A DNA stretch of 64,000 bases from Bryum argenteum. Lineage: Eukaryota > Streptophyta > Bryopsida > Bryales > Bryaceae. Under the pieces are notes generated by a model. It saw only the letters and a list, made by a program, of their open reading frames with translations. It ran no database searches and was not told where the DNA came from. This document shows, piece by piece, positions 1-64,000 of the stretch. Positions within the stretch are counted from its first letter, which is position 1. Each line of letters starts with the position of its first letter. The stretch is from positions 18,325,495-18,389,494 of the forward strand of contig CM073328.1 in the NCBI GenBank assembly GCA_037043015.1, written 5' to 3'. The position numbers and the translations under genes are program-made.

Positions 1-193
1 AAGTCAATGTTGCAAGGTGGTAAACCTTTGGAATTGTAAAGATTATGGGTAGAAGTTCTAATACTATACATAATTAGAAGTTGTCATAAAACATATAAAA
101 AAAACATGGGTAGAAGTTCAAAACAATATAGTTTGAAGTTGTGAAACAATATGATTAGTGAAATTAGCGAGTGTAGGAAAAACATACCCAAAA

Positions 194-3143
194 TCAATGA
201 TTGCGTGCTCGACTCGCCGCAAGCGCGGTGTGCCACCTCTCAAAACACCCCTTATGAAAGCACATCCACTTGTCCCCACACATATGGCAATAATAATGTG
301 GCGAGCAAACATTACATACCACACATTTACGCCGCAATTTTGTATATGTAGGGATACAAATAACAGGTTCTCGCGGTGGTGGGGGAAAGTCAGTAGGCTT
401 AGTGGATCTTAGTGGCCATTCCGCTAATAATACCTCACATAGACCTTTTTTGAACTGTAGGTGAGTCATGGGTGGCACAGGTCTACGATGTAGGTTGTAA
501 TTTGCCACACAATCCAAGTAGATTATGTACATGTTTACAACGGTCACATCTAATAGGAAATAGAAAATTCGGTGCCACCACTTGTGTGAACGCACTTGGC
601 AGCTGTAAGAGGCTCTGAGTTGATCCGCTACATCAACGCCCCGCATATGTGTAGTATACTCCAATAGCACGGGTGATGTCTGAATCTGCTCACGTGATGC
701 ACCGTTGCGTCTTGGAACCGTGACCACCCTCTCACATGGGGCCTGAATAGGGTTACTGTGAGTAGAGATGAGCAGAACAAGTTTCTTGTCCTTCCACATG
801 ACACAAGAAACCTTCCTAGACTCATGCATCTTCCAAACAAGAGTGCCCTGAACAGCGTTCTTGAAAGATGCCACATTCTTCAAAGCTGTGGGCAAGCCAA
901 CCCGATTTGCACGCACGGTACCACTTGCATAGACACCTCTAGAAAGCAAATAAGAAAATAATCCTATGCTAGAGAAGAAGTTGTCCATAGTAATCACATG
1001 ACCAACATTCCAACAACCTTCTAGAAGTCTAACCACCACATTGTTAGCCAATCTAGCATCATCTACTACAGGCACCGGTTGAAGAGGAGGCATTGTGTCA
1101 TCCTTCCCACAATAAACCTCAAAATTCCACACATATTTCGAAACCGAGCAAGCTAGGCACCATACCTTCAAGCCCCATTTCTGGGGCTTTTTAGGCATGT
1201 ACTGTCGAATAGGGGAGTAAGTGCCTTTGTATCTAATCATCATCTCATCCACGGTTAGATGCTTACCAAGATACCAACCTACCTTACACCGTTCCCTTAT
1301 GGCGTTTACTAACCACCTAGTTTGACCAAGTTTATCATAACCAACAGACCCTCTAACAATTCCATCGACGTTGGTGATGTGAAGACACCGCCGCAATTCC
1401 TGGAACCTCTGTCTAGTGCAAATGGAAGAGATGATAGGACAACGAAATAAATCATCAGACATCCAATATGTATAATAATTTGGCTGCACTCTAAGCCCCA
1501 TGTAAATAGCCAAAGCCATGAACGCTTGGAGCTCAATAATGGTCAAATTGGTCCAACGTGGACCACCCTTAGTGTTACCAAGTGCATCAATTGGACAATT
1601 AGCATAGCGGTTTGTTTCTTCAACAATTGAAGTCAAAATCTCAGTAGTCCAAAAGAAGTTGAATAATTGCATGAAGGAGGGAAGAGTGCGGTAGTATCTC
1701 CTAGGACCTCTCCTAGGACCGCTAAAAATGTTGGGTTGAGGACTATAAGTGAAATTAGTGTCTCTCCAAGTCTCATCTCGAAACTCCCATTTTAGGCCCG
1801 TTTGATCATGAATGGAACCCCGATTTTCATTTTCCTCATCACTTTCCAATTCACTCTCAATGTTTGGCATTTCCTCACTTTCATTACCTCTTTGTGCATT
1901 ATTAGGAAAAAATTCATTTATGTCACCATTGTCTACCTCAAAGTCATCATTTTCGTCATATGCCATTGTCCCCCACGCTGGACCAGCGTTCAGAGACATA
2001 CCTGGACTGCTGGGTGGAGAAATCGTTGGTTCAATGCCCAAGTTGGGATGGCCTGAGCCCGTGCCTTCCAAATCCCCGATCAGTCTCGAGCCCGTGCCCT
2101 GAAGCCCGAAGCCCGCTCGTACGCCCTCCAAGCCTGCGCGTATGCCCTCCAAGCCCGTGCCTGGCCCTCCTGATGGCGCGCCTTGCCAGCTCCGCCCACG
2201 CGGCTCCACGTCCGTAAGCGCTGCTCCAACGCCTTGCCACCTCCGCCCATTTTGCATCTCCGGCCTCGGATCCAGATATGGATCGGCCTCGCTAGCTTGG
2301 CTCGCGCGATGAGCGGCGTCGCTAGAGGGTCCGACCTTGTGAGCGCTCCCTGATTGGGGGTCCGTCCAATCTTGAATCTCCTCCGTCCATGCGCGTGGCA
2401 CCGTTGACAGGCTGCCGAGTCCCTCCGCATGCACTTCGTGTGTGTGTTCGGAGCCCCTTCTGTATTTGTATTCTGCAGAGGTCCCAGCTCCATTCCGCCG
2501 CTCCTGGATTTCCATCGCTAGTCGATGCTCACCCCCTCGTCGTTTCTGTTGCTTCAAGCCGTAGCTGTGGGCCTGCATCAACATCTCTGGGGGCCAAAGT
2601 AATTCTTCGAGTCCTACCTCCTCATGTGCATCAAGTTCAGATTCTCCAGAGTCCATGGCTCTCTCATCGCTACTGTATTCGACATGCGTTTGTTCTTGAG
2701 AAAGAAGGTAGTGTGGGTTGAATTCTGCTTCCATGCTCTGCAATGGAATGAGTTCCACTCCTGGACCTAGGTCAGGTAGATCTTGATAGTGAACTTGTGG
2801 TTCGATTCCATCTGCAGATGGCGAAGTGAGAGATGGAGATGGCGGAGTCGGTTCACGGATGAGCCGGGAGCTTATTCTCACCGAGATCCCTTTCCACTCC
2901 ATCTGCAGATCAAATCGAACCACAAGTTCACAAAATAGGTAAAGCAGATAGTGATGAGACTTGTTTAAAGATCAAATCGAACCACAAGTTCACAAAATAG
3001 GTAAATCAGATAGTGATGAGACTTGTTTAAAGATTATTCATGAGATTTGTTGAAAGATTCTTAATTCACTTGAGATTTGATTATCATGACATGAAATTCA
3101 CAAGGGTTCCTACCTCTTTCGCTCGTAATCTTCGTTTCCCCAT
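194..3143 (-). CDS. piggyBac-type transposase (DDE_Tnp_1_7), intact
   Basis: A cut-and-paste transposase of the piggyBac superfamily. The best model has a 30-base first exon (3114-3143, MGKRRLRAKE) spliced with GT-AG ends to a long exon (194-2902). The acceptor ends TGATCTGCAG immediately before an in-frame ATG. The product would be 912 residues. The first 400 are acidic and low in complexity. The catalytic core shows the three acidic residues in VDEMMIRYKG (about D562), TMDNFF (about D650) and RGVDVADQL (about D767). The C terminus (about 870-898) is a Cys/His-rich finger (CVVC...CHMCGDKWMCFHKGC) like the piggyBac CRD that binds the element ends. There is no internal stop or frameshift, so the gene could still be active. 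The basic first exon could help nuclear entry. An alternative start is the ATG at 2902. Confidence 0.9.
2908..3031. repeat. 62-bp tandem duplication in transposase intron
   Basis: Two direct copies (2908-2969 and 2970-3031) differ at about one base. They lie in the intron of the piggyBac gene, just upstream of its 3' splice site. Confidence 0.85.
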
Positions 3144-3144
3144 T

Positions 3145-4074
3145 CTATGCCTCTGGAAATGCTGATCTAGCAATTTCAATGAAATCGTTGTCAAATTGTT
3201 TTTGCTCTACCCAGCCTAGCAAGTGTGCAACTTGTCTGTAGAAATGGTGGCGGTAGTTGCTAGGTGCTGGATTTTTTGGCCAAACCCGGCTCTTCTTTCT
3301 AACTGGAAGACTTCGTAGGTAGGCAGGTGATAGCAAGGCCACTAGATCTGCTAATTGCCGATCCTGTAGGTGTTTCTTGTGACCCCAAGCTAGCAATCGA
3401 TTAGCAAGATTGCTACTTGCTTCCTGATACTCTACTCGTGCTCGCTTTGGTCGCACTCCGTCTACTGGTTCTTGATACGGTGTGGTCAGAGCGCTCCCTG
3501 GCAGCACCGTCGACAGCCCTTGCCGATCGATTCTCACTCCTACTGGAGATCGGCTCCCTCCCCGAGTAACCAACCGCTGCCCACCTCCTTCCGCTGTCGC
3601 CGTCGCATCTTCGCCGCCTGGGCTTCCTCGAACGTCGCTGCAGTGGAGGCTCCGACTGCCCGCAAGCTGCTGCGGCGACGCCGCTGTACTCACTGCGGCG
3701 ATGGAAATGAAGTCCTCCGCCCCTTGAAAGCATAGCTTCTCTGTACCCCCTCCGCTTTCTGCAGGTTTGTAATGGTCGGCTGCTCCCCCCTGGCAATTCT
3801 GCAGGACCCCGGTGACCTCTCCTCGAACTGCAACAGCTTCACGTTGACATGGCTGATGTGCCGCACCTGTGTTTGCCGAACTCCACGATCTTGATCTGAT
3901 TTGCCTCTCCCCTGCAGAATTGCAGAACCTTTCTCCAGATGATCGCTGGAACTCCTTACTGTCACAGTGAAGCTGTAGATGTGCTTGATCTGATCCCTCA
4001 CTGTTTTGGCATGGTTGTAACAATTGACATGAGCGAGAGTGGAAATCTACTGGCAAATCTGGGCTAATACTCAC
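3145..4074 (-). CDS. unrecognised open frame upstream of piggyBac transposase
   Basis: About 309 codons stay open, ending in TAG one base before the ATG of the piggyBac first exon (TAGAATG). I do not recognise the product. The first two thirds are Ser/Gly/Gln-rich. The last 90 residues look like a folded domain (NLANRLLAWGHKKHLQDRQL, then HHFYRQVAHLLGWVEQKQFD). The frame contains no methionine codon, so it must be an exon joined to an upstream start; one candidate is the ATG at 4100 followed by a GTGAGT donor. It lies inside the transposon, so it may be a second element protein or a long 5' leader. The low-complexity part could be chance. Confidence 0.35.
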   Translation of the reverse strand: MSISPDLPVDFHSRSCQLLQPCQNSEGSDQAHLQLHCDSKEFQRSSGERFCNSAGERQIRSRSWSSANTGAAHQPCQREAVAVRGEVTGVLQNCQGGAADHYKPAESGGGTEKLCFQGAEDFISIAAVSTAASPQQLAGSRSLHCSDVRGSPGGEDATATAEGGGQRLVTRGGSRSPVGVRIDRQGLSTVLPGSALTTPYQEPVDGVRPKRARVEYQEASSNLANRLLAWGHKKHLQDRQLADLVALLSPAYLRSLPVRKKSRVWPKNPAPSNYRHHFYRQVAHLLGWVEQKQFDNDFIEIARSAFPEA

Positions 4075-5334
4075 TTCTTGGTTGGATTCAACTTTGACAT
4101 GAGTATGTGCACTACCCCCTCAAAATTCTCATGAAACTGAAAATTGTGAAGATTTGATGAATTCTCCATGTTTGCAGGTAGACTCTAAATTGCATGAATG
4201 TTCAAATTCAAACTTTGTGGTTGCCACTGCCATTCCCAAGGAACCGTTTATTTTCACAATTTATCACTAAACCAACGGATTATGTCAGTAATTAGGAGGT
4301 TGTTGGGCTGCCACTGTCACTTTCTATTCTAACAATCATGGAGTAGTGAGAAACCCGGCCTAAACACCTTGCCCAAGCAGAATTTCCCTTGCTAACCCTC
4401 CTATCTGCCCGCTCTGCGCCCCCTTCTCTCGTTGGCTCACAACCCAGCCCGTTGTGCCCGTTTTGGATTTCAAAACTAAAATTTACTCCATAGATCGGAA
4501 AAAAACGAATCTACCCTTGCAATTTTTACCACACCTACATTTCCGGAATACCTACCATCACAAAAAAAATCGACTCCAAATATTGATTTTTACCCACTTT
4601 GCGAACATGCCCAAAAGTCGAAAAAGCCAGTTCGGCTTTCTTGGATTTTTAGGGGTTAAACACCCTTCAACCAAATAAAATAGTTGTAGATTTAGTTGTA
4701 GATTTTTTTATTTGAAGTGACTTTGTTGATAGAATTTCCACTCTAAAGTGCAAATGATGAAATTTTGTAGTATGTTTTGAGGAGTAAGACCAATCCACCT
4801 ATTCCCAAGAATTTAAGGGGTTTTCATTGTTCCTTATTAGAATCAGATATGAACTTTTTTCTTACATCAACAAATACAATAGAAAAATATCCCAAGTGGA
4901 ATCATATTTTCTAGATATTTCCACAATAGGGATCATGTAGATGCCTATTATGGAGCATATTTGGGGCATGAAACCAAGCACTTTCCTCTCTATTCCTCAT
5001 CACATGTTGAGTGTTGACCTACTTATGGACAAGAACCATCCAAGCAAATATAGCCACCTAACTTTTGTCTAGCAACTAACATAGCATGAGCTCCACTTTA
5101 TGTAGAAGTGTGTTTGGTTTCACCGACATTGGTAAGGTTTGAAATAGGAGAAGGCTCCGTTTTAAGCGGGCTGACTATAATATGCTATAATCTGACAATC
5201 TATGAGGCTTCATGACTTAGTTCTTGGTCTACATAACGTATATGATAAGGTTACATTTGGAAACCCAATAATAAAATATTGTGATAATTAGCTGACCTCC
5301 ATTCACGCTTGTTATTATGATTTGCACATCTTTT

Positions 5335-5890
5335 ATTTAAGGCAAGTAGTTTGTTTTGTTTTGTTTTATTTTGCAAGTAACATAATGATCTTAGAAACTT
5401 CTAGTCAGATCGGGTCTCATGAGGTTGAAGCGGGTTTATTTCTAGGGTTGTGAAAACAATCTCATCAAAAAACGAATCACCAGTTTCCGAGATGTTAAAA
5501 TTTCAAGTAATTATGGCCCCCAAATCACCAAAATTCACAAAAGGACCTTATTACAAACAATATAAATGTGGCAACAACATGGGCCATACTAGTTTATGAT
5601 ATAAGGCAGGCAATTTGTTTTGTTTTGGAAATGACATTATGATCTCAAACACGGTCGGTTGGTTTAGGACGCATGAGTTGTCGTTGAGAGCGAGTTATTT
5701 TTTAATCTTGTAGAAAACAAAAGGATCGCAAAACGGGACAACAATCCTCAAGATATTGAATTTTCAAGTAATTTTGGTCTCCAAATCACGAGAAATTACA
5801 AAAATGACCTAATTATAGATCTAGTAGAAAACAAGAGGGTCATGGTCAAAGTACTTAAGTGAGCATGGCAACGCCATGGGCCATACAAGT
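5335..5890. repeat. diverged tandem duplication of about 260 bp
   Basis: The stretch from about 5335 to 5590 is repeated in diverged form from about 5600 to 5890. Both copies begin with a GTTTTGTTTTG run and end near GCCATGGGCCATAC or ACATGGGCCATAC, with AATTTTCAAGTAATT-like and CCAAATCAC blocks in the same order. Confidence 0.6.
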
Positions 5891-7496
5891 ATGAAGATAT
5901 TTAGAATATCAAGGGTTGTTTAGCAAAGGGCGAAGAATGAGTGGCAATAAGTGATATATTGAGGTCGACACCTCTATTTTTAATTCCTATGTAAAATCAT
6001 GATTTTAGGACTATCATTTTCTTGATTCAAAACACCTTTGTTTATATATGTGTTCTTTGGCAAAACTTAGCGAGTGACGTTTAGGGGTGAAAAGGTGGGC
6101 ACTTCCTTAAGTGTTCTCAAAAGTTAATGTACTCTTGTTCGAAGTGCTTCAAGTACTATTTTGATCCATTCAACTTCAAAATTTTGAATATGGTTCCTAA
6201 GTTAGACACTTACTGTTTTAAAATTTATCATAAATTAACTTCTAAGGTTCAATAAGATCCTTATTGAATTTTGTGGCTATTAGGCAACCTACTTAAAGCA
6301 CAAATATTCTTCGTCAAATTCCCTTATGTAGCCAATAAAATATACGCTCTTGTAAAATTTTCAAAGCCAAATTTACTTTATTTACTTAGATATTCAATAA
6401 ATTCTTTTGGGTAGTCTAGATGAGAGTCAATAGAAAGGCATCCGAAAATAAGGGCAGTTCCAAGGGTTGTCAATTTTTTTGTGAGGAGCTCAAGACGTGG
6501 CTTGATATCCACATAACGCCATAAACTGCGTGAGCTGAAGGAGAGATATTTCACTTTTCAATGTATTCATAGTCTATAGTTTAGAGTGAAAAGTTATAGG
6601 TACACATATGAGTGAGTTCTAGTTTTAAAGCTCTATATTAATTCAAGATAATTTATAATCTCGATTGGCCAAAAATCGTGTATATTTTGCATATCTTCTA
6701 AGTTTGATTCATGTTGCCACTTACTAAACACCTGGCACTAGTAGGAATTGTGTCCACAATACTTTATAGACACAATTTGTCAACCATACCAACTTGTAAT
6801 AAACATATTGTAAGACAAGTGGACCAAAACTCTACTTATGAGACTTCATAGATTGCAAGATCATATTGTATCAGTGCAAAAAACACGGATGCTACAAAGT
6901 TCCAAAATTTTCACTTTGAAGTGAGAATACTACCAACAAACCATTTGCAACCAAAAAACAACAACCAGATAGAAGTTGTCCATTATCATATGAAAATCAT
7001 TCCCCTACCAAAATAATTGATCAATATAATATCATGGTTCAAATAGTAGCCTTGCACTAGCGAAAACTGCCAAAAATTTTACAAAGGATAAATGGTCCAG
7101 ATCTAGACCCTTTGCACTCAAATCCATCCCTTATCTTCAATACATCTTTGATTGGGTCAAGGTTTCTACGACTAAAACTAGATTATGATTGGAATCTCAC
7201 TCCAAAAAATAAAATTATAATATAACTATGGAAGAAAGAAATATAGCCCCTTAAAATTCATCAAAAATGGGCTTGGATTATTGAAACATGACACATGTTT
7301 CAACAAGCAAGAAACTAATGAAACCACCAAAAGCATTCATGCTCTAACTTCATGACATCTTGAATCAGGATAAGGCTTTCACCACAACAAAGTATAATTC
7401 ATTTGAAATCCAATCTCACAAATTTTGTCAAGAAAAGAGTTTGGATGAAGAAGATATGGCTCTTCAAAGTTATGTGCTGTTATCCAAATTCAATAT

Positions 7497-7620
7497 GTGG
7501 CGGATTTCAAAGTTTAAGACATTTATATGAAGTTGGAAAAAAGCATACAACCAAGCAATGTGGTGCATTTCAGAGTTAGAGATATCTGTATAAGTTGGCA
7601 AAAAACATACAACCAAGCAA
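7497..7620. repeat. 62-bp tandem duplication
   Basis: Two adjacent copies, both ending in CATACAACCAAGCAATGTG, with roughly ten differences between them. Confidence 0.7.
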
Positions 7621-7691
7621 TGTGACGAACCGTTAGTAATTACTTGAAACTCTGTTTGACAAGAGATCATATTCTTAATGGTCTTTTCAAT

Positions 7692-8103
<412 letters not shown>

Positions 8104-8659
8104 TCCCGCACATTACAATTTTAGTGTTGATATTGTTTTGACAAAGATTACAACATTGCTTCTTCTTATCGTCCAGCTTTTTTTGTTCAAAATTTTCTCT
8201 CAATCATATGAAATTTTGACATATTTGAAAAGCTTGTCATTATCACGTGGATAGCTGAAAATAAGAAATTTGATAGAGTTCCTAGAGACTAATTTATTTT
8301 GCTAGTCAGATTGTTTGTAACATACTTTCTTGTTTGTAACATACTTTCTACTACCAACATTTTGCAGTGACTAAAAATAGTTCCAAATCTTTTGAACTTG
8401 CATGCAAATTTCTCACCTCGACCAACGGCCACTTTGTAATTTGGGCACTACTGAAAAACTTTTGTCTCGAAAATGGTATGACTCAGCCATGTAAGATTTT
8501 GCACCCTACCCCTAATAGTATTTCGGCACAAGATCTTACTTTTGAGAGTACATAATTCTTAATAATAATAATAGATAACGACTCAAAACATATGATATGT
8601 ATTTTCTCGTTGTTTTGGACTTATCAAATCCAAACATAAAACAAAGTTTCAGGGGTTAA

Positions 8660-9596
8660 CCCCTAAAAATTCAAGCGTTTCCTTGACCTCCAGAACCAAA
8701 AGCCAAAAACCAAAAACTGCCATTTTTCACCTTCGAAATGGGGAAATGGAGATACATTTTTATCTGGTTTTAGACTTCGAACCTTAAGATCTTGTACCTA
8801 ACCTGTATGAAAAGGACTGGTAAAAATTTCAACCGTTGGATGTTTGTCATTTGTGAGATCATAACGATCAAAGTTTGTCCAACACTCTTTTTTGCTGCTG
8901 CCTAAGAGCCATTGTCTAAATGGTGCCGAGGGCAACTTGATGATTGTTACCTCAACTGATTTTCTCTCATTTCTTTCCATGTAGGTAATCAAGTTGGGTA
9001 CGCTCATGCAAAATTTTAGAGACTCATTTCACGTTTTTGACGTTCATGTGCATTATTTTATGAAAGAAGGTCTAAAAACAACAATATAGTAAAACAAGCA
9101 CCATATATGATATATTTAGTTTGAGATTAAATTGGAATGTGAGTAGGTGCCTTTGAGTATGTGAGTTTCAAAAAAAAAAAAATCTTGGAAAAAATCCAAA
9201 ATCTCAAATTTTGGCAATTTTGAAAGAAAAAATTGTAAAATTACTAGAAATTGTGAAGATTGTTTTTGGAAGTTTTGGAGGGTGCTTTTGTAAAATTGGT
9301 AAACTTTTTGACTTCAGAGACTTTGAAATTTGAATAGTAATTTGGTAATGAACATATTTCCAAAAATGATTACTTCAAAGAAGCTAAATTTGAACTGCCC
9401 ATTTTGGACTTGAAACCTAAAATTTCTAGGTGAAGGTTTTAAAATTAAAAATTTGGCTTTGCAAATTTTACCACATACACATTACAGTATGGGGAGCACC
9501 CAGTAAAAATCTTAAGCAAAACTATCAATTTAACTGCTTAAAATGAGCTGCCCGAAATATCAAAAAAATCAAATTGATTTTTATGGATTCTTGGGG
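8660..9596. mobile_element. non-autonomous piggyBac-like element
   Basis: It begins with TTAA (8656-8659) then CCCCTAAAAATTCAAG, nearly the same as the end of the piggyBac element at 4655. It ends with ATTCTTGGGG followed by TTAT (a changed TTAA). The inner right end (about 9405-9596) resembles 4455-4655. There is no coding capacity. It is probably a deletion derivative mobilised by the same transposase. Confidence 0.55.
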
Positions 9597-9599
9597 TTA

Positions 9600-9601
<2 letters not shown>

Positions 9602-9674
<73 letters not shown>
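9602..9674. repeat. (TA)n microsatellite
   Basis: About 70 bp of uninterrupted TA directly beside the end of the element above. Confidence 0.97.
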
Positions 9675-9677
<3 letters not shown>

Positions 9678-11058
9678 CTTGAATGCAAATAAAGTTTTCT
9701 AGATTGCATCATGAATTGCAAATACCAATCACAAATCTTTAAATTTCCGATAAAAGTTTGAAATTTTGAAATTATACTATTTTTGGTTGTAATGACCTTT
9801 CAAAATTGAGTCTTGACCATAAAATGGTTGATTGCTTTAGAAGCAAGGCATTCATTATGGACCTTAAGGTTTAAGAGCCGATTCCCTTAGGCAACAGTTA
9901 AAGCTTAGGATTTTGCTATATACATAATTTGCTACCAATTCAATTACATCATCATGCAAATTATCCCCTAATGTGTTCATGCAATGTCTAGTTGTGAATA
10001 TAATTATTAAAAAAGAGTTACACATGAAAATGAATGCAAACTGTTCAAATAGCATATTATTTCTAATAGACTTATTGGAGGTCATGTGGATCAAATTCAA
10101 AGTCATAATTGCAAAGTCTTTACGTATTATTACCAAACAAGAATACTAAACAAGGATTTTACGACTTGATCATTTGTCACTTTGATGTGAATTTGCTATC
10201 TAGAAACAAATTGCGATATATCTCCAACCAAGAAGTTGTTCACCTTCATACTGATGATACTTCTATACTAAAAAATCCTATGGTTAAAATATTATCCACG
10301 TTGCAACGGTAGAATTGCCCTAAAAGTTACCAAAATAAAGAGTTCTAAAATAGACCTCGTGGACTAAAATGAATTCCATATCTTTGTTGCATCTTGGATT
10401 TGGCAAATATTCTTACCACAATAACTAGACTCAAATTGGAGTTGAGCCCAATATAATGAAATTCAATTCCAAGTGTAGATGAAGGAGATACAACTTCCTA
10501 AGAACATTGATCTTTTACAATTTTCTCGATATAGAAACATTATTGCATATAAAACATCAATATTATTTTAATAAGAAACCTTCCAACTAGGCAACTACAA
10601 AGTTGTTAGATCATCTTATGAACATACTTAAGTAAAAAAAATTCATAAAAATCTTATTTGATTCCACATAATTGGTTTGCAGTGGTAAGACATTCCCTAT
10701 ATCTGAAAAAAATTTAAACCGATAGATGCTTTCACTAAAATGCATTCCACAATTTTTTATTTTATTGGATAGATTTTCAATATTTTTTTACACATGTGAG
10801 AATTGCTTTGGGATCCAACCCAAATTTTTCGTCAAAAACAAAGTTCGGATAAAGAAGTTATAGCTCTTAAAGTTTCACCTTGTCACTTGAAAATGTCAAT
10901 TTGGACATCAAGGATGTGTAGGGGTTAACTTCAAGATCTTATGGGTGGCTCTTTGAAAACTTACATTTTCTTACCAAAGTTTCAAATCTGTACAACAAGG
11001 GTTCTAGACGCTTTTGAGTGACTTAGAAAAGGTTGAGATGTTAATGGTTGAGAATTTG
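9675..11058. other. AT-rich intergenic stretch
   Basis: No gene seen. A GTAGGGG-TTAA motif near 10918-10928 looks like one more piggyBac-type element end, but I could not find its partner. Confidence 0.5.
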
Positions 11059-12457
11059 CTAGTTTTCTTCTAATAAATCAATGCGAATGGTATCCTCTTT
11101 ATTGGGTTGGAGAATGAGTGCTTCTAAAACCAATATCTTCCATTGTCCTTGACCCGGCCATACATAGTAAAACTGAGAACTTAGCCTCTCTGCAACCATA
11201 TAAGGGATATAACGTTATAATCACTAATTAGTAATTTAGATATGATTTATGTAGGTATTCTTACACCAAATAGTAAATTTAGGTTGCCTTATACCACTAA
11301 GTTGACAATTGAGAGTATCAATAAAGTTACTCTTGTTGCAACATGTTTCATAACTCAATGATGAGATGAATAAAATATCCAATGTTAAAGCCTTTTGCAC
11401 TTGCTTCAACATGCATTGATGTATGTCAAGTGGTGTGTCATGGTGTAATTCATGAACTTTTTCATGTAAGGCAACCCAAACTGACTATTAAGTGTGGTTT
11501 TCTTAAAAGTACAAATTATTCATTTTAGCCAAAAAATGCATAAATGACACAAAACACACTAAGTTGAATCATTTATCCAAATTTAATTGAAAATTAATTG
11601 TGTACATAAAAAGATAATCGATTAAGTAGTTCGATCATTAGATTATTTGTTATAGTGAATTGAAATAGTTTGATAGATATATTTTTACCTTCATATCGAA
11701 CTACTCGAACATGTAGTTTAGCAAAACCATGGCTTCCATGTATAGGGAAATTGCAGAATGCGGAATGGCCTGCATGAGCACTTACCATTGTAGCCTCATA
11801 CCATGGTCCTTGACTTATTTGCTCGCCTATCAACGTTGTTAATCGCTTGTCTTTACGTGCTTTTGCAATGGCTTTTCTGTCAATCTTGTACAATATGAAA
11901 TATTTTTAATTTCTCTTTTATTGTATATTTTTCAACTAGTATAAACTCTATAATCTATGTATTATATTGATTCATAATCCAATGATGTATTCACTAACAT
12001 AGTGTAAGGTAAGAAGTTTGATTGCAACTTAATGATTACTTCAAGCTTAAAGTAGAAAATAGGGTTATTTTTTATCTTCTCGATTTTGCTAGAATATCGA
12101 GCCTCAACTCAACCTTTTAATTCACCTATCCTTTCTTACTGGCTGACATCTTGACATTTTGATGACCTAATCATATAAATGATTCCAAGGATTTGGATGT
12201 TCAAGCTACAATAGAATGTGACAAGAGTAGTTGTCATATAAATATATAGCATTATGCTTTTATTATTCACATTACTACAATAAAATTCTTATATGTAGGC
12301 ATACGTGCTACATTGCTTGAAGATGAGGTAATCGTCATAGAGTCTCGTGCCACTAACACCCATTAGTCCAAATACAACTAGTGACATTGCCTTTCTACAC
12401 CAACTTGATGCCATGCTTCTTAGAGCCAATCTCCAAACTAATGTTCTAATATTGTAT
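11059..12457 (-). CDS. COA1-like mitochondrial assembly protein, 5' exons missing
   Basis: Three exons can be joined with correct phase: 12305-12457, 11689-11876 and 11059-11189 (stop TAG). The first has a short hydrophobic segment (MSLVVFGLMGVSG) followed by LYDDYLIFKQCS. The second begins KAIAKARKDKRL and continues LIGEQISQGPWYEATM and FCNFPIHGSHGFAKLHVRVV. The last has QWKILVLEALILQP and ends DLLEEN. This order (one membrane segment, GEPI..GPWY-type block, FPV.G..G-type block, WEILV.EAL block) is what I recall of the plant COA1/DUF1783-like family, taken to be inner-membrane proteins linked to cytochrome c oxidase assembly. The acceptor at 12458 implies at least one upstream exon, with any targeting peptide, which I could not find. 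No breaks are seen. Confidence 0.6.
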
Positions 12458-13785
12458 CTGTAAAATTAAACATCTATGCAAGATCAAAATGTATCACTCT
12501 ACCTCACGAAAGATTTATAAGAGGCTATCACTCTACAAGTGTATGAATCTATTCTCATGATTTATTTTTGGTTAAGGATTTGAAGTCTCAAATATAATCT
12601 TGTGTATAGTAGAAGTATGAGAATTAGCTCAACACTTACGTAGGAATCGACTAACTCATTGGACATGATTGTAACAACTGCCATGATAATTGTATTGTCT
12701 TCATTTTTTCAATTAATCATAATTACTCAATCAGCGCATCATAATATGTTCAACCATGCTATCAATTTTATTAGTATTTATATTTGAGATAGCATTGAAG
12801 GAGAAAACCTCTAGAAGGAGGTGAGTGCAATGTGCTTTTAACAAAGTACATCCAATCATGTTCTCATGTAGGAGAATGAACAATAGTTGAATTGGAATAG
12901 TTGCAACCTTTCGTTTCCCATGTTTTTGTTCTTCTATTATGAATATCTTTGAAGGCTTTAAGTTGTTCCTCATATCCTAACAAGGAATAAGGGATCATAT
13001 TTAACTAACATGCCAACATTGCCAAGAAAAGAAACAAAACAAAAAGAATGAAGGTTGGAATGAGGGCATGAGGCACATGTAGATGGCGACAGGGAATGAG
13101 GAAATAAGGAGAACAGGAGACATGAAACAAGGGACAGAGAACTAGGAACTGGGCACAGAGGATGGAAAACGGGAAACAAGGTATCGAGAAATGCACCAGC
13201 TCCATGTATCCTTATAGTTTAAATTGATGAGCACTAAATAAAACGTTGTCATGTTGGAACAATAGGATCCTTACTTGTATTATCAAAATAATATCAAAAG
13301 TGTCATTCATACACTACTAGTAACTATATAACCCCTTAACATTGTGGGAGTATTTTAGCCAAAAAACACATTTTGAGAAAAAGCGTCAGATGTTGATAAA
13401 AACAAAGAAAAGCTATATATCATTATAACCAATCAAACACTCTTGTTGGAAACTTGCTAAAGTTTTTGTAGAGCAAATTTGAGTCATGAGGCATTAAAGC
13501 CTCATAGATTGCGAGATATAACATATTAGTATGCAAAGTAGAGTAGAAATTTCATCTTTTTTTTTTACTTTTAGAAGTGAAGATTCCGCATACAAACCCA
13601 TTGCATTTTAATAATCACTAATAAGAAAGATTTCCACATTTATCATATAAACATACTTGCACCAAAAAATTCATCAGAATTGATCTTGGTTCCAACATTA
13701 GCCTTGCAATGTTGAAAGTTGGTACAAGTGTACAACATTCATAAAAAAAAAAAAAAAAAAAAAAAGGTCTAAAAAGAAAGGAATG
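12458..13785. other. AT-rich stretch with purine-rich tract and poly-A
   Basis: It may hold the missing 5' exon of the COA1-like gene, but I cannot identify it. From about 13020 to 13195 the plus strand is strongly purine-rich, and a poly-A run lies at about 13743-13765. The purine tract may pair with the pyrimidine tract near 45180-45510 as the decayed outer part of the inverted duplication. Confidence 0.5.
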
Positions 13786-15090
13786 TTTGAAAGGATGGGA
13801 GAATTACCTCAAATGGTTCACATAACACTTGCATACACAAACCTCAAACTATCAAACAATATTTTACACTGCAGTACTACACTAGATCATAAAGTTGGTT
13901 CTTTTGACACTAATGAGCAAAAGAGTTGAAGTGAAAAGTTTGCACAAGGAGTGAGATCTCATAGCATGTTCATAATTTTTTTGGCTTGACAGAACACCAT
14001 TAAGATTAACCCTTAAACGTCAGACCCAGCCCGAGGGGTTGGGATTTTTTTTGAGAGAATCTTGCTCATAACTTACACTCCATTATACCAAATGGAATTT
14101 TTAGAATTCCAAACTGAGCACCTTAAAGAGATCTATACTTTCTTAGAATAGAGCTCAAGCAAATTAAAAACAGAATAATGCTAAAAATGGAGTTTAAAAG
14201 AAATTTTGGGTGTGGTATCAGGAAAGCATATGGCGTTTAAGGGCTAATATGATCTAATTTCTATTACTCATCATTCTTTAGGGGACTGTAGGTTGGCACC
14301 TATCACAGAAGGGCAGAATTTTGCCAAGAAGTAGGCTCGCAAGTGAGAATGTCCCGTGAAAGTTCCTGAAAGTTCCTTCATGATGAATATGATGGCCATA
14401 TGTAGTGAGTTCAAAACTTGATGGCGGGAATGCGGGATCTCCATGAGTTTCTTCTACAGTTCCTCAAAAAGTCAAAATTCAAAAAGTGAAAAAGCTCACC
14501 TGGGAGTCCTGAGTTCAATTGTGGTACTGAGATGTTGGGCACACCCATGGTTGAGTGAATCACTCATGATGTCACGATGGCATAATCAAAAGGACAGGAA
14601 GATTCCCAAGATGTCCCCATGATATAAAACTGCTTGCGTCTACAGAGAACAGATGTTAAAACCTTAAGTGATCATCGTGTATCGCACAGTAAAAGATAAA
14701 AAATTGAAAAAGCGTCACATCTTTGGTGTTTGTGAACGTGCCCCGATGACTGTTGCATGTATGCGAAGACTGGGCACAGCTAAGCGGCAAGCGCCACCAT
14801 TTAATCTGAGTATTCAAGTACCGGTATTCAACTTAGAGGTCAAGTGCAAGACTCCATGCCATGCTTATGTATCATCGTCAATGTTACGTTTACTTAATGG
14901 TGCTGCTTTTGACGGCAAGCTGCAAATTGCGATAGCTGTTAGAAGTCGGCTTCCCCCGATGTTGAATCCGACAGCGACGACTCGTCTTCGAACACTCCAA
15001 AGTGTAGCAGCGAGTTGCCCCAGTTTAAAAGTCGTACGAGAAAAACGTGACATGAGAAGAAACGTGAGACGACGGAGAAGAAATGCGGAG
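13786..15090 (+). repeat. inverted duplication, left arm part 1
   Basis: This 1,305-bp stretch matches 43506-44811 in reverse complement at very high identity. It ends at GCGGAG, exactly where the 23.7-kb insertion begins. The open frame inside it (from about 14668, no ATG at its start) is conserved only because the whole block is duplicated. Confidence 0.95.
14010..14243. mobile_element. TTAA-flanked MITE
   Basis: A 234-bp element with ends CCCTTAAACG and CGTTTAAGGG, flanked by TTAA on the left and CTAA (one change) on the right. Its copy at 44354-44587 is in the other arm of the duplication, so it inserted before the duplication. Confidence 0.75.
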
Positions 15091-15117
15091 AAGGGGATAT
15101 TCGTTATTTTGAGACAA
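15091..15117 (+). repeat. left terminal inverted repeat of giant element
   Basis: It reads AAGGGGATATT, three variable bases, then TATTTTGAGACAA. 24 of 27 bases match the right terminus in reverse complement. Confidence 0.95.
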
Positions 15118-15824
15118 AATGGACATATTGAGATGTTGAAAAACGTACACGCACGGGGGATTAGGAAAAAGTTGTTGAAGTATTTCAAAGATATGAAATT
15201 TAAATTAACATGCTAAGCAAAAAGAAAGAGTTGAAGGGTCCAATCACAAAGCAATAGATTTGAAAATGAGATCTTACTATAAATAGGAGGAAGTAGAGAT
15301 CAATTTGGCAATTTAATATTTCTAAAAATAGAAATTCAACAATACATAGTAAAGAATCATATAGGAACCATGTTCATATTAATTCCCCAGAGAAGTCACA
15401 ATTGATTCAAGTGAGATCATAGTTGAAAGACATAGTAAAGGTTGTATTGAAGTATGAAGAATACGTACAATTGTACAAGTGTACACTATATTTTGACATT
15501 GGTATATATCGTAAAAGAATGAAATCAGAGAATGAATGTAGAGGCATTAAATGTTGTGCCTATAATAATACTAAAGATAGAGTAATTAAAAGAATGTTTG
15601 TAGAATATACGAGGAATATACGCGGAATATACTAATCACAGAAGAGCAATAAATGCATAGTCACGAAGGGGATTATCCTCAAGTAAGCACAACTAGCTAA
15701 GCCCTGATATCTTAGATGTACTAGGTTCCACCAATCTGCGAAACACATTAATTATGTTGAATATATCCCGCTGATGAAGGATATCAGACCGGAGGAGGAA
15801 GAATAGAAAGGAGGAACATTAAGG
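15118..15824. other. left subterminal region of giant element
   Basis: AT-rich sequence downstream of the minus-strand gene block. I see no supported gene; a 70-codon open frame at 15423-15635 has no recognisable content. Confidence 0.5.
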
Positions 15825-16667
15825 CTAGGTCTCTTTAGATTTAGAGCCATTCTGCTTGGTTGAATTCTCCAACAACTTGGCTTCGGCCTCGTGTTGCTTC
15901 ATAAGCGCGCGAATAAGATCATTGCGACGAGAGTTTGGCAAGCAATTAGTACCCAAGGTCTCACTCCGACGGGCAAACCAGGTGTCAAAACATTCCCCAT
16001 CACGCCTACGAAGGGAGTCAAGAGAACGCGAAGGACGAGAGGATGAAGGAGCTGCCGATTCTCCATGCGCAGGATACGGCCGGGGTGTGCAAGAAGCTCG
16101 CCTTGATGGTGGGGGTCGCGATGCTAGTGGCTTTGCAAGAGGCAAGAAATCCCCCTTTGAACGAAGATGTCGCGGGGCACCGCCGAGGGATCTTGTTGTC
16201 CTGCTACTGTTGTAATTGTTGACTTGGAACGCGGGTTGTGATGTATTGGACGTCCCACCCACATTAATGGTGGAAGGAGGAACAATTGAATCTCGCAAAG
16301 GAACGTCCATAGCACCCACAACGGAGTAGAGCTGCCTCTGAGGTGTTTTTGAATTTAGAGCATCGGGCGACATAGAGCGCCTCCGCGATGGTGATGTACA
16401 AAGCCGCTTCAGGGGAGACGGAGAGCAAACCGGAGTCCGAACAGGACCACGACTCGGCGGGCTGTCAACAACATTGTCATCAACACTATCTCTTGTAAAA
16501 TCCATCGTTGCGGATGCTGCGTCCGTAGCTGTGAACATATCAAAATGCCTCGACGCGAGAGAGGCGGCAACACTTGCTGAGAGTGAAACAGAACATTCCG
16601 AGATGGAGGTCTGGTTGGAGACATCATCCTCATCACCGGACTCCTTGACGGTGGAAGGCGCCCTGAC
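15825..16667 (-). CDS. Ser/Pro-rich disordered protein, terminal exon
   Basis: I do not recognise this product. The frame is open for 280 codons from a good acceptor (TTTGTTCTACAG, ending at 16668) to a TAA-region stop at 15825. The first in-frame ATG is at 16538, so either translation starts there or an upstream exon supplies the start. It has an acidic start (KESGDEDDVS), then SP/RS-rich segments (SPSPLKRLCTSPSRRRSMSP) and a charged C terminus with a short helical stretch (NDLIRALMKQHEAEAKLLE). The composition suggests a nuclear, phosphorylation-prone protein. It lies downstream of the FCP1-like gene in the same orientation and could be the last exon of that transcript, but I found no donor that keeps frame. 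It is part of the giant element's cargo. Confidence 0.5.
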   Translation of the reverse strand, partial: VRAPSTVKESGDEDDVSNQTSISECSVSLSASVAASLASRHFDMFTATDAASATMDFTRDSVDDNVVDSPPSRGPVRTPVCSPSPLKRLCTSPSRRRSMSPDALNSKTPQRQLYSVVGAMDVPLRDSIVPPSTINVGGTSNTSQPAFQVNNYNSSRTTRSLGGAPRHLRSKGDFLPLAKPLASRPPPSRRASCTPRPYPAHGESAAPSSSRPSRSLDSLRRRDGECFDTWFARRSETLGTNCLPNSRRNDLIRALMKQHEAEAKLLENSTKQNGSKSKET

Positions 16668-16888
16668 CTGTAGAACAAACCCAGAAATGCAAGGAGTCGG
16701 TCAAGAAAGATGGACGCAAGAAAAATGGAAAAGTTATCCACGAAGCGGGGATAACTCTAGCCGGGGAGAACTAACGTCCTGTTCACAACCAAAAAGCATA
16801 CAAGAACATAAAGCAAACAACCAGTGAAATCAAACTCGACATAAAGAGAACATATGACTCAATGCATACAAGCTGATACCTCCAGAGA

Positions 16889-16909
16889 TTATCCCCGGGC
16901 CGGGCATAA
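16889..16909. repeat. single GGGGATAA-type palindrome (one mismatch)
   Basis: A 21-bp palindrome with one change (GGGCATAA in the right arm), in non-coding sequence upstream of the SP-rich exon. Confidence 0.9.
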
Positions 16910-17148
16910 ATAACGTCCTAACTGACAACAAAGAAAGAGTCATAAAACAGAAACAATCATCAACATCAATACTAAGTGAACAAGCATCCACAAATGATGT
17001 AAAAGAAATTGATCACATTGCGATGTGGTACATAAAGGATGATAAAATAATCGGCTTTTTTATTTAAACCATGATATTCATACAATAGCAACTCATTTAC
17101 ATATTTATCTACTGTGTCCTCAAAAAGGAATAAAGAGCGCACTAACCG

Positions 17149-18160
17149 TCATCTGGACAATGACTCAGGAAATGAAGGAGTTTCGTAAGTACGCCCTAAG
17201 TTCCTATGCGACTGCGCCATACCATCTAAAATAAACCGACCTAAATTGCTATACTTATTGATAGGCGGAATACCAATCCTATGATTGTCTACATAGGACC
17301 GAAGATTCCCAGGCCTGCAAGTGGCGAGAAGAGCAAGTAGCCATGGAGTAAGCACGGCGGACAGAGTATTGTCCTCCCGGCTAGATTTTGTCCAAGGCTG
17401 GAGGAAAATGGCGTTCCCAGTATGGTTGCAAATACTCTTCTCAGGACTGTCGTCTATGAGGAGAGTGTTATCCAACCCAAACACAACAGCACCGTTACTA
17501 AGCGGGAACACCGCAGAGGACAATGTTTTCAAAAATATCCTCTTTTGAGCATTGGTCGGGTACGACAAATAGACACCTCTGCTAACCTCAACCAATCCAC
17601 AAGACTCTTGTCCGAGGATCTCAAAAGGCTTAGGAAGTCCACTGAAGAGGTAGTCGATGACGGCCTCAACAGTGGACTTCTTCATCGAACTTCATATCAC
17701 AACCCTCGCAACATGGGCGGACATGGTCTCCAAGAAATTTCTCACTCCCGGGCGGCAGAAGACCGCCTTTGGGGGCACCTTCGCTGGGATGTCCGGCACG
17801 TAGAGCCGGTCTCCAGGAGAGCACATGGGAGAATTCCTCCCGAGCGATGGCAGATGCACACACTGACAAAGTATCCCGTTGATGTCGAGGACGACATTCA
17901 ACCATCGAGGCGGCGCCGTCGCCCGAGCGCACCTCGGCCATGGACACACTCAAATTGGGAAACCAATTCTACCTGGCATCAAAGGAAACGATAATGTTGA
18001 GGATACCTGATTGAAAGCAGAGACACTGCGATCTGAGCAAATCCACAATGACGGCATGCATTGCATCCGTGGCATTGGGGCCGATCGATCGGATTCTTGA
18101 TGCAATCTCACGGCCCGTGGGCGCAGAATGAATCCCACAGAGGTGAACTGAGAAAGACAT
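17149..18160 (-). pseudogene. FCP1/HAD-like protein with internal stop
   Basis: Exon 1 is 18007-18160 (ATG at 18160, donor CAG/GTATCC) and exon 2 is 17149-17948, joined by a short 58-base intron in correct phase. Exon 2 carries an FCP1-homology (HAD-fold phosphatase-like) domain: NVVLDINGILCQC (motif I), VFCRPGVRNFLETM, VVI-stop-SSMKKSTVEAVIDYL, then NTLLIDDSPEKSICN (motif III region). Motif I is DIN rather than DxD, so the second catalytic Asp is missing, as in the plant DLNG-type subfamily. The family has Trp where this copy has TGA (17692-17694), which points to a TGG-to-TGA nonsense change. The rest of the frame is clean to its stop at 17149. Within the giant element it is probably captured host sequence; a related dead copy lies at 55374-56408. 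Confidence 0.75.
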
Positions 18161-18348
18161 TGAGGAAAATCAAATCACACTCCAATTTGAAGGCAGAAAA
18201 ATTGGTATCAAAAATAAGTTTATTTACATCAATCATGTACAAGGGATGTGTCTGTCAACTCTGACCGAAACACTACGCTGGGTACTAAAACTACCGAAAA
18301 TCTAGAATACATGACGCGCCACAGCAAACGTTGACAACTCCAGAAAAA

Positions 18349-19860
18349 TCATAACGAATAAGGGTCGTCGATCTCCTGCAGGAGAAAATAGACGAATAAG
18401 CGAAGTTCAGGCAAGCGAATCGGTTTGGGTTAAGGCCAAGCGACAAAATCATGACGGTTGTGACGACGACGAGTTATTGCAGACATGCGGGGGAGGGTGA
18501 AAGTACTTACATCTTCATATGGCACTTGCGGTTGAATCGCGTTGGTCGGGCTAGACGAATAGTCCACCAACTGCTGGTCTTTGGACACCGGCGCCGCGAC
18601 GGGCTCAGGATTGGTCTCCTCCACTTCGACTCTTGGCTCCGCATTATCCCCGGCCCGGGGATAACTTACCAGCTGGTCGTACTGCGAAAGTTCTAGACCA
18701 AAATCGGGTGGTTGAGGAGACTCAACCACTGGAGCAGCCGGTGCCACACTCGATGAATCAGGATCCAAGGCAGGATCCTCGGCGGGAGGGGACACCTCAA
18801 CAGAAGAGTCTGCATTATCCCCGGGCCGGGGATAATCTCCAGACTGAGGAAGCTGATCGGCAGCAGCCTGAGAATCAGCAACGGCATCGGGCTGATCGGA
18901 AACAGCAACAGCTTCAGACACGATCTGGTCGGGTTCCCTCTCAGAGGGAATGGGCTGCGCCTGGGCGTCGGAGCCAGTCGCAGCAAGATTATCCCCGGCC
19001 CGGGGATAATCTGGTGTGGCCATGCCCGAGGACAGCGGCAAAGGCTCGACCTCGCTGATGGGTGCAGACGCGGTGGTCGTGGCAGTATTATCCCCGGGCC
19101 GGGGATAATCTGCAGTAGGCTCGGAACTCGGCGTGCCCGAGGTGGAAGGATTATCCGTATTCTGGCGAGCGATTATCTCAGCAACGTGCGATGGCATCGG
19201 GGTGCCAGATCTCAGCCATTCGAAGACGATGTTAGCCTCCGCGATCTTTCTTGCGTCCTCTGCTTCCTTCTGGGCCTTCTCCTTCTTCTGTCTCGCCTCT
19301 TCGGCTAGCCTCCTGTTGTTTGCCAGGAAGTGTTCCTCAACCTTCACACCCGGAGCACCTGGAGGAGGCGCAACACCTGCTGCATTCGCCATTGGGTCAG
19401 TAGAGGGATTGCACACCACGACAGGTTTCTCCTTCTTCACAGGCGTGCCAGCATCAAGAGCTGCCTGGTCATAATCATCAACGGGCCGGTTACGTTGACG
19501 GGAGCTCGAAAGTGTCGATGTCGGGAGCACGATGGCTTCGCGTTCGGGAGCTGCGACATCGACAACATAGAATTCATCCGCCTGATCAGTGCCATCGTCG
19601 TCACTGAGATCAATGAATACGTGGGTGGGCGCGACGAGTGCATAGAGTGGCCTCCCCCGTCTGGTAGGATCTTTACTCTGAGGGGTTCTGTCCATCGCAG
19701 GCGCCACAGTAGAAGAGGGCATGGCGCAAGACGCCCCATCCAATGGTTGACTTGGTGCCCCGGTCTCAGCTGCGAGATCGAGCCGGCGTTTCAATGGCCT
19801 TCGCGAGTCGGGGTTGCCCGATGATCCGACGACAACATCCGCAGATGATTGAACAGGCAT
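18349..19860 (-). CDS. long disordered protein with SUMO-type motif and palindrome-coded repeats
   Basis: I do not know this family. The main exon is 18511-19860 (ATG at 19860) with donor GAT/GTAAGTAC, joined to a 27-base last exon (18349-18375, EIDDPYSL then TGA). The product is about 458 residues. It has a basic stretch (RRPLKRRLDLA), a strong SUMO-interaction-like motif (HVFIDLSDDDG), an Ala/Lys/Glu coiled coil (LAEEARQKKEKAQKEAEDAR) and a long acidic Pro/Ser/Ala tail. Four copies of YPR[P or A]GDN occur in the tail, each encoded by one copy of the 21-bp palindrome. An upstream in-frame stop lies just before the ATG, but the ParB/methylase-like gene runs straight into it, so the two may once have been one protein. 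Likely nuclear. Confidence 0.6.
18644..19108. repeat. four palindromes inside coding sequence
   Basis: Copies at 18644-18664, 18815-18835, 18989-19009 and 19088-19108. Each is 21 bp, a multiple of three. All four are read in the same frame, so each adds the peptide YPRPGDN or YPRAGDN. Confidence 0.95.
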
Positions 19861-20530
19861 TGTCGTTGACGATCGAGCCTCGAGGGATCATCGGCATGGG
19901 CTCCTTCCCGGGCGTCGGGTCTCGTGATCGTGCCCCTGCGCTGGTGCTCATCACCCATCGGAGTGGAGATACGAGGAGATGTCTCCATTGCTTCCGGTGA
20001 TGGTGCGGTTGGCGAAGCTTGCGTGAGAGCGGTGCTATGGGCGATGCCGCTCGATCACTGTTGGCAATGCATGCGATGATGACCTGACCGGGAATGCCTA
20101 GACGCTGGACGTCCCGATCGATAGTCCGAATCGTCAGAATCGTCACCATCGGAGTCGTTGGATGTGGCATCGCTGTTCCTTTTCTCCGAGGAGTCTGCAC
20201 GATATCCGGAGCTTGAGCTTGAGGGGACCGCGTGCTCTCAGCTCCCATGTCGGACACCGGCTCTGCTGCAGAAGATGAAGGTTGGCTCCCTTCGAATGAA
20301 GCCCTCATGACGAGGCTGAGGTCCTGCATTTCGTCGGACGAAGAGCTCTTCTTGGGGACGTAGGGACAGTCATCGTGTAGGAAGTCCCTATAGTCGACCC
20401 TTGTCCTTTTATCCGCAGAGAGTAAGTATCCCCCGTAGTAGTGATTGTCAATCAGGCCATAAAAGGCATGTTTCAGGATCTGCATGGGAAGAAAAGAAGC
20501 GATCAATAACGGTGATGCACAAGGGAAAAG

Positions 20531-20667
20531 TTATCCCCGCCCCGGGGATAATCGATAGAACGACGCGAAATCGAAAATTTGCGGGATTACCAAAGAACAC
20601 AGAATACACTGGTATACACTGAAAGTTATAAAAGAAGGGGAGCTATTTATCCCCGGGGCGGGGATAA
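20531..20667. repeat. two palindromes in an intron
   Basis: Copies at 20531-20551 and 20647-20667 lie within the 233-base intron (20480-20712) of the ParB/methylase-like gene. Confidence 0.95.
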
Positions 20668-22144
20668 TGGGTCTATTTCGAGACAAATGAGGATGCTGGG
20701 TGTCGAGCTTACCAGGGAGGCGACCATGAATTTAGAGCCGGAGAAGATCCCGAGTGTTGCGTCACCCTTCTTGCAGTACTGGCGGATGAGTCCAATGTAG
20801 AACTCCATCCGCAGCTCGGAGTACTTAGCACACCACTTGGCTTCGTTGAAGTGCCCACTATCGATGTAATACGGTAGATGGGTGGGTTTGAACTCCGTCG
20901 GGTTTGTGCCGATGAAGGCTTCCTTCCTCGGTGTCTTCTTGAACAAGAAGACAATGAACACGCGTCGCGTTCTGGGATCTCTCGGGGTGGGCGCGTTGAA
21001 GATCCTCTCGACTTTCGCCACCACGTACTTGGATGTGCTCATTGTGTAGGTGAGGTGGCTGAGCTGAATCATCGCCTTCAGCTTCTCAAGCTTCTTCGTA
21101 GTGCCGCCGTTCACGATCCAGACCCATACGGTAGGGTCGGTGTATGCTGGACTCGATATCACCGCGAACTTTGCTACCAATGCTTTGAAAAACATTTTCG
21201 CACATTGGAGTCCTTGCAAAGCGAGAAGGTCATGTCACGCAAGTCAAAATGTTCCCCAAATAAACTGTTCCCTCAGCGCCTTGGTTGACCATTGGCCAGT
21301 AATGGTCATGGCCTTCGAGTCGAAGGTCCGAAGATCGAAAGCCTTCGTGGACTCCCGATGCTTGGACTTATGCCGCAAGAAGCCCTTGAAGAAGTCCTCA
21401 ACGTTGGGGTACAAGGACTTCAACTCCCCGCCGTTTTGAACTTCCCCGATTCTCGATCCGGTCGAGTAAAATTTTGGCTCGACGTGGCTGAGCAGCATGT
21501 TCCACGACGCCGTCGAGAAGCCCTTCCTCGACTTCCACACCTTCCATTTCTCATGGCATACTCCTCCGTCGTTGGGAAGGAAGAATGGGAGAGATGGCCT
21601 AATCGCCTTCAGCTCTTGGTACACAACACCCTTGCACTTCTGACAAAAAATCCAGTCACCACAGGCGTGGCTCAGGCGATGGAAGTACTTCGTCTTGTGG
21701 AAGGACAACCTTGGATACTTCAGCGCACCTTCGGCGGTTTCAACGTGGACAAGGTAAGTGATGACCCTGTCGATGTCGTCGTCGGAGAGATTTCCAAACT
21801 TCCTGAAGAGCTCCCGGCTCACATGATGCTTGTCTTGCGTGAAGTACGTCGGGTTCAAGCGATAAGGTGCGCCTGTATCGGGGTTGATCAGATTTCCAAG
21901 CAAATGAAGTTCGAGGAACTCTGCGAACTTATCGTACATGTTGTCTGGAAATGTGATAATCTGGATCTCGTGCTTGAGGTCCGATGTTGTCAAAATCAAC
22001 TTCCCGACCTTGGTGGGATCGATGTTGCGAAACCGGATTAACAGAAGATCCGTGAATTTCTGAGAAAACAAGAAAAAAAGGTTAAATGCGATGAGCGAAG
22101 GAACAATGAATACGTCTGGAACAAACTCAGAAACAGAAGGAGGA

Positions 22145-22165
22145 TTATCCCCGGGGCGGGGATAA
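22145..22165. repeat. palindrome in a stop-free intron
   Basis: It lies in the 132-base intron 22060-22191. That intron is a multiple of three and has no stop in the frame of its neighbours, so retention would insert YPRPGDN into the protein. Confidence 0.95.
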
Positions 22166-23597
22166 TCTTTGGGAATGGTGTATTGTCTTACCTTAAAATT
22201 GGTAGGATTGTAGACCGAGTCGTTATTCCGGGTCGCGTTCTCGTTCACGCTTGCGGATGGACGCCCACACTCGATCCAAATAGACCTTCCAGGTTTTATT
22301 TGGTTGCCCCACGTCGGCTGGGCGTGCTTCAGAGGGTTCGTGGTGTTGTAGAATGCCGAAATCGCTGTAAGGCGCTTTGGGTCGGTCTCGTAAAGAATGT
22401 AGGCATACCACGATTGAAGCTCTTTCTTCCTGTCCTCTGTAACGGGCTCGTTCTGAAGCTCCCTCGAGGCTTCCACGGAGTGCTGGCCATCAATGATGGC
22501 AAATTTTCCATCTTTGATCTCCTCCCATGTTCTTGGCCTCCTAGGGAGCAAGTTTCCATTGGTGTCAATGGGCGTGATGATGATCGTCTGCCTCCTTGTA
22601 ACATCTCCCATCATTGCGAGGTATGCCTTGGTGTTCGTAACGATGTCCCTTTCGAGACTTCGCACAACCCATGCGTCCTTTCCCCTCTCAAGCTGGGAAA
22701 TGGGCACCAGCTTCTGTTCTTTCTTGAACAAGAAAGAGTCCTTGAAGCTTTGGTTGAAGATTGTCTGCTCAGAAGCAAACCTCACATAGTCTGCCACTTC
22801 AGCAGAAGGTTTCGATGATTCCTTCTTCTCGTCGGGCGGCATCATGCGACTCACGGAAGTCAAGGCCGATCCTTGACTTGCGGTTGCGAGGAGCCGTCTG
22901 TTGTCTCTTCTTCTTGGGGCGGCACCGCCCGCAACGATCGCATCATTCATCGCCTCTTGAAGGCACTCGCGGAGGTGCCGGTAGAACCACTAGATCGCGG
23001 AGTGAAGCTTCCGTATGCAAAGACAATCGCAGACGCGGCGGGTGCCTTCTTCTTCTTTGCCGCTTTCTTCGCTTGACCCTTCATGCGTCTGTGACAGCCT
23101 TGAGAGCATGGTCGTAAGTTTACGAACTGTATCTTCTTGGTTGATGTTCTCCCAGCTGTCGATTTTGTCCTCCCAGAACTTGAGAAAGCCATGCCGAGTC
23201 TTGCGCAGCTCTGCAAGGAAGCCATGCGGGTCGAACTGCGCTCCGCAGTTTTCACCCACCTCTACCACAATCCCAAAGTGGTAGAGATCCCTACCCTCGT
23301 CCTGTTGTTGAAGGACACACCTGAGCATCATGTACTTCTGCCTGTGTGCCTCGAATGCTGTTACCCTCACATTCTGGTGTAAGGGAAGAAATGGGTCCGT
23401 CATGACCAACTTGGTCATAACGAGGACATGGTTCTTGACGATCTTTAGTGACCAGCTGACGACTACATCCTTGAAGACCCAGAGGTCAAGGCCTTCGTCG
23501 TCGTTATCGCGGAGGAACGGGTTGAAACCAAATGGGTGCTCCACCTTGTCTAAAGTCATGTCGAGGGGATTTGTGGCGCTGAGAGCCATCGTTTTGT

Positions 23598-24613
23598 CTG
23601 CAATCGTAAATGACAACTCGTTAATACTGGTGCCTTAACAAATTTGTTATCCCCGAGGTCACATAGCCTCTCTGCATGCAGAAGTTATCCCCGGCCCGGG
23701 GATAACTTCTGCATACAGAGCTCACAAAGCTGCTCTGCGTGCAGAAGTTATCCCCGGGCCGGGGATAACTTTCTGCTCACAGCCGTTTCTACAGCTTTTG
23801 GCAAGAGTTATGCCCGCCTCGGGGATAATCTGAATTCAAATTATGTGTATTCATAGCATTATTAGACTATTATCCCCGGGCCGGGGATAATTTTGTCCTT
23901 CATAAGCAAAATATTTTTCTTTTGGCAAGAGTTATCCCTGCCCAGGGGATAATCTGAATAAACTTTCTGTCCATTCATAGCACAGTTTAGATTATTATCT
24001 CCGGGCCGGGGATAATTTTGTCCTTCATAAGCCAAAAATTCATCTTTTGGCAAGAGCTATGCCCGCCCCGGGGATAATATGAGTGAAATTATTGTCTTTA
24101 CGTCGCACAGTTTCGAATATTATCCCCGGGCCGGGGATAATTCTTTCCTTCATTAGCCACATATTCAGCTTTTGGCTAGAGCTATCCCCGCCCCGTGGAT
24201 AATTTAAGTTCATTTTTGTCTTTTTATTGCACAAGTTAGATTATTATCCCCGGGCCGGGGATAATTCCTTCTTTCTTAAGGCAAATTTCTAGCTTTTGGC
24301 AAGATTTATCCCCGCCCCGGGGATAATCTGAACTCAATTTTGCCTTTTCGTAGCACAATGAGAAATTTTATCCCCGGGCCGGGGATAATTCCTTTCTTCA
24401 TAAGCCATTTATACAGCTTTTGACAAGAGTTATCCCCGCCCCGGGGATAACATTGGTGGCCAAGGTGGAAATAATTTGCTTTGGCATACATGGAATCAGG
24501 TGAAACGAAAGCGATATCTACATACGACGTAGATTTTAGGATTCCAGTTACAATTTCACTCAATTCGAATGACTTCATGAATCCAAACAAAGCAATTCGA
24601 ATTGGGATCTCAC
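23598..24613 (-). other. probable 5'-UTR intron of ParB/methylase-like gene
   Basis: On the minus strand TTTCAG/GTGAGATCC (24614/24613) makes a strong donor and TTTACGATTGCAG (ending 23598) a strong acceptor, eight bases before the ATG at 23589. The intervening 1,016 bases are filled by the 13-copy palindrome array. This is a splice-site inference, without transcript evidence. Confidence 0.55.
23685..24450. repeat. array of 13 palindromes at 62-bp spacing
   Basis: Palindromes start at 23685, 23748, 23808, 23870, 23932, 23995, 24057, 24120, 24182, 24244, 24306, 24368 and 24430. The spacing is 60-63, almost always 62. Alternate copies have central GGGCC and GCCCC, and the linkers alternate too (TTTTGGCAAGAG and TAGCACA-like), so the true repeat unit is about 124 bp with two palindromes. 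Some arms carry single changes (CTAT, TATGCCC). A lone half-site also lies at about 23647-23655. Confidence 0.97.
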
Positions 24614-24963
24614 CTGAAATAAAATCTTAGTGAAGGCTGGATGTGCAATGACAAAGTCACCCTATTCCGTGATGAGTTCAGTTTAATACTGGGTTACCAC
24701 ACCTTCGAAGCAGCCACCTTCAACAGCAAAAAAATACTCTTCATTCAGCCAAAATCTCACTAAAAGTATAACAGCACCAAAACAGAATTCCTAGCATCCT
24801 GTGATGAGTTCTGATCAACCCTACGGTACCTGAATGCAAACCATGAACAAGATGCTGAAAGGAGCTACGAGCAAATCAGGCAAGAGCAAAACCCTGAAAT
24901 GCAACTCGTCTTGAATTGCGAAACCCTGAAATGCGTTGAGAACTGATCACACCGAAATCACAA

Positions 24964-25050
24964 AAAGCAAAGCAAACACAAACCTCAAACACACAAAGCA
25001 AAGCAAATACAAACCTCAAACACACAAAGCAAAGCAAATACAAACCTGAA
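24964..25050. repeat. 31-bp tandem repeat, about 3 copies
   Basis: Units of the form AAGCAAAGCAAATACAAACC repeat every 31 bases. Confidence 0.85.
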
Positions 25051-25200
25051 AAAGCCAAATGCGAATGCACTATGGCAAATGCAGCAGCTGGGACGTCGAA
25101 CAGCGACCAAGAGCGCGACTGCGAAGTTCCGACAGCAGGAGCGGCGCGGAACACTGCAGGAGCAGGCGGAAAACAGCGGGAGACACAGCGGGAGCTTCGA

Positions 25201-25316
25201 CACGAGAAAGCAGCAACAGCGGCGAACACCGCGGGAGCAACACCGGCGAGCTCGGACACGAGAAAGCAGCAACAGCGGCGAACACCTCGGGAGCAACACC
25301 GGCGAGCTTGGACACG
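25201..25316. repeat. 56-bp tandem duplication
   Basis: Two copies starting CACGAGAAAGCAGCAACAGC at 25201 and 25257. The period is not a multiple of three, which argues against coding function. Confidence 0.85.
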
Positions 25317-25377
25317 TGAAAGGAGCAAACACGAATACGAACCAGGAAAAACAAGTTGAAAAAATTGAAGTGGCAGC

Positions 25378-25704
25378 ATGAATAGCGCAGGAGCGAGCGA
25401 ACTGTACAGCAAGTGCAAATGCGCCGACGGAGCAGGGAGAAGTAGCGACAGAGCGGAAGGAGAGAAAATGCGCCGACAGAGCACGGAGGAGCGGAGTAGC
25501 GACAAAGCGAGGGAGAGAAAGGGCGACAGCGCAGGGAATGCTTCAGCGTCGAATGAGCACGGAATGACGGCGGGGGGGGGGGTCATCATGACCAACCCCC
25601 ATCATTACTCTAATGACCATGCCCGTAACCATATGCATGGGCATGGACATGTAGGTGACCATGCCCATGCACATGGTTATAGGCATGGTAAGTGTGAATC
25701 TTAA
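25378..25704 (+). CDS. hypothetical His-rich small protein
   Basis: A 108-codon ATG-started frame. Its first half is charged and Ser-rich. Its end is very rich in His and Gly (HMHGHGHVGDHAHAHGYRHG), which could bind metal ions. The DNA for the tail is a short ATGCCC/ATGCAC-like repeat, so the frame may be accidental. I do not recognise it. It lies inside the giant element between the two gene blocks. Confidence 0.2.
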   Translation: MNSAGASELYSKCKCADGAGRSSDRAEGEKMRRQSTEERSSDKARERKGDSAGNASASNEHGMTAGGGVIMTNPHHYSNDHARNHMHGHGHVGDHAHAHGYRHGKCES

Positions 25705-26414
25705 ACCCTTAATTTGTATATTCTTAATTGAATTCGAATTCGTTTTCTAAGTTTGAATTTTCTAAGTGTTCTTAATTTGTATTCTAAAATTAAACTCAAG
25801 TATTCTAAAACTAAAATCAAGTATTCTGAAATTGTATTCTAAGTTTAAATTCTTGACTGTATTGAGAAAGTGAATTTTAATTTGTATTAGAATAATCACC
25901 AATTTTTGTCTTAGTTTGATACGGTTAAAATTATCCACGTATTTGTATGTTCTAAAATTGTATTCTAAATTAAAATTCATGTATTTTCAGATTGTATTCT
26001 AAAATTAGTACTTCTTGTATTTGAAATGGAAAATCTCTATTTGAAATATTTTAGAACATTTGATCAAAGTTTTGGATGCCTATTCATTCTCAATATTTTT
26101 TGTAGATATTTTCACTTAGTTTTGTACGCAAAAGTAGTCATCTTTCCTTAGTATATTATGTCTTAATTTAGAATACTAATCTGTTCATGGTCATAGCAAT
26201 GAAAGGAGAAAAAAAAAAAAAAAAAAATTGCTTACTTTTTTTTCCTACTTTTTTTATTTCAATACTTGGTTTTTTAAATAAATTTGGTATGCAAAAAGTT
26301 TTGTATTCATAATCAAAGTTTAGAATGCGTAGTCATTCTTTGTTTTTTTTTTTGAGAATTTGACTTGGTGTTCTATTAAAATGAACTTTTGTTTCCTTGG
26401 AAGATCATCTATAA

Positions 26415-26674
26415 CCCCTAACTTTCTTTAAAACCCGAAACGAGTTTTGGAGGTCCCCGCAGGAGAATAAACTCAGCCAACTTTGACCATTATAATCTCA
26501 CAAATGGGGAAGAATGAACGGTTTAAATTTAATCTGTGGAGGAATGTCAAGTGTAATTTGAGATCTTATGGTTGAATCTTTCAAATAATACTTAGATTGA
26601 AATTTTTTGAACTTAATCTAAAGGAAAGTGAAATTATGTGACTTAGATCGTCTTGCAACAAGGTAATTTAGGGG
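26415..26674. mobile_element. TTAA-type MITE nested in giant element
   Basis: A 260-bp element beginning CCCCTAA after ATAA (changed TTAA) and ending TTAGGGG before TTAA (26675-26678). Confidence 0.5.
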
Positions 26675-27944
26675 TTAAGTTCTGAATACAAAACTATTTT
26701 AGGTCTGTTCTATAAAGTATTTTCTGAATTAAGTATGTGAAAGACCTTTGTCTTCAAAATGTATGCTACTATACAAAGTGCAAATTCTTTGTTGTTTTCC
26801 AAAATGATTTTTCAAAAGGTTTAGTATTAAATTACATATGTTTTTTTTTGTACATATATTCTTCATTAAGTTGCAGATAAAATTTCAAAAAGTCTATGTA
26901 TTCAAGATAGAAACACTGACAATTAACATGCAATTAAGCAATTATGCACTTGGCCATTTAAAAGTGCACTTGAGGTACTACGACGGTCATTGTGTGCAAA
27001 AATGATTTTTTTAATTTTTCAACTTAAATTTTTTTATAAAAAAGTTGTTATGTAAAAATATTGCGTAATGTCAAAAGTGGTAATATAAGAAGTCTTTTAA
27101 TGGCATTGCCAACGTATTTTTGTTATAAATTCCTATAAATAATATGATTAACTTTGTCCAAGGATATTTGAAATGTATATTATATGCTGCAAAAGTTTTG
27201 TGTAGATTGTAGTTTATATAATTCCTGGTTAGCAGAATGACGTAAGCACCAAATTGTTTACAAAACTAGGCATCAATGGACATTTGATAAAAATATATTC
27301 CATATTATACAATCTGACCATACAATGAAATTGAATCCATATGTCCATCGCAACAACTTGTCTACAAATCATCTTTGCGATCTTGTACTATCTAGTACAT
27401 ATATACATCTAGAAACACCTAGCATACACAAAATACTCGGATTACATACTAGTATTTAATGCTACTTACAACCGGTCATCGTCAATAGCTTCGGTTTGCA
27501 TTACAATATATTCTAATATGTGAGCCTTCGGAGATTGGATAATGCAAATGTTGCTTGGAACCTGTATTCCAAATACATTGTGATTTCTCCTCCAACTAGG
27601 GCCGTCATGACTCTTTCTGGTTCACAACATACAACAAAAACTCAAATATTAGTGAAACAGTAACCTCTAGATTAAAAAGTCTTCTATTAAAATCATTCAA
27701 ATGTTTTGAATGTTTAATATTAGAAATTTTTCAAAAAAAACTTAAGATACAACAAAATTGTTTTCATGCAGCAATACAAACACCTTTGATCAGACATTCC
27801 TCAACTAAACACTTTATTTTGAATTCATTTTTTTGTTACATTTGGAGGATTCCTTGGAGGTAGCAAAAAATATTTAAGAATAAAAAATATTTAAAAGGTT
27901 TTAAAAAATATTTAAAAGGTTTCAAATACAAGGTTGGTTGATTT

Positions 27945-28176
27945 CCTTCAAGGGGTGTGCATATGTACACCCCAAATATTCCTTGGAGGCAACAAAACAA
28001 ACCAAAAAAATTAAAATATATATAATTTAAAAAAAAGTTTTTTAAAAAACGATTAATTTTTTAAAAAGTTGTTAAATTTTTTTCAAAAACGGATGGCTAA
28101 TTTCCTCCAAGTGGCGTGCATACACACCCCTGAATCATTCCCTGGAGGCGGGAAGAAGAAGAAGAAGAAGAAGAAG

Positions 28177-28219
<43 letters not shown>

Positions 28220-28872
28220 TTTTTTTTGGGTTTGGGTTTGTGGCGGCAAATGGCGGCGACAACAGAGGTGCAGCTATGGGAGGGGAGAAGGAGGGTCGAG
28301 GGAGAGAGAAGGGAAAAGTGGTGCAGATGTCGGAGAGCATCCTCGCAGCCTCTCCTTCCTCTCCCTCTCCCACATCCTCCACACCTACCGCTCTGCGCAA
28401 GACGCTCGCTTGACAAAATCGTCCGAGAGTCTCTCCGAGGTGCAAACAGATTCCAAACGAAGCTCGGAAGTGCGTTTCATATCCTGGCATGGATGTCGCT
28501 CCCGACCTTTACGGTGGAAATCGGCCACCGAGCATGGTGGTACCGCTCGTCGCGATCGTGAATGTACCTCACATCAACGTCATTCTCAGTATCGCTGCGG
28601 TCTTCTCGTGGCCGTACAAAAAACTTCGGTGTTCCTCTTCATGTGTGTGCTCTTCCGGCTCATGTGCTCGCTGCAAGTGCTTCGTCTCGAGGATACTACA
28701 AGCTTCGGAAGAGACGGAGATGTTGCCACGATCTTGAAGGAGCACATGAAGATCCCGAACCAAATGACATGTTCAAACCGACTTGCATCGTTGTTTCAGA
28801 TTCTGCTGCAAGGGGGGTACCTACGCAGGGGTCGCACACCCCTGGAGCATTTCCTGCAGGAAATCAGCCATC

Positions 28873-28906
<34 letters not shown>

Positions 28907-29064
28907 CTCCAGGAATGCTCCAGGGGTGTGCGTACGCACCCCCCCTGGAGGAAATCAGCCATTTTTTTAAAAATTTTAATTTTTTAATTTTTTTTAAATT
29001 TTTAAAATTTTTTTCTCTTTCTCCACCAAGGAATGTGTGCACGCACACCCCTTGAAGGAAATCA
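27945..29064. repeat. five related imperfect palindromes (GGGTGTGC..GCACACCC)
   Basis: Units at about 27945-27995, 28101-28155, 28823-28875, 28905-28962 and 29022-29064 share GGGTGTGC and GCACACCCC arms with GGAAATCA and CCTGGAGG or TTGGAGG flanks. Poly-A or poly-T stretches adjoin two of them. They look like short hairpin elements or ends of one family. Confidence 0.6.
28240..28822. other. GC-rich island, possible captured gene fragment
   Basis: About 580 bp of balanced, codon-like sequence in a very AT-rich context, bounded on both sides by hairpin repeats. Frames are open in pieces on the plus strand (for example GYYKLRKRRRCCHDLEGAHE), but no start, splice structure or family is recognisable. 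It may be a transduplicated host fragment inside the nested element. Confidence 0.35.
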
Positions 29065-30251
29065 ACTACCCCTAGCTTAAAAAATGAAACAATCAATAAA
29101 TTTAAAAAGTAAAAAATCAAGAAATTAAAAAGAATTGTATTATTTTGCGAGACATAACAAGTATAAATTCAGTTTGAAGATTGTGCAAATATTGTTGATT
29201 TTTTAAAATAACTTAAAATTAAAAATTGTTCTAGACTTTAGCAAGATATAATAAATATATTAGTTTAGAGATTTTGCAATTAACATGATTCACATGAAGT
29301 CATTTTAGGAAGTTTTAAATAAAATTTGAACATACCACAAAAGTAATAGAATTTACCGAGACATAGACCATTGTATTCGTGATTCTTTAACTAATGAACA
29401 TCTTTCACATGAGGTTATTTTTAAATTTGAACAAGTAAAAATTACTATGTTAGACTATATTAATATTGACCATGATGATATTGTGTTTCAATGATATTCA
29501 GGTTGCCACGGCTTGCACCACCACAACAAATTCTACAATTGACAAGGATTGGGAGAAGCACGGATGGTTTAATGATAGGATTGTTATGTTTGATTGATAT
29601 ATTTGAATTAGGTATCAAAAGTTTGGTTATGATATTATACATGTTTGATTATAGTATTATCATTAATAGTTTGATTATGGTCTTTACTGTTATTACTTAT
29701 TAGTTTCTTAAGTATGGTTATGAATTGTTTGTATAGATTTGCATATAATATAGAGCGAGATGCTCCATATTTTCTCGTTGAATAGTACATGTTGGCCTTA
29801 TATCTCTTATAAAGTATATTTGTTTTATGAATGCCAAAAATAGTATATATAGAGCCATATGTATATGTACAACATGGAAGTTTACATGTGGTGCACAAAG
29901 TACTAAAACAAATGTTGGCAATCTTTGAACATGATAATTTGGCAATGTTCTCAAAGCAATAAAACATGATTTGGCAAAAGATTTATTATTAATCAATAGT
30001 ATTTTTCATTAGTTCAAGTTTAGTGCATGCACATTATGCACAATCTTACGGAATTAGTGAAAATTATTCACTTATGTACACATTGAAAAACCAATATTCC
30101 ATGATATTGTCACAAAAATATAGCAAAGAAAAAATAGGGATTTTTGGGATTTTTTTCCTTCCAAAAAACATTTCCGTTCAAAATCTTGTTGTTATTGAGT
30201 GCCAATTAGCGCACTTGGCCAAGTGCATAATTGCTTAATTGCATGTTAATT

Positions 30252-32355
30252 ATGATCCTATGTTTAGGTAGATTAGAATTCTATGTATTATATGCTAAGT
30301 TTAGAAGCTTCTGAAACATTCTAAGTTTTAATATCAGTGTAATTTTAGATAGGAATTACATAAAATTGCCATGTTAGGTAACAAAATTGATGTCAAATAA
30401 GTTTGTACAGTTATGTCCATGAAATTTCTTAATCTAATTTCATTTCAGTTCTAAGGTTGTGTTTTGAAACCTTAGCTATGTGAGTATTGATTGTACAATT
30501 AGAACATGTTATACTATTGCAATGTAATTATGAAATTGAAACTATGGTCTATTTCATCTATGGTAGATAAACATTGATGCAATACACATATTGTAAATAA
30601 GGTATGGAATAATTTATTACCAAATAAATGAAATTTCATCCAATTTGTGTATGACAAATACACATTATTACTAATCTCCATTTGCTCTTTTAGTAGAGAA
30701 TAAATCATAAGGAATCATAGAAATAAGAAAATTCCCCAAAGATCTACTGTACCATGATTACACCAAGTATTAAAATAAATTTGAAGGTATCATAGATCTT
30801 TCAAATGAAAGTAACACTTATTTATTGTGTTTGATATTATTCAACAATAAAACCATAGAGTCATGTACTTAATAAAAAGAAAAATAAACTAACAAAGTAT
30901 AATAGATTATTCAAGAGAAGTAACCTACATTTATAGTTATCCATTTTCTTCTATGGTCTGAGCATAAATGTTAATGTACTTATTTACTTCAAAAAAAACC
31001 CATCAAGACTATTATACCATTATAAGTACTTTTTCATTATCCAACGACTCTATTTGAACAAATATTTTTGGATTAAACAATAACTATGTTATATATTTGT
31101 AAGACTATAGGGCTTGATCTATTAATCAACAATATTCTATTTTTAAGTTTATAATTGTGTACTGATGTTTTGAATTACATTAAACTATCTTGTAATAAAA
31201 CATAGGACCTTGCTGTAATAGATTCTGTAAGATTCAAGAATGCAATTGTAACGACTAACTCACATGGTTCTAGCCAAGAACGGTTTTTTTTTTTTTTTTT
31301 TTCTTAATTTAATTTTGTTATACCTATCAATTGAAAATAATAAACTTACGTACTGAAAGAGCTGTTTATTTTTTTTCTATGCTGTGGGCGATGCATGCGG
31401 AGATTGCATGACCTGCTTGCCAGCCGCCTGATAAGCAGCACGATACTCCGAGTTGTTCGAATCGTCACCGTCAGAGGCGCTGGAAGCGTCATCACCTTTC
31501 TTCTTCTTTGATATCATAATAAGATTTTTTTGAACTAAATCTAAATAGCATTTCTAATGTGTGAGTCATTCAATCCAAGCCTTCAAAGGCCTAATTTTAA
31601 TTCTCTCAAGCTAGTTGTCATTGCTATTATGAAAAAAGAGTTTAGGTACATATAATGAATTATAATATAATATAACATAAATTAACATATTAAGGATATA
31701 ATATTATAGAGTTTAATATTATACAGTATAGTACAATAGAATATAATAGTATTTATGAAATCTTACTTAATATCCGTTAATATAAGATAATAAACTATAG
31801 TATACTATATTATAATATACCAAACGTCTTCCTTTTTTTATATTTCAGGGTTAAAGGGGATTGGACTAAATATCAAGTTAGAAATGATTGCAAATTAAAA
31901 AAGGAATTACTTTTAAAATCTTCCAATATGAATTGAGAAATTATAATCATATAGTACAATAATTATAATCATATAGTGTAATAATTATAATCTAACACAA
32001 CATACCTTAACAAAATGGAATAAAATTTAATATTGCATAATATAGTGTAACATAACATAATGTCCTAAAATATAGTATAACATAGGATATTTTATTATAA
32101 TGGAATATAAAACAATAAAATAAATATGTTTAAAAACATAATAATATATAATTATCATATAATTTTACATAACATAAATAATGTAATTCATTTTCATATA
32201 CGAAAATATATCATACTAGAATACAATATATTATAAAATAACAATTTCTATATTTTATAAAATATTAAAAAAACTTTATGATACAATATAATACAATATA
32301 ATAAAGTATAACATAGGAAAATATTGGAAATTATAGGAAATTGAAGTAAATAATA
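30252..32355. other. AT-rich interior of giant element
   Basis: Apart from the small gene fragment at 31377-31517, I see no gene. A poly-T run lies near 31287-31303. From about 31660 onward the sequence grades into TATAA-like simple sequence. Confidence 0.5.
31377..31517 (-). pseudogene. 46-codon fragment related to tail of ParB/methylase-like gene
   Basis: ATG at 31517 to TAG at 31377. The product contains KKKKGDDASSASDGDDSNNS and ends SPHASPTA. Both DNA and peptide resemble the stretch at about 20020-20190 of the minus-strand gene (DGDDSDDSDYRS, then GCATCGCCCAT). It is either a short internal duplication within the element or the remnant of a second gene copy. It also shows which reading frame of the larger gene is ancestral. 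Confidence 0.55.
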
Positions 32356-32457
32356 CTCCCTCTGTCCCATTATGATTTTCTGGTAGGTTCTCTCAAATCT
32401 ACCGTTGGAGGTAGATTTGAGAGAACCTACCGGAAAATCATAATGGGACAGAGGGAG
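32356..32457. mobile_element. Stowaway-type MITE
   Basis: A 102-bp near-perfect hairpin starting CTCCCTCTGTCCC, flanked by TA on both sides (32354-32355 and 32458-32459). This start and target are typical of Stowaway (Tc1/mariner-derived) elements. Confidence 0.92.
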
Positions 32458-32692
32458 TAGTATGATATAGTCTAATAAAGTATAGTATCGTATTTTTTAG
32501 TATACCATAGTACAATATAGTATAATATAGTATAATAGAATACAAAATAATAATCATTTATTTCACATAAATTTTAATCATATAGGAAAATATAATCTAT
32601 TATAACATAACTTAACACAATAGTATACAGGTTAATATAGTTTAATATCATATCACATAGTATTGTATAGTAATATATTCTATCGAATAACT

Positions 32693-33531
32693 AGTATAAT
32701 ATTGTATAATATAATATAATATAGTATAATATAGCATAATATAATATAATATAGTATAATATAGCATAATATAATATAATATAGTATAATATATTATAAT
32801 ATAGTATAATATAGCATAATATAGTATAATATAATATAATATAGTATAATATAATATAATATAATATAATATAATATAATATAATATAATATAGTATAAT
32901 ATAATATAATATAATATAATATAATATAATATAATATAATATAATATAATATAATATAATATAATATAATATAATATAATATAATATAATATAGTATTAT
33001 ATAGTATTATATAGTATTATATAATATAGCATAATATAATATAATATAGTATAATATATTATAATATAGTATAATATAGCATAATATAGTATAATATAAT
33101 ATAATATAATATAATATAATATAATATAATATAATATAATATAATATAATATAATATAATATAATATAATATAATATAATATAATATAATATAATATAAT
33201 ATAATATAATATAATATAATATAATATAATATAATATAATATAATATAATATAATATAATATAATATAATATAATATAATATAATATAATATAATATAAT
33301 ATAATATAATATAATATAATATAATATAATATAATATAATATAATATAATATAATATAATATAATATAATATAATATAATATAATATAATATAATATAAT
33401 ATAATATAATATAATATAATATAATATAATATAATATAATATAATATAATATAATATAATATAATATAATATAATATAATATAATATAATATAATATAAT
33501 ATAATATAATATAATATAATATAATATAATA
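32693..33531. repeat. (TAATA)n pentanucleotide satellite, about 840 bp
   Basis: Almost pure 5-bp units, with interspersed ATAGTATAAT and ATAGCATAAT variants in the left third. Open frames here are artefacts. Confidence 0.97.
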
Positions 33532-33689
33532 TATGTTATTCTAATTTTGTAGTTATTATAGTTTATTCCATAAATTCTGTAATACAAATTTGGATTTTTT
33601 TTTGCACTTCTCATAGTTATGTAAAGATTGTTCAATTTTATAGTGAAAATATAAGACAATATTGTTTGTAAAAAAAAATAATTGATAAT

Positions 33690-34210
33690 TAGAAATGGGT
33701 TCCCTCCAAAATCAGTTTCCCGCCGAAATTCCGTTGCCGCCTAATACTTTCAAAATTCTGTTTTCAAAAGTGGAATCGTATTTAGAATCGTAATAAAGAC
33801 AAAGTCCATATTGCGACAAAATTTGTCAGCTTTTTGCACGATTTCGGGCGTCGAGATACTCTCACGATGTGGCCGTTGAGGTCGGGCTCGGGTTGCATAC
33901 TCTGTCTCTCAGGTGTCCTCCATTTCCTTCTCTCTCTCGTTCTTGCTTCAAGGTGCGCTCCATTTCATATTTCGTTCCGGTGTGTAGGTTCAATGTTGCA
34001 TCTGTGTAGAAGAAGTTTCAGTTGGTGCTCAGTGCGTTTGATGTAGTTTCGCATTTAGAGGTTTCAGTATTGTTGCATTAATTTGATAATGATTCAAGTT
34101 AAAACTATTGCTCGTCATGTATTTTTCGACTTCTGTATTCGGTACTAATTTTTGTGCTTGGTTTTTCAGTTGCGAGCCCTTCTTTTCCTTTCGAATTCTG
34201 CGATTCGCAG
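33690..34210 (+). promoter_or_regulatory. probable promoter and 5' leader of transposase gene
   Basis: Less AT-rich sequence ending in a strong donor, GATTCGCAG/GTGAGCG (34210/34211). With the acceptor TTTTTTATAG at 35379, this gives a leader exon and a 1,169-base 5'-UTR intron one base before the transposase ATG. A second possible donor lies near 33953. No transcript evidence. Confidence 0.45.
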
Positions 34211-34284
34211 GTGAGCGATGTTCGCAAATTGAGTGCAAGGCATGAATGGCAGTGTTTCAGCACTTACTATTAATAGAATGCAAG

Positions 34285-35282
34285 TTATCCCCGGGCCGGG
34301 GATAACTTCTACTGTCTATGGGGATTATTCCTGGAATCTATGCTTCTATGATTATCCACGCCCCGGGGATAACCTTGCATCTACCCAAGAAAACCATTAT
34401 CCCCGCCCCGGGGTAATATTATTTTCGTGGGCAGTTGAAATATTATCCCCGGGCCGGGGATAACTGTTATTTGTGGGCGGTTACATAGTTATCCCCGGCC
34501 CGGGGATAATCATGCAACTGCTCACCAAAAAAATTTATCCCCGGCCCGGGGATAATATTTCTACTGCCCACGAAAATAATATTATCCCCGGGCCGGGGAT
34601 AATATTTCTACTGCCAATGATACTAATACTATCCCCGGGCCGGAGATAACCTTGCAACTGCCTACCAAATAATATTATCCCCGGGCCGGGGATAATCTTT
34701 TTGTGGGAGGATGCAAGGTTATCCCCTGTCCGTGGATAACTTTGTTACCGCCAAAAATATTATCTCCGGGCCGGGGATAATATTATTTGGTAGGCAGTTG
34801 CAAGGTTATCCCCGGCCCGGGGATAACTATGTAACCGCCCACAGAAAACAGTTATCCCCGGCCCGGGGATAATATGTTTTCCTTGGGCCGATGCAAAGTT
34901 ATCTCCGGCCCGGGGATAATCTTGCAACGGCCCAGGAAAAAAATATTATCCCCGGCCCGGGGATAACTGTTCTTTCTGTACGGTTGCATAGTTATCCCCG
35001 GGCCGGAGATAATCTTGCAACGGCCCAGGAAAAACAGTTATCCCTGGGCCGGGAATAATATTGTTTTCCTGGGCCGTTGCAATATTATCCCCGGGCCGGG
35101 GATAATATTTTTTTCCTGGGCCGTTGCAAGATTATCCCCGGGCCGGGGATAATATTTTTTTCCTGGGCCGTTGCAAGATTATCCCCGGGCCGGAGATAAC
35201 TATTTAACCTTGTAGGGTTAGTTTTATCCCCGGTGCGTGGATAATATCCAACCATGGTCTGGTATCCACGGGCCGGGGATAA
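34285..35282. repeat. array of 22 palindromes at 46-47-bp spacing
   Basis: Palindromes start at 34285, 34352, 34397, 34443, 34489, 34535, 34582, 34629, 34675, 34719, 34760, 34806, 34852, 34899, 34946, 34992, 35038, 35085, 35132, 35179, 35224 and 35262. Most intervals are 46 or 47. Linkers are themselves repeated and alternate in orientation (TTGCAACGGCCCAGGAAAA and its reverse complement). Several copies carry one or two changes (GGAGATAA, TATCTCC, one-base loss at 34397). The array fills the apparent 5'-UTR intron of the transposase gene. Confidence 0.97.
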
Positions 35283-35380
35283 TTGTGGCGGTATTTTTGC
35301 CTCGGTTTTCATGTTTGATCATCTCGAATGCTATTAGACAAGCACTAAGTAATGTTTTCAATCTTCGACTTTTTTATAGG

Positions 35381-38196
35381 ATGGAGACTTTTGTTGGCAA
35401 TGGTGTCGATTTCCGTCCACCAGTTCTACCTGAAGGAGTTGCACAGTGCGAGGGTTTTAGCCGTTCGTCATGGGTGTCGAAACGAGTCACTCTTCTGAAT
35501 GACGCCGGTGTCGAAGTTGCAAAAGCTGTCTGTCAATCGGTTGACTCTAGCGTCGTCCCAGAGACTGGTGGTCGGCCTCTTGGATCCGACTTTGTCTGCG
35601 TGCAGATAGCAGAGTCATTACTAGAAGCAGAGGTTCCTTTCAGTTGGATCTACTCTTTGCGTGCATGGCCAATAACGCTTGTGCTCCTCAACGGAGCAAG
35701 CCTCTACGACCACGACCAACGCGCCATCTTCAATGCGGCTTGCAAGGTTTTTGGTCGGCCACCACGAGTTGGTCTTCGCCAGTACGAGAGCAAACGTCAT
35801 AGGCGTCTTCGGGATTCACCAGCTAAGAAGGAGTACTTTCTTACACCGGAGTCCATCAACTTTGTTTCAACAACTTATTGTTGTCCAAAGAACTGTGTGC
35901 AGCCCTATCCTCGAGGCAAAATTAAAGATCTGAGGTTCCAGTTCTATGTTCGCGGTGATGTTTACTTCAGAAAACATTGTCTCCTTAGTGTGCATGGTCA
36001 AGTCCATGAAGCGGCGGACGGAAATGACATGATTATGTTGGAGGGTATTGAGGTGTGTTGTGTGGCGTGGTACCTGATTATGGGAGTGTCACGTGCCACA
36101 TTTTTCCGGTGGAGATATGCCTATCAAGACGGACAGCAAGCGGAGGACCATGGAAACTGTGGTTCAAAGAAACCTCGTATCCAGACATTGCAAGCCACAG
36201 CATCCCTTCAAGCCATTGTGGAAAATGCTGCGGATCTCATGCCGCATCGAACAAAGACTATTGATACGGGCGAGAAGGTTGTGTCCAAGTGCTTGCCCTC
36301 TTCCTTCCGCTGGAGGGACAGTTTACCAGAGGTGAATGCCATCAATGTCGTCCACGGTCTTCCTCCTATATCAAATTCTGCTCTAAGTAGGATTCGGCAA
36401 GAATCATTCCAAGAGTACTATTCCAAGCAAAAGGGTGACACATTTGCTCGTTGTGGTGAATGTGACAAAATCAAACAACTTCGAGCATCCAGTACTCGAG
36501 GCAGTCGCGCATGGGCTCTTCATGATGCCAAATTCAAACGTCATAATACTTCTCAAATGGCGCATAGGTTGCTCTATTATAGTAACCGCTCAGAGTCTGA
36601 GGCACGGCCCGAATCGTCTTTGTGCATTATTCATGACAAAATGGATCATTCCAAAACAGCCTCTCCGCAATTCTCACACAAGAGTAAATCGACCGATTCC
36701 TTCATGAAATTGCTGGTTTCCATCACAGGCATGATTGCTCATGGACACGGAGATGTACGTTACGCACATTACGGCCTCGATATATATCCCACGGATTCCA
36801 ATCATACTATCGGTTCATTTGCTCAACTGTTAAGAGATTTGGAATCTCCTCCGAAGTGCTCTTCCAGGCAGTTGTTTGGTGGTGGTAGAAGTAGCCCTCT
36901 CTCTGAGGCTGTTTTGGATGGGGCGGACATGTGCTTGGATTCGCTTGGTCTTCTCCCAGAGGCTCCAATCCCGGGAAAGACTCTTCCTCCGGTGCTACAC
37001 ATGCAGCTAGATAATGCTTGCGGGGATAATAAGAATCGGTTTGTTTTTGCATTCTTTTCACTGCTCGTGTACAAGGGCGTTTTTCGAGAGATTTACTTGA
37101 ACTTCCTTATTGTGGGTCACACTCATGAAGATATTGATGCTCTTTTCGGGCGATGGAGTAGTAAGCTTAAGACCAACAGCTACCCTACTGTTCCACTTCT
37201 CATGAGATCTTTCATGGACACAGAGGATAAGCCGGTAATTCCTCACTTAATTGAGGAAGTACCGGATTTCAAGACGTTCATCAAAGGTTACCTTTGTGAT
37301 GGCGACGAGGCGTTATCTGGGCATACTAGTGCCCAACAATTTAGGTTTTTTAGAGATGCTTCCGGCTGGCCTTTGATGCAGTACAAATTCTGTGTACGGA
37401 TAGCGAGTGGCTTCCTCAAGATAGTGCAGGGGTTAGGTTGTGGAAAGTTTTGCCAAATGGTCAACCTCACGTTCCTCTTGGAGATCCTATGTTATTAGTT
37501 CCAAACGAAATGAAGAATATAGAAGATATTCGAAAAGGAATTAGTGGTTTTGTGAGCTTGTGGGAGTCCTTGGCGGATGCTGATCCAACAGGCGACTATC
37601 GTAGACATCATGAACAATTCATTTACTATTGGAAAGCAGTTCGTGAGGCTTTAGATTTACCCGTCCCTGCTCCATCAACGTTTAGAGATGGATTTTGGCC
37701 TACTTCTAGGTACTCTCCAAGTGAAGAGGATCGATTTGAAGATAACGGAGAGTTGCGCGAGGAATTTGCTGCTGATCCTCCGTTCGTAGGACAAATACGA
37801 GATCGTCCACAAGCATCATTCAGAGTTGGACGGGATGTTTATGAGGGATACCTACTTGTGCTACGTCCGGCTGATGGAGATCTCAAGAAATTTTGGGTAG
37901 CTCGTGCTTTGAGCAACCCAAATGTTAGTGTAGAGCATCCTCAAGAAATCCACATTGAGTATTGGAAGCCAGTATCTTCTAAACATGTCAATCCTGACAC
38001 TTACGAAGGGTGGGATACAAGAAGAGGTAACTCTTGGTGTAAAGATATGGATTATGATCCAACCTGGGTGGCTACAACATCAATCATGGGAGCTTGGAAG
38101 CCAAGATTTTGTCTTGAAACCGTTAATCCCAAGATGTGCATACCGGAGCTACAAATTTCAATTATTAAGGACTCAATTATCGAGTTTGATGAGTAG
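35381..38196 (+). pseudogene. DUF7869-like putative DDE transposase, one frameshift
   Basis: The ATG follows the acceptor at 35379. The frame is clean for about 670 residues, then shifts by one base near 37391 (QYKF, then TDSEWLPQD in the next frame) and stays open to TAG at 38196, about 937 residues in all. It has Cys clusters (TYCCPKNC, ARCGEC), an HTH-like stretch (YLIMGVSRATFFRWRYAY, about 231-248) and a DUF7869-like core: CIIHDKMDHSK (D419/D422), HMQLDNACGDNKNR (D544) and IVGHTHEDIDALFGRW (about 578-592). The spaced acidic motifs fit an RNase-H-fold DDE/DDD enzyme. It is the best candidate for the enzyme that moved the element. The role is inferred; I know DUF7869 proteins only as common unassigned plant and protist proteins. 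The host genes in this window show no such breaks. Confidence 0.75.
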
Positions 38197-38730
38197 TTTT
38201 CATGTTAATATATAGTTATATTAGATTATATTAGTTTCAATGGTACACCTTTTCTCATTGCGATGTAGCCAATGCAAATTAGAGTAGTATGACACTACCT
38301 CTAAACATGATTTATCTAATTATAGTAATATGGTTTATCCATTTCAATGTGTTTCCATGGGATTATTTCCTTCCATTAGTGTTGTGATAATTTTATTTCT
38401 CTATAGATATTAATATGTCCTTTCATCGGATTCATTCTTGTATATATTTTTCTTTGAAGTAATGATACTCATCATGCATAATACTTTTTTGGTCCTTGAA
38501 GCTTGCAATCTATGACTCGAGTAGTGAGATGTGAAGTAGTCTCAATATACTTTCCGTCTCAAAATAATGAATATTAATGATCAACAAATATATTAATAGA
38601 ATTTTTGGTATCGAGGGTTCAACTTACATTCTTTTGTTGGGTTCATTCGAGTCTCATTTTCAATTCGGTCTCATTTTACTTGACACCAGATTTACTATTT
38701 TTAACCACTGATTTAAATTGAGATTGCAAA
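38197..38730. other. right subterminal region of giant element
   Basis: AT-rich 3' flank of the transposase gene. An extra copy of the terminal motif (GTCTCAAAATAAT, 38556-38568) and related GTCTCATTTT pieces occur near 38655-38685, as expected for subterminal binding sites. Confidence 0.6.
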
Positions 38731-38757
38731 TTGTCTCAAAATACTTAATATCCCCTT
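38731..38757 (-). repeat. right terminal inverted repeat of giant element
   Basis: In reverse complement it reads AAGGGGATATT, AAG, then TATTTTGAGACAA, matching the left terminus at 24 of 27 bases. GGAG follows directly. Confidence 0.95.
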
Positions 38758-39069
38758 GGAGGTTATATTGCCTGTAGTTGGTCAATTTCTTTGCGCCGGG
38801 TAAGTGTATCTGAAATTGCGTAAACGGAAGATAATCCTAGTCAGCTCTTTTCTTGTTCATCCGTCTGTGGCTTTGATTCTCTATACATTACAGCCACATT
38901 GGAGCAAAACAATGTGGGCATCTCATCGTTCCAGCTGCACTTGGGTCATCACTCGGGCTCAAGATTGCATCCGCAATTACTGCTCATCGACTGCTTAGGT
39001 ACATCCAAACTTTCGGTCGGCCGTCTGCATGCATTTGCCTCCTTCAATCAACTTCTGCTCCTACTAATA
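38758..39069 (+). repeat. inverted duplication, left arm part 2
   Basis: This 312-bp block matches 43198-43509 in reverse complement. It is the continuation of 13786-15090 on the other side of the giant insertion. Confidence 0.95.
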
Positions 39070-39070
39070 C

Positions 39071-39195
39071 TGCCTTGTTTGCGCAGGGAAACAAGGCAGC
39101 AGCTGTGTTGAATACCAGTAACATGGTCAACGCAGCTGCTGACTTGCTCACCTTCATCATGGTGTTGATCAATCTGATGAATAAAGTTGTCATAT
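39071..39195 (+). pseudogene. fragment of GulLO-like exon
   Basis: The stretch resembles part of exon 1 of the GulLO-like gene (its LTSIMVLINTMNKVVSVD region) with many changes, read on the plus strand. It shows that the inverted duplication once included the 5' end of that gene; about 400 bp between have been lost here. Confidence 0.8.
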
Positions 39196-39298
39196 CACAA
39201 CTCAAAAGTGACAAATTAACAGAATAAAGTAACCCCCTCCGCCGAGTGATATTCTCACTCTGGTTCATTATGTATTGATGCCCTAAAATATGCATTAA

Positions 39299-39666
39299 CC
39301 CTTCAACGCCCATGCGTCTGAAACGGGCAGCCTAAAATTTGATCAAAGCATTTTTGGACTTGGGTATCATGAATAGTGCACTATTTGAACTTGGGCATCA
39401 TGAATGAACCAATCAATGATGAGCTTGCAACCTCCTATAAGGTTATGTATAACCCCAAGTCCCCAACCTACCTACCACAATCCTTTCGAAGCACAAAATC
39501 ACTTACAGAAATTGTGATTTAAATTGTAAAATTTCACTTTTTGAATGCAGCATAAGAATGTGACGAGTTTGACATCAAACTATGAGTGAAAAATTGAGTA
39601 TAGTGAGAGCTACAGAGCAAATTTTGTTGGAAAGAAGCCCCTCCGCCTTGCTTAAGCGTTTAAGGG
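39299..39666. mobile_element. TTAA-flanked MITE
   Basis: A 368-bp element with ends CCCTTCAACGC and GCGTTTAAGGG, and TTAA at both flanks (39295-39298 and 39667-39670). Confidence 0.8.
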
Positions 39667-39806
39667 TTAATTGTTTCAAAAAATAAAACAAAATTAATGA
39701 AAAATTTGCATTGTAATATTTTAACTCAACTCAGATGCAGATAGAGATGAACTTTGGAGCTTATCTATATATATAAAAGAATAGGGTGATCGATCCGGCA
39801 ATCCTT

Positions 39807-39854
39807 CCTACCCACCTACGTACCTACCCACCTACGTACCTACCCAGCTACGTA
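39807..39854. repeat. 16-bp tandem repeat, 3 copies
   Basis: CCTACCCACCTACGTA repeated three times with one change in the last copy. Confidence 0.95.
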
Positions 39855-40271
39855 CAAATCTATCTAGTACCTACCTTTTATGCTTTTTGAATTATCCATA
39901 AAAAAAAAATTCTTTTAAAAAAACAAGCAGTACAATTTTAAAAATAATAATAATGAAAATTTAAAAAAAACACAGGCACACATAAAAATAATAAACATAA
40001 TACTCTTCGAGAAAATGGTAGACATGGGATACTTTTTTAGCTTCTCCGTCAAGACGACGGGGACCTTACAAGAATGTTGTTCCATCCGAACTTGTGCATA
40101 CAATCTACTTCCACATAATATGTATCAAATCAAAACTATGAGATTTGAAGAATGCTCTAAATAATCCTGGAGCGAAAGCAACTCTCTTGGTAACTACTGG
40201 ATGCAAGATTGGATTCCTCTATGTCTCACTATACATGGAGGCTATATTGTCACCCTTCTCGGCGTTAAGGA

Positions 40272-43075
40272 TTAATTTCGTCTGCAAATCTTGTACTCGG
40301 AGAAGCTTGCCGAAGGGCGGCACTGGAAGCCAGTAGGACAGTGCTCGTCAGCTGCGCAATAGCACCAGTAGTGTGGGGCACATAGCGGTGAGTACTCGGG
40401 GCCACTCTTCTTCAATAGCTGCTTAAAAAGCTCAGGCTCGAATACTTTTCCGGGATCATGCCTCTGCTGCAGCTTGAGGAGCTTGGCGATGTTGGAAGCT
40501 GGGTAATTGTCCAGGACTTTGCACTTGGGGTGACGAGCAGTGCGCTCATGGTTCTTGCCCCAGTGCGGCCGCCCCTTGTACTTGCACAACGTCAGCTGCT
40601 CGATTGTTTCCACAATCGTCGACACTTTCGACAGCTGGTTGGGTATGTAGACAGAGTGCCGTTGGTTGAATGATACATACACAACATCTTCTTTTCCTGT
40701 GCTTGTCGATAGCAAATCGTCGTTCCCTTGACCAAATCGAAGCCCAACGTTTCCCGGCCCCATGCAACGCTTGACCTGGAAACATCCACAATTTCAAGAG
40801 CTTAGATTTATTCGATTACTCCTCCGAAATTGCAATAGGGTCCGCCGAATTTGACACCAACGTACCTTGCCTTCGCCGTAGCGCTTGCTAAGGCGAGCCT
40901 CAACTTCCGCAAGCTCTGTTCGCACTATGTGCTTCACATCGTTTACCCAGTCTTGCAACTGAAACAACTTGATTGTGAATTCTGCGTCCTCAAAGAAGGC
41001 GCCCATGTAGTGAACGTCGAAGCCGCACATCGGCTGGCAGCCGGCGGAAACCATAGCATTGTTCGTGGGGATGGTGGCATGATCAATCAGCGTGCCATTG
41101 CCGTCCTGAAAGTAGAAAGCGTCGACGGAGCTGTTGCTGGCCGTGCAAATCGCTGTTCATGCAAGGATGGACATGAATAAGTACCAGTACTATTAGAAGG
41201 AAGCAAAGTGTGGTGTGCAAAAGACCAGATGGGTCATGAAAGCGAGCTTCCGTGGGGTGAGGTTAACCTGCGTTCAACACGTCCGCAGTTGGCGACTCAT
41301 CCAAAAGGTCGGCCTCCCAAGCAGTAACAAGCTCCTTCAGAGAAGTGGCACCCTCCTGAGGCACAGGAGTTATGAGGGCAATAGATCCATTGGGATAGAA
41401 CTTGGGCATAGTTGCCGCATCATAATCCGCCTCCTCTACCTGTGTCCACAAGAGGGCTGAAAACGTGTCCAGGTCAGGTCTCCAGAGCGCCATCACATGC
41501 GGCGTCTCATTCTGCAGGAGGTTCATCACGTCTGCCACCAAGTTGGAATCGTTCATCCTCTTTCGAACCTCCACCACCGTCCGCGAATTGGGTTGCAGTT
41601 GCAGCGTAAATTCTGTCACAATCCCCAGCAAGCCCAATCCTCCCACCAGGGCTCTCATCTCTTTCGAACCATGCTCGCTCTCTATGACGTCTCCTTTCGC
41701 ATTCACCCACTTCACCTGAATAATGCTCCAATTGGGCACATTTCAGTAACAGAAGGCTCAACTCATTTAAGTGTAATGAGCCATCTCCACCTCCTTAACA
41801 CGCAATAAAATATAGATCTAACTATCAAGTAATGTTATACCGTTACAATGTTTATGCTGTATTATTGGAATGATTAGGTGAATACTAGATTAGAAATTGC
41901 AAGGTTTATATTGTATTATAAAATAATATAAGACTAAGTATGAAATTCTATTATGATACTAAAAATTTAATTTCAGAAATTTGTATCATAAAAATACTAT
42001 ATGTTAAGATATCAGTAAAAGTATGATAGTATCATGATATATTGTATAAAGAAAATTAGATTCTTATATGGTTGTACTCCAAAGTACAAATGAACATTGC
42101 ACAATTCTCAAGCATAATAAATACATAAGCAATTCAACAATATATGTACCACTTTTGAACGGGCCTTATGGGATATAGAGATTTTAAAATAATTTCTCTA
42201 CTCTTCATAATTATCATTTAATCCTCATGCCCTCCATATCAGTCTTAAAACAAGACTCATCACACATCATTGTATTAATATACATATATAATTAAGTGTA
42301 ATAATAAACAAATAAAAAGAGCTTTAAAAGCGAGACATGACAACTTAGATGGCGCAGCATAAAATGAATTGACCATGTTGTGAACACATCTCTGACCTCA
42401 AAACCACATGAGTCTGACCTTGACCATTTCAAGTGTGAATATATGTTCTCTCACCTTCCTAACAAGATCGCCCAAGCTGCTGGACTTCCGGTATGCCGTG
42501 CTATGAGCGGAAGTCAAAACCACACCGGCGACCGTGAGATTCGCGTACGGGGTGAATGCTCCTGCAGGAACTGACATGTTGTGCGCCTCGGCTGCAAGTG
42601 CAAGCTCCCGCAGCGACATTCCTGCCTCTACCGTTACCAAGTGGCGCTCACTGTCCACTGACACAACTTTATTCATCGTATTGATCAACACCATGATAGA
42701 GGTGAGCGAGTCATCAGCCGGGTTGACCTTCTGGTATTCAGCATAGCTGCTGCCTCGTTGCCCTGGGCAAACCAATCCATTGGAGCTGTGAAATCGGCGA
42801 TGAGTGGCCCGAATCCGCACAGCCTCGTCGCTGCGGGAGTTGGTGTACCGCTTGATAAGATCGCTGACTTCCTGTGTGGAGCTCACGGTGACTTGCTGGT
42901 CGACCGTGCAACTGAGGTAGTTGTCCGAGGAGTAGACTGTCGTGGAAGTGTCATTCTGAGAATATGCTTCGCTCACTCCCATCTCAGCAGAAGCACCAGG
43001 AGCTGAGACGCAGCAGCTCAGCACCATCAACAGCCCCAGCACCCATGTCGCCGATTGCACTCCGCAATTCAACAT
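40272..43075 (-). CDS. L-gulonolactone-oxidase-like FAD enzyme (GulLO family)
   Basis: Four exons join in phase: 42455-43075, 41268-41715, 40866-41152 and 40272-40775, giving 619 residues. Residues 1-30 are a signal peptide (VLGLLMVLSCCVSAPGASA), so the enzyme is secreted or vesicular. The FAD-binding region includes GLVCPGQRGSSYAEY, LVTVEAGMSLRELALAAEAH and LTVAGVVLTSAHST, followed by VGGLGLLGIVTEFTLQLQP. Near the C terminus GRPHWGKNH matches the HWxK motif of aldonolactone oxidases. It may oxidise L-gulono-1,4-lactone to ascorbate or act on another sugar lactone. A Cys-rich tail (CAPHYWCYCAADEHCPTGFQC) follows the domain. No breaks are seen. Its upstream region is one arm of the inverted duplication. 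Confidence 0.92.
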
Positions 43076-43197
43076 GATTGTCGTGTAGACCTACAATACT
43101 AGTTCAATGGAATCATCAGGCCACAACCAACCACTTCAAAACATGCAAAATTATTCACTCACGTCACGGACAGTTTCTCCATTACTTCATACTGGTC

Positions 43198-44811
43198 TAT
43201 TAGTAGGAGCAGAAGTTGATTGAAGGAGGCAGTGCATGCAGACGGCCGACCGAAAGTTTGGATGTACCTAAGCAGTCGATGAGCAGTAATTGCGGATGCA
43301 ATCTTGAGCCCGAGTGATGACCCAAGTGCAGCTGGAACGATTGAGATGCCCACATTGTTTTGCTCCAATGTGGCTGTAATATATAGAGAATCAAAGCCAC
43401 AGACGGATGAACAAGAAAAGAGCTGACTAGGATTATCTTCCGTTTACGCAATTTCAGATACACTTACCCGGCGCAAAGAAATTGACCAACTACAGGCAAT
43501 ATAACCTCCGCATTTCTTCTCCGTCGTCTCACGTTTCTTCTCATGTCACGTTTTTCTCGTACGACTTTTAAACTGGGGCAACTCGCTGCTACACTTTGGA
43601 GTGTTCGAAGACGAGTCGTCGCTGTCGGATTCAACATCGGGGGAAGCCGACTTCTAACAGCTATCGCAATTTGCAGCTTGCCGTCAAAAGCAGCACCATT
43701 AAGTAAACGTAACATTGACGATGATACATAAGCATGGCATGGAGTCTTGCACTTGACCTCTAAGTTGAATACCGGTACTTGAATACTCAGATTAAATGGT
43801 GGCGCTTGCCGCTTAGCTGTGCCCAGTCTTCGCATACATGCAACAGTCATCGGGGCACGTTCACAAACACCAAAGATGTGACGCTTTTTCAATTTTTTAT
43901 CTTTTACTGTGCGATACACGATGATCACTTAAGGTTTTAACATCTGTTCTCTGTAGACGCAAGCAGTTTTATATCATGGGGACATCTTGGGGAATCTTCC
44001 TGTCCTTTTGATTATGCCATCGTGACATCATGAGTGATTCACTCAACCATGGGTGTGCCCAACATCTCAGTACCACAATTGAACTCAGGACTCCCAGGTG
44101 AGCTTTTTCACTTTTTGAATTTTGACTTTTTGAGGAACTGTAGAAGAAACTCATGGAGATCCCGCATTCCCGCCATCAAGTTTTGAACTCACTACATATG
44201 GCCATCATATTCATCATGAAGGAACTTTCAGGAACTTTCACGGGACATTCTCACTTGCGAGCCTACTTCTTGGCAAAATTCTGCCCTTCTGTGATAGGTG
44301 CCAACCTACAGTCCCCTAAAGAATGATGAGTAATAGAAATTAGATCATATTAGCCCTTAAACGCCATATGCTTTCCTGATACCACACCCAAAATTTCTTT
44401 TAAACTCCATTTTTAGCATTATTCTGTTTTTAATTTGCTTGAGCTCTATTCTAAGAAAGTATAGATCTCTTTAAGGTGCTCAGTTTGGAATTCTAAAAAT
44501 TCCATTTGGTATAATGGAGTGTAAGTTATGAGCAAGATTCTCTCAAAAAAAATCCCAACCCCTCGGGCTGGGTCTGACGTTTAAGGGTTAATCTTAATGG
44601 TGTTCTGTCAAGCCAAAAAAATTATGAACATGCTATGAGATCTCACTCCTTGTGCAAACTTTTCACTTCAACTCTTTTGCTCATTAGTGTCAAAAGAACC
44701 AACTTTATGATCTAGTGTAGTACTGTAGTGTAAAATATTGTTTGATAGTTTGAGGTTTGTGTATGTAAGTGTTATGTGAAGCATTTGAGGTAATTCTCCC
44801 ATCCTTTCAAA
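43198..44811 (-). repeat. inverted duplication, uninterrupted right arm (empty site)
   Basis: In reverse complement this runs through 13786-15090 and then 38758-39069 without a break, overlapping by the four bases GGAG at 43506-43509. It is the pre-insertion version of the site occupied by the giant element. Confidence 0.95.
44354..44587. mobile_element. TTAA-flanked MITE (duplicate of 14010-14243)
   Basis: Reverse-complement copy of the MITE in the left arm, with the same CTAA and TTAA flanks. Confidence 0.75.
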
Positions 44812-46104
44812 TATTAACTCTTAAAGGTTGTGAGTGTTAAAAATCAAGATTTTGGATAACAAGATGTAGAACTACAAAGAGACATAACTTCTTCGTCTAG
44901 AGTCTAGACTTCGGCTTTTAACAAAATTTCTTAGGTATGGTCAGTTATCAAGTTTAGTTTGTGTGATAATAATTGCAAATCCATACAATGGAGTATAATA
45001 TATAATCGTGTGCATTTTAGTAAAGGCAACTTCTGTTCCTAAGTTTTCAAACATTATTTAAGTCTTTCTATTGCAAGGTGATTATGTGAAGTTAAAAGTA
45101 GTTTATTGTAGATAATACATAAGGACCGTGTACAATTGAAGGGGCAACTATTTATTTGGTGCTCTTCAGAAATTATCTCTTATCCTAGTTTCCTCAATCC
45201 TCGCTCCCCATGCTCTTCAAAAACCATAGCATGTCCGTTGTTCCCTACTTCTGGATTCATTGTCCTCTCTTCCCTTGTTTCTAGCTCGGTCCATTGTCCT
45301 CTATTTCCTCATTTGAAGTTCCTCATTCTTAGTTCCCCTTTCCCATCCTCTATTCCTGTTTTCCAACCTCCCATTCTCTGTTCCTGTTTCCCAACTTCCA
45401 ATTCTCTTTTCCACTTTCCCAACTTCTCATTTTGTGTTCCATTATTTTTTGGCTCTCCATCCTTTATTCTATTGTTCCCTCGCTCCCGACTTCTGGAGGC
45501 CTCTCCTTTCTAACGTATATAAAGCAGGCCTTAGGCGATTATCTTTTAACTTAGAATTTTTGTGGATTGAACCATGGTTACCAATTACTACATATTAATA
45601 CGTACAAGTATGTACAGAATATGAATGGTACTCATACAACGTACAAGAAGGAAGTACAGTAACTGGAAGAAAATGGCTCTCTTGAATAGAAATTGCACTT
45701 TTTCACGAAGTTTAAAGCCAAAAACTGATGGGCTTCTTCTCGAAGTTCGGAAACCAAAACCCTCGAAGTCGACGGCGGAGAGCGCAATAGGAAATGATCG
45801 AAGCAAAACCTGTAAATTCTCAGCGCTGAAGCTGGAGGAGCGCTAGCTAGGTCCCGGCCAGGAATCGGTCCTGCCCTCGGAGCTTGGGGGACAAAATTCT
45901 GGTAGCAAATATTTTCTCAGAAATATTTTTTCTCAAAAATTTGTCACTCACCGGGTAAAGTCTGTCCAAGTTCATGCTGTATTAATTGCGATTGATTAAT
46001 TCATTAACTTTTTAAAAGAAGAATTATGAAAAACAAAAAAAGCAATGTATATACCTGTAAATTCTATAAAGTAACTGTGTTTAAGTCACTATACTTGTAC
46101 ATAA
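44812..46104. other. AT-rich stretch with pyrimidine tract
   Basis: About 45180-45510 is strongly pyrimidine-rich on the plus strand, with loose repeats of TTCCCAACTTC and CTGTTCC. It holds one doubtful short frame, listed below. Confidence 0.5.
45625..45846 (+). CDS. hypothetical small basic protein
   Basis: A 73-codon ATG-started frame, or 57 codons from the second ATG at 45673 (MALLNRNCTFSRSLKPKTDG). It is Lys/Arg/Ser-rich, with less AT-biased codons than its surroundings. I do not recognise it. It could be a small gene, an exon or chance. Confidence 0.25.
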   Translation: MVLIQRTRRKYSNWKKMALLNRNCTFSRSLKPKTDGLLLEVRKPKPSKSTAESAIGNDRSKTCKFSALKLEER

Positions 46105-47938
46105 CCCCTCAAGTTTCAAGAGGCCTGTTTTATGTCGTTTTGTCTTTGGTAAATCTCTTACTTACTTTATTTAAATCGCATGAAGTTAGAACCTTCTGCA
46201 TGTCGTAGAGTTTTTCCATACCTTTCCGAGAAGTCATTTCATGCTTCAAAATTCCTCATATTTTCGGAGATATTCACGGTCAAAGTTTGAAAACACTAAT
46301 TAAAATATGACCACAAGCACCCAAATTGCAGTATATGCTCATTTATTCTCAAAATCTTGCCAAAATCGATTGAATCCCAAAAGCTTCAAAAATTCAACAA
46401 AATTTGAGATCTTACTTTTTGTCAATTTTGGTTTTTTCTACTTGCAAAGTAGGTTTCAAGGCATGACCATATTGTTTGGAGTTTCAATCCAATCATTCTT
46501 CATATGCATTTATTATGGTCGAAGAATGGCCTCTGTATATGAATTTCAGCATACATTTGTGGAAATAATCAAGCATTTCTTTGGGTTTTATACGTTGTAT
46601 GAGTGTAAAAATTGCACAGACATATTCCTAAGTCACTTAGGGACAAGAATTTGACGAGCCTCCAATCAAATTTACTACCAAAAATGGTTTTTTTGGCCCT
46701 CAAAATTTCGCTCACCCTCGTTACAACAAGGGAAAAGTCTTTTCTTTCCAACTTTAACCCCTAAACGCGCCAGCCTATTTTTAGCAGAAAAGCACATTTC
46801 CATAGAAATCCTCATAGATGAAAATCAAGAGAAGCTATTAAGATCTCAACCGTACAAACTTGTAATAGACTTATCCAAGATCATGTGGACCAAAACTTGA
46901 GTCATGAGGCCTTATAGATCGGAAGATCATAACATATTAATACTAAAAACAAACTGCAAAATTTCATCATTTTCACTTTGAGGTGGAAATGCTACCAATA
47001 TACCTATTGCAATGAAAAAATTACCAACTAGAGAGATGTTCACCTTCATCTTAATAAGTCCTTTACCCAACAAAAATTCATCAAAAAAATTTCTTGGCTC
47101 AAATAAAAGCCATGCAATGGTAAAAACTGCCAAAAATTTTACAAAGGAAAAATAGTCCAAACCTAGACCCTTTGCATTCAATTTCATGCCTTATCTTCAA
47201 AACACCTTCGATCTTGTTAAGGTTTCTACCACTTAGACTAGACTCTAATTGGAGGCCATCCCAAAAATTAAGTTGAAATCCAACGGTGGATGAAGGAGAT
47301 ATAGCTCCTCAAATATCATCCATTTTCTCACTTTTTCTGTTGACAAAACATCATTGCAAATCCAATAGCAAAATCATTTGGATCAAAAAACTTCACACTA
47401 CAAAGTTGTTAAGAATCACCTTAAGATCATGACCATGAAAAAAAAAATCATGAAAACTATTTTTAATTTCACATAATTGGCTTGCAATGGTAATACATGC
47501 CCCATGCTTGAAAACCCAAAAGCAAGCGCTGTCTTCACTAAAGTGCATTCCATTAATTCATACTTTATTGTATGGGCTTGCAAATTTTACAACGCAAACT
47601 AGACTTGATTTGGAACCTAACCCAAGTGATTTCATCCAAAACGGACCTCGGATGAAGAAGATATGGCTATTCAAAGTTGCTGCCTTCCATCCAAAATGTC
47701 GTTTTTCGACATTCGGCGCGTTTAGGGGTTAAACATTATGATCTCACAAATGGTAAAAAATTGAAACCTAAAATTATATATCCAAATACATGTAGAAATT
47801 AGAAATTTTGGTACTAGATCCTGCACTTACATACTTGAAAATACATCATAAATTGAAAATTCTCACCTTGCACAAAAAGGGCAGTTTTGAGGGTAAAGCA
47901 TGCAAATAGTGCCTTGAAACTTTTGGGGTTAACCCCTA
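46105..47938. mobile_element. outer TTAA-type MITE interrupted by another
   Basis: Ends CCCCTCAAGTTTCAAG and, in reverse complement, CCCCAAAAGTTTCAAG match at 14 of 16 bases. The flanks are ATAA (changed) and TTAA. Removing the nested element at 46758-47728 leaves about 860 bp. Confidence 0.55.
46758..47728. mobile_element. TTAA-flanked MITE, nested
   Basis: A 971-bp element with perfect 14-bp inverted ends (CCCCTAAACGCGCC) and intact TTAA on both sides (46754-46757 and 47729-47732): a textbook piggyBac-type insertion without coding capacity. Confidence 0.85.
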
Positions 47939-47942
47939 CAGG

Positions 47943-48157
47943 TCTCAGCGTGCCGTGGCGACCAGTAGAATACGGTGTATTTTGGTTGTATTTGGAGTGA
48001 ATGCACACCTTTAATGGGTTTGAGTTCAAAGAAGAAGTTGACATTTGAATTAATGCGGTTCTAGTGAGCTATTACGATTCCAATTTAGAGTTTCTTGTTG
48101 GTAGCAAATCCTTATTATACGACACCGTACATACTATCCCCAAGGGACTTTTAAGGG
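47943..48157. mobile_element. possible short TTAA-flanked MITE
   Basis: TTAA flanks at 47939-47942 and 48158-48161 with weakly matching ends (CCCCTACAGG and, in reverse, CCCTTAAAAG). It directly abuts the previous element and shares its TTAA. Confidence 0.35.
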
Positions 48158-48161
48158 TTAA

Positions 48162-49325
48162 ACATTGAACTTGAATGTTCTATTTGTACATATTTCAACT
48201 ATGTATCGTACTTGGTAACCACGGATACTTAGAATTGAAACATTCAAGGAGGTGAAGCACAAAGGAAGAAAGGGAGGTCGATCACAAACTGTGTCCATGA
48301 GAACAATTTAGTTCTTTTGTGGCCATGGAAATTACTTATTTCTTTTAGTCACGAATTTGGATCTTACCCAAATATGAATATGATATAGGGTAACAATCAA
48401 TAATGGCAAAGTGCGGACAATGGAGCTCTAGTAATTTTCACTTACAAATACATAATAGTTTCCCCATACAATAGTATATGTACTCACTTCTATGTCCAAC
48501 TTCAAAAATTCATAACTCTTTGGAGAGAAGTTGAGAAATGATTTTCTAGTAATTTGCTTGCACAGATAAGTTTGGGTAAGCGTTCGTAGCACCTACCAAG
48601 GAGGTTGGAGGTGGGGTAATGAGCCCCCTAATTTTTTGATGTATAGGCATCAAATGCCAAGGAGTAGGCTTCCGAGGGTAACTTGGAGTCGCAGACTTCA
48701 AATTTGAATTCAAAATTATCAAAACCAGCCTTGGGAGGTCACCACGGATTCTAGGGTGCCTCCTTGGTAGCTGCCACGAACCATTGCCCGATAAGTTCCA
48801 GTAAATTTCCATGCTGAAAATTGGGCCATTGTTGACCAGTCACGGCATTTTGGTCCATTCTCTGCAGCGCTGCTGTCGCTAACACGTTGTGCTTTCGCCA
48901 TGCAAGAAAAAAAATTGAAGCTTTTGTTTACAACAAACATGAAACCAGCTACTGTAGTCTTTGAGAATTCCAAAAAATTACGGGTATCAAGTGCATTCAC
49001 ACTTCCATTCCATGAAGAATGTGTGAAACATAATCCCGTACGTTGCAGTATCCTGACTTTATGTATAATAGTGAGCGTATTTACAAGCCATACTCAAAGA
49101 CATCATACTGGAATATCTAGTCGTACCGAAAAATGTGAACTACAATGGGGACCTCGTTTAAAACAGAACTGTCACATCAATTTGTGCAGGTTTAGAAGCC
49201 TAATCCTAAAGCTAATACTCGAACTTTGGAAATTTATACTACGGTACACAGGTATTCGTACGATCGTGATATCACAGATGATTCCAGTGCGAAGGTCTCT
49301 CATCTTGACCATTCAAGCTTCTTTG
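48162..49325. other. intergenic stretch 3' of the invertase gene
   Basis: No gene seen. The part nearest 49325 should hold the invertase 3' UTR and poly-A signal. Confidence 0.5.
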
Positions 49326-52300
49326 TCATTTTTTCGCGCCATTAAAAGGTTTAGGATTGAAAGGTTTGGGATTGAAAGGTTTAGGGTTTCCAACGGGTGA
49401 ATCAGGGGTGGTCCAAACGCCTCTCATTTTCCAAATATTCATTTCCCTGACTGTGATGGGACTAGTGCCATTGTTGAAGAGAAATACGTGAGCTTGCTCA
49501 TGAATTGCTTTCGTCGGATAAACGCGAGATGTGACTGCCATGCGGCCTTCTTGCACGAAGCTCTCAACGATGGAGTGATCCACCTGATCCAACATATTCA
49601 ATCCTAGTTATTGAAAACGGCACTTTGCGTCTGTAATCAGGAACCTTTGCTACACGAATTTTAGAAGCTTATCGCTAGAGAAGTTTCACGTCAGGACATC
49701 AAAGCAGGGGAGAAGGGGCTGACCAACACGCGCAAAGATAAAAAATCTTCTGAAGGCAACACACGGACAGTTCCCCAGAATGTCGAGCTGTCCACGCCAT
49801 CCAAGAGAGATGACCTGTCCAATTGCTACTTGAATCAGTAACAGTGTGGGTAAATACATGCTAAGAGATTCCTCCCCATGGATGCAGATACTCAAAGTAG
49901 GGAAAACACGGACACTTGCAGGTGTACAGAAAACAAAGCTACATGAAACAAGACCTCGATCAGGTTGAAGCAAGTCTTACCTGCTCTGGTCACTGCAAAA
50001 GTGGGTTGCCCATCGTCCAGCTTTGGACTGAGATATGTAGAAGAAGACTGCAGTCTGCTCTATTAGAGCATCGTCTGCCATGACAAGAAGCCCAAAGGGT
50101 CCAAATACACCTTGCTGGGCTGATCCTCCCTTACTGCAGTCAAATGGGGTGTCCGGGTGTACATCTTCGTCCGGGCTCACCTTGGATACGTCAGGATACT
50201 CGAATACAACCTCTATGTCCAGCTACATGTGCAACGTTCTCAAGGGTAAGTAACTATAGCAAACGAGAGGGTGGAGCAACCTTGCTACCGAAAATGTCTT
50301 CACACTAGTTTGTTGTTATCAGAATACGGACTTCTAGCGGCCATCAATGATGACCACCATGACTTCGTTCTTGTAAGTTGTGATTGTTCGTTCTGAGACA
50401 CCCACACAGTATGAAAACGACACTGAGAATGACCCTGCAGACTCGGGGCTCACTACCATACCAGATCGCGGTGCATTCTAACCGAACATTCTCACCTGGC
50501 CTCCCGAAGATCCGTCGATTTTTAAAACACTTCCTGTCTCCAAGTCGACGTCAGTCCTTGATACTTTATCACCTCTCAAACTTTTCACCTCTTCAATTGG
50601 AGCCTGCAGGAGATTATCCCCTAATTTGCTATCAAGCCACATTGTCCTCGGTATTGCCTGCGATGCGAAATTCATACCAGAAACGTGAGATATTGAAGTA
50701 CATTAGATGCTCAATTAAGCGACTTCGTATTTGCAATGGCAGCCTACTTACCAGCAGCGAAGCCCAGCCTTTGGCAATATCTTGAGCTTCGGTATCAGAT
50801 TCGTTGGACCATCCCCAATTAATGCGGCGCAGTTTCTTAGGATCAAAGAATGATTTTGAAGCATAAAACTTGCCATAGTCGTAAAGTAACCCATAGATCA
50901 CATCAAGCTCTCCGTTGACGGGAGCGAAAGTCTCCGTGACCTTATTGTAAAAACCAACTGCATAGTAATCGCGTTTCGTAACGAAGGAGCTAACTTTTAA
51001 GATATGCCGAACTGCAGGTCCGCGACTAGATGTGTCGAGCCCTATTTTCCCACTTGAACCTACAGGAAAGAAGTCCACACACTCCCACATTCCTGTCTGA
51101 GGAAGTGCGCGAAGAACGTTCTTCTCTAACTCCCAATGCAGAAGATCATCACTCCTGTAGAGCAGAGCCATTCCAATTTGACCCCAGTTGTCCTTCCCCA
51201 ATCTAGCTCCCAGTGTCATTCTCCAGGAGCCATCATCAAGTTGCCAGGCAGTTGAAGGGTCTCGGAAGTCCTCTTTGTCGATACCAGCGGGATGCCTGAG
51301 GACTGGATTCTCAGGGAGCTTAACCCAATCGCGAAGGTGTGGATCGCTGGCATTCGCGGGCACTGCAATGTTCTGCGTCTCTTCTAGGTCGGCTGCCACT
51401 CCTGTTTATTTGTCCACATCAAGGTCTCCTGGGATCAAAATGTGAAGTGATTGCCCTAGGTACTTTACTCAATTTAAAATTAGGTCAAGACCAGAGGTTG
51501 GTGATCACAAATGGCTTGCCTGTGTAGAGAATCATAGGTGTCCCATCTGGTCGAATAGTAGCGGAACCAGACCATACACCTCCGACGTCGTACCAATGGT
51601 CGCAAGTTAGTGCAGGTTCAAGATCTTCCCAATGAATAAGATCTTCTGAGACTGCATGACCCCATGTAAGGTTGCCCCACACAGGTTCCGCCGGATTGTA
51701 TTGGTAGAATAAATGATATAGTCCCTTGTAAAACATCGGTCCTGCAAAAGTAGTACGTTACCGAACGTTAGTGTAATCAGGGAAACCGTGAGTGAAAATG
51801 ATGCACCCCTAAAAGAGTACCCTCTTCCTGTTGGTTCGTGTGCTCAACCTTATGCTGGACGGCATTACAACCCCCAGCCAAGCGCCCAAATACTATCTGG
51901 CTGGTATACCAGAACCTACATGCTCCACGCTGAAGGATTTAACAAAGAAGACAAGGGCCTGCCTAAATAGGATCGAGTAATCGATTAAAATCGAATCCAT
52001 CGATTTTGCAACCCAACAGCGATATGATGGGAGAAAACATTGTGCCTGCTAAGAGTATACAATCAGTTCTTGTAGGATATAATGACGCACCATTCGGGTC
52101 TGCAGAATCAAATCCGAGCAGCATCCATGTCAAAAAAAACCACAACAGTAGGGTTAGGAAGAACTGGGCAAACCGCTGTCAGATAAGAATGCAGATGTTT
52201 GCAGAAGAAACCAAATTTGTAGAAAAATTGGTTCGTACCATCAACCCCACCAACTGAACAAGTTTCAACCATCAACCACAGTGATAAAGCTTACCGTTCA

Positions 52301-52553
52301 TCCAATTTTTTGCAGGTTGAAAATGAAACGATGAGCGGTAAAGTTCCATCCGGAGTCTCGAAGAAACATCACTCGATGCAGTGGAGAGACTGGCACCGTC
52401 TACGACAGAAGATTGTACAAACGTCGAAAAACCGCTCGTACATATACACAAAAGGGCGATCGCGCAACGGAAAATGAGTAAGAAAATCCTAACACTGGCA
52501 CAATTCGTCCGGGAGAGGCTCCGAGCAGGAGCCAGCCTCGAGAGAACCATCAT
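49326..52553 (-). CDS. acid beta-fructofuranosidase (invertase, GH32), vacuolar type
   Basis: Hydrolyses sucrose to glucose and fructose. Eight exons join in phase to 630 residues: 52295-52553, 52091-52099, 51520-51741, 50752-51401, 50496-50657, 49981-50222, 49724-49814 and 49326-49583. Exon 2 is the 9-base mini-exon coding DPN. The GH32 landmarks are NDPNG (86-90, nucleophile D87), FRDPS (D211) and WECVDF (acid/base E270). Val in WECVD, rather than Pro, marks the vacuolar acid type. Residues about 20-40 form a hydrophobic anchor ([16 protein letters not shown]), as in vacuolar invertases. [13 protein letters not shown] closes the beta-sandwich module. Intron 3 uses a GC donor (ACAG/GCAAGC). 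The C terminus ends with NPKPF repeats before the stop. No breaks are seen. Confidence 0.97.
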
Positions 52554-55373
52554 CGTGAGCACGTCCTAGGCTTGCGAAAAGAAGAACTTTGTCCCATCAA
52601 CAAGTCCAGATCCTCGATAAATACACCTGAACGGGGTCGGACACTGTCGGCACTAGAAAGCCCAGGTTAAGGAAGGAAAGGCGAATAGCAGATGCGACCT
52701 TGAAGAAATGTACATGTACGGGGGAGCCACGGAAGAGGCAATGGATTGAGTAAAGACATGCGGAATAGAAGATAAGTGCGAGGCACAGTGGAAGGCCTGG
52801 AAGCCCAATTGGAAAGTGCCGCTCCATCAAGCCCAGGATAGTGAAGAAAATTATGTAGTGATCCAAAATCCGGCAGTTCGGCGAATTTCGATGATGCGTC
52901 ACGACACCCTTGGCTCAAGACTGCGGTATTGAAGCGGACCGTCCAGCTTCGCGACATGTGTGGGTTTGCCAGGTCGTCCTACTCCTGTTCCTCGTCTGAC
53001 GTGTTTAGCGGGACATGAAGCATTTCGTATACTGAAACGTGTAGCGTTTCCCTTTGTTCACGAAAGCCATGACGAACAGGATCCCGATAATGCCTGCCTG
53101 CCTCACTGCCTGCCTTCCATCACAATACAACAAACACTTTGACTCGACTGTTGGTCCAATTCAAGATTCTCATTATCTTACTGTTTACAGCTTGCGTTAA
53201 AGTTCCAAGACTTTATCAACCCCTAAAGTTTCAAGGCACTATTTGCATACTTCATCCTCAACACTTCCCTCTTCCAATGCAAGGTGAGATCCTTCATGTC
53301 TCGGAAACTTTTGAAGAATATAACCGTAAGATCTTGAACTAAACTTGTACAAGATCATGGATACCAAATCCTAAACTCAAATTCCTCTCCGTTTGTGAGA
53401 AAATAGTGTTCAAAGTTGGAGACAAAATAAACAAATAAAATCCCTTGTTGTGGAAAGGGAGAACAATGTTTTGAAGGTCAATAGTAACATTTTAAGAGGT
53501 ATATTTGAATTGAGGCTCTTCACATTCTTCTTCCTAGATGAGTTAGGAACATGTTTATGCAATTTTTACCCTCATGCAACATTTAAAACCCAAAGAAGTG
53601 CTTAATTTTCCAGTTGGAGGTATTCTGAAATACATATACAAAGGCCCATTTTCAACAATTAAAAAGGCATGTAAATAAATATTGGATTGAAAATCTGAAC
53701 CATAATATCAGGTCGTATTACCTTCTCTACATGTACAAAAAAGTAATTCGAAAAAAGTAAAATCCCAATTTTGGTGAATTTTTAAAGAACTCATATTTAA
53801 CTAATTATGGACAAATTCATAGTCCATAAATAAGTCGGCCCTCGGCCGACAAGTGCCAAATATGCAAAGTATTGCTGAACCATAGTGTGGATATATTTCT
53901 ATATTAAAATCATAAAAGAATTACAAGTTTTGAAGAGAGCCAGCCTACAGCCAACAACCTCAATGGAGGAACATTCTCTATAAAGGAGTTTCTCATATTT
54001 CAAGGCATGTTCAACTTCGTAGTATATTTGTCCAGGCCTTCGAGAATGCTTCATATTATCCGAAACAAAATTGAACTTATATAAAGAATAAGCAAGGAAA
54101 GAATATTTGTAACAATATTACGAAGTCTTGCTTGATGAGTTGAAATCTCCTTAAAAAGGCCAACGCATGTAGCAAGCAGCATAAAGAGTCCTACGAAGAG
54201 AAAAAAGAAGAGGCAGTACTTGGTTAGGCTGGCACACATCCTGAGATTGGCGCTTGAGATAGAGAGTGTTGAGAAGCTTGTAACACTAAGGATAATTCTC
54301 AGGTTGTTCATGATGTTCTCTACCAAACACAAAAGATAACCCACCGAAGAAGTCCTATGGGAGAAGAAAACTAAGAAGGGGCTTCAAGTCTCGCATAGGC
54401 ATTTTCGACCACATGCCAACACTGAATCACTTCAGCGACACTTGAAACACCTTCTTGAGACCCTGCCTCCTTAAAACATTTCGATGAGCATTCCAACGGT
54501 CTAGGGCAGCACTAGGATTAATGAAGCAAAGCAATCCCGAAACACATGGAACAATGCATTTCTTGATGTCATGAGGTTGAGCAAACATAGAATCCACGTG
54601 GACATGTTCCTGAACAAGTAAGAAATCAAATAAAAATAATATTAGAGAAGGAGATGGAAAGGAATACGACGACAACAGAGGAGGGACGAGAAAATAATCA
54701 GCGGGCAACCAACATAAAGAGTAAAGATAAAGTAAGAAGAGCCTCTAGGCTAGTATCTCATAAGAGAATAAACTTGACGAAAATCATATCGTTGGGCAAT
54801 TGACAATGAACAATTAAGCTACAGTAAGAGGAGCGTGTTAGCAAGTAGCCAATGTGAAAATGAGCATGACGAGAATCATATCATCGGTCAGCCGGCATTA
54901 AATGAAATGCAAGACTAAGGAAAGCAAGTCGATTGGCAATTGATATCCAAATGAGCATGAAAATTTCAGTAACTCGGATGCTAAAAAAAAACTCACAGAA
55001 GACAGAGACTAATGCATCAAAAGGTTTTTCAGCTCGTAACAATGAACACATGTAAAACCACCAATCGAATAATTAGGTCAAAAATCATATGCCAAATTGT
55101 ACAATTTCTAAACAAAAAAGAAGTCCTCAAAATTTACAGTTACTCTGGAAGGACAACCTTAGTTCAATTAAGTATGCCACGGAATATCCAGATAGACACC
55201 CATGTATATCCTTTAAATTTATAGTCAGCAAGGGGATCAATACTCATAACGTTGCTGATAAGATAAGCGTTGACAACTTCCAAGCAGCTAGGTGCGGGAG
55301 AAAAATAAAAATTTAAAAAAATAAATTCCACCCCTAGAGAAAATGGATGGAGACTTTTCAATCTTGAAATACC
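52554..55373. other. intergenic stretch upstream of invertase
   Basis: The part next to 52553 is the likely invertase promoter. Near 53213 a CAACCCCTAAAGTTTCAAGG block matches the end of the MITE at 47938, so one more relic of that family lies here. I could not support a gene; short open frames at 54051-54344 and 54427-54708 have no recognisable content. Confidence 0.45.
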
Positions 55374-56408
55374 CTAGGAAGCAGAGGCTGCTTGAACCTC
55401 GGGTGCAATTGATTGTCGTGAAACATTCTGGCTTGCCCATGATAGGCATGGACTTGGAAAAAATTGAGGAATAGATTGTCCTGAGGACTTCAACTCCAAC
55501 AGTAACGGCTGCAAATCACTTAGAAGAAAGGGCTTCTGACTCGATTGGTTCTTCTGCAAATGCAAAGTAAAAGTTGGAGGGTGAAACGCACTGATCGGAT
55601 TGTTTAAGACGTCCTTGTATGGAGAGTTATCAATGAGGAGAACATATTCCTCAATGGATCCTAGGGCAACCAGGTCACGACTATATTGCAGAAGACGAGC
55701 TATAGACTTCAGAAAGAATGGAATGCCCGGGTTGGCGAGGTCCTTGTAAGCTCTTGTCAGGCACTTAGATTCCCATAGATAGATAGAAACTCCGGTCCCT
55801 TTCTTAGGGGCCGGCGTGAATGAAGTGTCCATTCGTAATGCTAATATGCTAATATCCTGATGGCCACCGGACAAGGGGAAATTGGAACAATACTACTTCC
55901 CCCTCTCGAGGGTGGATACTATAACTACGCTAGTTTTTAGCTAGTTACTAGTGCCTTGAAGATACTTGACATCGTATCCCCCCAAGGGCTTTGAGGTACC
56001 CATACAACAAGGTCCAAGAACCCCCCACAATAGTTGGGTGGACTATAGTGGTGAGCACCACGCCGGCATGGGGAATGGAACCCACGACCTCCTCATTGGG
56101 GGCCTAAGCCGTAACCTCCAAGCCAAGGCTTGTGGTGCCTTTTGATTCCCATACTATAGACAATCCTCTAGGAAACGCGGAACCCTATCCTAGATATACT
56201 CAAGTCAAGGGGCAAGGTTTTTCTTCATAAAAGAGGACCAGAAGACGATCTCGAAGTCAGTGCCAAGAAACCAAGGAAATAATCCTTTCACTCCCGGTCT
56301 AAGCCGAGCCTGACTCTTCTTAATTTTATACTCAGCGATCCTAGAGGAGACATAGTGAGGGATTGTCCCATTGATGCCGAAATGAATAAAATATTTGCGG
56401 GTCCCGAC
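55374..56408 (-). pseudogene. FCP1/HAD-like gene, decayed and split by a SINE
   Basis: The upstream part starts at an acceptor (GCACTTTAG) at 56409 and reads RKYFIHFGINGTIPHY (motif I; the usual catalytic Asp is Gly), ARLRPGVKGLFPWFLGTDFE and IVFWSSFMKKNLAP, then runs into three in-frame stops before 56151. After the SINE the frame resumes with YLWESKCLTRAYKDL, PFFLKSIARLL and EYVLLIDNSPYKDVLNNP, a good FCP1-type motif III region, to TAG at 55374. The order is that of plant FCP1-homology proteins, as in the copy at 17149-18160. The lost Asp, the stops and the SINE make a functional phosphatase unlikely. The C-terminal half alone stays open from 55874. Confidence 0.75.
55924..56150 (-). mobile_element. 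tRNA-derived SINE with 8-bp target duplication
   Basis: A 227-bp insertion flanked by ATACTATA at 55916-55923 and 56151-56158. On the minus strand its head reads like a tRNA gene: an A-box-like TTGGCTTGGAGGTTACGG and a B-box-like GTGGGTTCCATTCCCC (near GGTTCRANYCC), about 35 bases apart. No long A tail is seen. It lies within the FCP1-like pseudogene. Confidence 0.75.
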
Positions 56409-57388
56409 CTAAAGTGCAGCCTCGATAGGGATGCTATGGGAGCATACCGTTGCGGAAAGCTCTCAGCAGTATCATCATGCTCTGGAGTGCGATAATGCAA
56501 CAATTCAACAAACAACTCCACAACTGAAAGCACAAGAATAAATCATTGGAGACATGTCGGCTAGCATCAAGACTAGCATCACAACTGAAAGCACAAGAAT
56601 AAAGAATAAATCATTGGAGACATGTCGACTAGCAGCCGATACATTTCAAAAAAAAGCCGCGAAGGAGATTAGAATACACTGAGCAAAATCTAATTCACAG
56701 ATTTTGCACCGTTCAAATCAGTGGATGTATAAACTCATTACAAATCAGTGAATGTATAAACTCATTACAGAGTGGTGAGAGGTGCGTTCGTTGGGCTCCC
56801 ACCTCCACCCTCAACTATGATTCTCCATTCAACCCTCAAACCAATGTGCAGTCCTATACTTCTTAGGATCTATGTGTCTAGAAGGCTTGAGTACAAAGAC
56901 GGTTCTAGGAAGAAAATGTGAAACAGGGATAATTCCTGTGCTGCATTCCTAATACTGTATGACACATTTCTGCCGTGTAAATGTACTGCGCTGATTCTGA
57001 AGTTCCTCTCTATGGACGCGAGTCTCGCATCTGGCAGAACAGGCTCCAGGTGCTCAGCCGGCCCAAAGATTGTCTCTCCAGATTCAAATCTGACGCTCCT
57101 GTCCACCATTCTTGCAGATGAAAGAATTTTCAGTTGCTTCCATTTTCTCTTCTCTTTTTTTTTCACGCAAATGAACGAAACTTCATTGCAAGAAATAGAT
57201 TACAAGCCCTCATCGGCTTACAGCCAGGGCCGGGGGAGGCATTTTCAGTTATGTTTAGAGAGACATTATCTTTTCTGCAGAGAGACATCCCATATGTCTG
57301 ACTACGGAACTACCGTCTGCCGATAACGAAGAGAAGGGGCCTACGGAAACTGGGTAAAAGGATAAATAATCGATAAAAGCCCCTGACA
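56409..57388. other. region between FCP1-like pseudogene and SAC3B gene
   Basis: Likely contains the 3' UTR of the SAC3B gene (just below 57389) and lost 5' exons of the FCP1-like pseudogene. A short near-duplicate of CTAGCATCACAACTGAAAGC-type sequence lies near 56510-56640. No other gene seen. Confidence 0.45.
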
Positions 57389-60300
57389 TCACGGAGTACT
57401 GTGCACACCGTCATAAACATTGCCGAAAGTATCTTCTAGCTTGCGATCGATACTTTTTTGAACCCTCCGGCACCTTTCCAACATATCGTATACGCTCCCT
57501 ATATCACTGCCACTAGTCGGTACACGTGGCTCAATAAGCTCACCAACTCCAGTATTTCCAGTCCTAGCATAAGAGCAATTGCTATCAGAGTAAAACTGAC
57601 CACTCTTGTGAATTGCTCCATCGGAACTTAAATAAGCTGCAACCTGAGTGTCAGAGAAGCACATATCCGAACTGGCGCGCCGTAGTACGCGGTCCACGTC
57701 ATTGTTCAGCTTCATGAAGATGGTATCCAGAAGTGATTCCTCAGCCAAGCGATTTGTTCCAAATGTACCAGTGACTACATGATCTTTACCATCTTCAAGA
57801 AGTGGTGATCCTTGGGACACAGGCGCTTGTAAGTCATTGCCATCGAAGCCGTCTCTCGAGCTAACAGATGCCAGGGGAGGATCGCTTGTGGGAAGGGACA
57901 GGAAGATACTCTCAGGTGAGAGTGATAATCGCCTCTTCTTTAAAGACACGGGCTGACCTCCCGGCCATGTCTCCAACGACGGCGAAAAGACTGACCAAGT
58001 ATTTCCTTGAATAGAAACTTGCATCATGTCCTCCTCCATCTTCTCGGGGCTTGCATGCTGCTTCACGGACGTTGTGCGCTCGTGATCTTCCCAACTCATC
58101 CAGTCGGTGTAACAGTTCGCTAAAGACAACTTCTCTTGCAGAGCGTTTCTGGCTTCTTGTTCTTCTGTATCATCAAACATGAGGTTGACGTGCCTTGTCC
58201 TGCCAAACGGAGTCCCCGCAGCAATTTCACTTGCAAATGGAATCTGTTGTTCTACTTCATCCAGTTCCAGTGCTCGCTCTACCTCTTCGTCTTTTGACAC
58301 TACGTAGACAATAGGAGGGGGCTCACTGTTTAGTAATAGTAACCGATTTTGATAGATGGCTTGGAAAATGTTCGCCCACCGAGGAACTAGCACACGTCCC
58401 GACTCAGTCCACTCGAGACAGCTGTTTCTCCGTATAATCATCTGTGCTTGACGAACGAGTACCGGATGATCTTCGTTTATCCCATCTAAAAGCGCTAAGT
58501 AACGTTGCATAGCCCTCTCAACTGCAACCTGACAGTTGATACGTGAACAATGTCAATAACCAATAACATGGATTGCAATGTCAGGCACGGATAATCGTAT
58601 CATCTACACGTATCATGCAAATTATAATAATTGCAAGGGCCTATGCAATGTGGTATACGCGAATACATTACAAAACCAACAAGGCAAAGCGCAATGGTAA
58701 CGCTTATGATGATGAATAAGCAAAGCTAAGTAAGTGCAATTACTTCTAAGGTCAGATAGTAATTTTTATGAGCATTCTAATAGCAGTTCTGTGTTCAACC
58801 TGCATAAGTTGATAATACTACCTTCTGATACCGCACGTTCTCCCACGCACTAGTTGGGGAGCCTGGCTTAACTTGCTCAATAGATGGAAATCTGGGTAGC
58901 TCAGCAATATGCAGAACTTGATGAATTGGATCCAACAGATCTGGTTCATTCCACCCTTGCTTGGGTAATATACCAGGTAATACACCATTGACTTCAGATA
59001 GGGCCTCTTCAGGTGGCCAGTGAGGTGGAGCAGCACCTACAGCTTTGCGAATTTCCATACCAGCTGACCTCAATGAGCGGTTGAAAATGCTGATGCAGCG
59101 CTCCGGTGTCACATTTGAGGAGGAACTTGCCATAAGAATCTTACAATGTCCATCTAGGTTGCTTGTAACTAATTCGCGAATATGTATAGGCCGTAAGTTA
59201 GGTTGTGAAGCAGAGCTGTTAGCTAGCCATACTAATCCACCACAAAGAAATCCATCACTGTATAAATCTCCATCATTGCTTGACGACACAGGCGACACAT
59301 TCTGCCAACCTACCCGAAGTCCCTCAAAATCGTACAGCCCCAGAGCAGCCTTCAATCTCTCTGTTTCCGCTTCAATGTTACTTTCTTTGGGTGAGTAAAG
59401 CAGGAGTAAAGGTAGTCGGACTCCAACAGGTAATGTTCCCACTAATGCATGTAGTCGAGCTCGTTCCATGGCAACAGAATGTCCCTTCCGTACCAGGAAA
59501 ACGAGACCACTCGCACCATGCAATGCAGTCTTTGAATAGGATGTGTTTTCTTCATCAACATTCATGGCTTCAAACCACAACCCCGGCGTACGGCCATCTG
59601 GGTGCACTTCAGGAACTACGAGCTGCTTTTCTGACAGCTTGTTCGATAACCAACGTCCAGCCGTGTTTGAGGCATCTGTATCGCCCACTGACAGGAGTAA
59701 TTTGAATGTAATGAACTTAATAGAAGGAAACCTGTGTTCGAATAACGGAAGAACTAGAGATGCGATATCTAAAGGCTTCCACATTTCACGGATTTTCTCC
59801 AAACGCACCCTTGAAACGTGGTCAACAGTCATTCGCGCTAATCCACCGTTCACGAGTGTTACTTGCGCCTGCCAGTATGAAGCAATTCTGAATGATGAGT
59901 AGTTTGCATTGTTGGCACTCATAACTAGAGCTATTTCATGATTCACCACAAGCTGTTCTATGGATTTCCTTTCTTCCTGAACCGTATGCGGGGGTTGCTC
60001 TCAAAACCAAGCAACAAAGGATGGTCGGCGACAGTAACTCACCCTGTCTTTCACCGATTTCGCACCAGCTAGAGGAGCTCCAACAGAGAGAGAACCTAAA
60101 GCAGCCTCTGCTCTAATTTTGCGCCGAAGCTTCTCCTCTGCCATGAGTGCAGCCCTGCGTTTCCATCGTCTAATGCAACAGAAATCGGCATGCGTGTCAG
60201 TTTAAAGATTGTACGTGAGGCGACAATGTAATGCAAAACATAAAGAAGAGGTAAACAACTACATGCCAACACAAATTGCTCCATACAGCAAAAAACACGA

Positions 60301-63300
60301 GAAGAGAAGCAGCAACTAAAAAGGTGAAAAAGAACAGTAGCTATGAACCAGGAGAGACAATATCGTAATATACCGAAGGCAGCCATCATCAAACTATGAA
60401 AACAACTACCTTAGCCATAGTCGTTTCTTCCCAGCGCTTGCCTCAGCTCTGTGAGCTACCAGCCTTTCTTCTTCTAGCTGCTGCCGCTTCAATTCAGCAT
60501 CCGCAGCTAGTTTCGCTTCCCACTTCGCAGCAGCAGCTTCAGCTTCCTCTGTCGCTCGTTTTCTCCTCTCACGTTCTCTTTCGATCTCCCTCTCCTTCTC
60601 CTTTTCAGCTTCCCACTCAAGCACTTTCTGTGCCCTTATCTCCTCTGACGTTGGGCCAGGCTCAATCACATCATCGTCTTCTTCTTCCTCCGGTTCCACG
60701 TCTATTGCTCCCCCTACCGTAACAAGTTTCTTATATCCCTCCTTCAAGTCGATGACTTGAGTTAGACGCCCTGGATACGATTCCCGCTTTCGGCCTCTCT
60801 GTGGACTTAGATTCTCTGTCGAAGATTTTGAAATCAAATGATTTTGGTGAGGAGCAGGCCACAATGGTAATGTCCTTGAACTAAAAGAAGTTGTAGATAA
60901 AGTAGTCTGGCCTCCTGGGGAAGAAATAGCTCCGTGAGGGGAAATGCGTATGTCATCAACCCCTTGACCAGTACCCGGACTAGAGAGTGCTGAGGCAAAT
61001 GTCCACTGCCTTAGCGCAAGAGATGGTTGCGGAGTCTCTGCAGGAGATGGCGGATCGTCTTCATAATCAGGCATCTCTTCTTCTTGCATACCAGGTGTCA
61101 TCGGAGTGGCGGCCCAACTGTCAACTACAACCTGTTGTTGGCCCTTACCTTCCACGTCCTCAACAATAGTTAATGAGCGTTTGGATTCCACTAACCGTGA
61201 GCGACGAGCTTGGTATTCAGCATCCCGATTAAGAAAAGGGCCATCCTTTATAGCATACAATTTCTCAAACGCCTTCAAGCTGAAACCGTGATATTGAGCC
61301 AGAGCTTCAATGTCTTCACCCTAATCGTCAAAGAAAAAAAAAAACAAAAAAACAAAAAAAGAAGCATAAACTTTCTGTAAAGAATTCCAGTTCCAAGTTT
61401 TGATCTGATCCTAGTTCTCAAGCGCCCAGGAATAAGAATCTGGTCATAAATAACCCACCGAAAGGTCACCGAAAGGTGAACTGTCAAACAATGAGCAGAA
61501 AACATATATGTAAAAGGCTGAAGTCTCATTATGTGTTATAAGCCACGGTCGATTGCGACGCGTCGCAGTAGACGCAATGCATTGAGGAATGAGCATCAGA
61601 GAATCATTTACCTCCATGCCGAGCCACTTCACGACTTGATTGATTTGGATGCCCTGGTTCTTCTGTAGACCACTATGAAGTATTGCCAAAGCTTCCGTTC
61701 GAAGCTGCATAAAACACAAGAAGTTTCACACATCAATACCGAAAGTAACAACACTTCATGAATAACAATTCTGCTGAAAATCATCAAAATTTGCGAGCTA
61801 CTCTTGACATTAGGAATCAGGTTTCTCTAAAACATGGATTACAGAACTTATATACAACTAAATACTAAACACCAATCTTGCATTGAAAACAACTACCACA
61901 ATTTTCCATGTGGTTTGCGAACCATAAACTAGACGTGGGTCAAGTCAAAATACATATATTTACAAGGAGTCAGAAAGTTTGAATTATTATCACCTTCGCA
62001 AAATGCGCATGCATTAGACAGGCTTGAAGGTATGTGGACTTCCTCGCCAAACGGAAGAAAGCGATATAGTTGCACCCACGGCAAGCCCTGACAAATCCAG
62101 TTCAGAACGATCAACGTGCAAAAATCTAAGCATCAAGTGCAATAGTGCAGAGCACAAGAGCTGCCTCCATCTTGTACACAATATATGTGCCAAACAAAGG
62201 TTACACCGACAAGGCATCCTTTCGCTAAGTCCATATAAACATTCTTCAAAGGCTTCCAACGATGATGCAGATTTGGAGAAACTGCCAAAATCCAGGTGGA
62301 TATTGGTCAACCTATTTTGATTCATTGAATACCACGAAAATCAATAGGACTGGCCAACGAGGACCATTACGGAATAGCATGTCTCACGAGAAGTTGCAGA
62401 TCCCAAACATCCCCAAAGGAGCGTTCTGAAGAAGTGCAAGTGTACATATACTCATCCAAGACATGACCACAGTAACTCGACAAACCAATTCAATTTGCCA
62501 AATTGCCTAGACCTTGATACTCACAATATCAACACACGCTGAGAATGTATTATATCAGCGATGTAAAGATCGCTTTGCACGGCAACATCAACGTGCTCAC
62601 AAACACTTACAGTACATAAATAAGGAGCCAATATAAAACTGACGACCAGCAATTCAAGCGACAAAAGGTGACCCCAACCTGGCAACATCCCGGGCAAACA
62701 GAACTTGGGGAGTGTTCCGCATCTCTGGCGTCATCTTTGCGAGATCCAAAGATAACTCTGCAGGTTCAACCTGCAAAAAGTATCTTTTACTTTATTTTCT
62801 TCGAAAACCTTAAGCGGCTACACAATACACATGCAGCATATACAGTTGACATATTTGCAGTAGGGCGGACAAGGAAGGAGTACACTTACGGAGTAACCTG
62901 GGTGTTTGTCGAGTTTTAGCAGAGCGTAATAGCCTCTAAATTCTGCTTCAGTTTCTACTTGTATTCCTTTCTTCCGGTGATCGTCATACATCTCAAAGAG
63001 ATCTACAGAAGCCTTGTTCATTTGCTCAATATTCAAATGGGCATCAAAACCTTCATTAAAACCTTCCCCTTTCTTGTATTCACAAAGCTCATGCATTGCA
63101 AGAATGTGAAATCGAATCTGAAACGACACACCAGTGAAGAAAATTAATAAACTCTACCGCAGAAACAGAGAATCTCAACGAAATCTAGACCATTGACAAT
63201 AAAGTGGCACATCCTACATTGTCTGTACAAACTGTATACAATACTCCCTCGCCTACAGAATGCTTTTTAATGCTTTTAGAGAAGTTAATTTGAGATAAGC

Positions 63301-63946
63301 TATGCTCGTAATGCTGGGAATACCATCTGTTCATGCATTCTGATGGCTTCAAGATTGAAAATATGTTGCATCCGTAAATCCATGCGCACAGCTCTCATTC
63401 GATCCCACAAAAAACTATGGAGTCTTAAAAGCCCTTCGTCGTAACCTTGACTAATCAACGACAGAAGATAGTTCATGGTCGTTTGTAAAACTGGAAGCGG
63501 ACGAATCAAGTGAGGTTCTCGAGAAGGAGTCCGCGTATACTGCATGACCACCGCAAGTGTATATTAGGGCAACAGAAGATCAAACTTCATGCAACAACAC
63601 ATACTACACTCTTTCTGAATGAATGCAAAGCAAGGCAGAAAAAATGTAAGAAACTGTACTGATGCTGCTGGCAGACCAATGGGGTGATCTCAACACTACA
63701 TCATCTTACTCAAACAGGTTTTAGAAATTCAGGAAGGGTCTCATGCCGAAGCCCAGAAAACAATTTCATGAGCATATGCATACGATAATAAACTAGTGGA
63801 ACAAAGCCAACTGAGGTAACTAACAAACCACTGCATCGCCCGTACCTTCTTCACTGCCAAGTCAGCGCTGGTAAGGTTACGGTCGCCGTCTACTCGTTCA
63901 AATTTGTCAAGGTCACCTTTTCTTTCGCGTTCGTGTCGTTCGATTT
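57389..63946 (-). CDS. SAC3B: SAC3/GANP-family mRNA export protein (SAC3B-like), 5' partial
   Basis: A scaffold of the nuclear-pore TREX-2 complex in mRNA export. Ten exons join in phase: 63846-63946, 63324-63539, 62890-63117, 62679-62770, 61994-62087, 61612-61704, 60410-61320, 60043-60169, 58822-59976 and 57389-58528 (stop TGA). The first six to seven encode the SAC3/GANP PCI-like domain: DKFERVDGDRNLTSADLAVK, SFLWDRMRAVRMDLRMQHIF, ILAMHELCEYKKGEGFNEGF, YDDHRKKGIQVETEAEFRGY, IAFFRLARKSTYLQACLM and GEDIEALAQYHGFSLKAFE. The long tail has a Glu/Arg-rich coiled coil (EREREKEKE-like, near 60560-60640) and the plant SAC3B C-terminal region. Block order matches Arabidopsis SAC3B closely. The N-terminal exons lie beyond 64000. 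No breaks are seen. Confidence 0.96.
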
Positions 63947-64000
63947 CTACAAACCATACGAAGCATGCAAGTCAAAGCACCTTCTACCAATCTCCTAGCT

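Follow-up and report, generated by a model that had tools for sequence, protein, structure and literature searches.

The window analysed (the whole 64-kb stretch of Bryum argenteum DNA) contains a transposon of 23,667 bp at positions 15091–38757, delimited by an empty site, by further copies and by target site duplications (TSDs). The empty-site copy of its flanks lies at 43198–44811 on the reverse strand. The joined flanks, 13786–15090 and 38758–39069 (1617 bases), aligned over their full length with the reverse complement of this copy (1614 bases), with 99.26% identity and 4 gap openings. The sequence GGAG, single at the empty site, was present on both sides of the element (15087–15090 and 38758–38761). 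End-to-end comparison of the 27-bp terminal inverted repeats, on the left (15091–15117, forward strand) and right (38731–38757, reverse strand), revealed differences at 3 of 27 positions (AAGGGGATATTCGTTATTTTGAGACAA and AAGGGGATATTAAGTATTTTGAGACAA), i.e. 24 matched. The empty site, the 4-bp duplication and the inverted termini of the original prediction were thereby confirmed.

A search for more copies by their termini had also been proposed and was run in the same assembly. The exact 27-bp left end occurred 48 times (23 forward, 25 reverse), with no match to the reversed-pattern control. All 11 copies read at both ends, the window copy and 10 others, carried a perfect 4-bp TSD, and all of these were different (GGAG, TAAA, ATGT, CAAC, CTTG, ACTT, TTGT, AAGT, TTAT, TTTG, and ATAG). 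As the same ends recur genome-wide, they are no artefact of assembly at one place. The 10 other copies, taken whole from at least 40, were chosen by ends lying within about 20 kb, so that their range of about 17.4–19.8 kb (from end coordinates) is skewed toward short copies; end pairs 21–70 kb apart are also present in the genome. The predicted size of 23.7 kb therefore holds for the window copy but not as a family size. Part of the extra length of the window copy comes from a nested 3.3-kb element (26921–30251), which does not belong to the family and has 36-bp perfect inverted ends and a likely TSD of AATT. A simple repeat, (TATAATATAA)n, occupies the AT-rich centre at 32458–33533 and is matched in most other copies. 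The transposon, designated f1, is a multi-copy family of about 17–24 kb with inverted ends, 4-bp target duplications, and two divergent units.

The right unit is the transposase gene (35381–38196, forward strand), encoding a protein of about 940 amino acids with relatives in Ceratodon and Physcomitrium; in the window copy, its frame shifts within 37354–37498. The f1 transposase matched DUF7869 (PF25273) with 144.8 bits against a gathering score of 26. The D/D/D-like motifs HDKMDH, QLDN, and GHTHxDID were found in 113, 129, and 112 of 136 proteins, respectively, many of which are fragments, and the second residue of the third motif was D in 109 of 112. The structure model is unreliable in its DDE core, with pLDDT below 50 at residues 394–503 and 518–690. 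The putative DDE enzyme proposed originally fits the DUF7869 profile and the conserved motifs, its catalytic role being predicted from sequence; we infer that DUF7869 is a Sola-like, cut-and-paste DDD enzyme. No mention of DUF7869 was found in the open-licence literature searched.

The Sola superfamily, as reviewed, has 4-bp TSDs, a DDD transposase, and sizes that can top 15 kb, and Sola1 is present in Physcomitrella (PMC10741241; PMC9033089). f1 resembles Sola in its 4-bp TSDs (11 of 11 copies), terminal inverted repeats (24 of 27 positions), large size, and moss host, and the DDD enzyme predicted from its motifs would fit as well. The original view that the element matches no known plant superfamily is unsupported because TSD length, predicted DDD enzyme, size, and moss host fit Sola as reviewed. 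Absent from those Sola descriptions are the ParB-like/methylase-like gene and the family palindromes treated below (PMC10741241; PMC9033089).

The left unit, divergent from the transposase unit, consists of this ParB-like/methylase-like gene and then further frames, all on the reverse strand. Frames and homologs place the N-terminal, ParB-like, and middle domains at 21244–23634; in the window copy, stops interrupt the frame between the 214- and 581-amino acid frames and near 21244. The methylase-like part (20713–21234) was placed by homologs, alignment, and a weak fold comparison. Two putative introns have GT..AG borders and were further delimited by the ends of homologs P0060 and P0059 (intron 1, 22060–22191, holding a palindrome at 22145) or by frames (intron 2, 20480–20712, holding palindromes at 20531 and 20647). 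Beyond the gene lie an open frame with a low-complexity coding tail (18430–19887), an FCP1/NIF phosphatase-like piece (17149–17691), and an open frame of 291 amino acids without a Pfam match in the profile search (15825–16700). The FCP1/NIF match was below threshold (E = 2.9e-4, 21.0 bits against a cut-off of 21.8), and an upstream stop interrupts the frame in the window copy. The names ParB-like and methylase-like are tentative, resting on weak matches and a poor model: a ParB-like PHROG profile matched 1 of 6 proteins (E = 0.048), no Pfam ParB match was obtained in 10 of 10 homologs, the NCBIfam profiles likewise gave no ParB match to any of 6 proteins, and the protein model had a mean pLDDT of 48.

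New relative to the original prediction are self-specific palindromes. When up to 4 mismatches were allowed, the 21-bp palindrome TTATCCCCGGSCCGGGGATAA was found 44 times in the window, always within the element and nowhere else in the 64 kb; its exact form occurred 661 times per strand genome-wide, against 0 for the reversed-pattern control. By repeat and palindrome scans, array 1 (23685–24450) comprises 13 units spaced 60–63 bp apart upstream of the ParB-like gene, and array 2 (34285–35282) comprises 22 units, with 18 of 21 spacings at 44–47 bp, upstream of the transposase gene. Besides those in the introns, two palindromes lie between open frames of the left unit (16734–16909) and four in an apparently coding stretch (18644–19108), the low-complexity tail of the 18430–19887 frame, in frame (DYPRxGDN) and with spacings that are multiples of 3. 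A reading of the palindromes as protein repeats (YPRPGDN) was discarded: in the ParB-like gene the repeats are apparently intron read-through, although in the 485-amino acid frame they are apparently coding. Among the matches listed from the open-licence literature, no title or abstract describes comparable palindromes.

The arrays are tandem repeats and the number of palindromes varies from 19 to 46 among f1 copies, as would be expected if they were neutral, whether multiplied through gene conversion and tandem duplication or mobile and inserting anywhere in the element. We consider this improbable, given that the remainder of the window has no palindromes and that those inside the two diverged introns are little diverged themselves. 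In alignments of 10 of the 11 f1 copies (C1d was excluded for extra sequence), pairwise difference was 5.1% in the palindrome and 20.4% in the remainder of intron 1, and 3.5 and 19.0%, respectively, in intron 2; divergence is thus 4–5 times lower than in the surroundings. In the same copies, the third-gene stretch showed no clear extra constraint (5.0 versus 6.6%), nor did CpG decay set the palindromes apart from the remaining sequence in a manner indicative of demethylation. The perfect dyad symmetry of the motif could also suit an RNA or DNA hairpin. This reading is very improbable: among 361 pooled sites of related copies, 353 arm changes were one-sided and 7 were complementary double changes, and therefore it is the fixed sequence that is conserved, not pairing.

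Related families were examined for similar arrays. A second palindrome, TTTAGCTCGANTCGAGCTAAA, defining family f2, lies upstream of 5 of the 5 sister transposases first chosen and, with S at its centre, occurs 4929 times per strand genome-wide. A third, TTATCGTCGNNNCGACGATAA (f3), was found at 2 of 7 further loci and 127 times per strand genome-wide using a pattern with a variable centre; fixing the centre as G/C restricted the search too much (12 matches), as the f3 centre varies. Three of the 12 sister loci (L045, L047, and L048) had no palindrome array within the 3 kb examined. At up to 3 mismatches, no f2 palindrome was counted in 11 f1 copies and no f1 palindrome in nine f2 and f3 loci; 11 f3-like near-matches in 5 of the 11 f1 copies are explained by there being two differences per arm between the f1 and f3 palindromes. 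In the left arms of one f2 and one f3 element, palindromes of the element's own type lie in a gap of the ParB-like gene matching putative intron 1 and also directly after the methylase-like part. The sister families thus keep the palindrome layout, each with another palindrome, and this correspondence of positions speaks further against neutral repeats.

The transposase itself might bind the palindromes, as autoregulatory or accessory transposition sites; TnpA sites of En/Spm are a precedent for binding by an element protein. Array 2 directly precedes the transposase gene, and the f1 terminus AAGGGGATATT also contains GGGGATA, the half-site of the f1 palindrome; the four G shared here are exactly the bases changed in the putative f2 terminus, AACCCCATATTCGTTAT. 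The latter was recognized as a right end in 3 of 5 f2 loci and has 39 exact copies in the genome; for the f2 left end, a genome pattern search yielded no usable end pair. Because the putative f2 terminus lacks such a match to the f2 palindrome, the likeness seen in f1 is not general, and the idea that the palindromes are doubled termini was dropped despite the GGGGATA shared in f1. The palindromes are moreover internal rather than subterminal and occur in introns of the other, ParB-like gene. We consider binding by the transposase an unlikely alternative.

The two iteron-like arrays flanking an AT-rich centre, together with a ParB-like motif, could instead serve as an origin of replication or a partition site recognized by the ParB-like protein, with the element replicating or persisting as an episome. 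In Foldseek, EBNA1 chains made up 18 of the 50 matches listed for the C-terminal half of this protein, all with E of 0.3 or worse, but these are non-significant and come from a poor model. No replication gene was recognized among the nine window frames scanned by profile, sites in introns and a coding stretch are unexpected for an origin, and the f2 and f3 stretches examined showed no (TATAATATAA)n repeat. We judge this reading improbable as well.

Dozens of own palindromes near promoters and in introns, in f1 and several relatives, look like a built-in self-recognition. We predict that a dimeric DNA-binding protein encoded by the element binds the palindromes and that its specificity co-evolves with the family palindrome; the ParB-like/methylase-like protein is the likeliest candidate. 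Such a reader would coat the promoters and introns of its own family and so sustain expression in the face of host silencing, the role that VANC proteins have in VANDAL transposons; the coating being family-specific, each family would therefore activate only itself. We give an even chance to this explanation as a whole, a Sola-like DUF7869 transposon with self-read palindromes, VANC-like anti-silencing, and the ParB-like/methylase-like protein as candidate reader. Somewhat more tentatively, giant DUF7869 transposons of mosses may have independently evolved private palindromes of 20–21 bp, co-evolving with this putative reader, which would protect or activate its own family only.

To our knowledge, few descriptions exist of giant multi-gene DNA transposons in land plants, and selective evasion of silencing without waking other transposons has essentially one plant model, VANC/VANDAL. 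If the proposal is true, mosses would offer a second system, with VANC-like site placing but clean dimeric palindromes, and reader-site co-evolution would be directly testable in these plants, in which gene targeting is efficient. DUF7869, a domain of unknown function, gains a context, as the putative transposase of elements whose ends are defined.

Among known site-reader systems, En/Spm (TnpA) and Ac have many short subterminal sites read by an element protein. With these f1 shares many copies of a short site and a putative reader, whereas its sites lie in the interior of the element, within promoter regions, introns, and one coding stretch. In bacterial ParB-parS and in EBNA1-oriP, a dimeric protein acts on palindromic sites; the hints linking f1 to them are weak in both sequence and fold. 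The VANDALs, which are Mutator-like, have in common with f1 family-specific motif arrays in noncoding regions, both introns and upstream sequence; an anti-silencing role in f1 is putative. In the VANDALs, the introns of VANC21 and VANB21 contain tandem motifs, as does the region upstream of VANA21 (PMC5735166), and family-specific short motifs shift together between families (PMC5735166; PMC10398659). The word palindrome is absent from the main text of the VANC21 paper, and the VANC21 motif is a 9-bp sequence described as arrayed in the same orientation, whereas that of f1 is a 21-bp palindrome (PMC5735166).

The joined flanks of the element at 15091-38757 were aligned with an inverted empty copy at 43198-44811 (99.26% identity), in which GGAG, found on either side of the element, occurs singly; this bore out the predicted ends, the GGAG target site duplication (TSD), and the 27-bp terminal inverted repeats, identical at 24 positions. 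Genome searches with the first 501 and last 500 bases each gave 40 scored matches, with 91 and 99 candidates, respectively, and the exact 27-bp left end of this family (f1) was found 48 times, against 0 for the reversed control pattern. Ten f1 copies, out of at least 40, were read whole; these and the window element (11 of 11) all have perfect 4-bp TSDs, all different, so further copies with these termini and duplications do exist. Given the empty site, the at least 40 copies, and these TSDs, 15091-38757 is a transposon; assembly error at its ends, entertained in the original prediction, was not borne out. Some adjacent left and right f1 ends lie 34-70 kb apart (e.g. G000:C3:28588380-28645521, on contig C3 of the same assembly) and are larger nested copies or chance pairs.

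The predicted size of 23.7 kb holds for the window copy but not for the other ten, which span ~17.4-19.8 kb by their end coordinates. Alignment to these ten copies revealed a common left block from 15091 to ~23.8 kb (its continuity drops in the more diverged copies of contig C1), a variable middle part, and a right block common to nine, with copy C1c lacking a match in that alignment list. The window copy carries a nested 3.3-kb element (26921-30251) bounded by perfect inverted ends of 36 bp; its TSD is probably AATT. The element is absent from copy C1b, whose alignment is continuous there with a 5-base overlap. This insertion is perhaps a non-autonomous relative. It contains GGGTGTGC-type palindromes at 27953 and 28924, resembling those of a sister family, f4. 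The left 3.5 kb (15091-18579) is 90-94% identical to copies C1b, C1c, and C1d and the remaining left arm 80-88%, as if the FCP1-like module had been swapped between subfamilies.

The left unit, on the minus strand, comprises a ParB-like gene, for which two introns (22191-22060 and 20712-20480) are inferred and whose 3' part is methyltransferase-like; downstream of it come a frame whose tail is of low complexity, an FCP1/NIF-like piece, and a frame of unknown kind. On the plus strand, the right unit encodes a transposase of ~940 amino acids, matching Pfam DUF7869 at 144.8 bits; three acidic motifs conserved in it (HDKMDH, QLDN, and GHTHxDID) are consistent with a DDD/E enzyme. The ParB-like and methylase-like fold assignments are weak. 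A structure model of the transposase (mean pLDDT 57) is too poor as proof of fold. Both the ParB-like and transposase frames are interrupted in the window copy; in copies C9a and C1b a single frame aligns over nearly the full length of the transposase. The window frame retrieved 58 relatives and a profile search 481 (120 listed); where organisms were named among those listed, in few rows, they were only Ceratodon purpureus and Physcomitrium patens.

Repeat units containing TTATCCCCGGSCCGGGGATAA, detected by a repeat finder, define the f1 palindrome. All 44 sites in the window (at most 4 mismatches) lie within the element: 13 before the ParB-like gene, spaced 60-63 bp, 22 before the transposase gene, spaced mostly 44-47 bp, and nine singly in the left unit. 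Intron 1 holds the palindrome at 22145, and intron 2 those at 20531 and 20647. All ten other copies carry f1 palindromes, 19-46 per copy; the exact form occurs 661 times per strand in the genome and the reversed pattern 0 times, a palindrome with a free centre scoring the same site on both strands. Between both arrays lies a long (TATAATATAA)n repeat (32458-33533) of varying length, present in most f1 copies; none was seen in the stretches read for f2 and f3. In ParB-like relatives from other sources (P0061, P0064, and P0066), apparent intron read-through gives YPRPGDN and the variants YHRSGDN and YPRLEDT; palindromes in that intron seem to differ among other genomes as well.

Sister DUF7869 transposases were found by searching with a distant relative. 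Upstream of all five chosen, a different palindrome, TTTAGCTCGANTCGAGCTAAA (f2), forms arrays spaced ~45-60 bp (45-46 bp in the best ordered); its exact form occurs 4929 times per strand. Seven further loci drawn from the list of DUF7869 matches gave TTATCGTCGNNNCGACGATAA (f3) at two, spaced ~54 bp, GGGTGRGCAYRTGCYCACCC (f4) at one, three copies of GGGTCTTAGGCCTAAGACCC (f5) at one, and no palindrome array within the 3 kb examined at each of the other three. In ten block shuffles per locus, such palindromes averaged no more than 0.4, whereas each of the nine positive loci holds 3-16. With the f4 pattern, derived from the stretch upstream of C3:4170051, 36 of 37 genomic sites had a DUF7869 match no more than ~9 kb away, four such matches being involved (C3:4170051, C3:19499907, C3:25951542, and C9:12414651), the exception being C3:23370278. 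In one f2 element and one f3 element, the left arm contains the same ParB-like and methylase-like gene (~24-39% identity), with palindromes of the element's own type in the array, in a gap matching intron 1, and just 3' of the methylase-like part, which parallels the placing in intron 2; the stretches read hold 32 and 31 such sites, respectively. Types are unmixed in the loci read, except that f1 sites read weakly as f3 in 11 cases, from five of the 11 f1 copies. Contig C1 (44.1 of 258.8 Mb) carries 22 of the 48 f1 left ends and 38 of 49 rows of the distant-relative search (two rows being one place); our guess is that it may be a sex chromosome. Two Ceratodon relatives of the transposase have locus tags with VG.

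Among ten f1 copies, pairwise difference was 5.1% in the intron 1 palindrome versus 20.4% in the remainder, 3.5% versus 19.0% in intron 2, and 10.9% versus 21.4% for coding-tail palindromes and their surroundings; the third-gene stretch gave no clear contrast (5.0% versus 6.6%). Were the palindromes kept as hairpins, complementary arm changes would be expected, but 353 changes were one-sided and 7 complementary (counted as cells in related copies, hence non-independent events), so the sites are conserved at the sequence level, which fits recognition by a dimeric protein, and not as hairpins.

That 19-46 dispersed sites per element keep their places while their letters change as a set per family suggests a reader protein changing along with them. 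The best candidate is the ParB-like/methylase-like protein, since it occurs in all three families examined and has sites in its own introns. Reading by the end-binding activity of the transposase would agree with the resemblance between the f1 palindrome and the f1 terminus, but this likeness is absent in f2, which weighs against it.

The original prediction matched the element to no known plant superfamily; this is not supported, as Sola elements, as described in PMC10741241 and PMC9033089, have a DDD enzyme and 4-bp TSDs, can exceed 15 kb, and occur in Physcomitrella. TSD length, large size, and moss host agree with this description, the DDD character of the enzyme being putative, and the element is treated as Sola-like by described features rather than by sequence membership. 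The palindrome system is the new part. Its layout resembles that of VANC21 sites, which, as reported in PMC5735166, are found upstream of VANA21 as well as in VANC21 and VANB21 introns, and by this analogy the palindromes may serve family-specific anti-silencing or activation.
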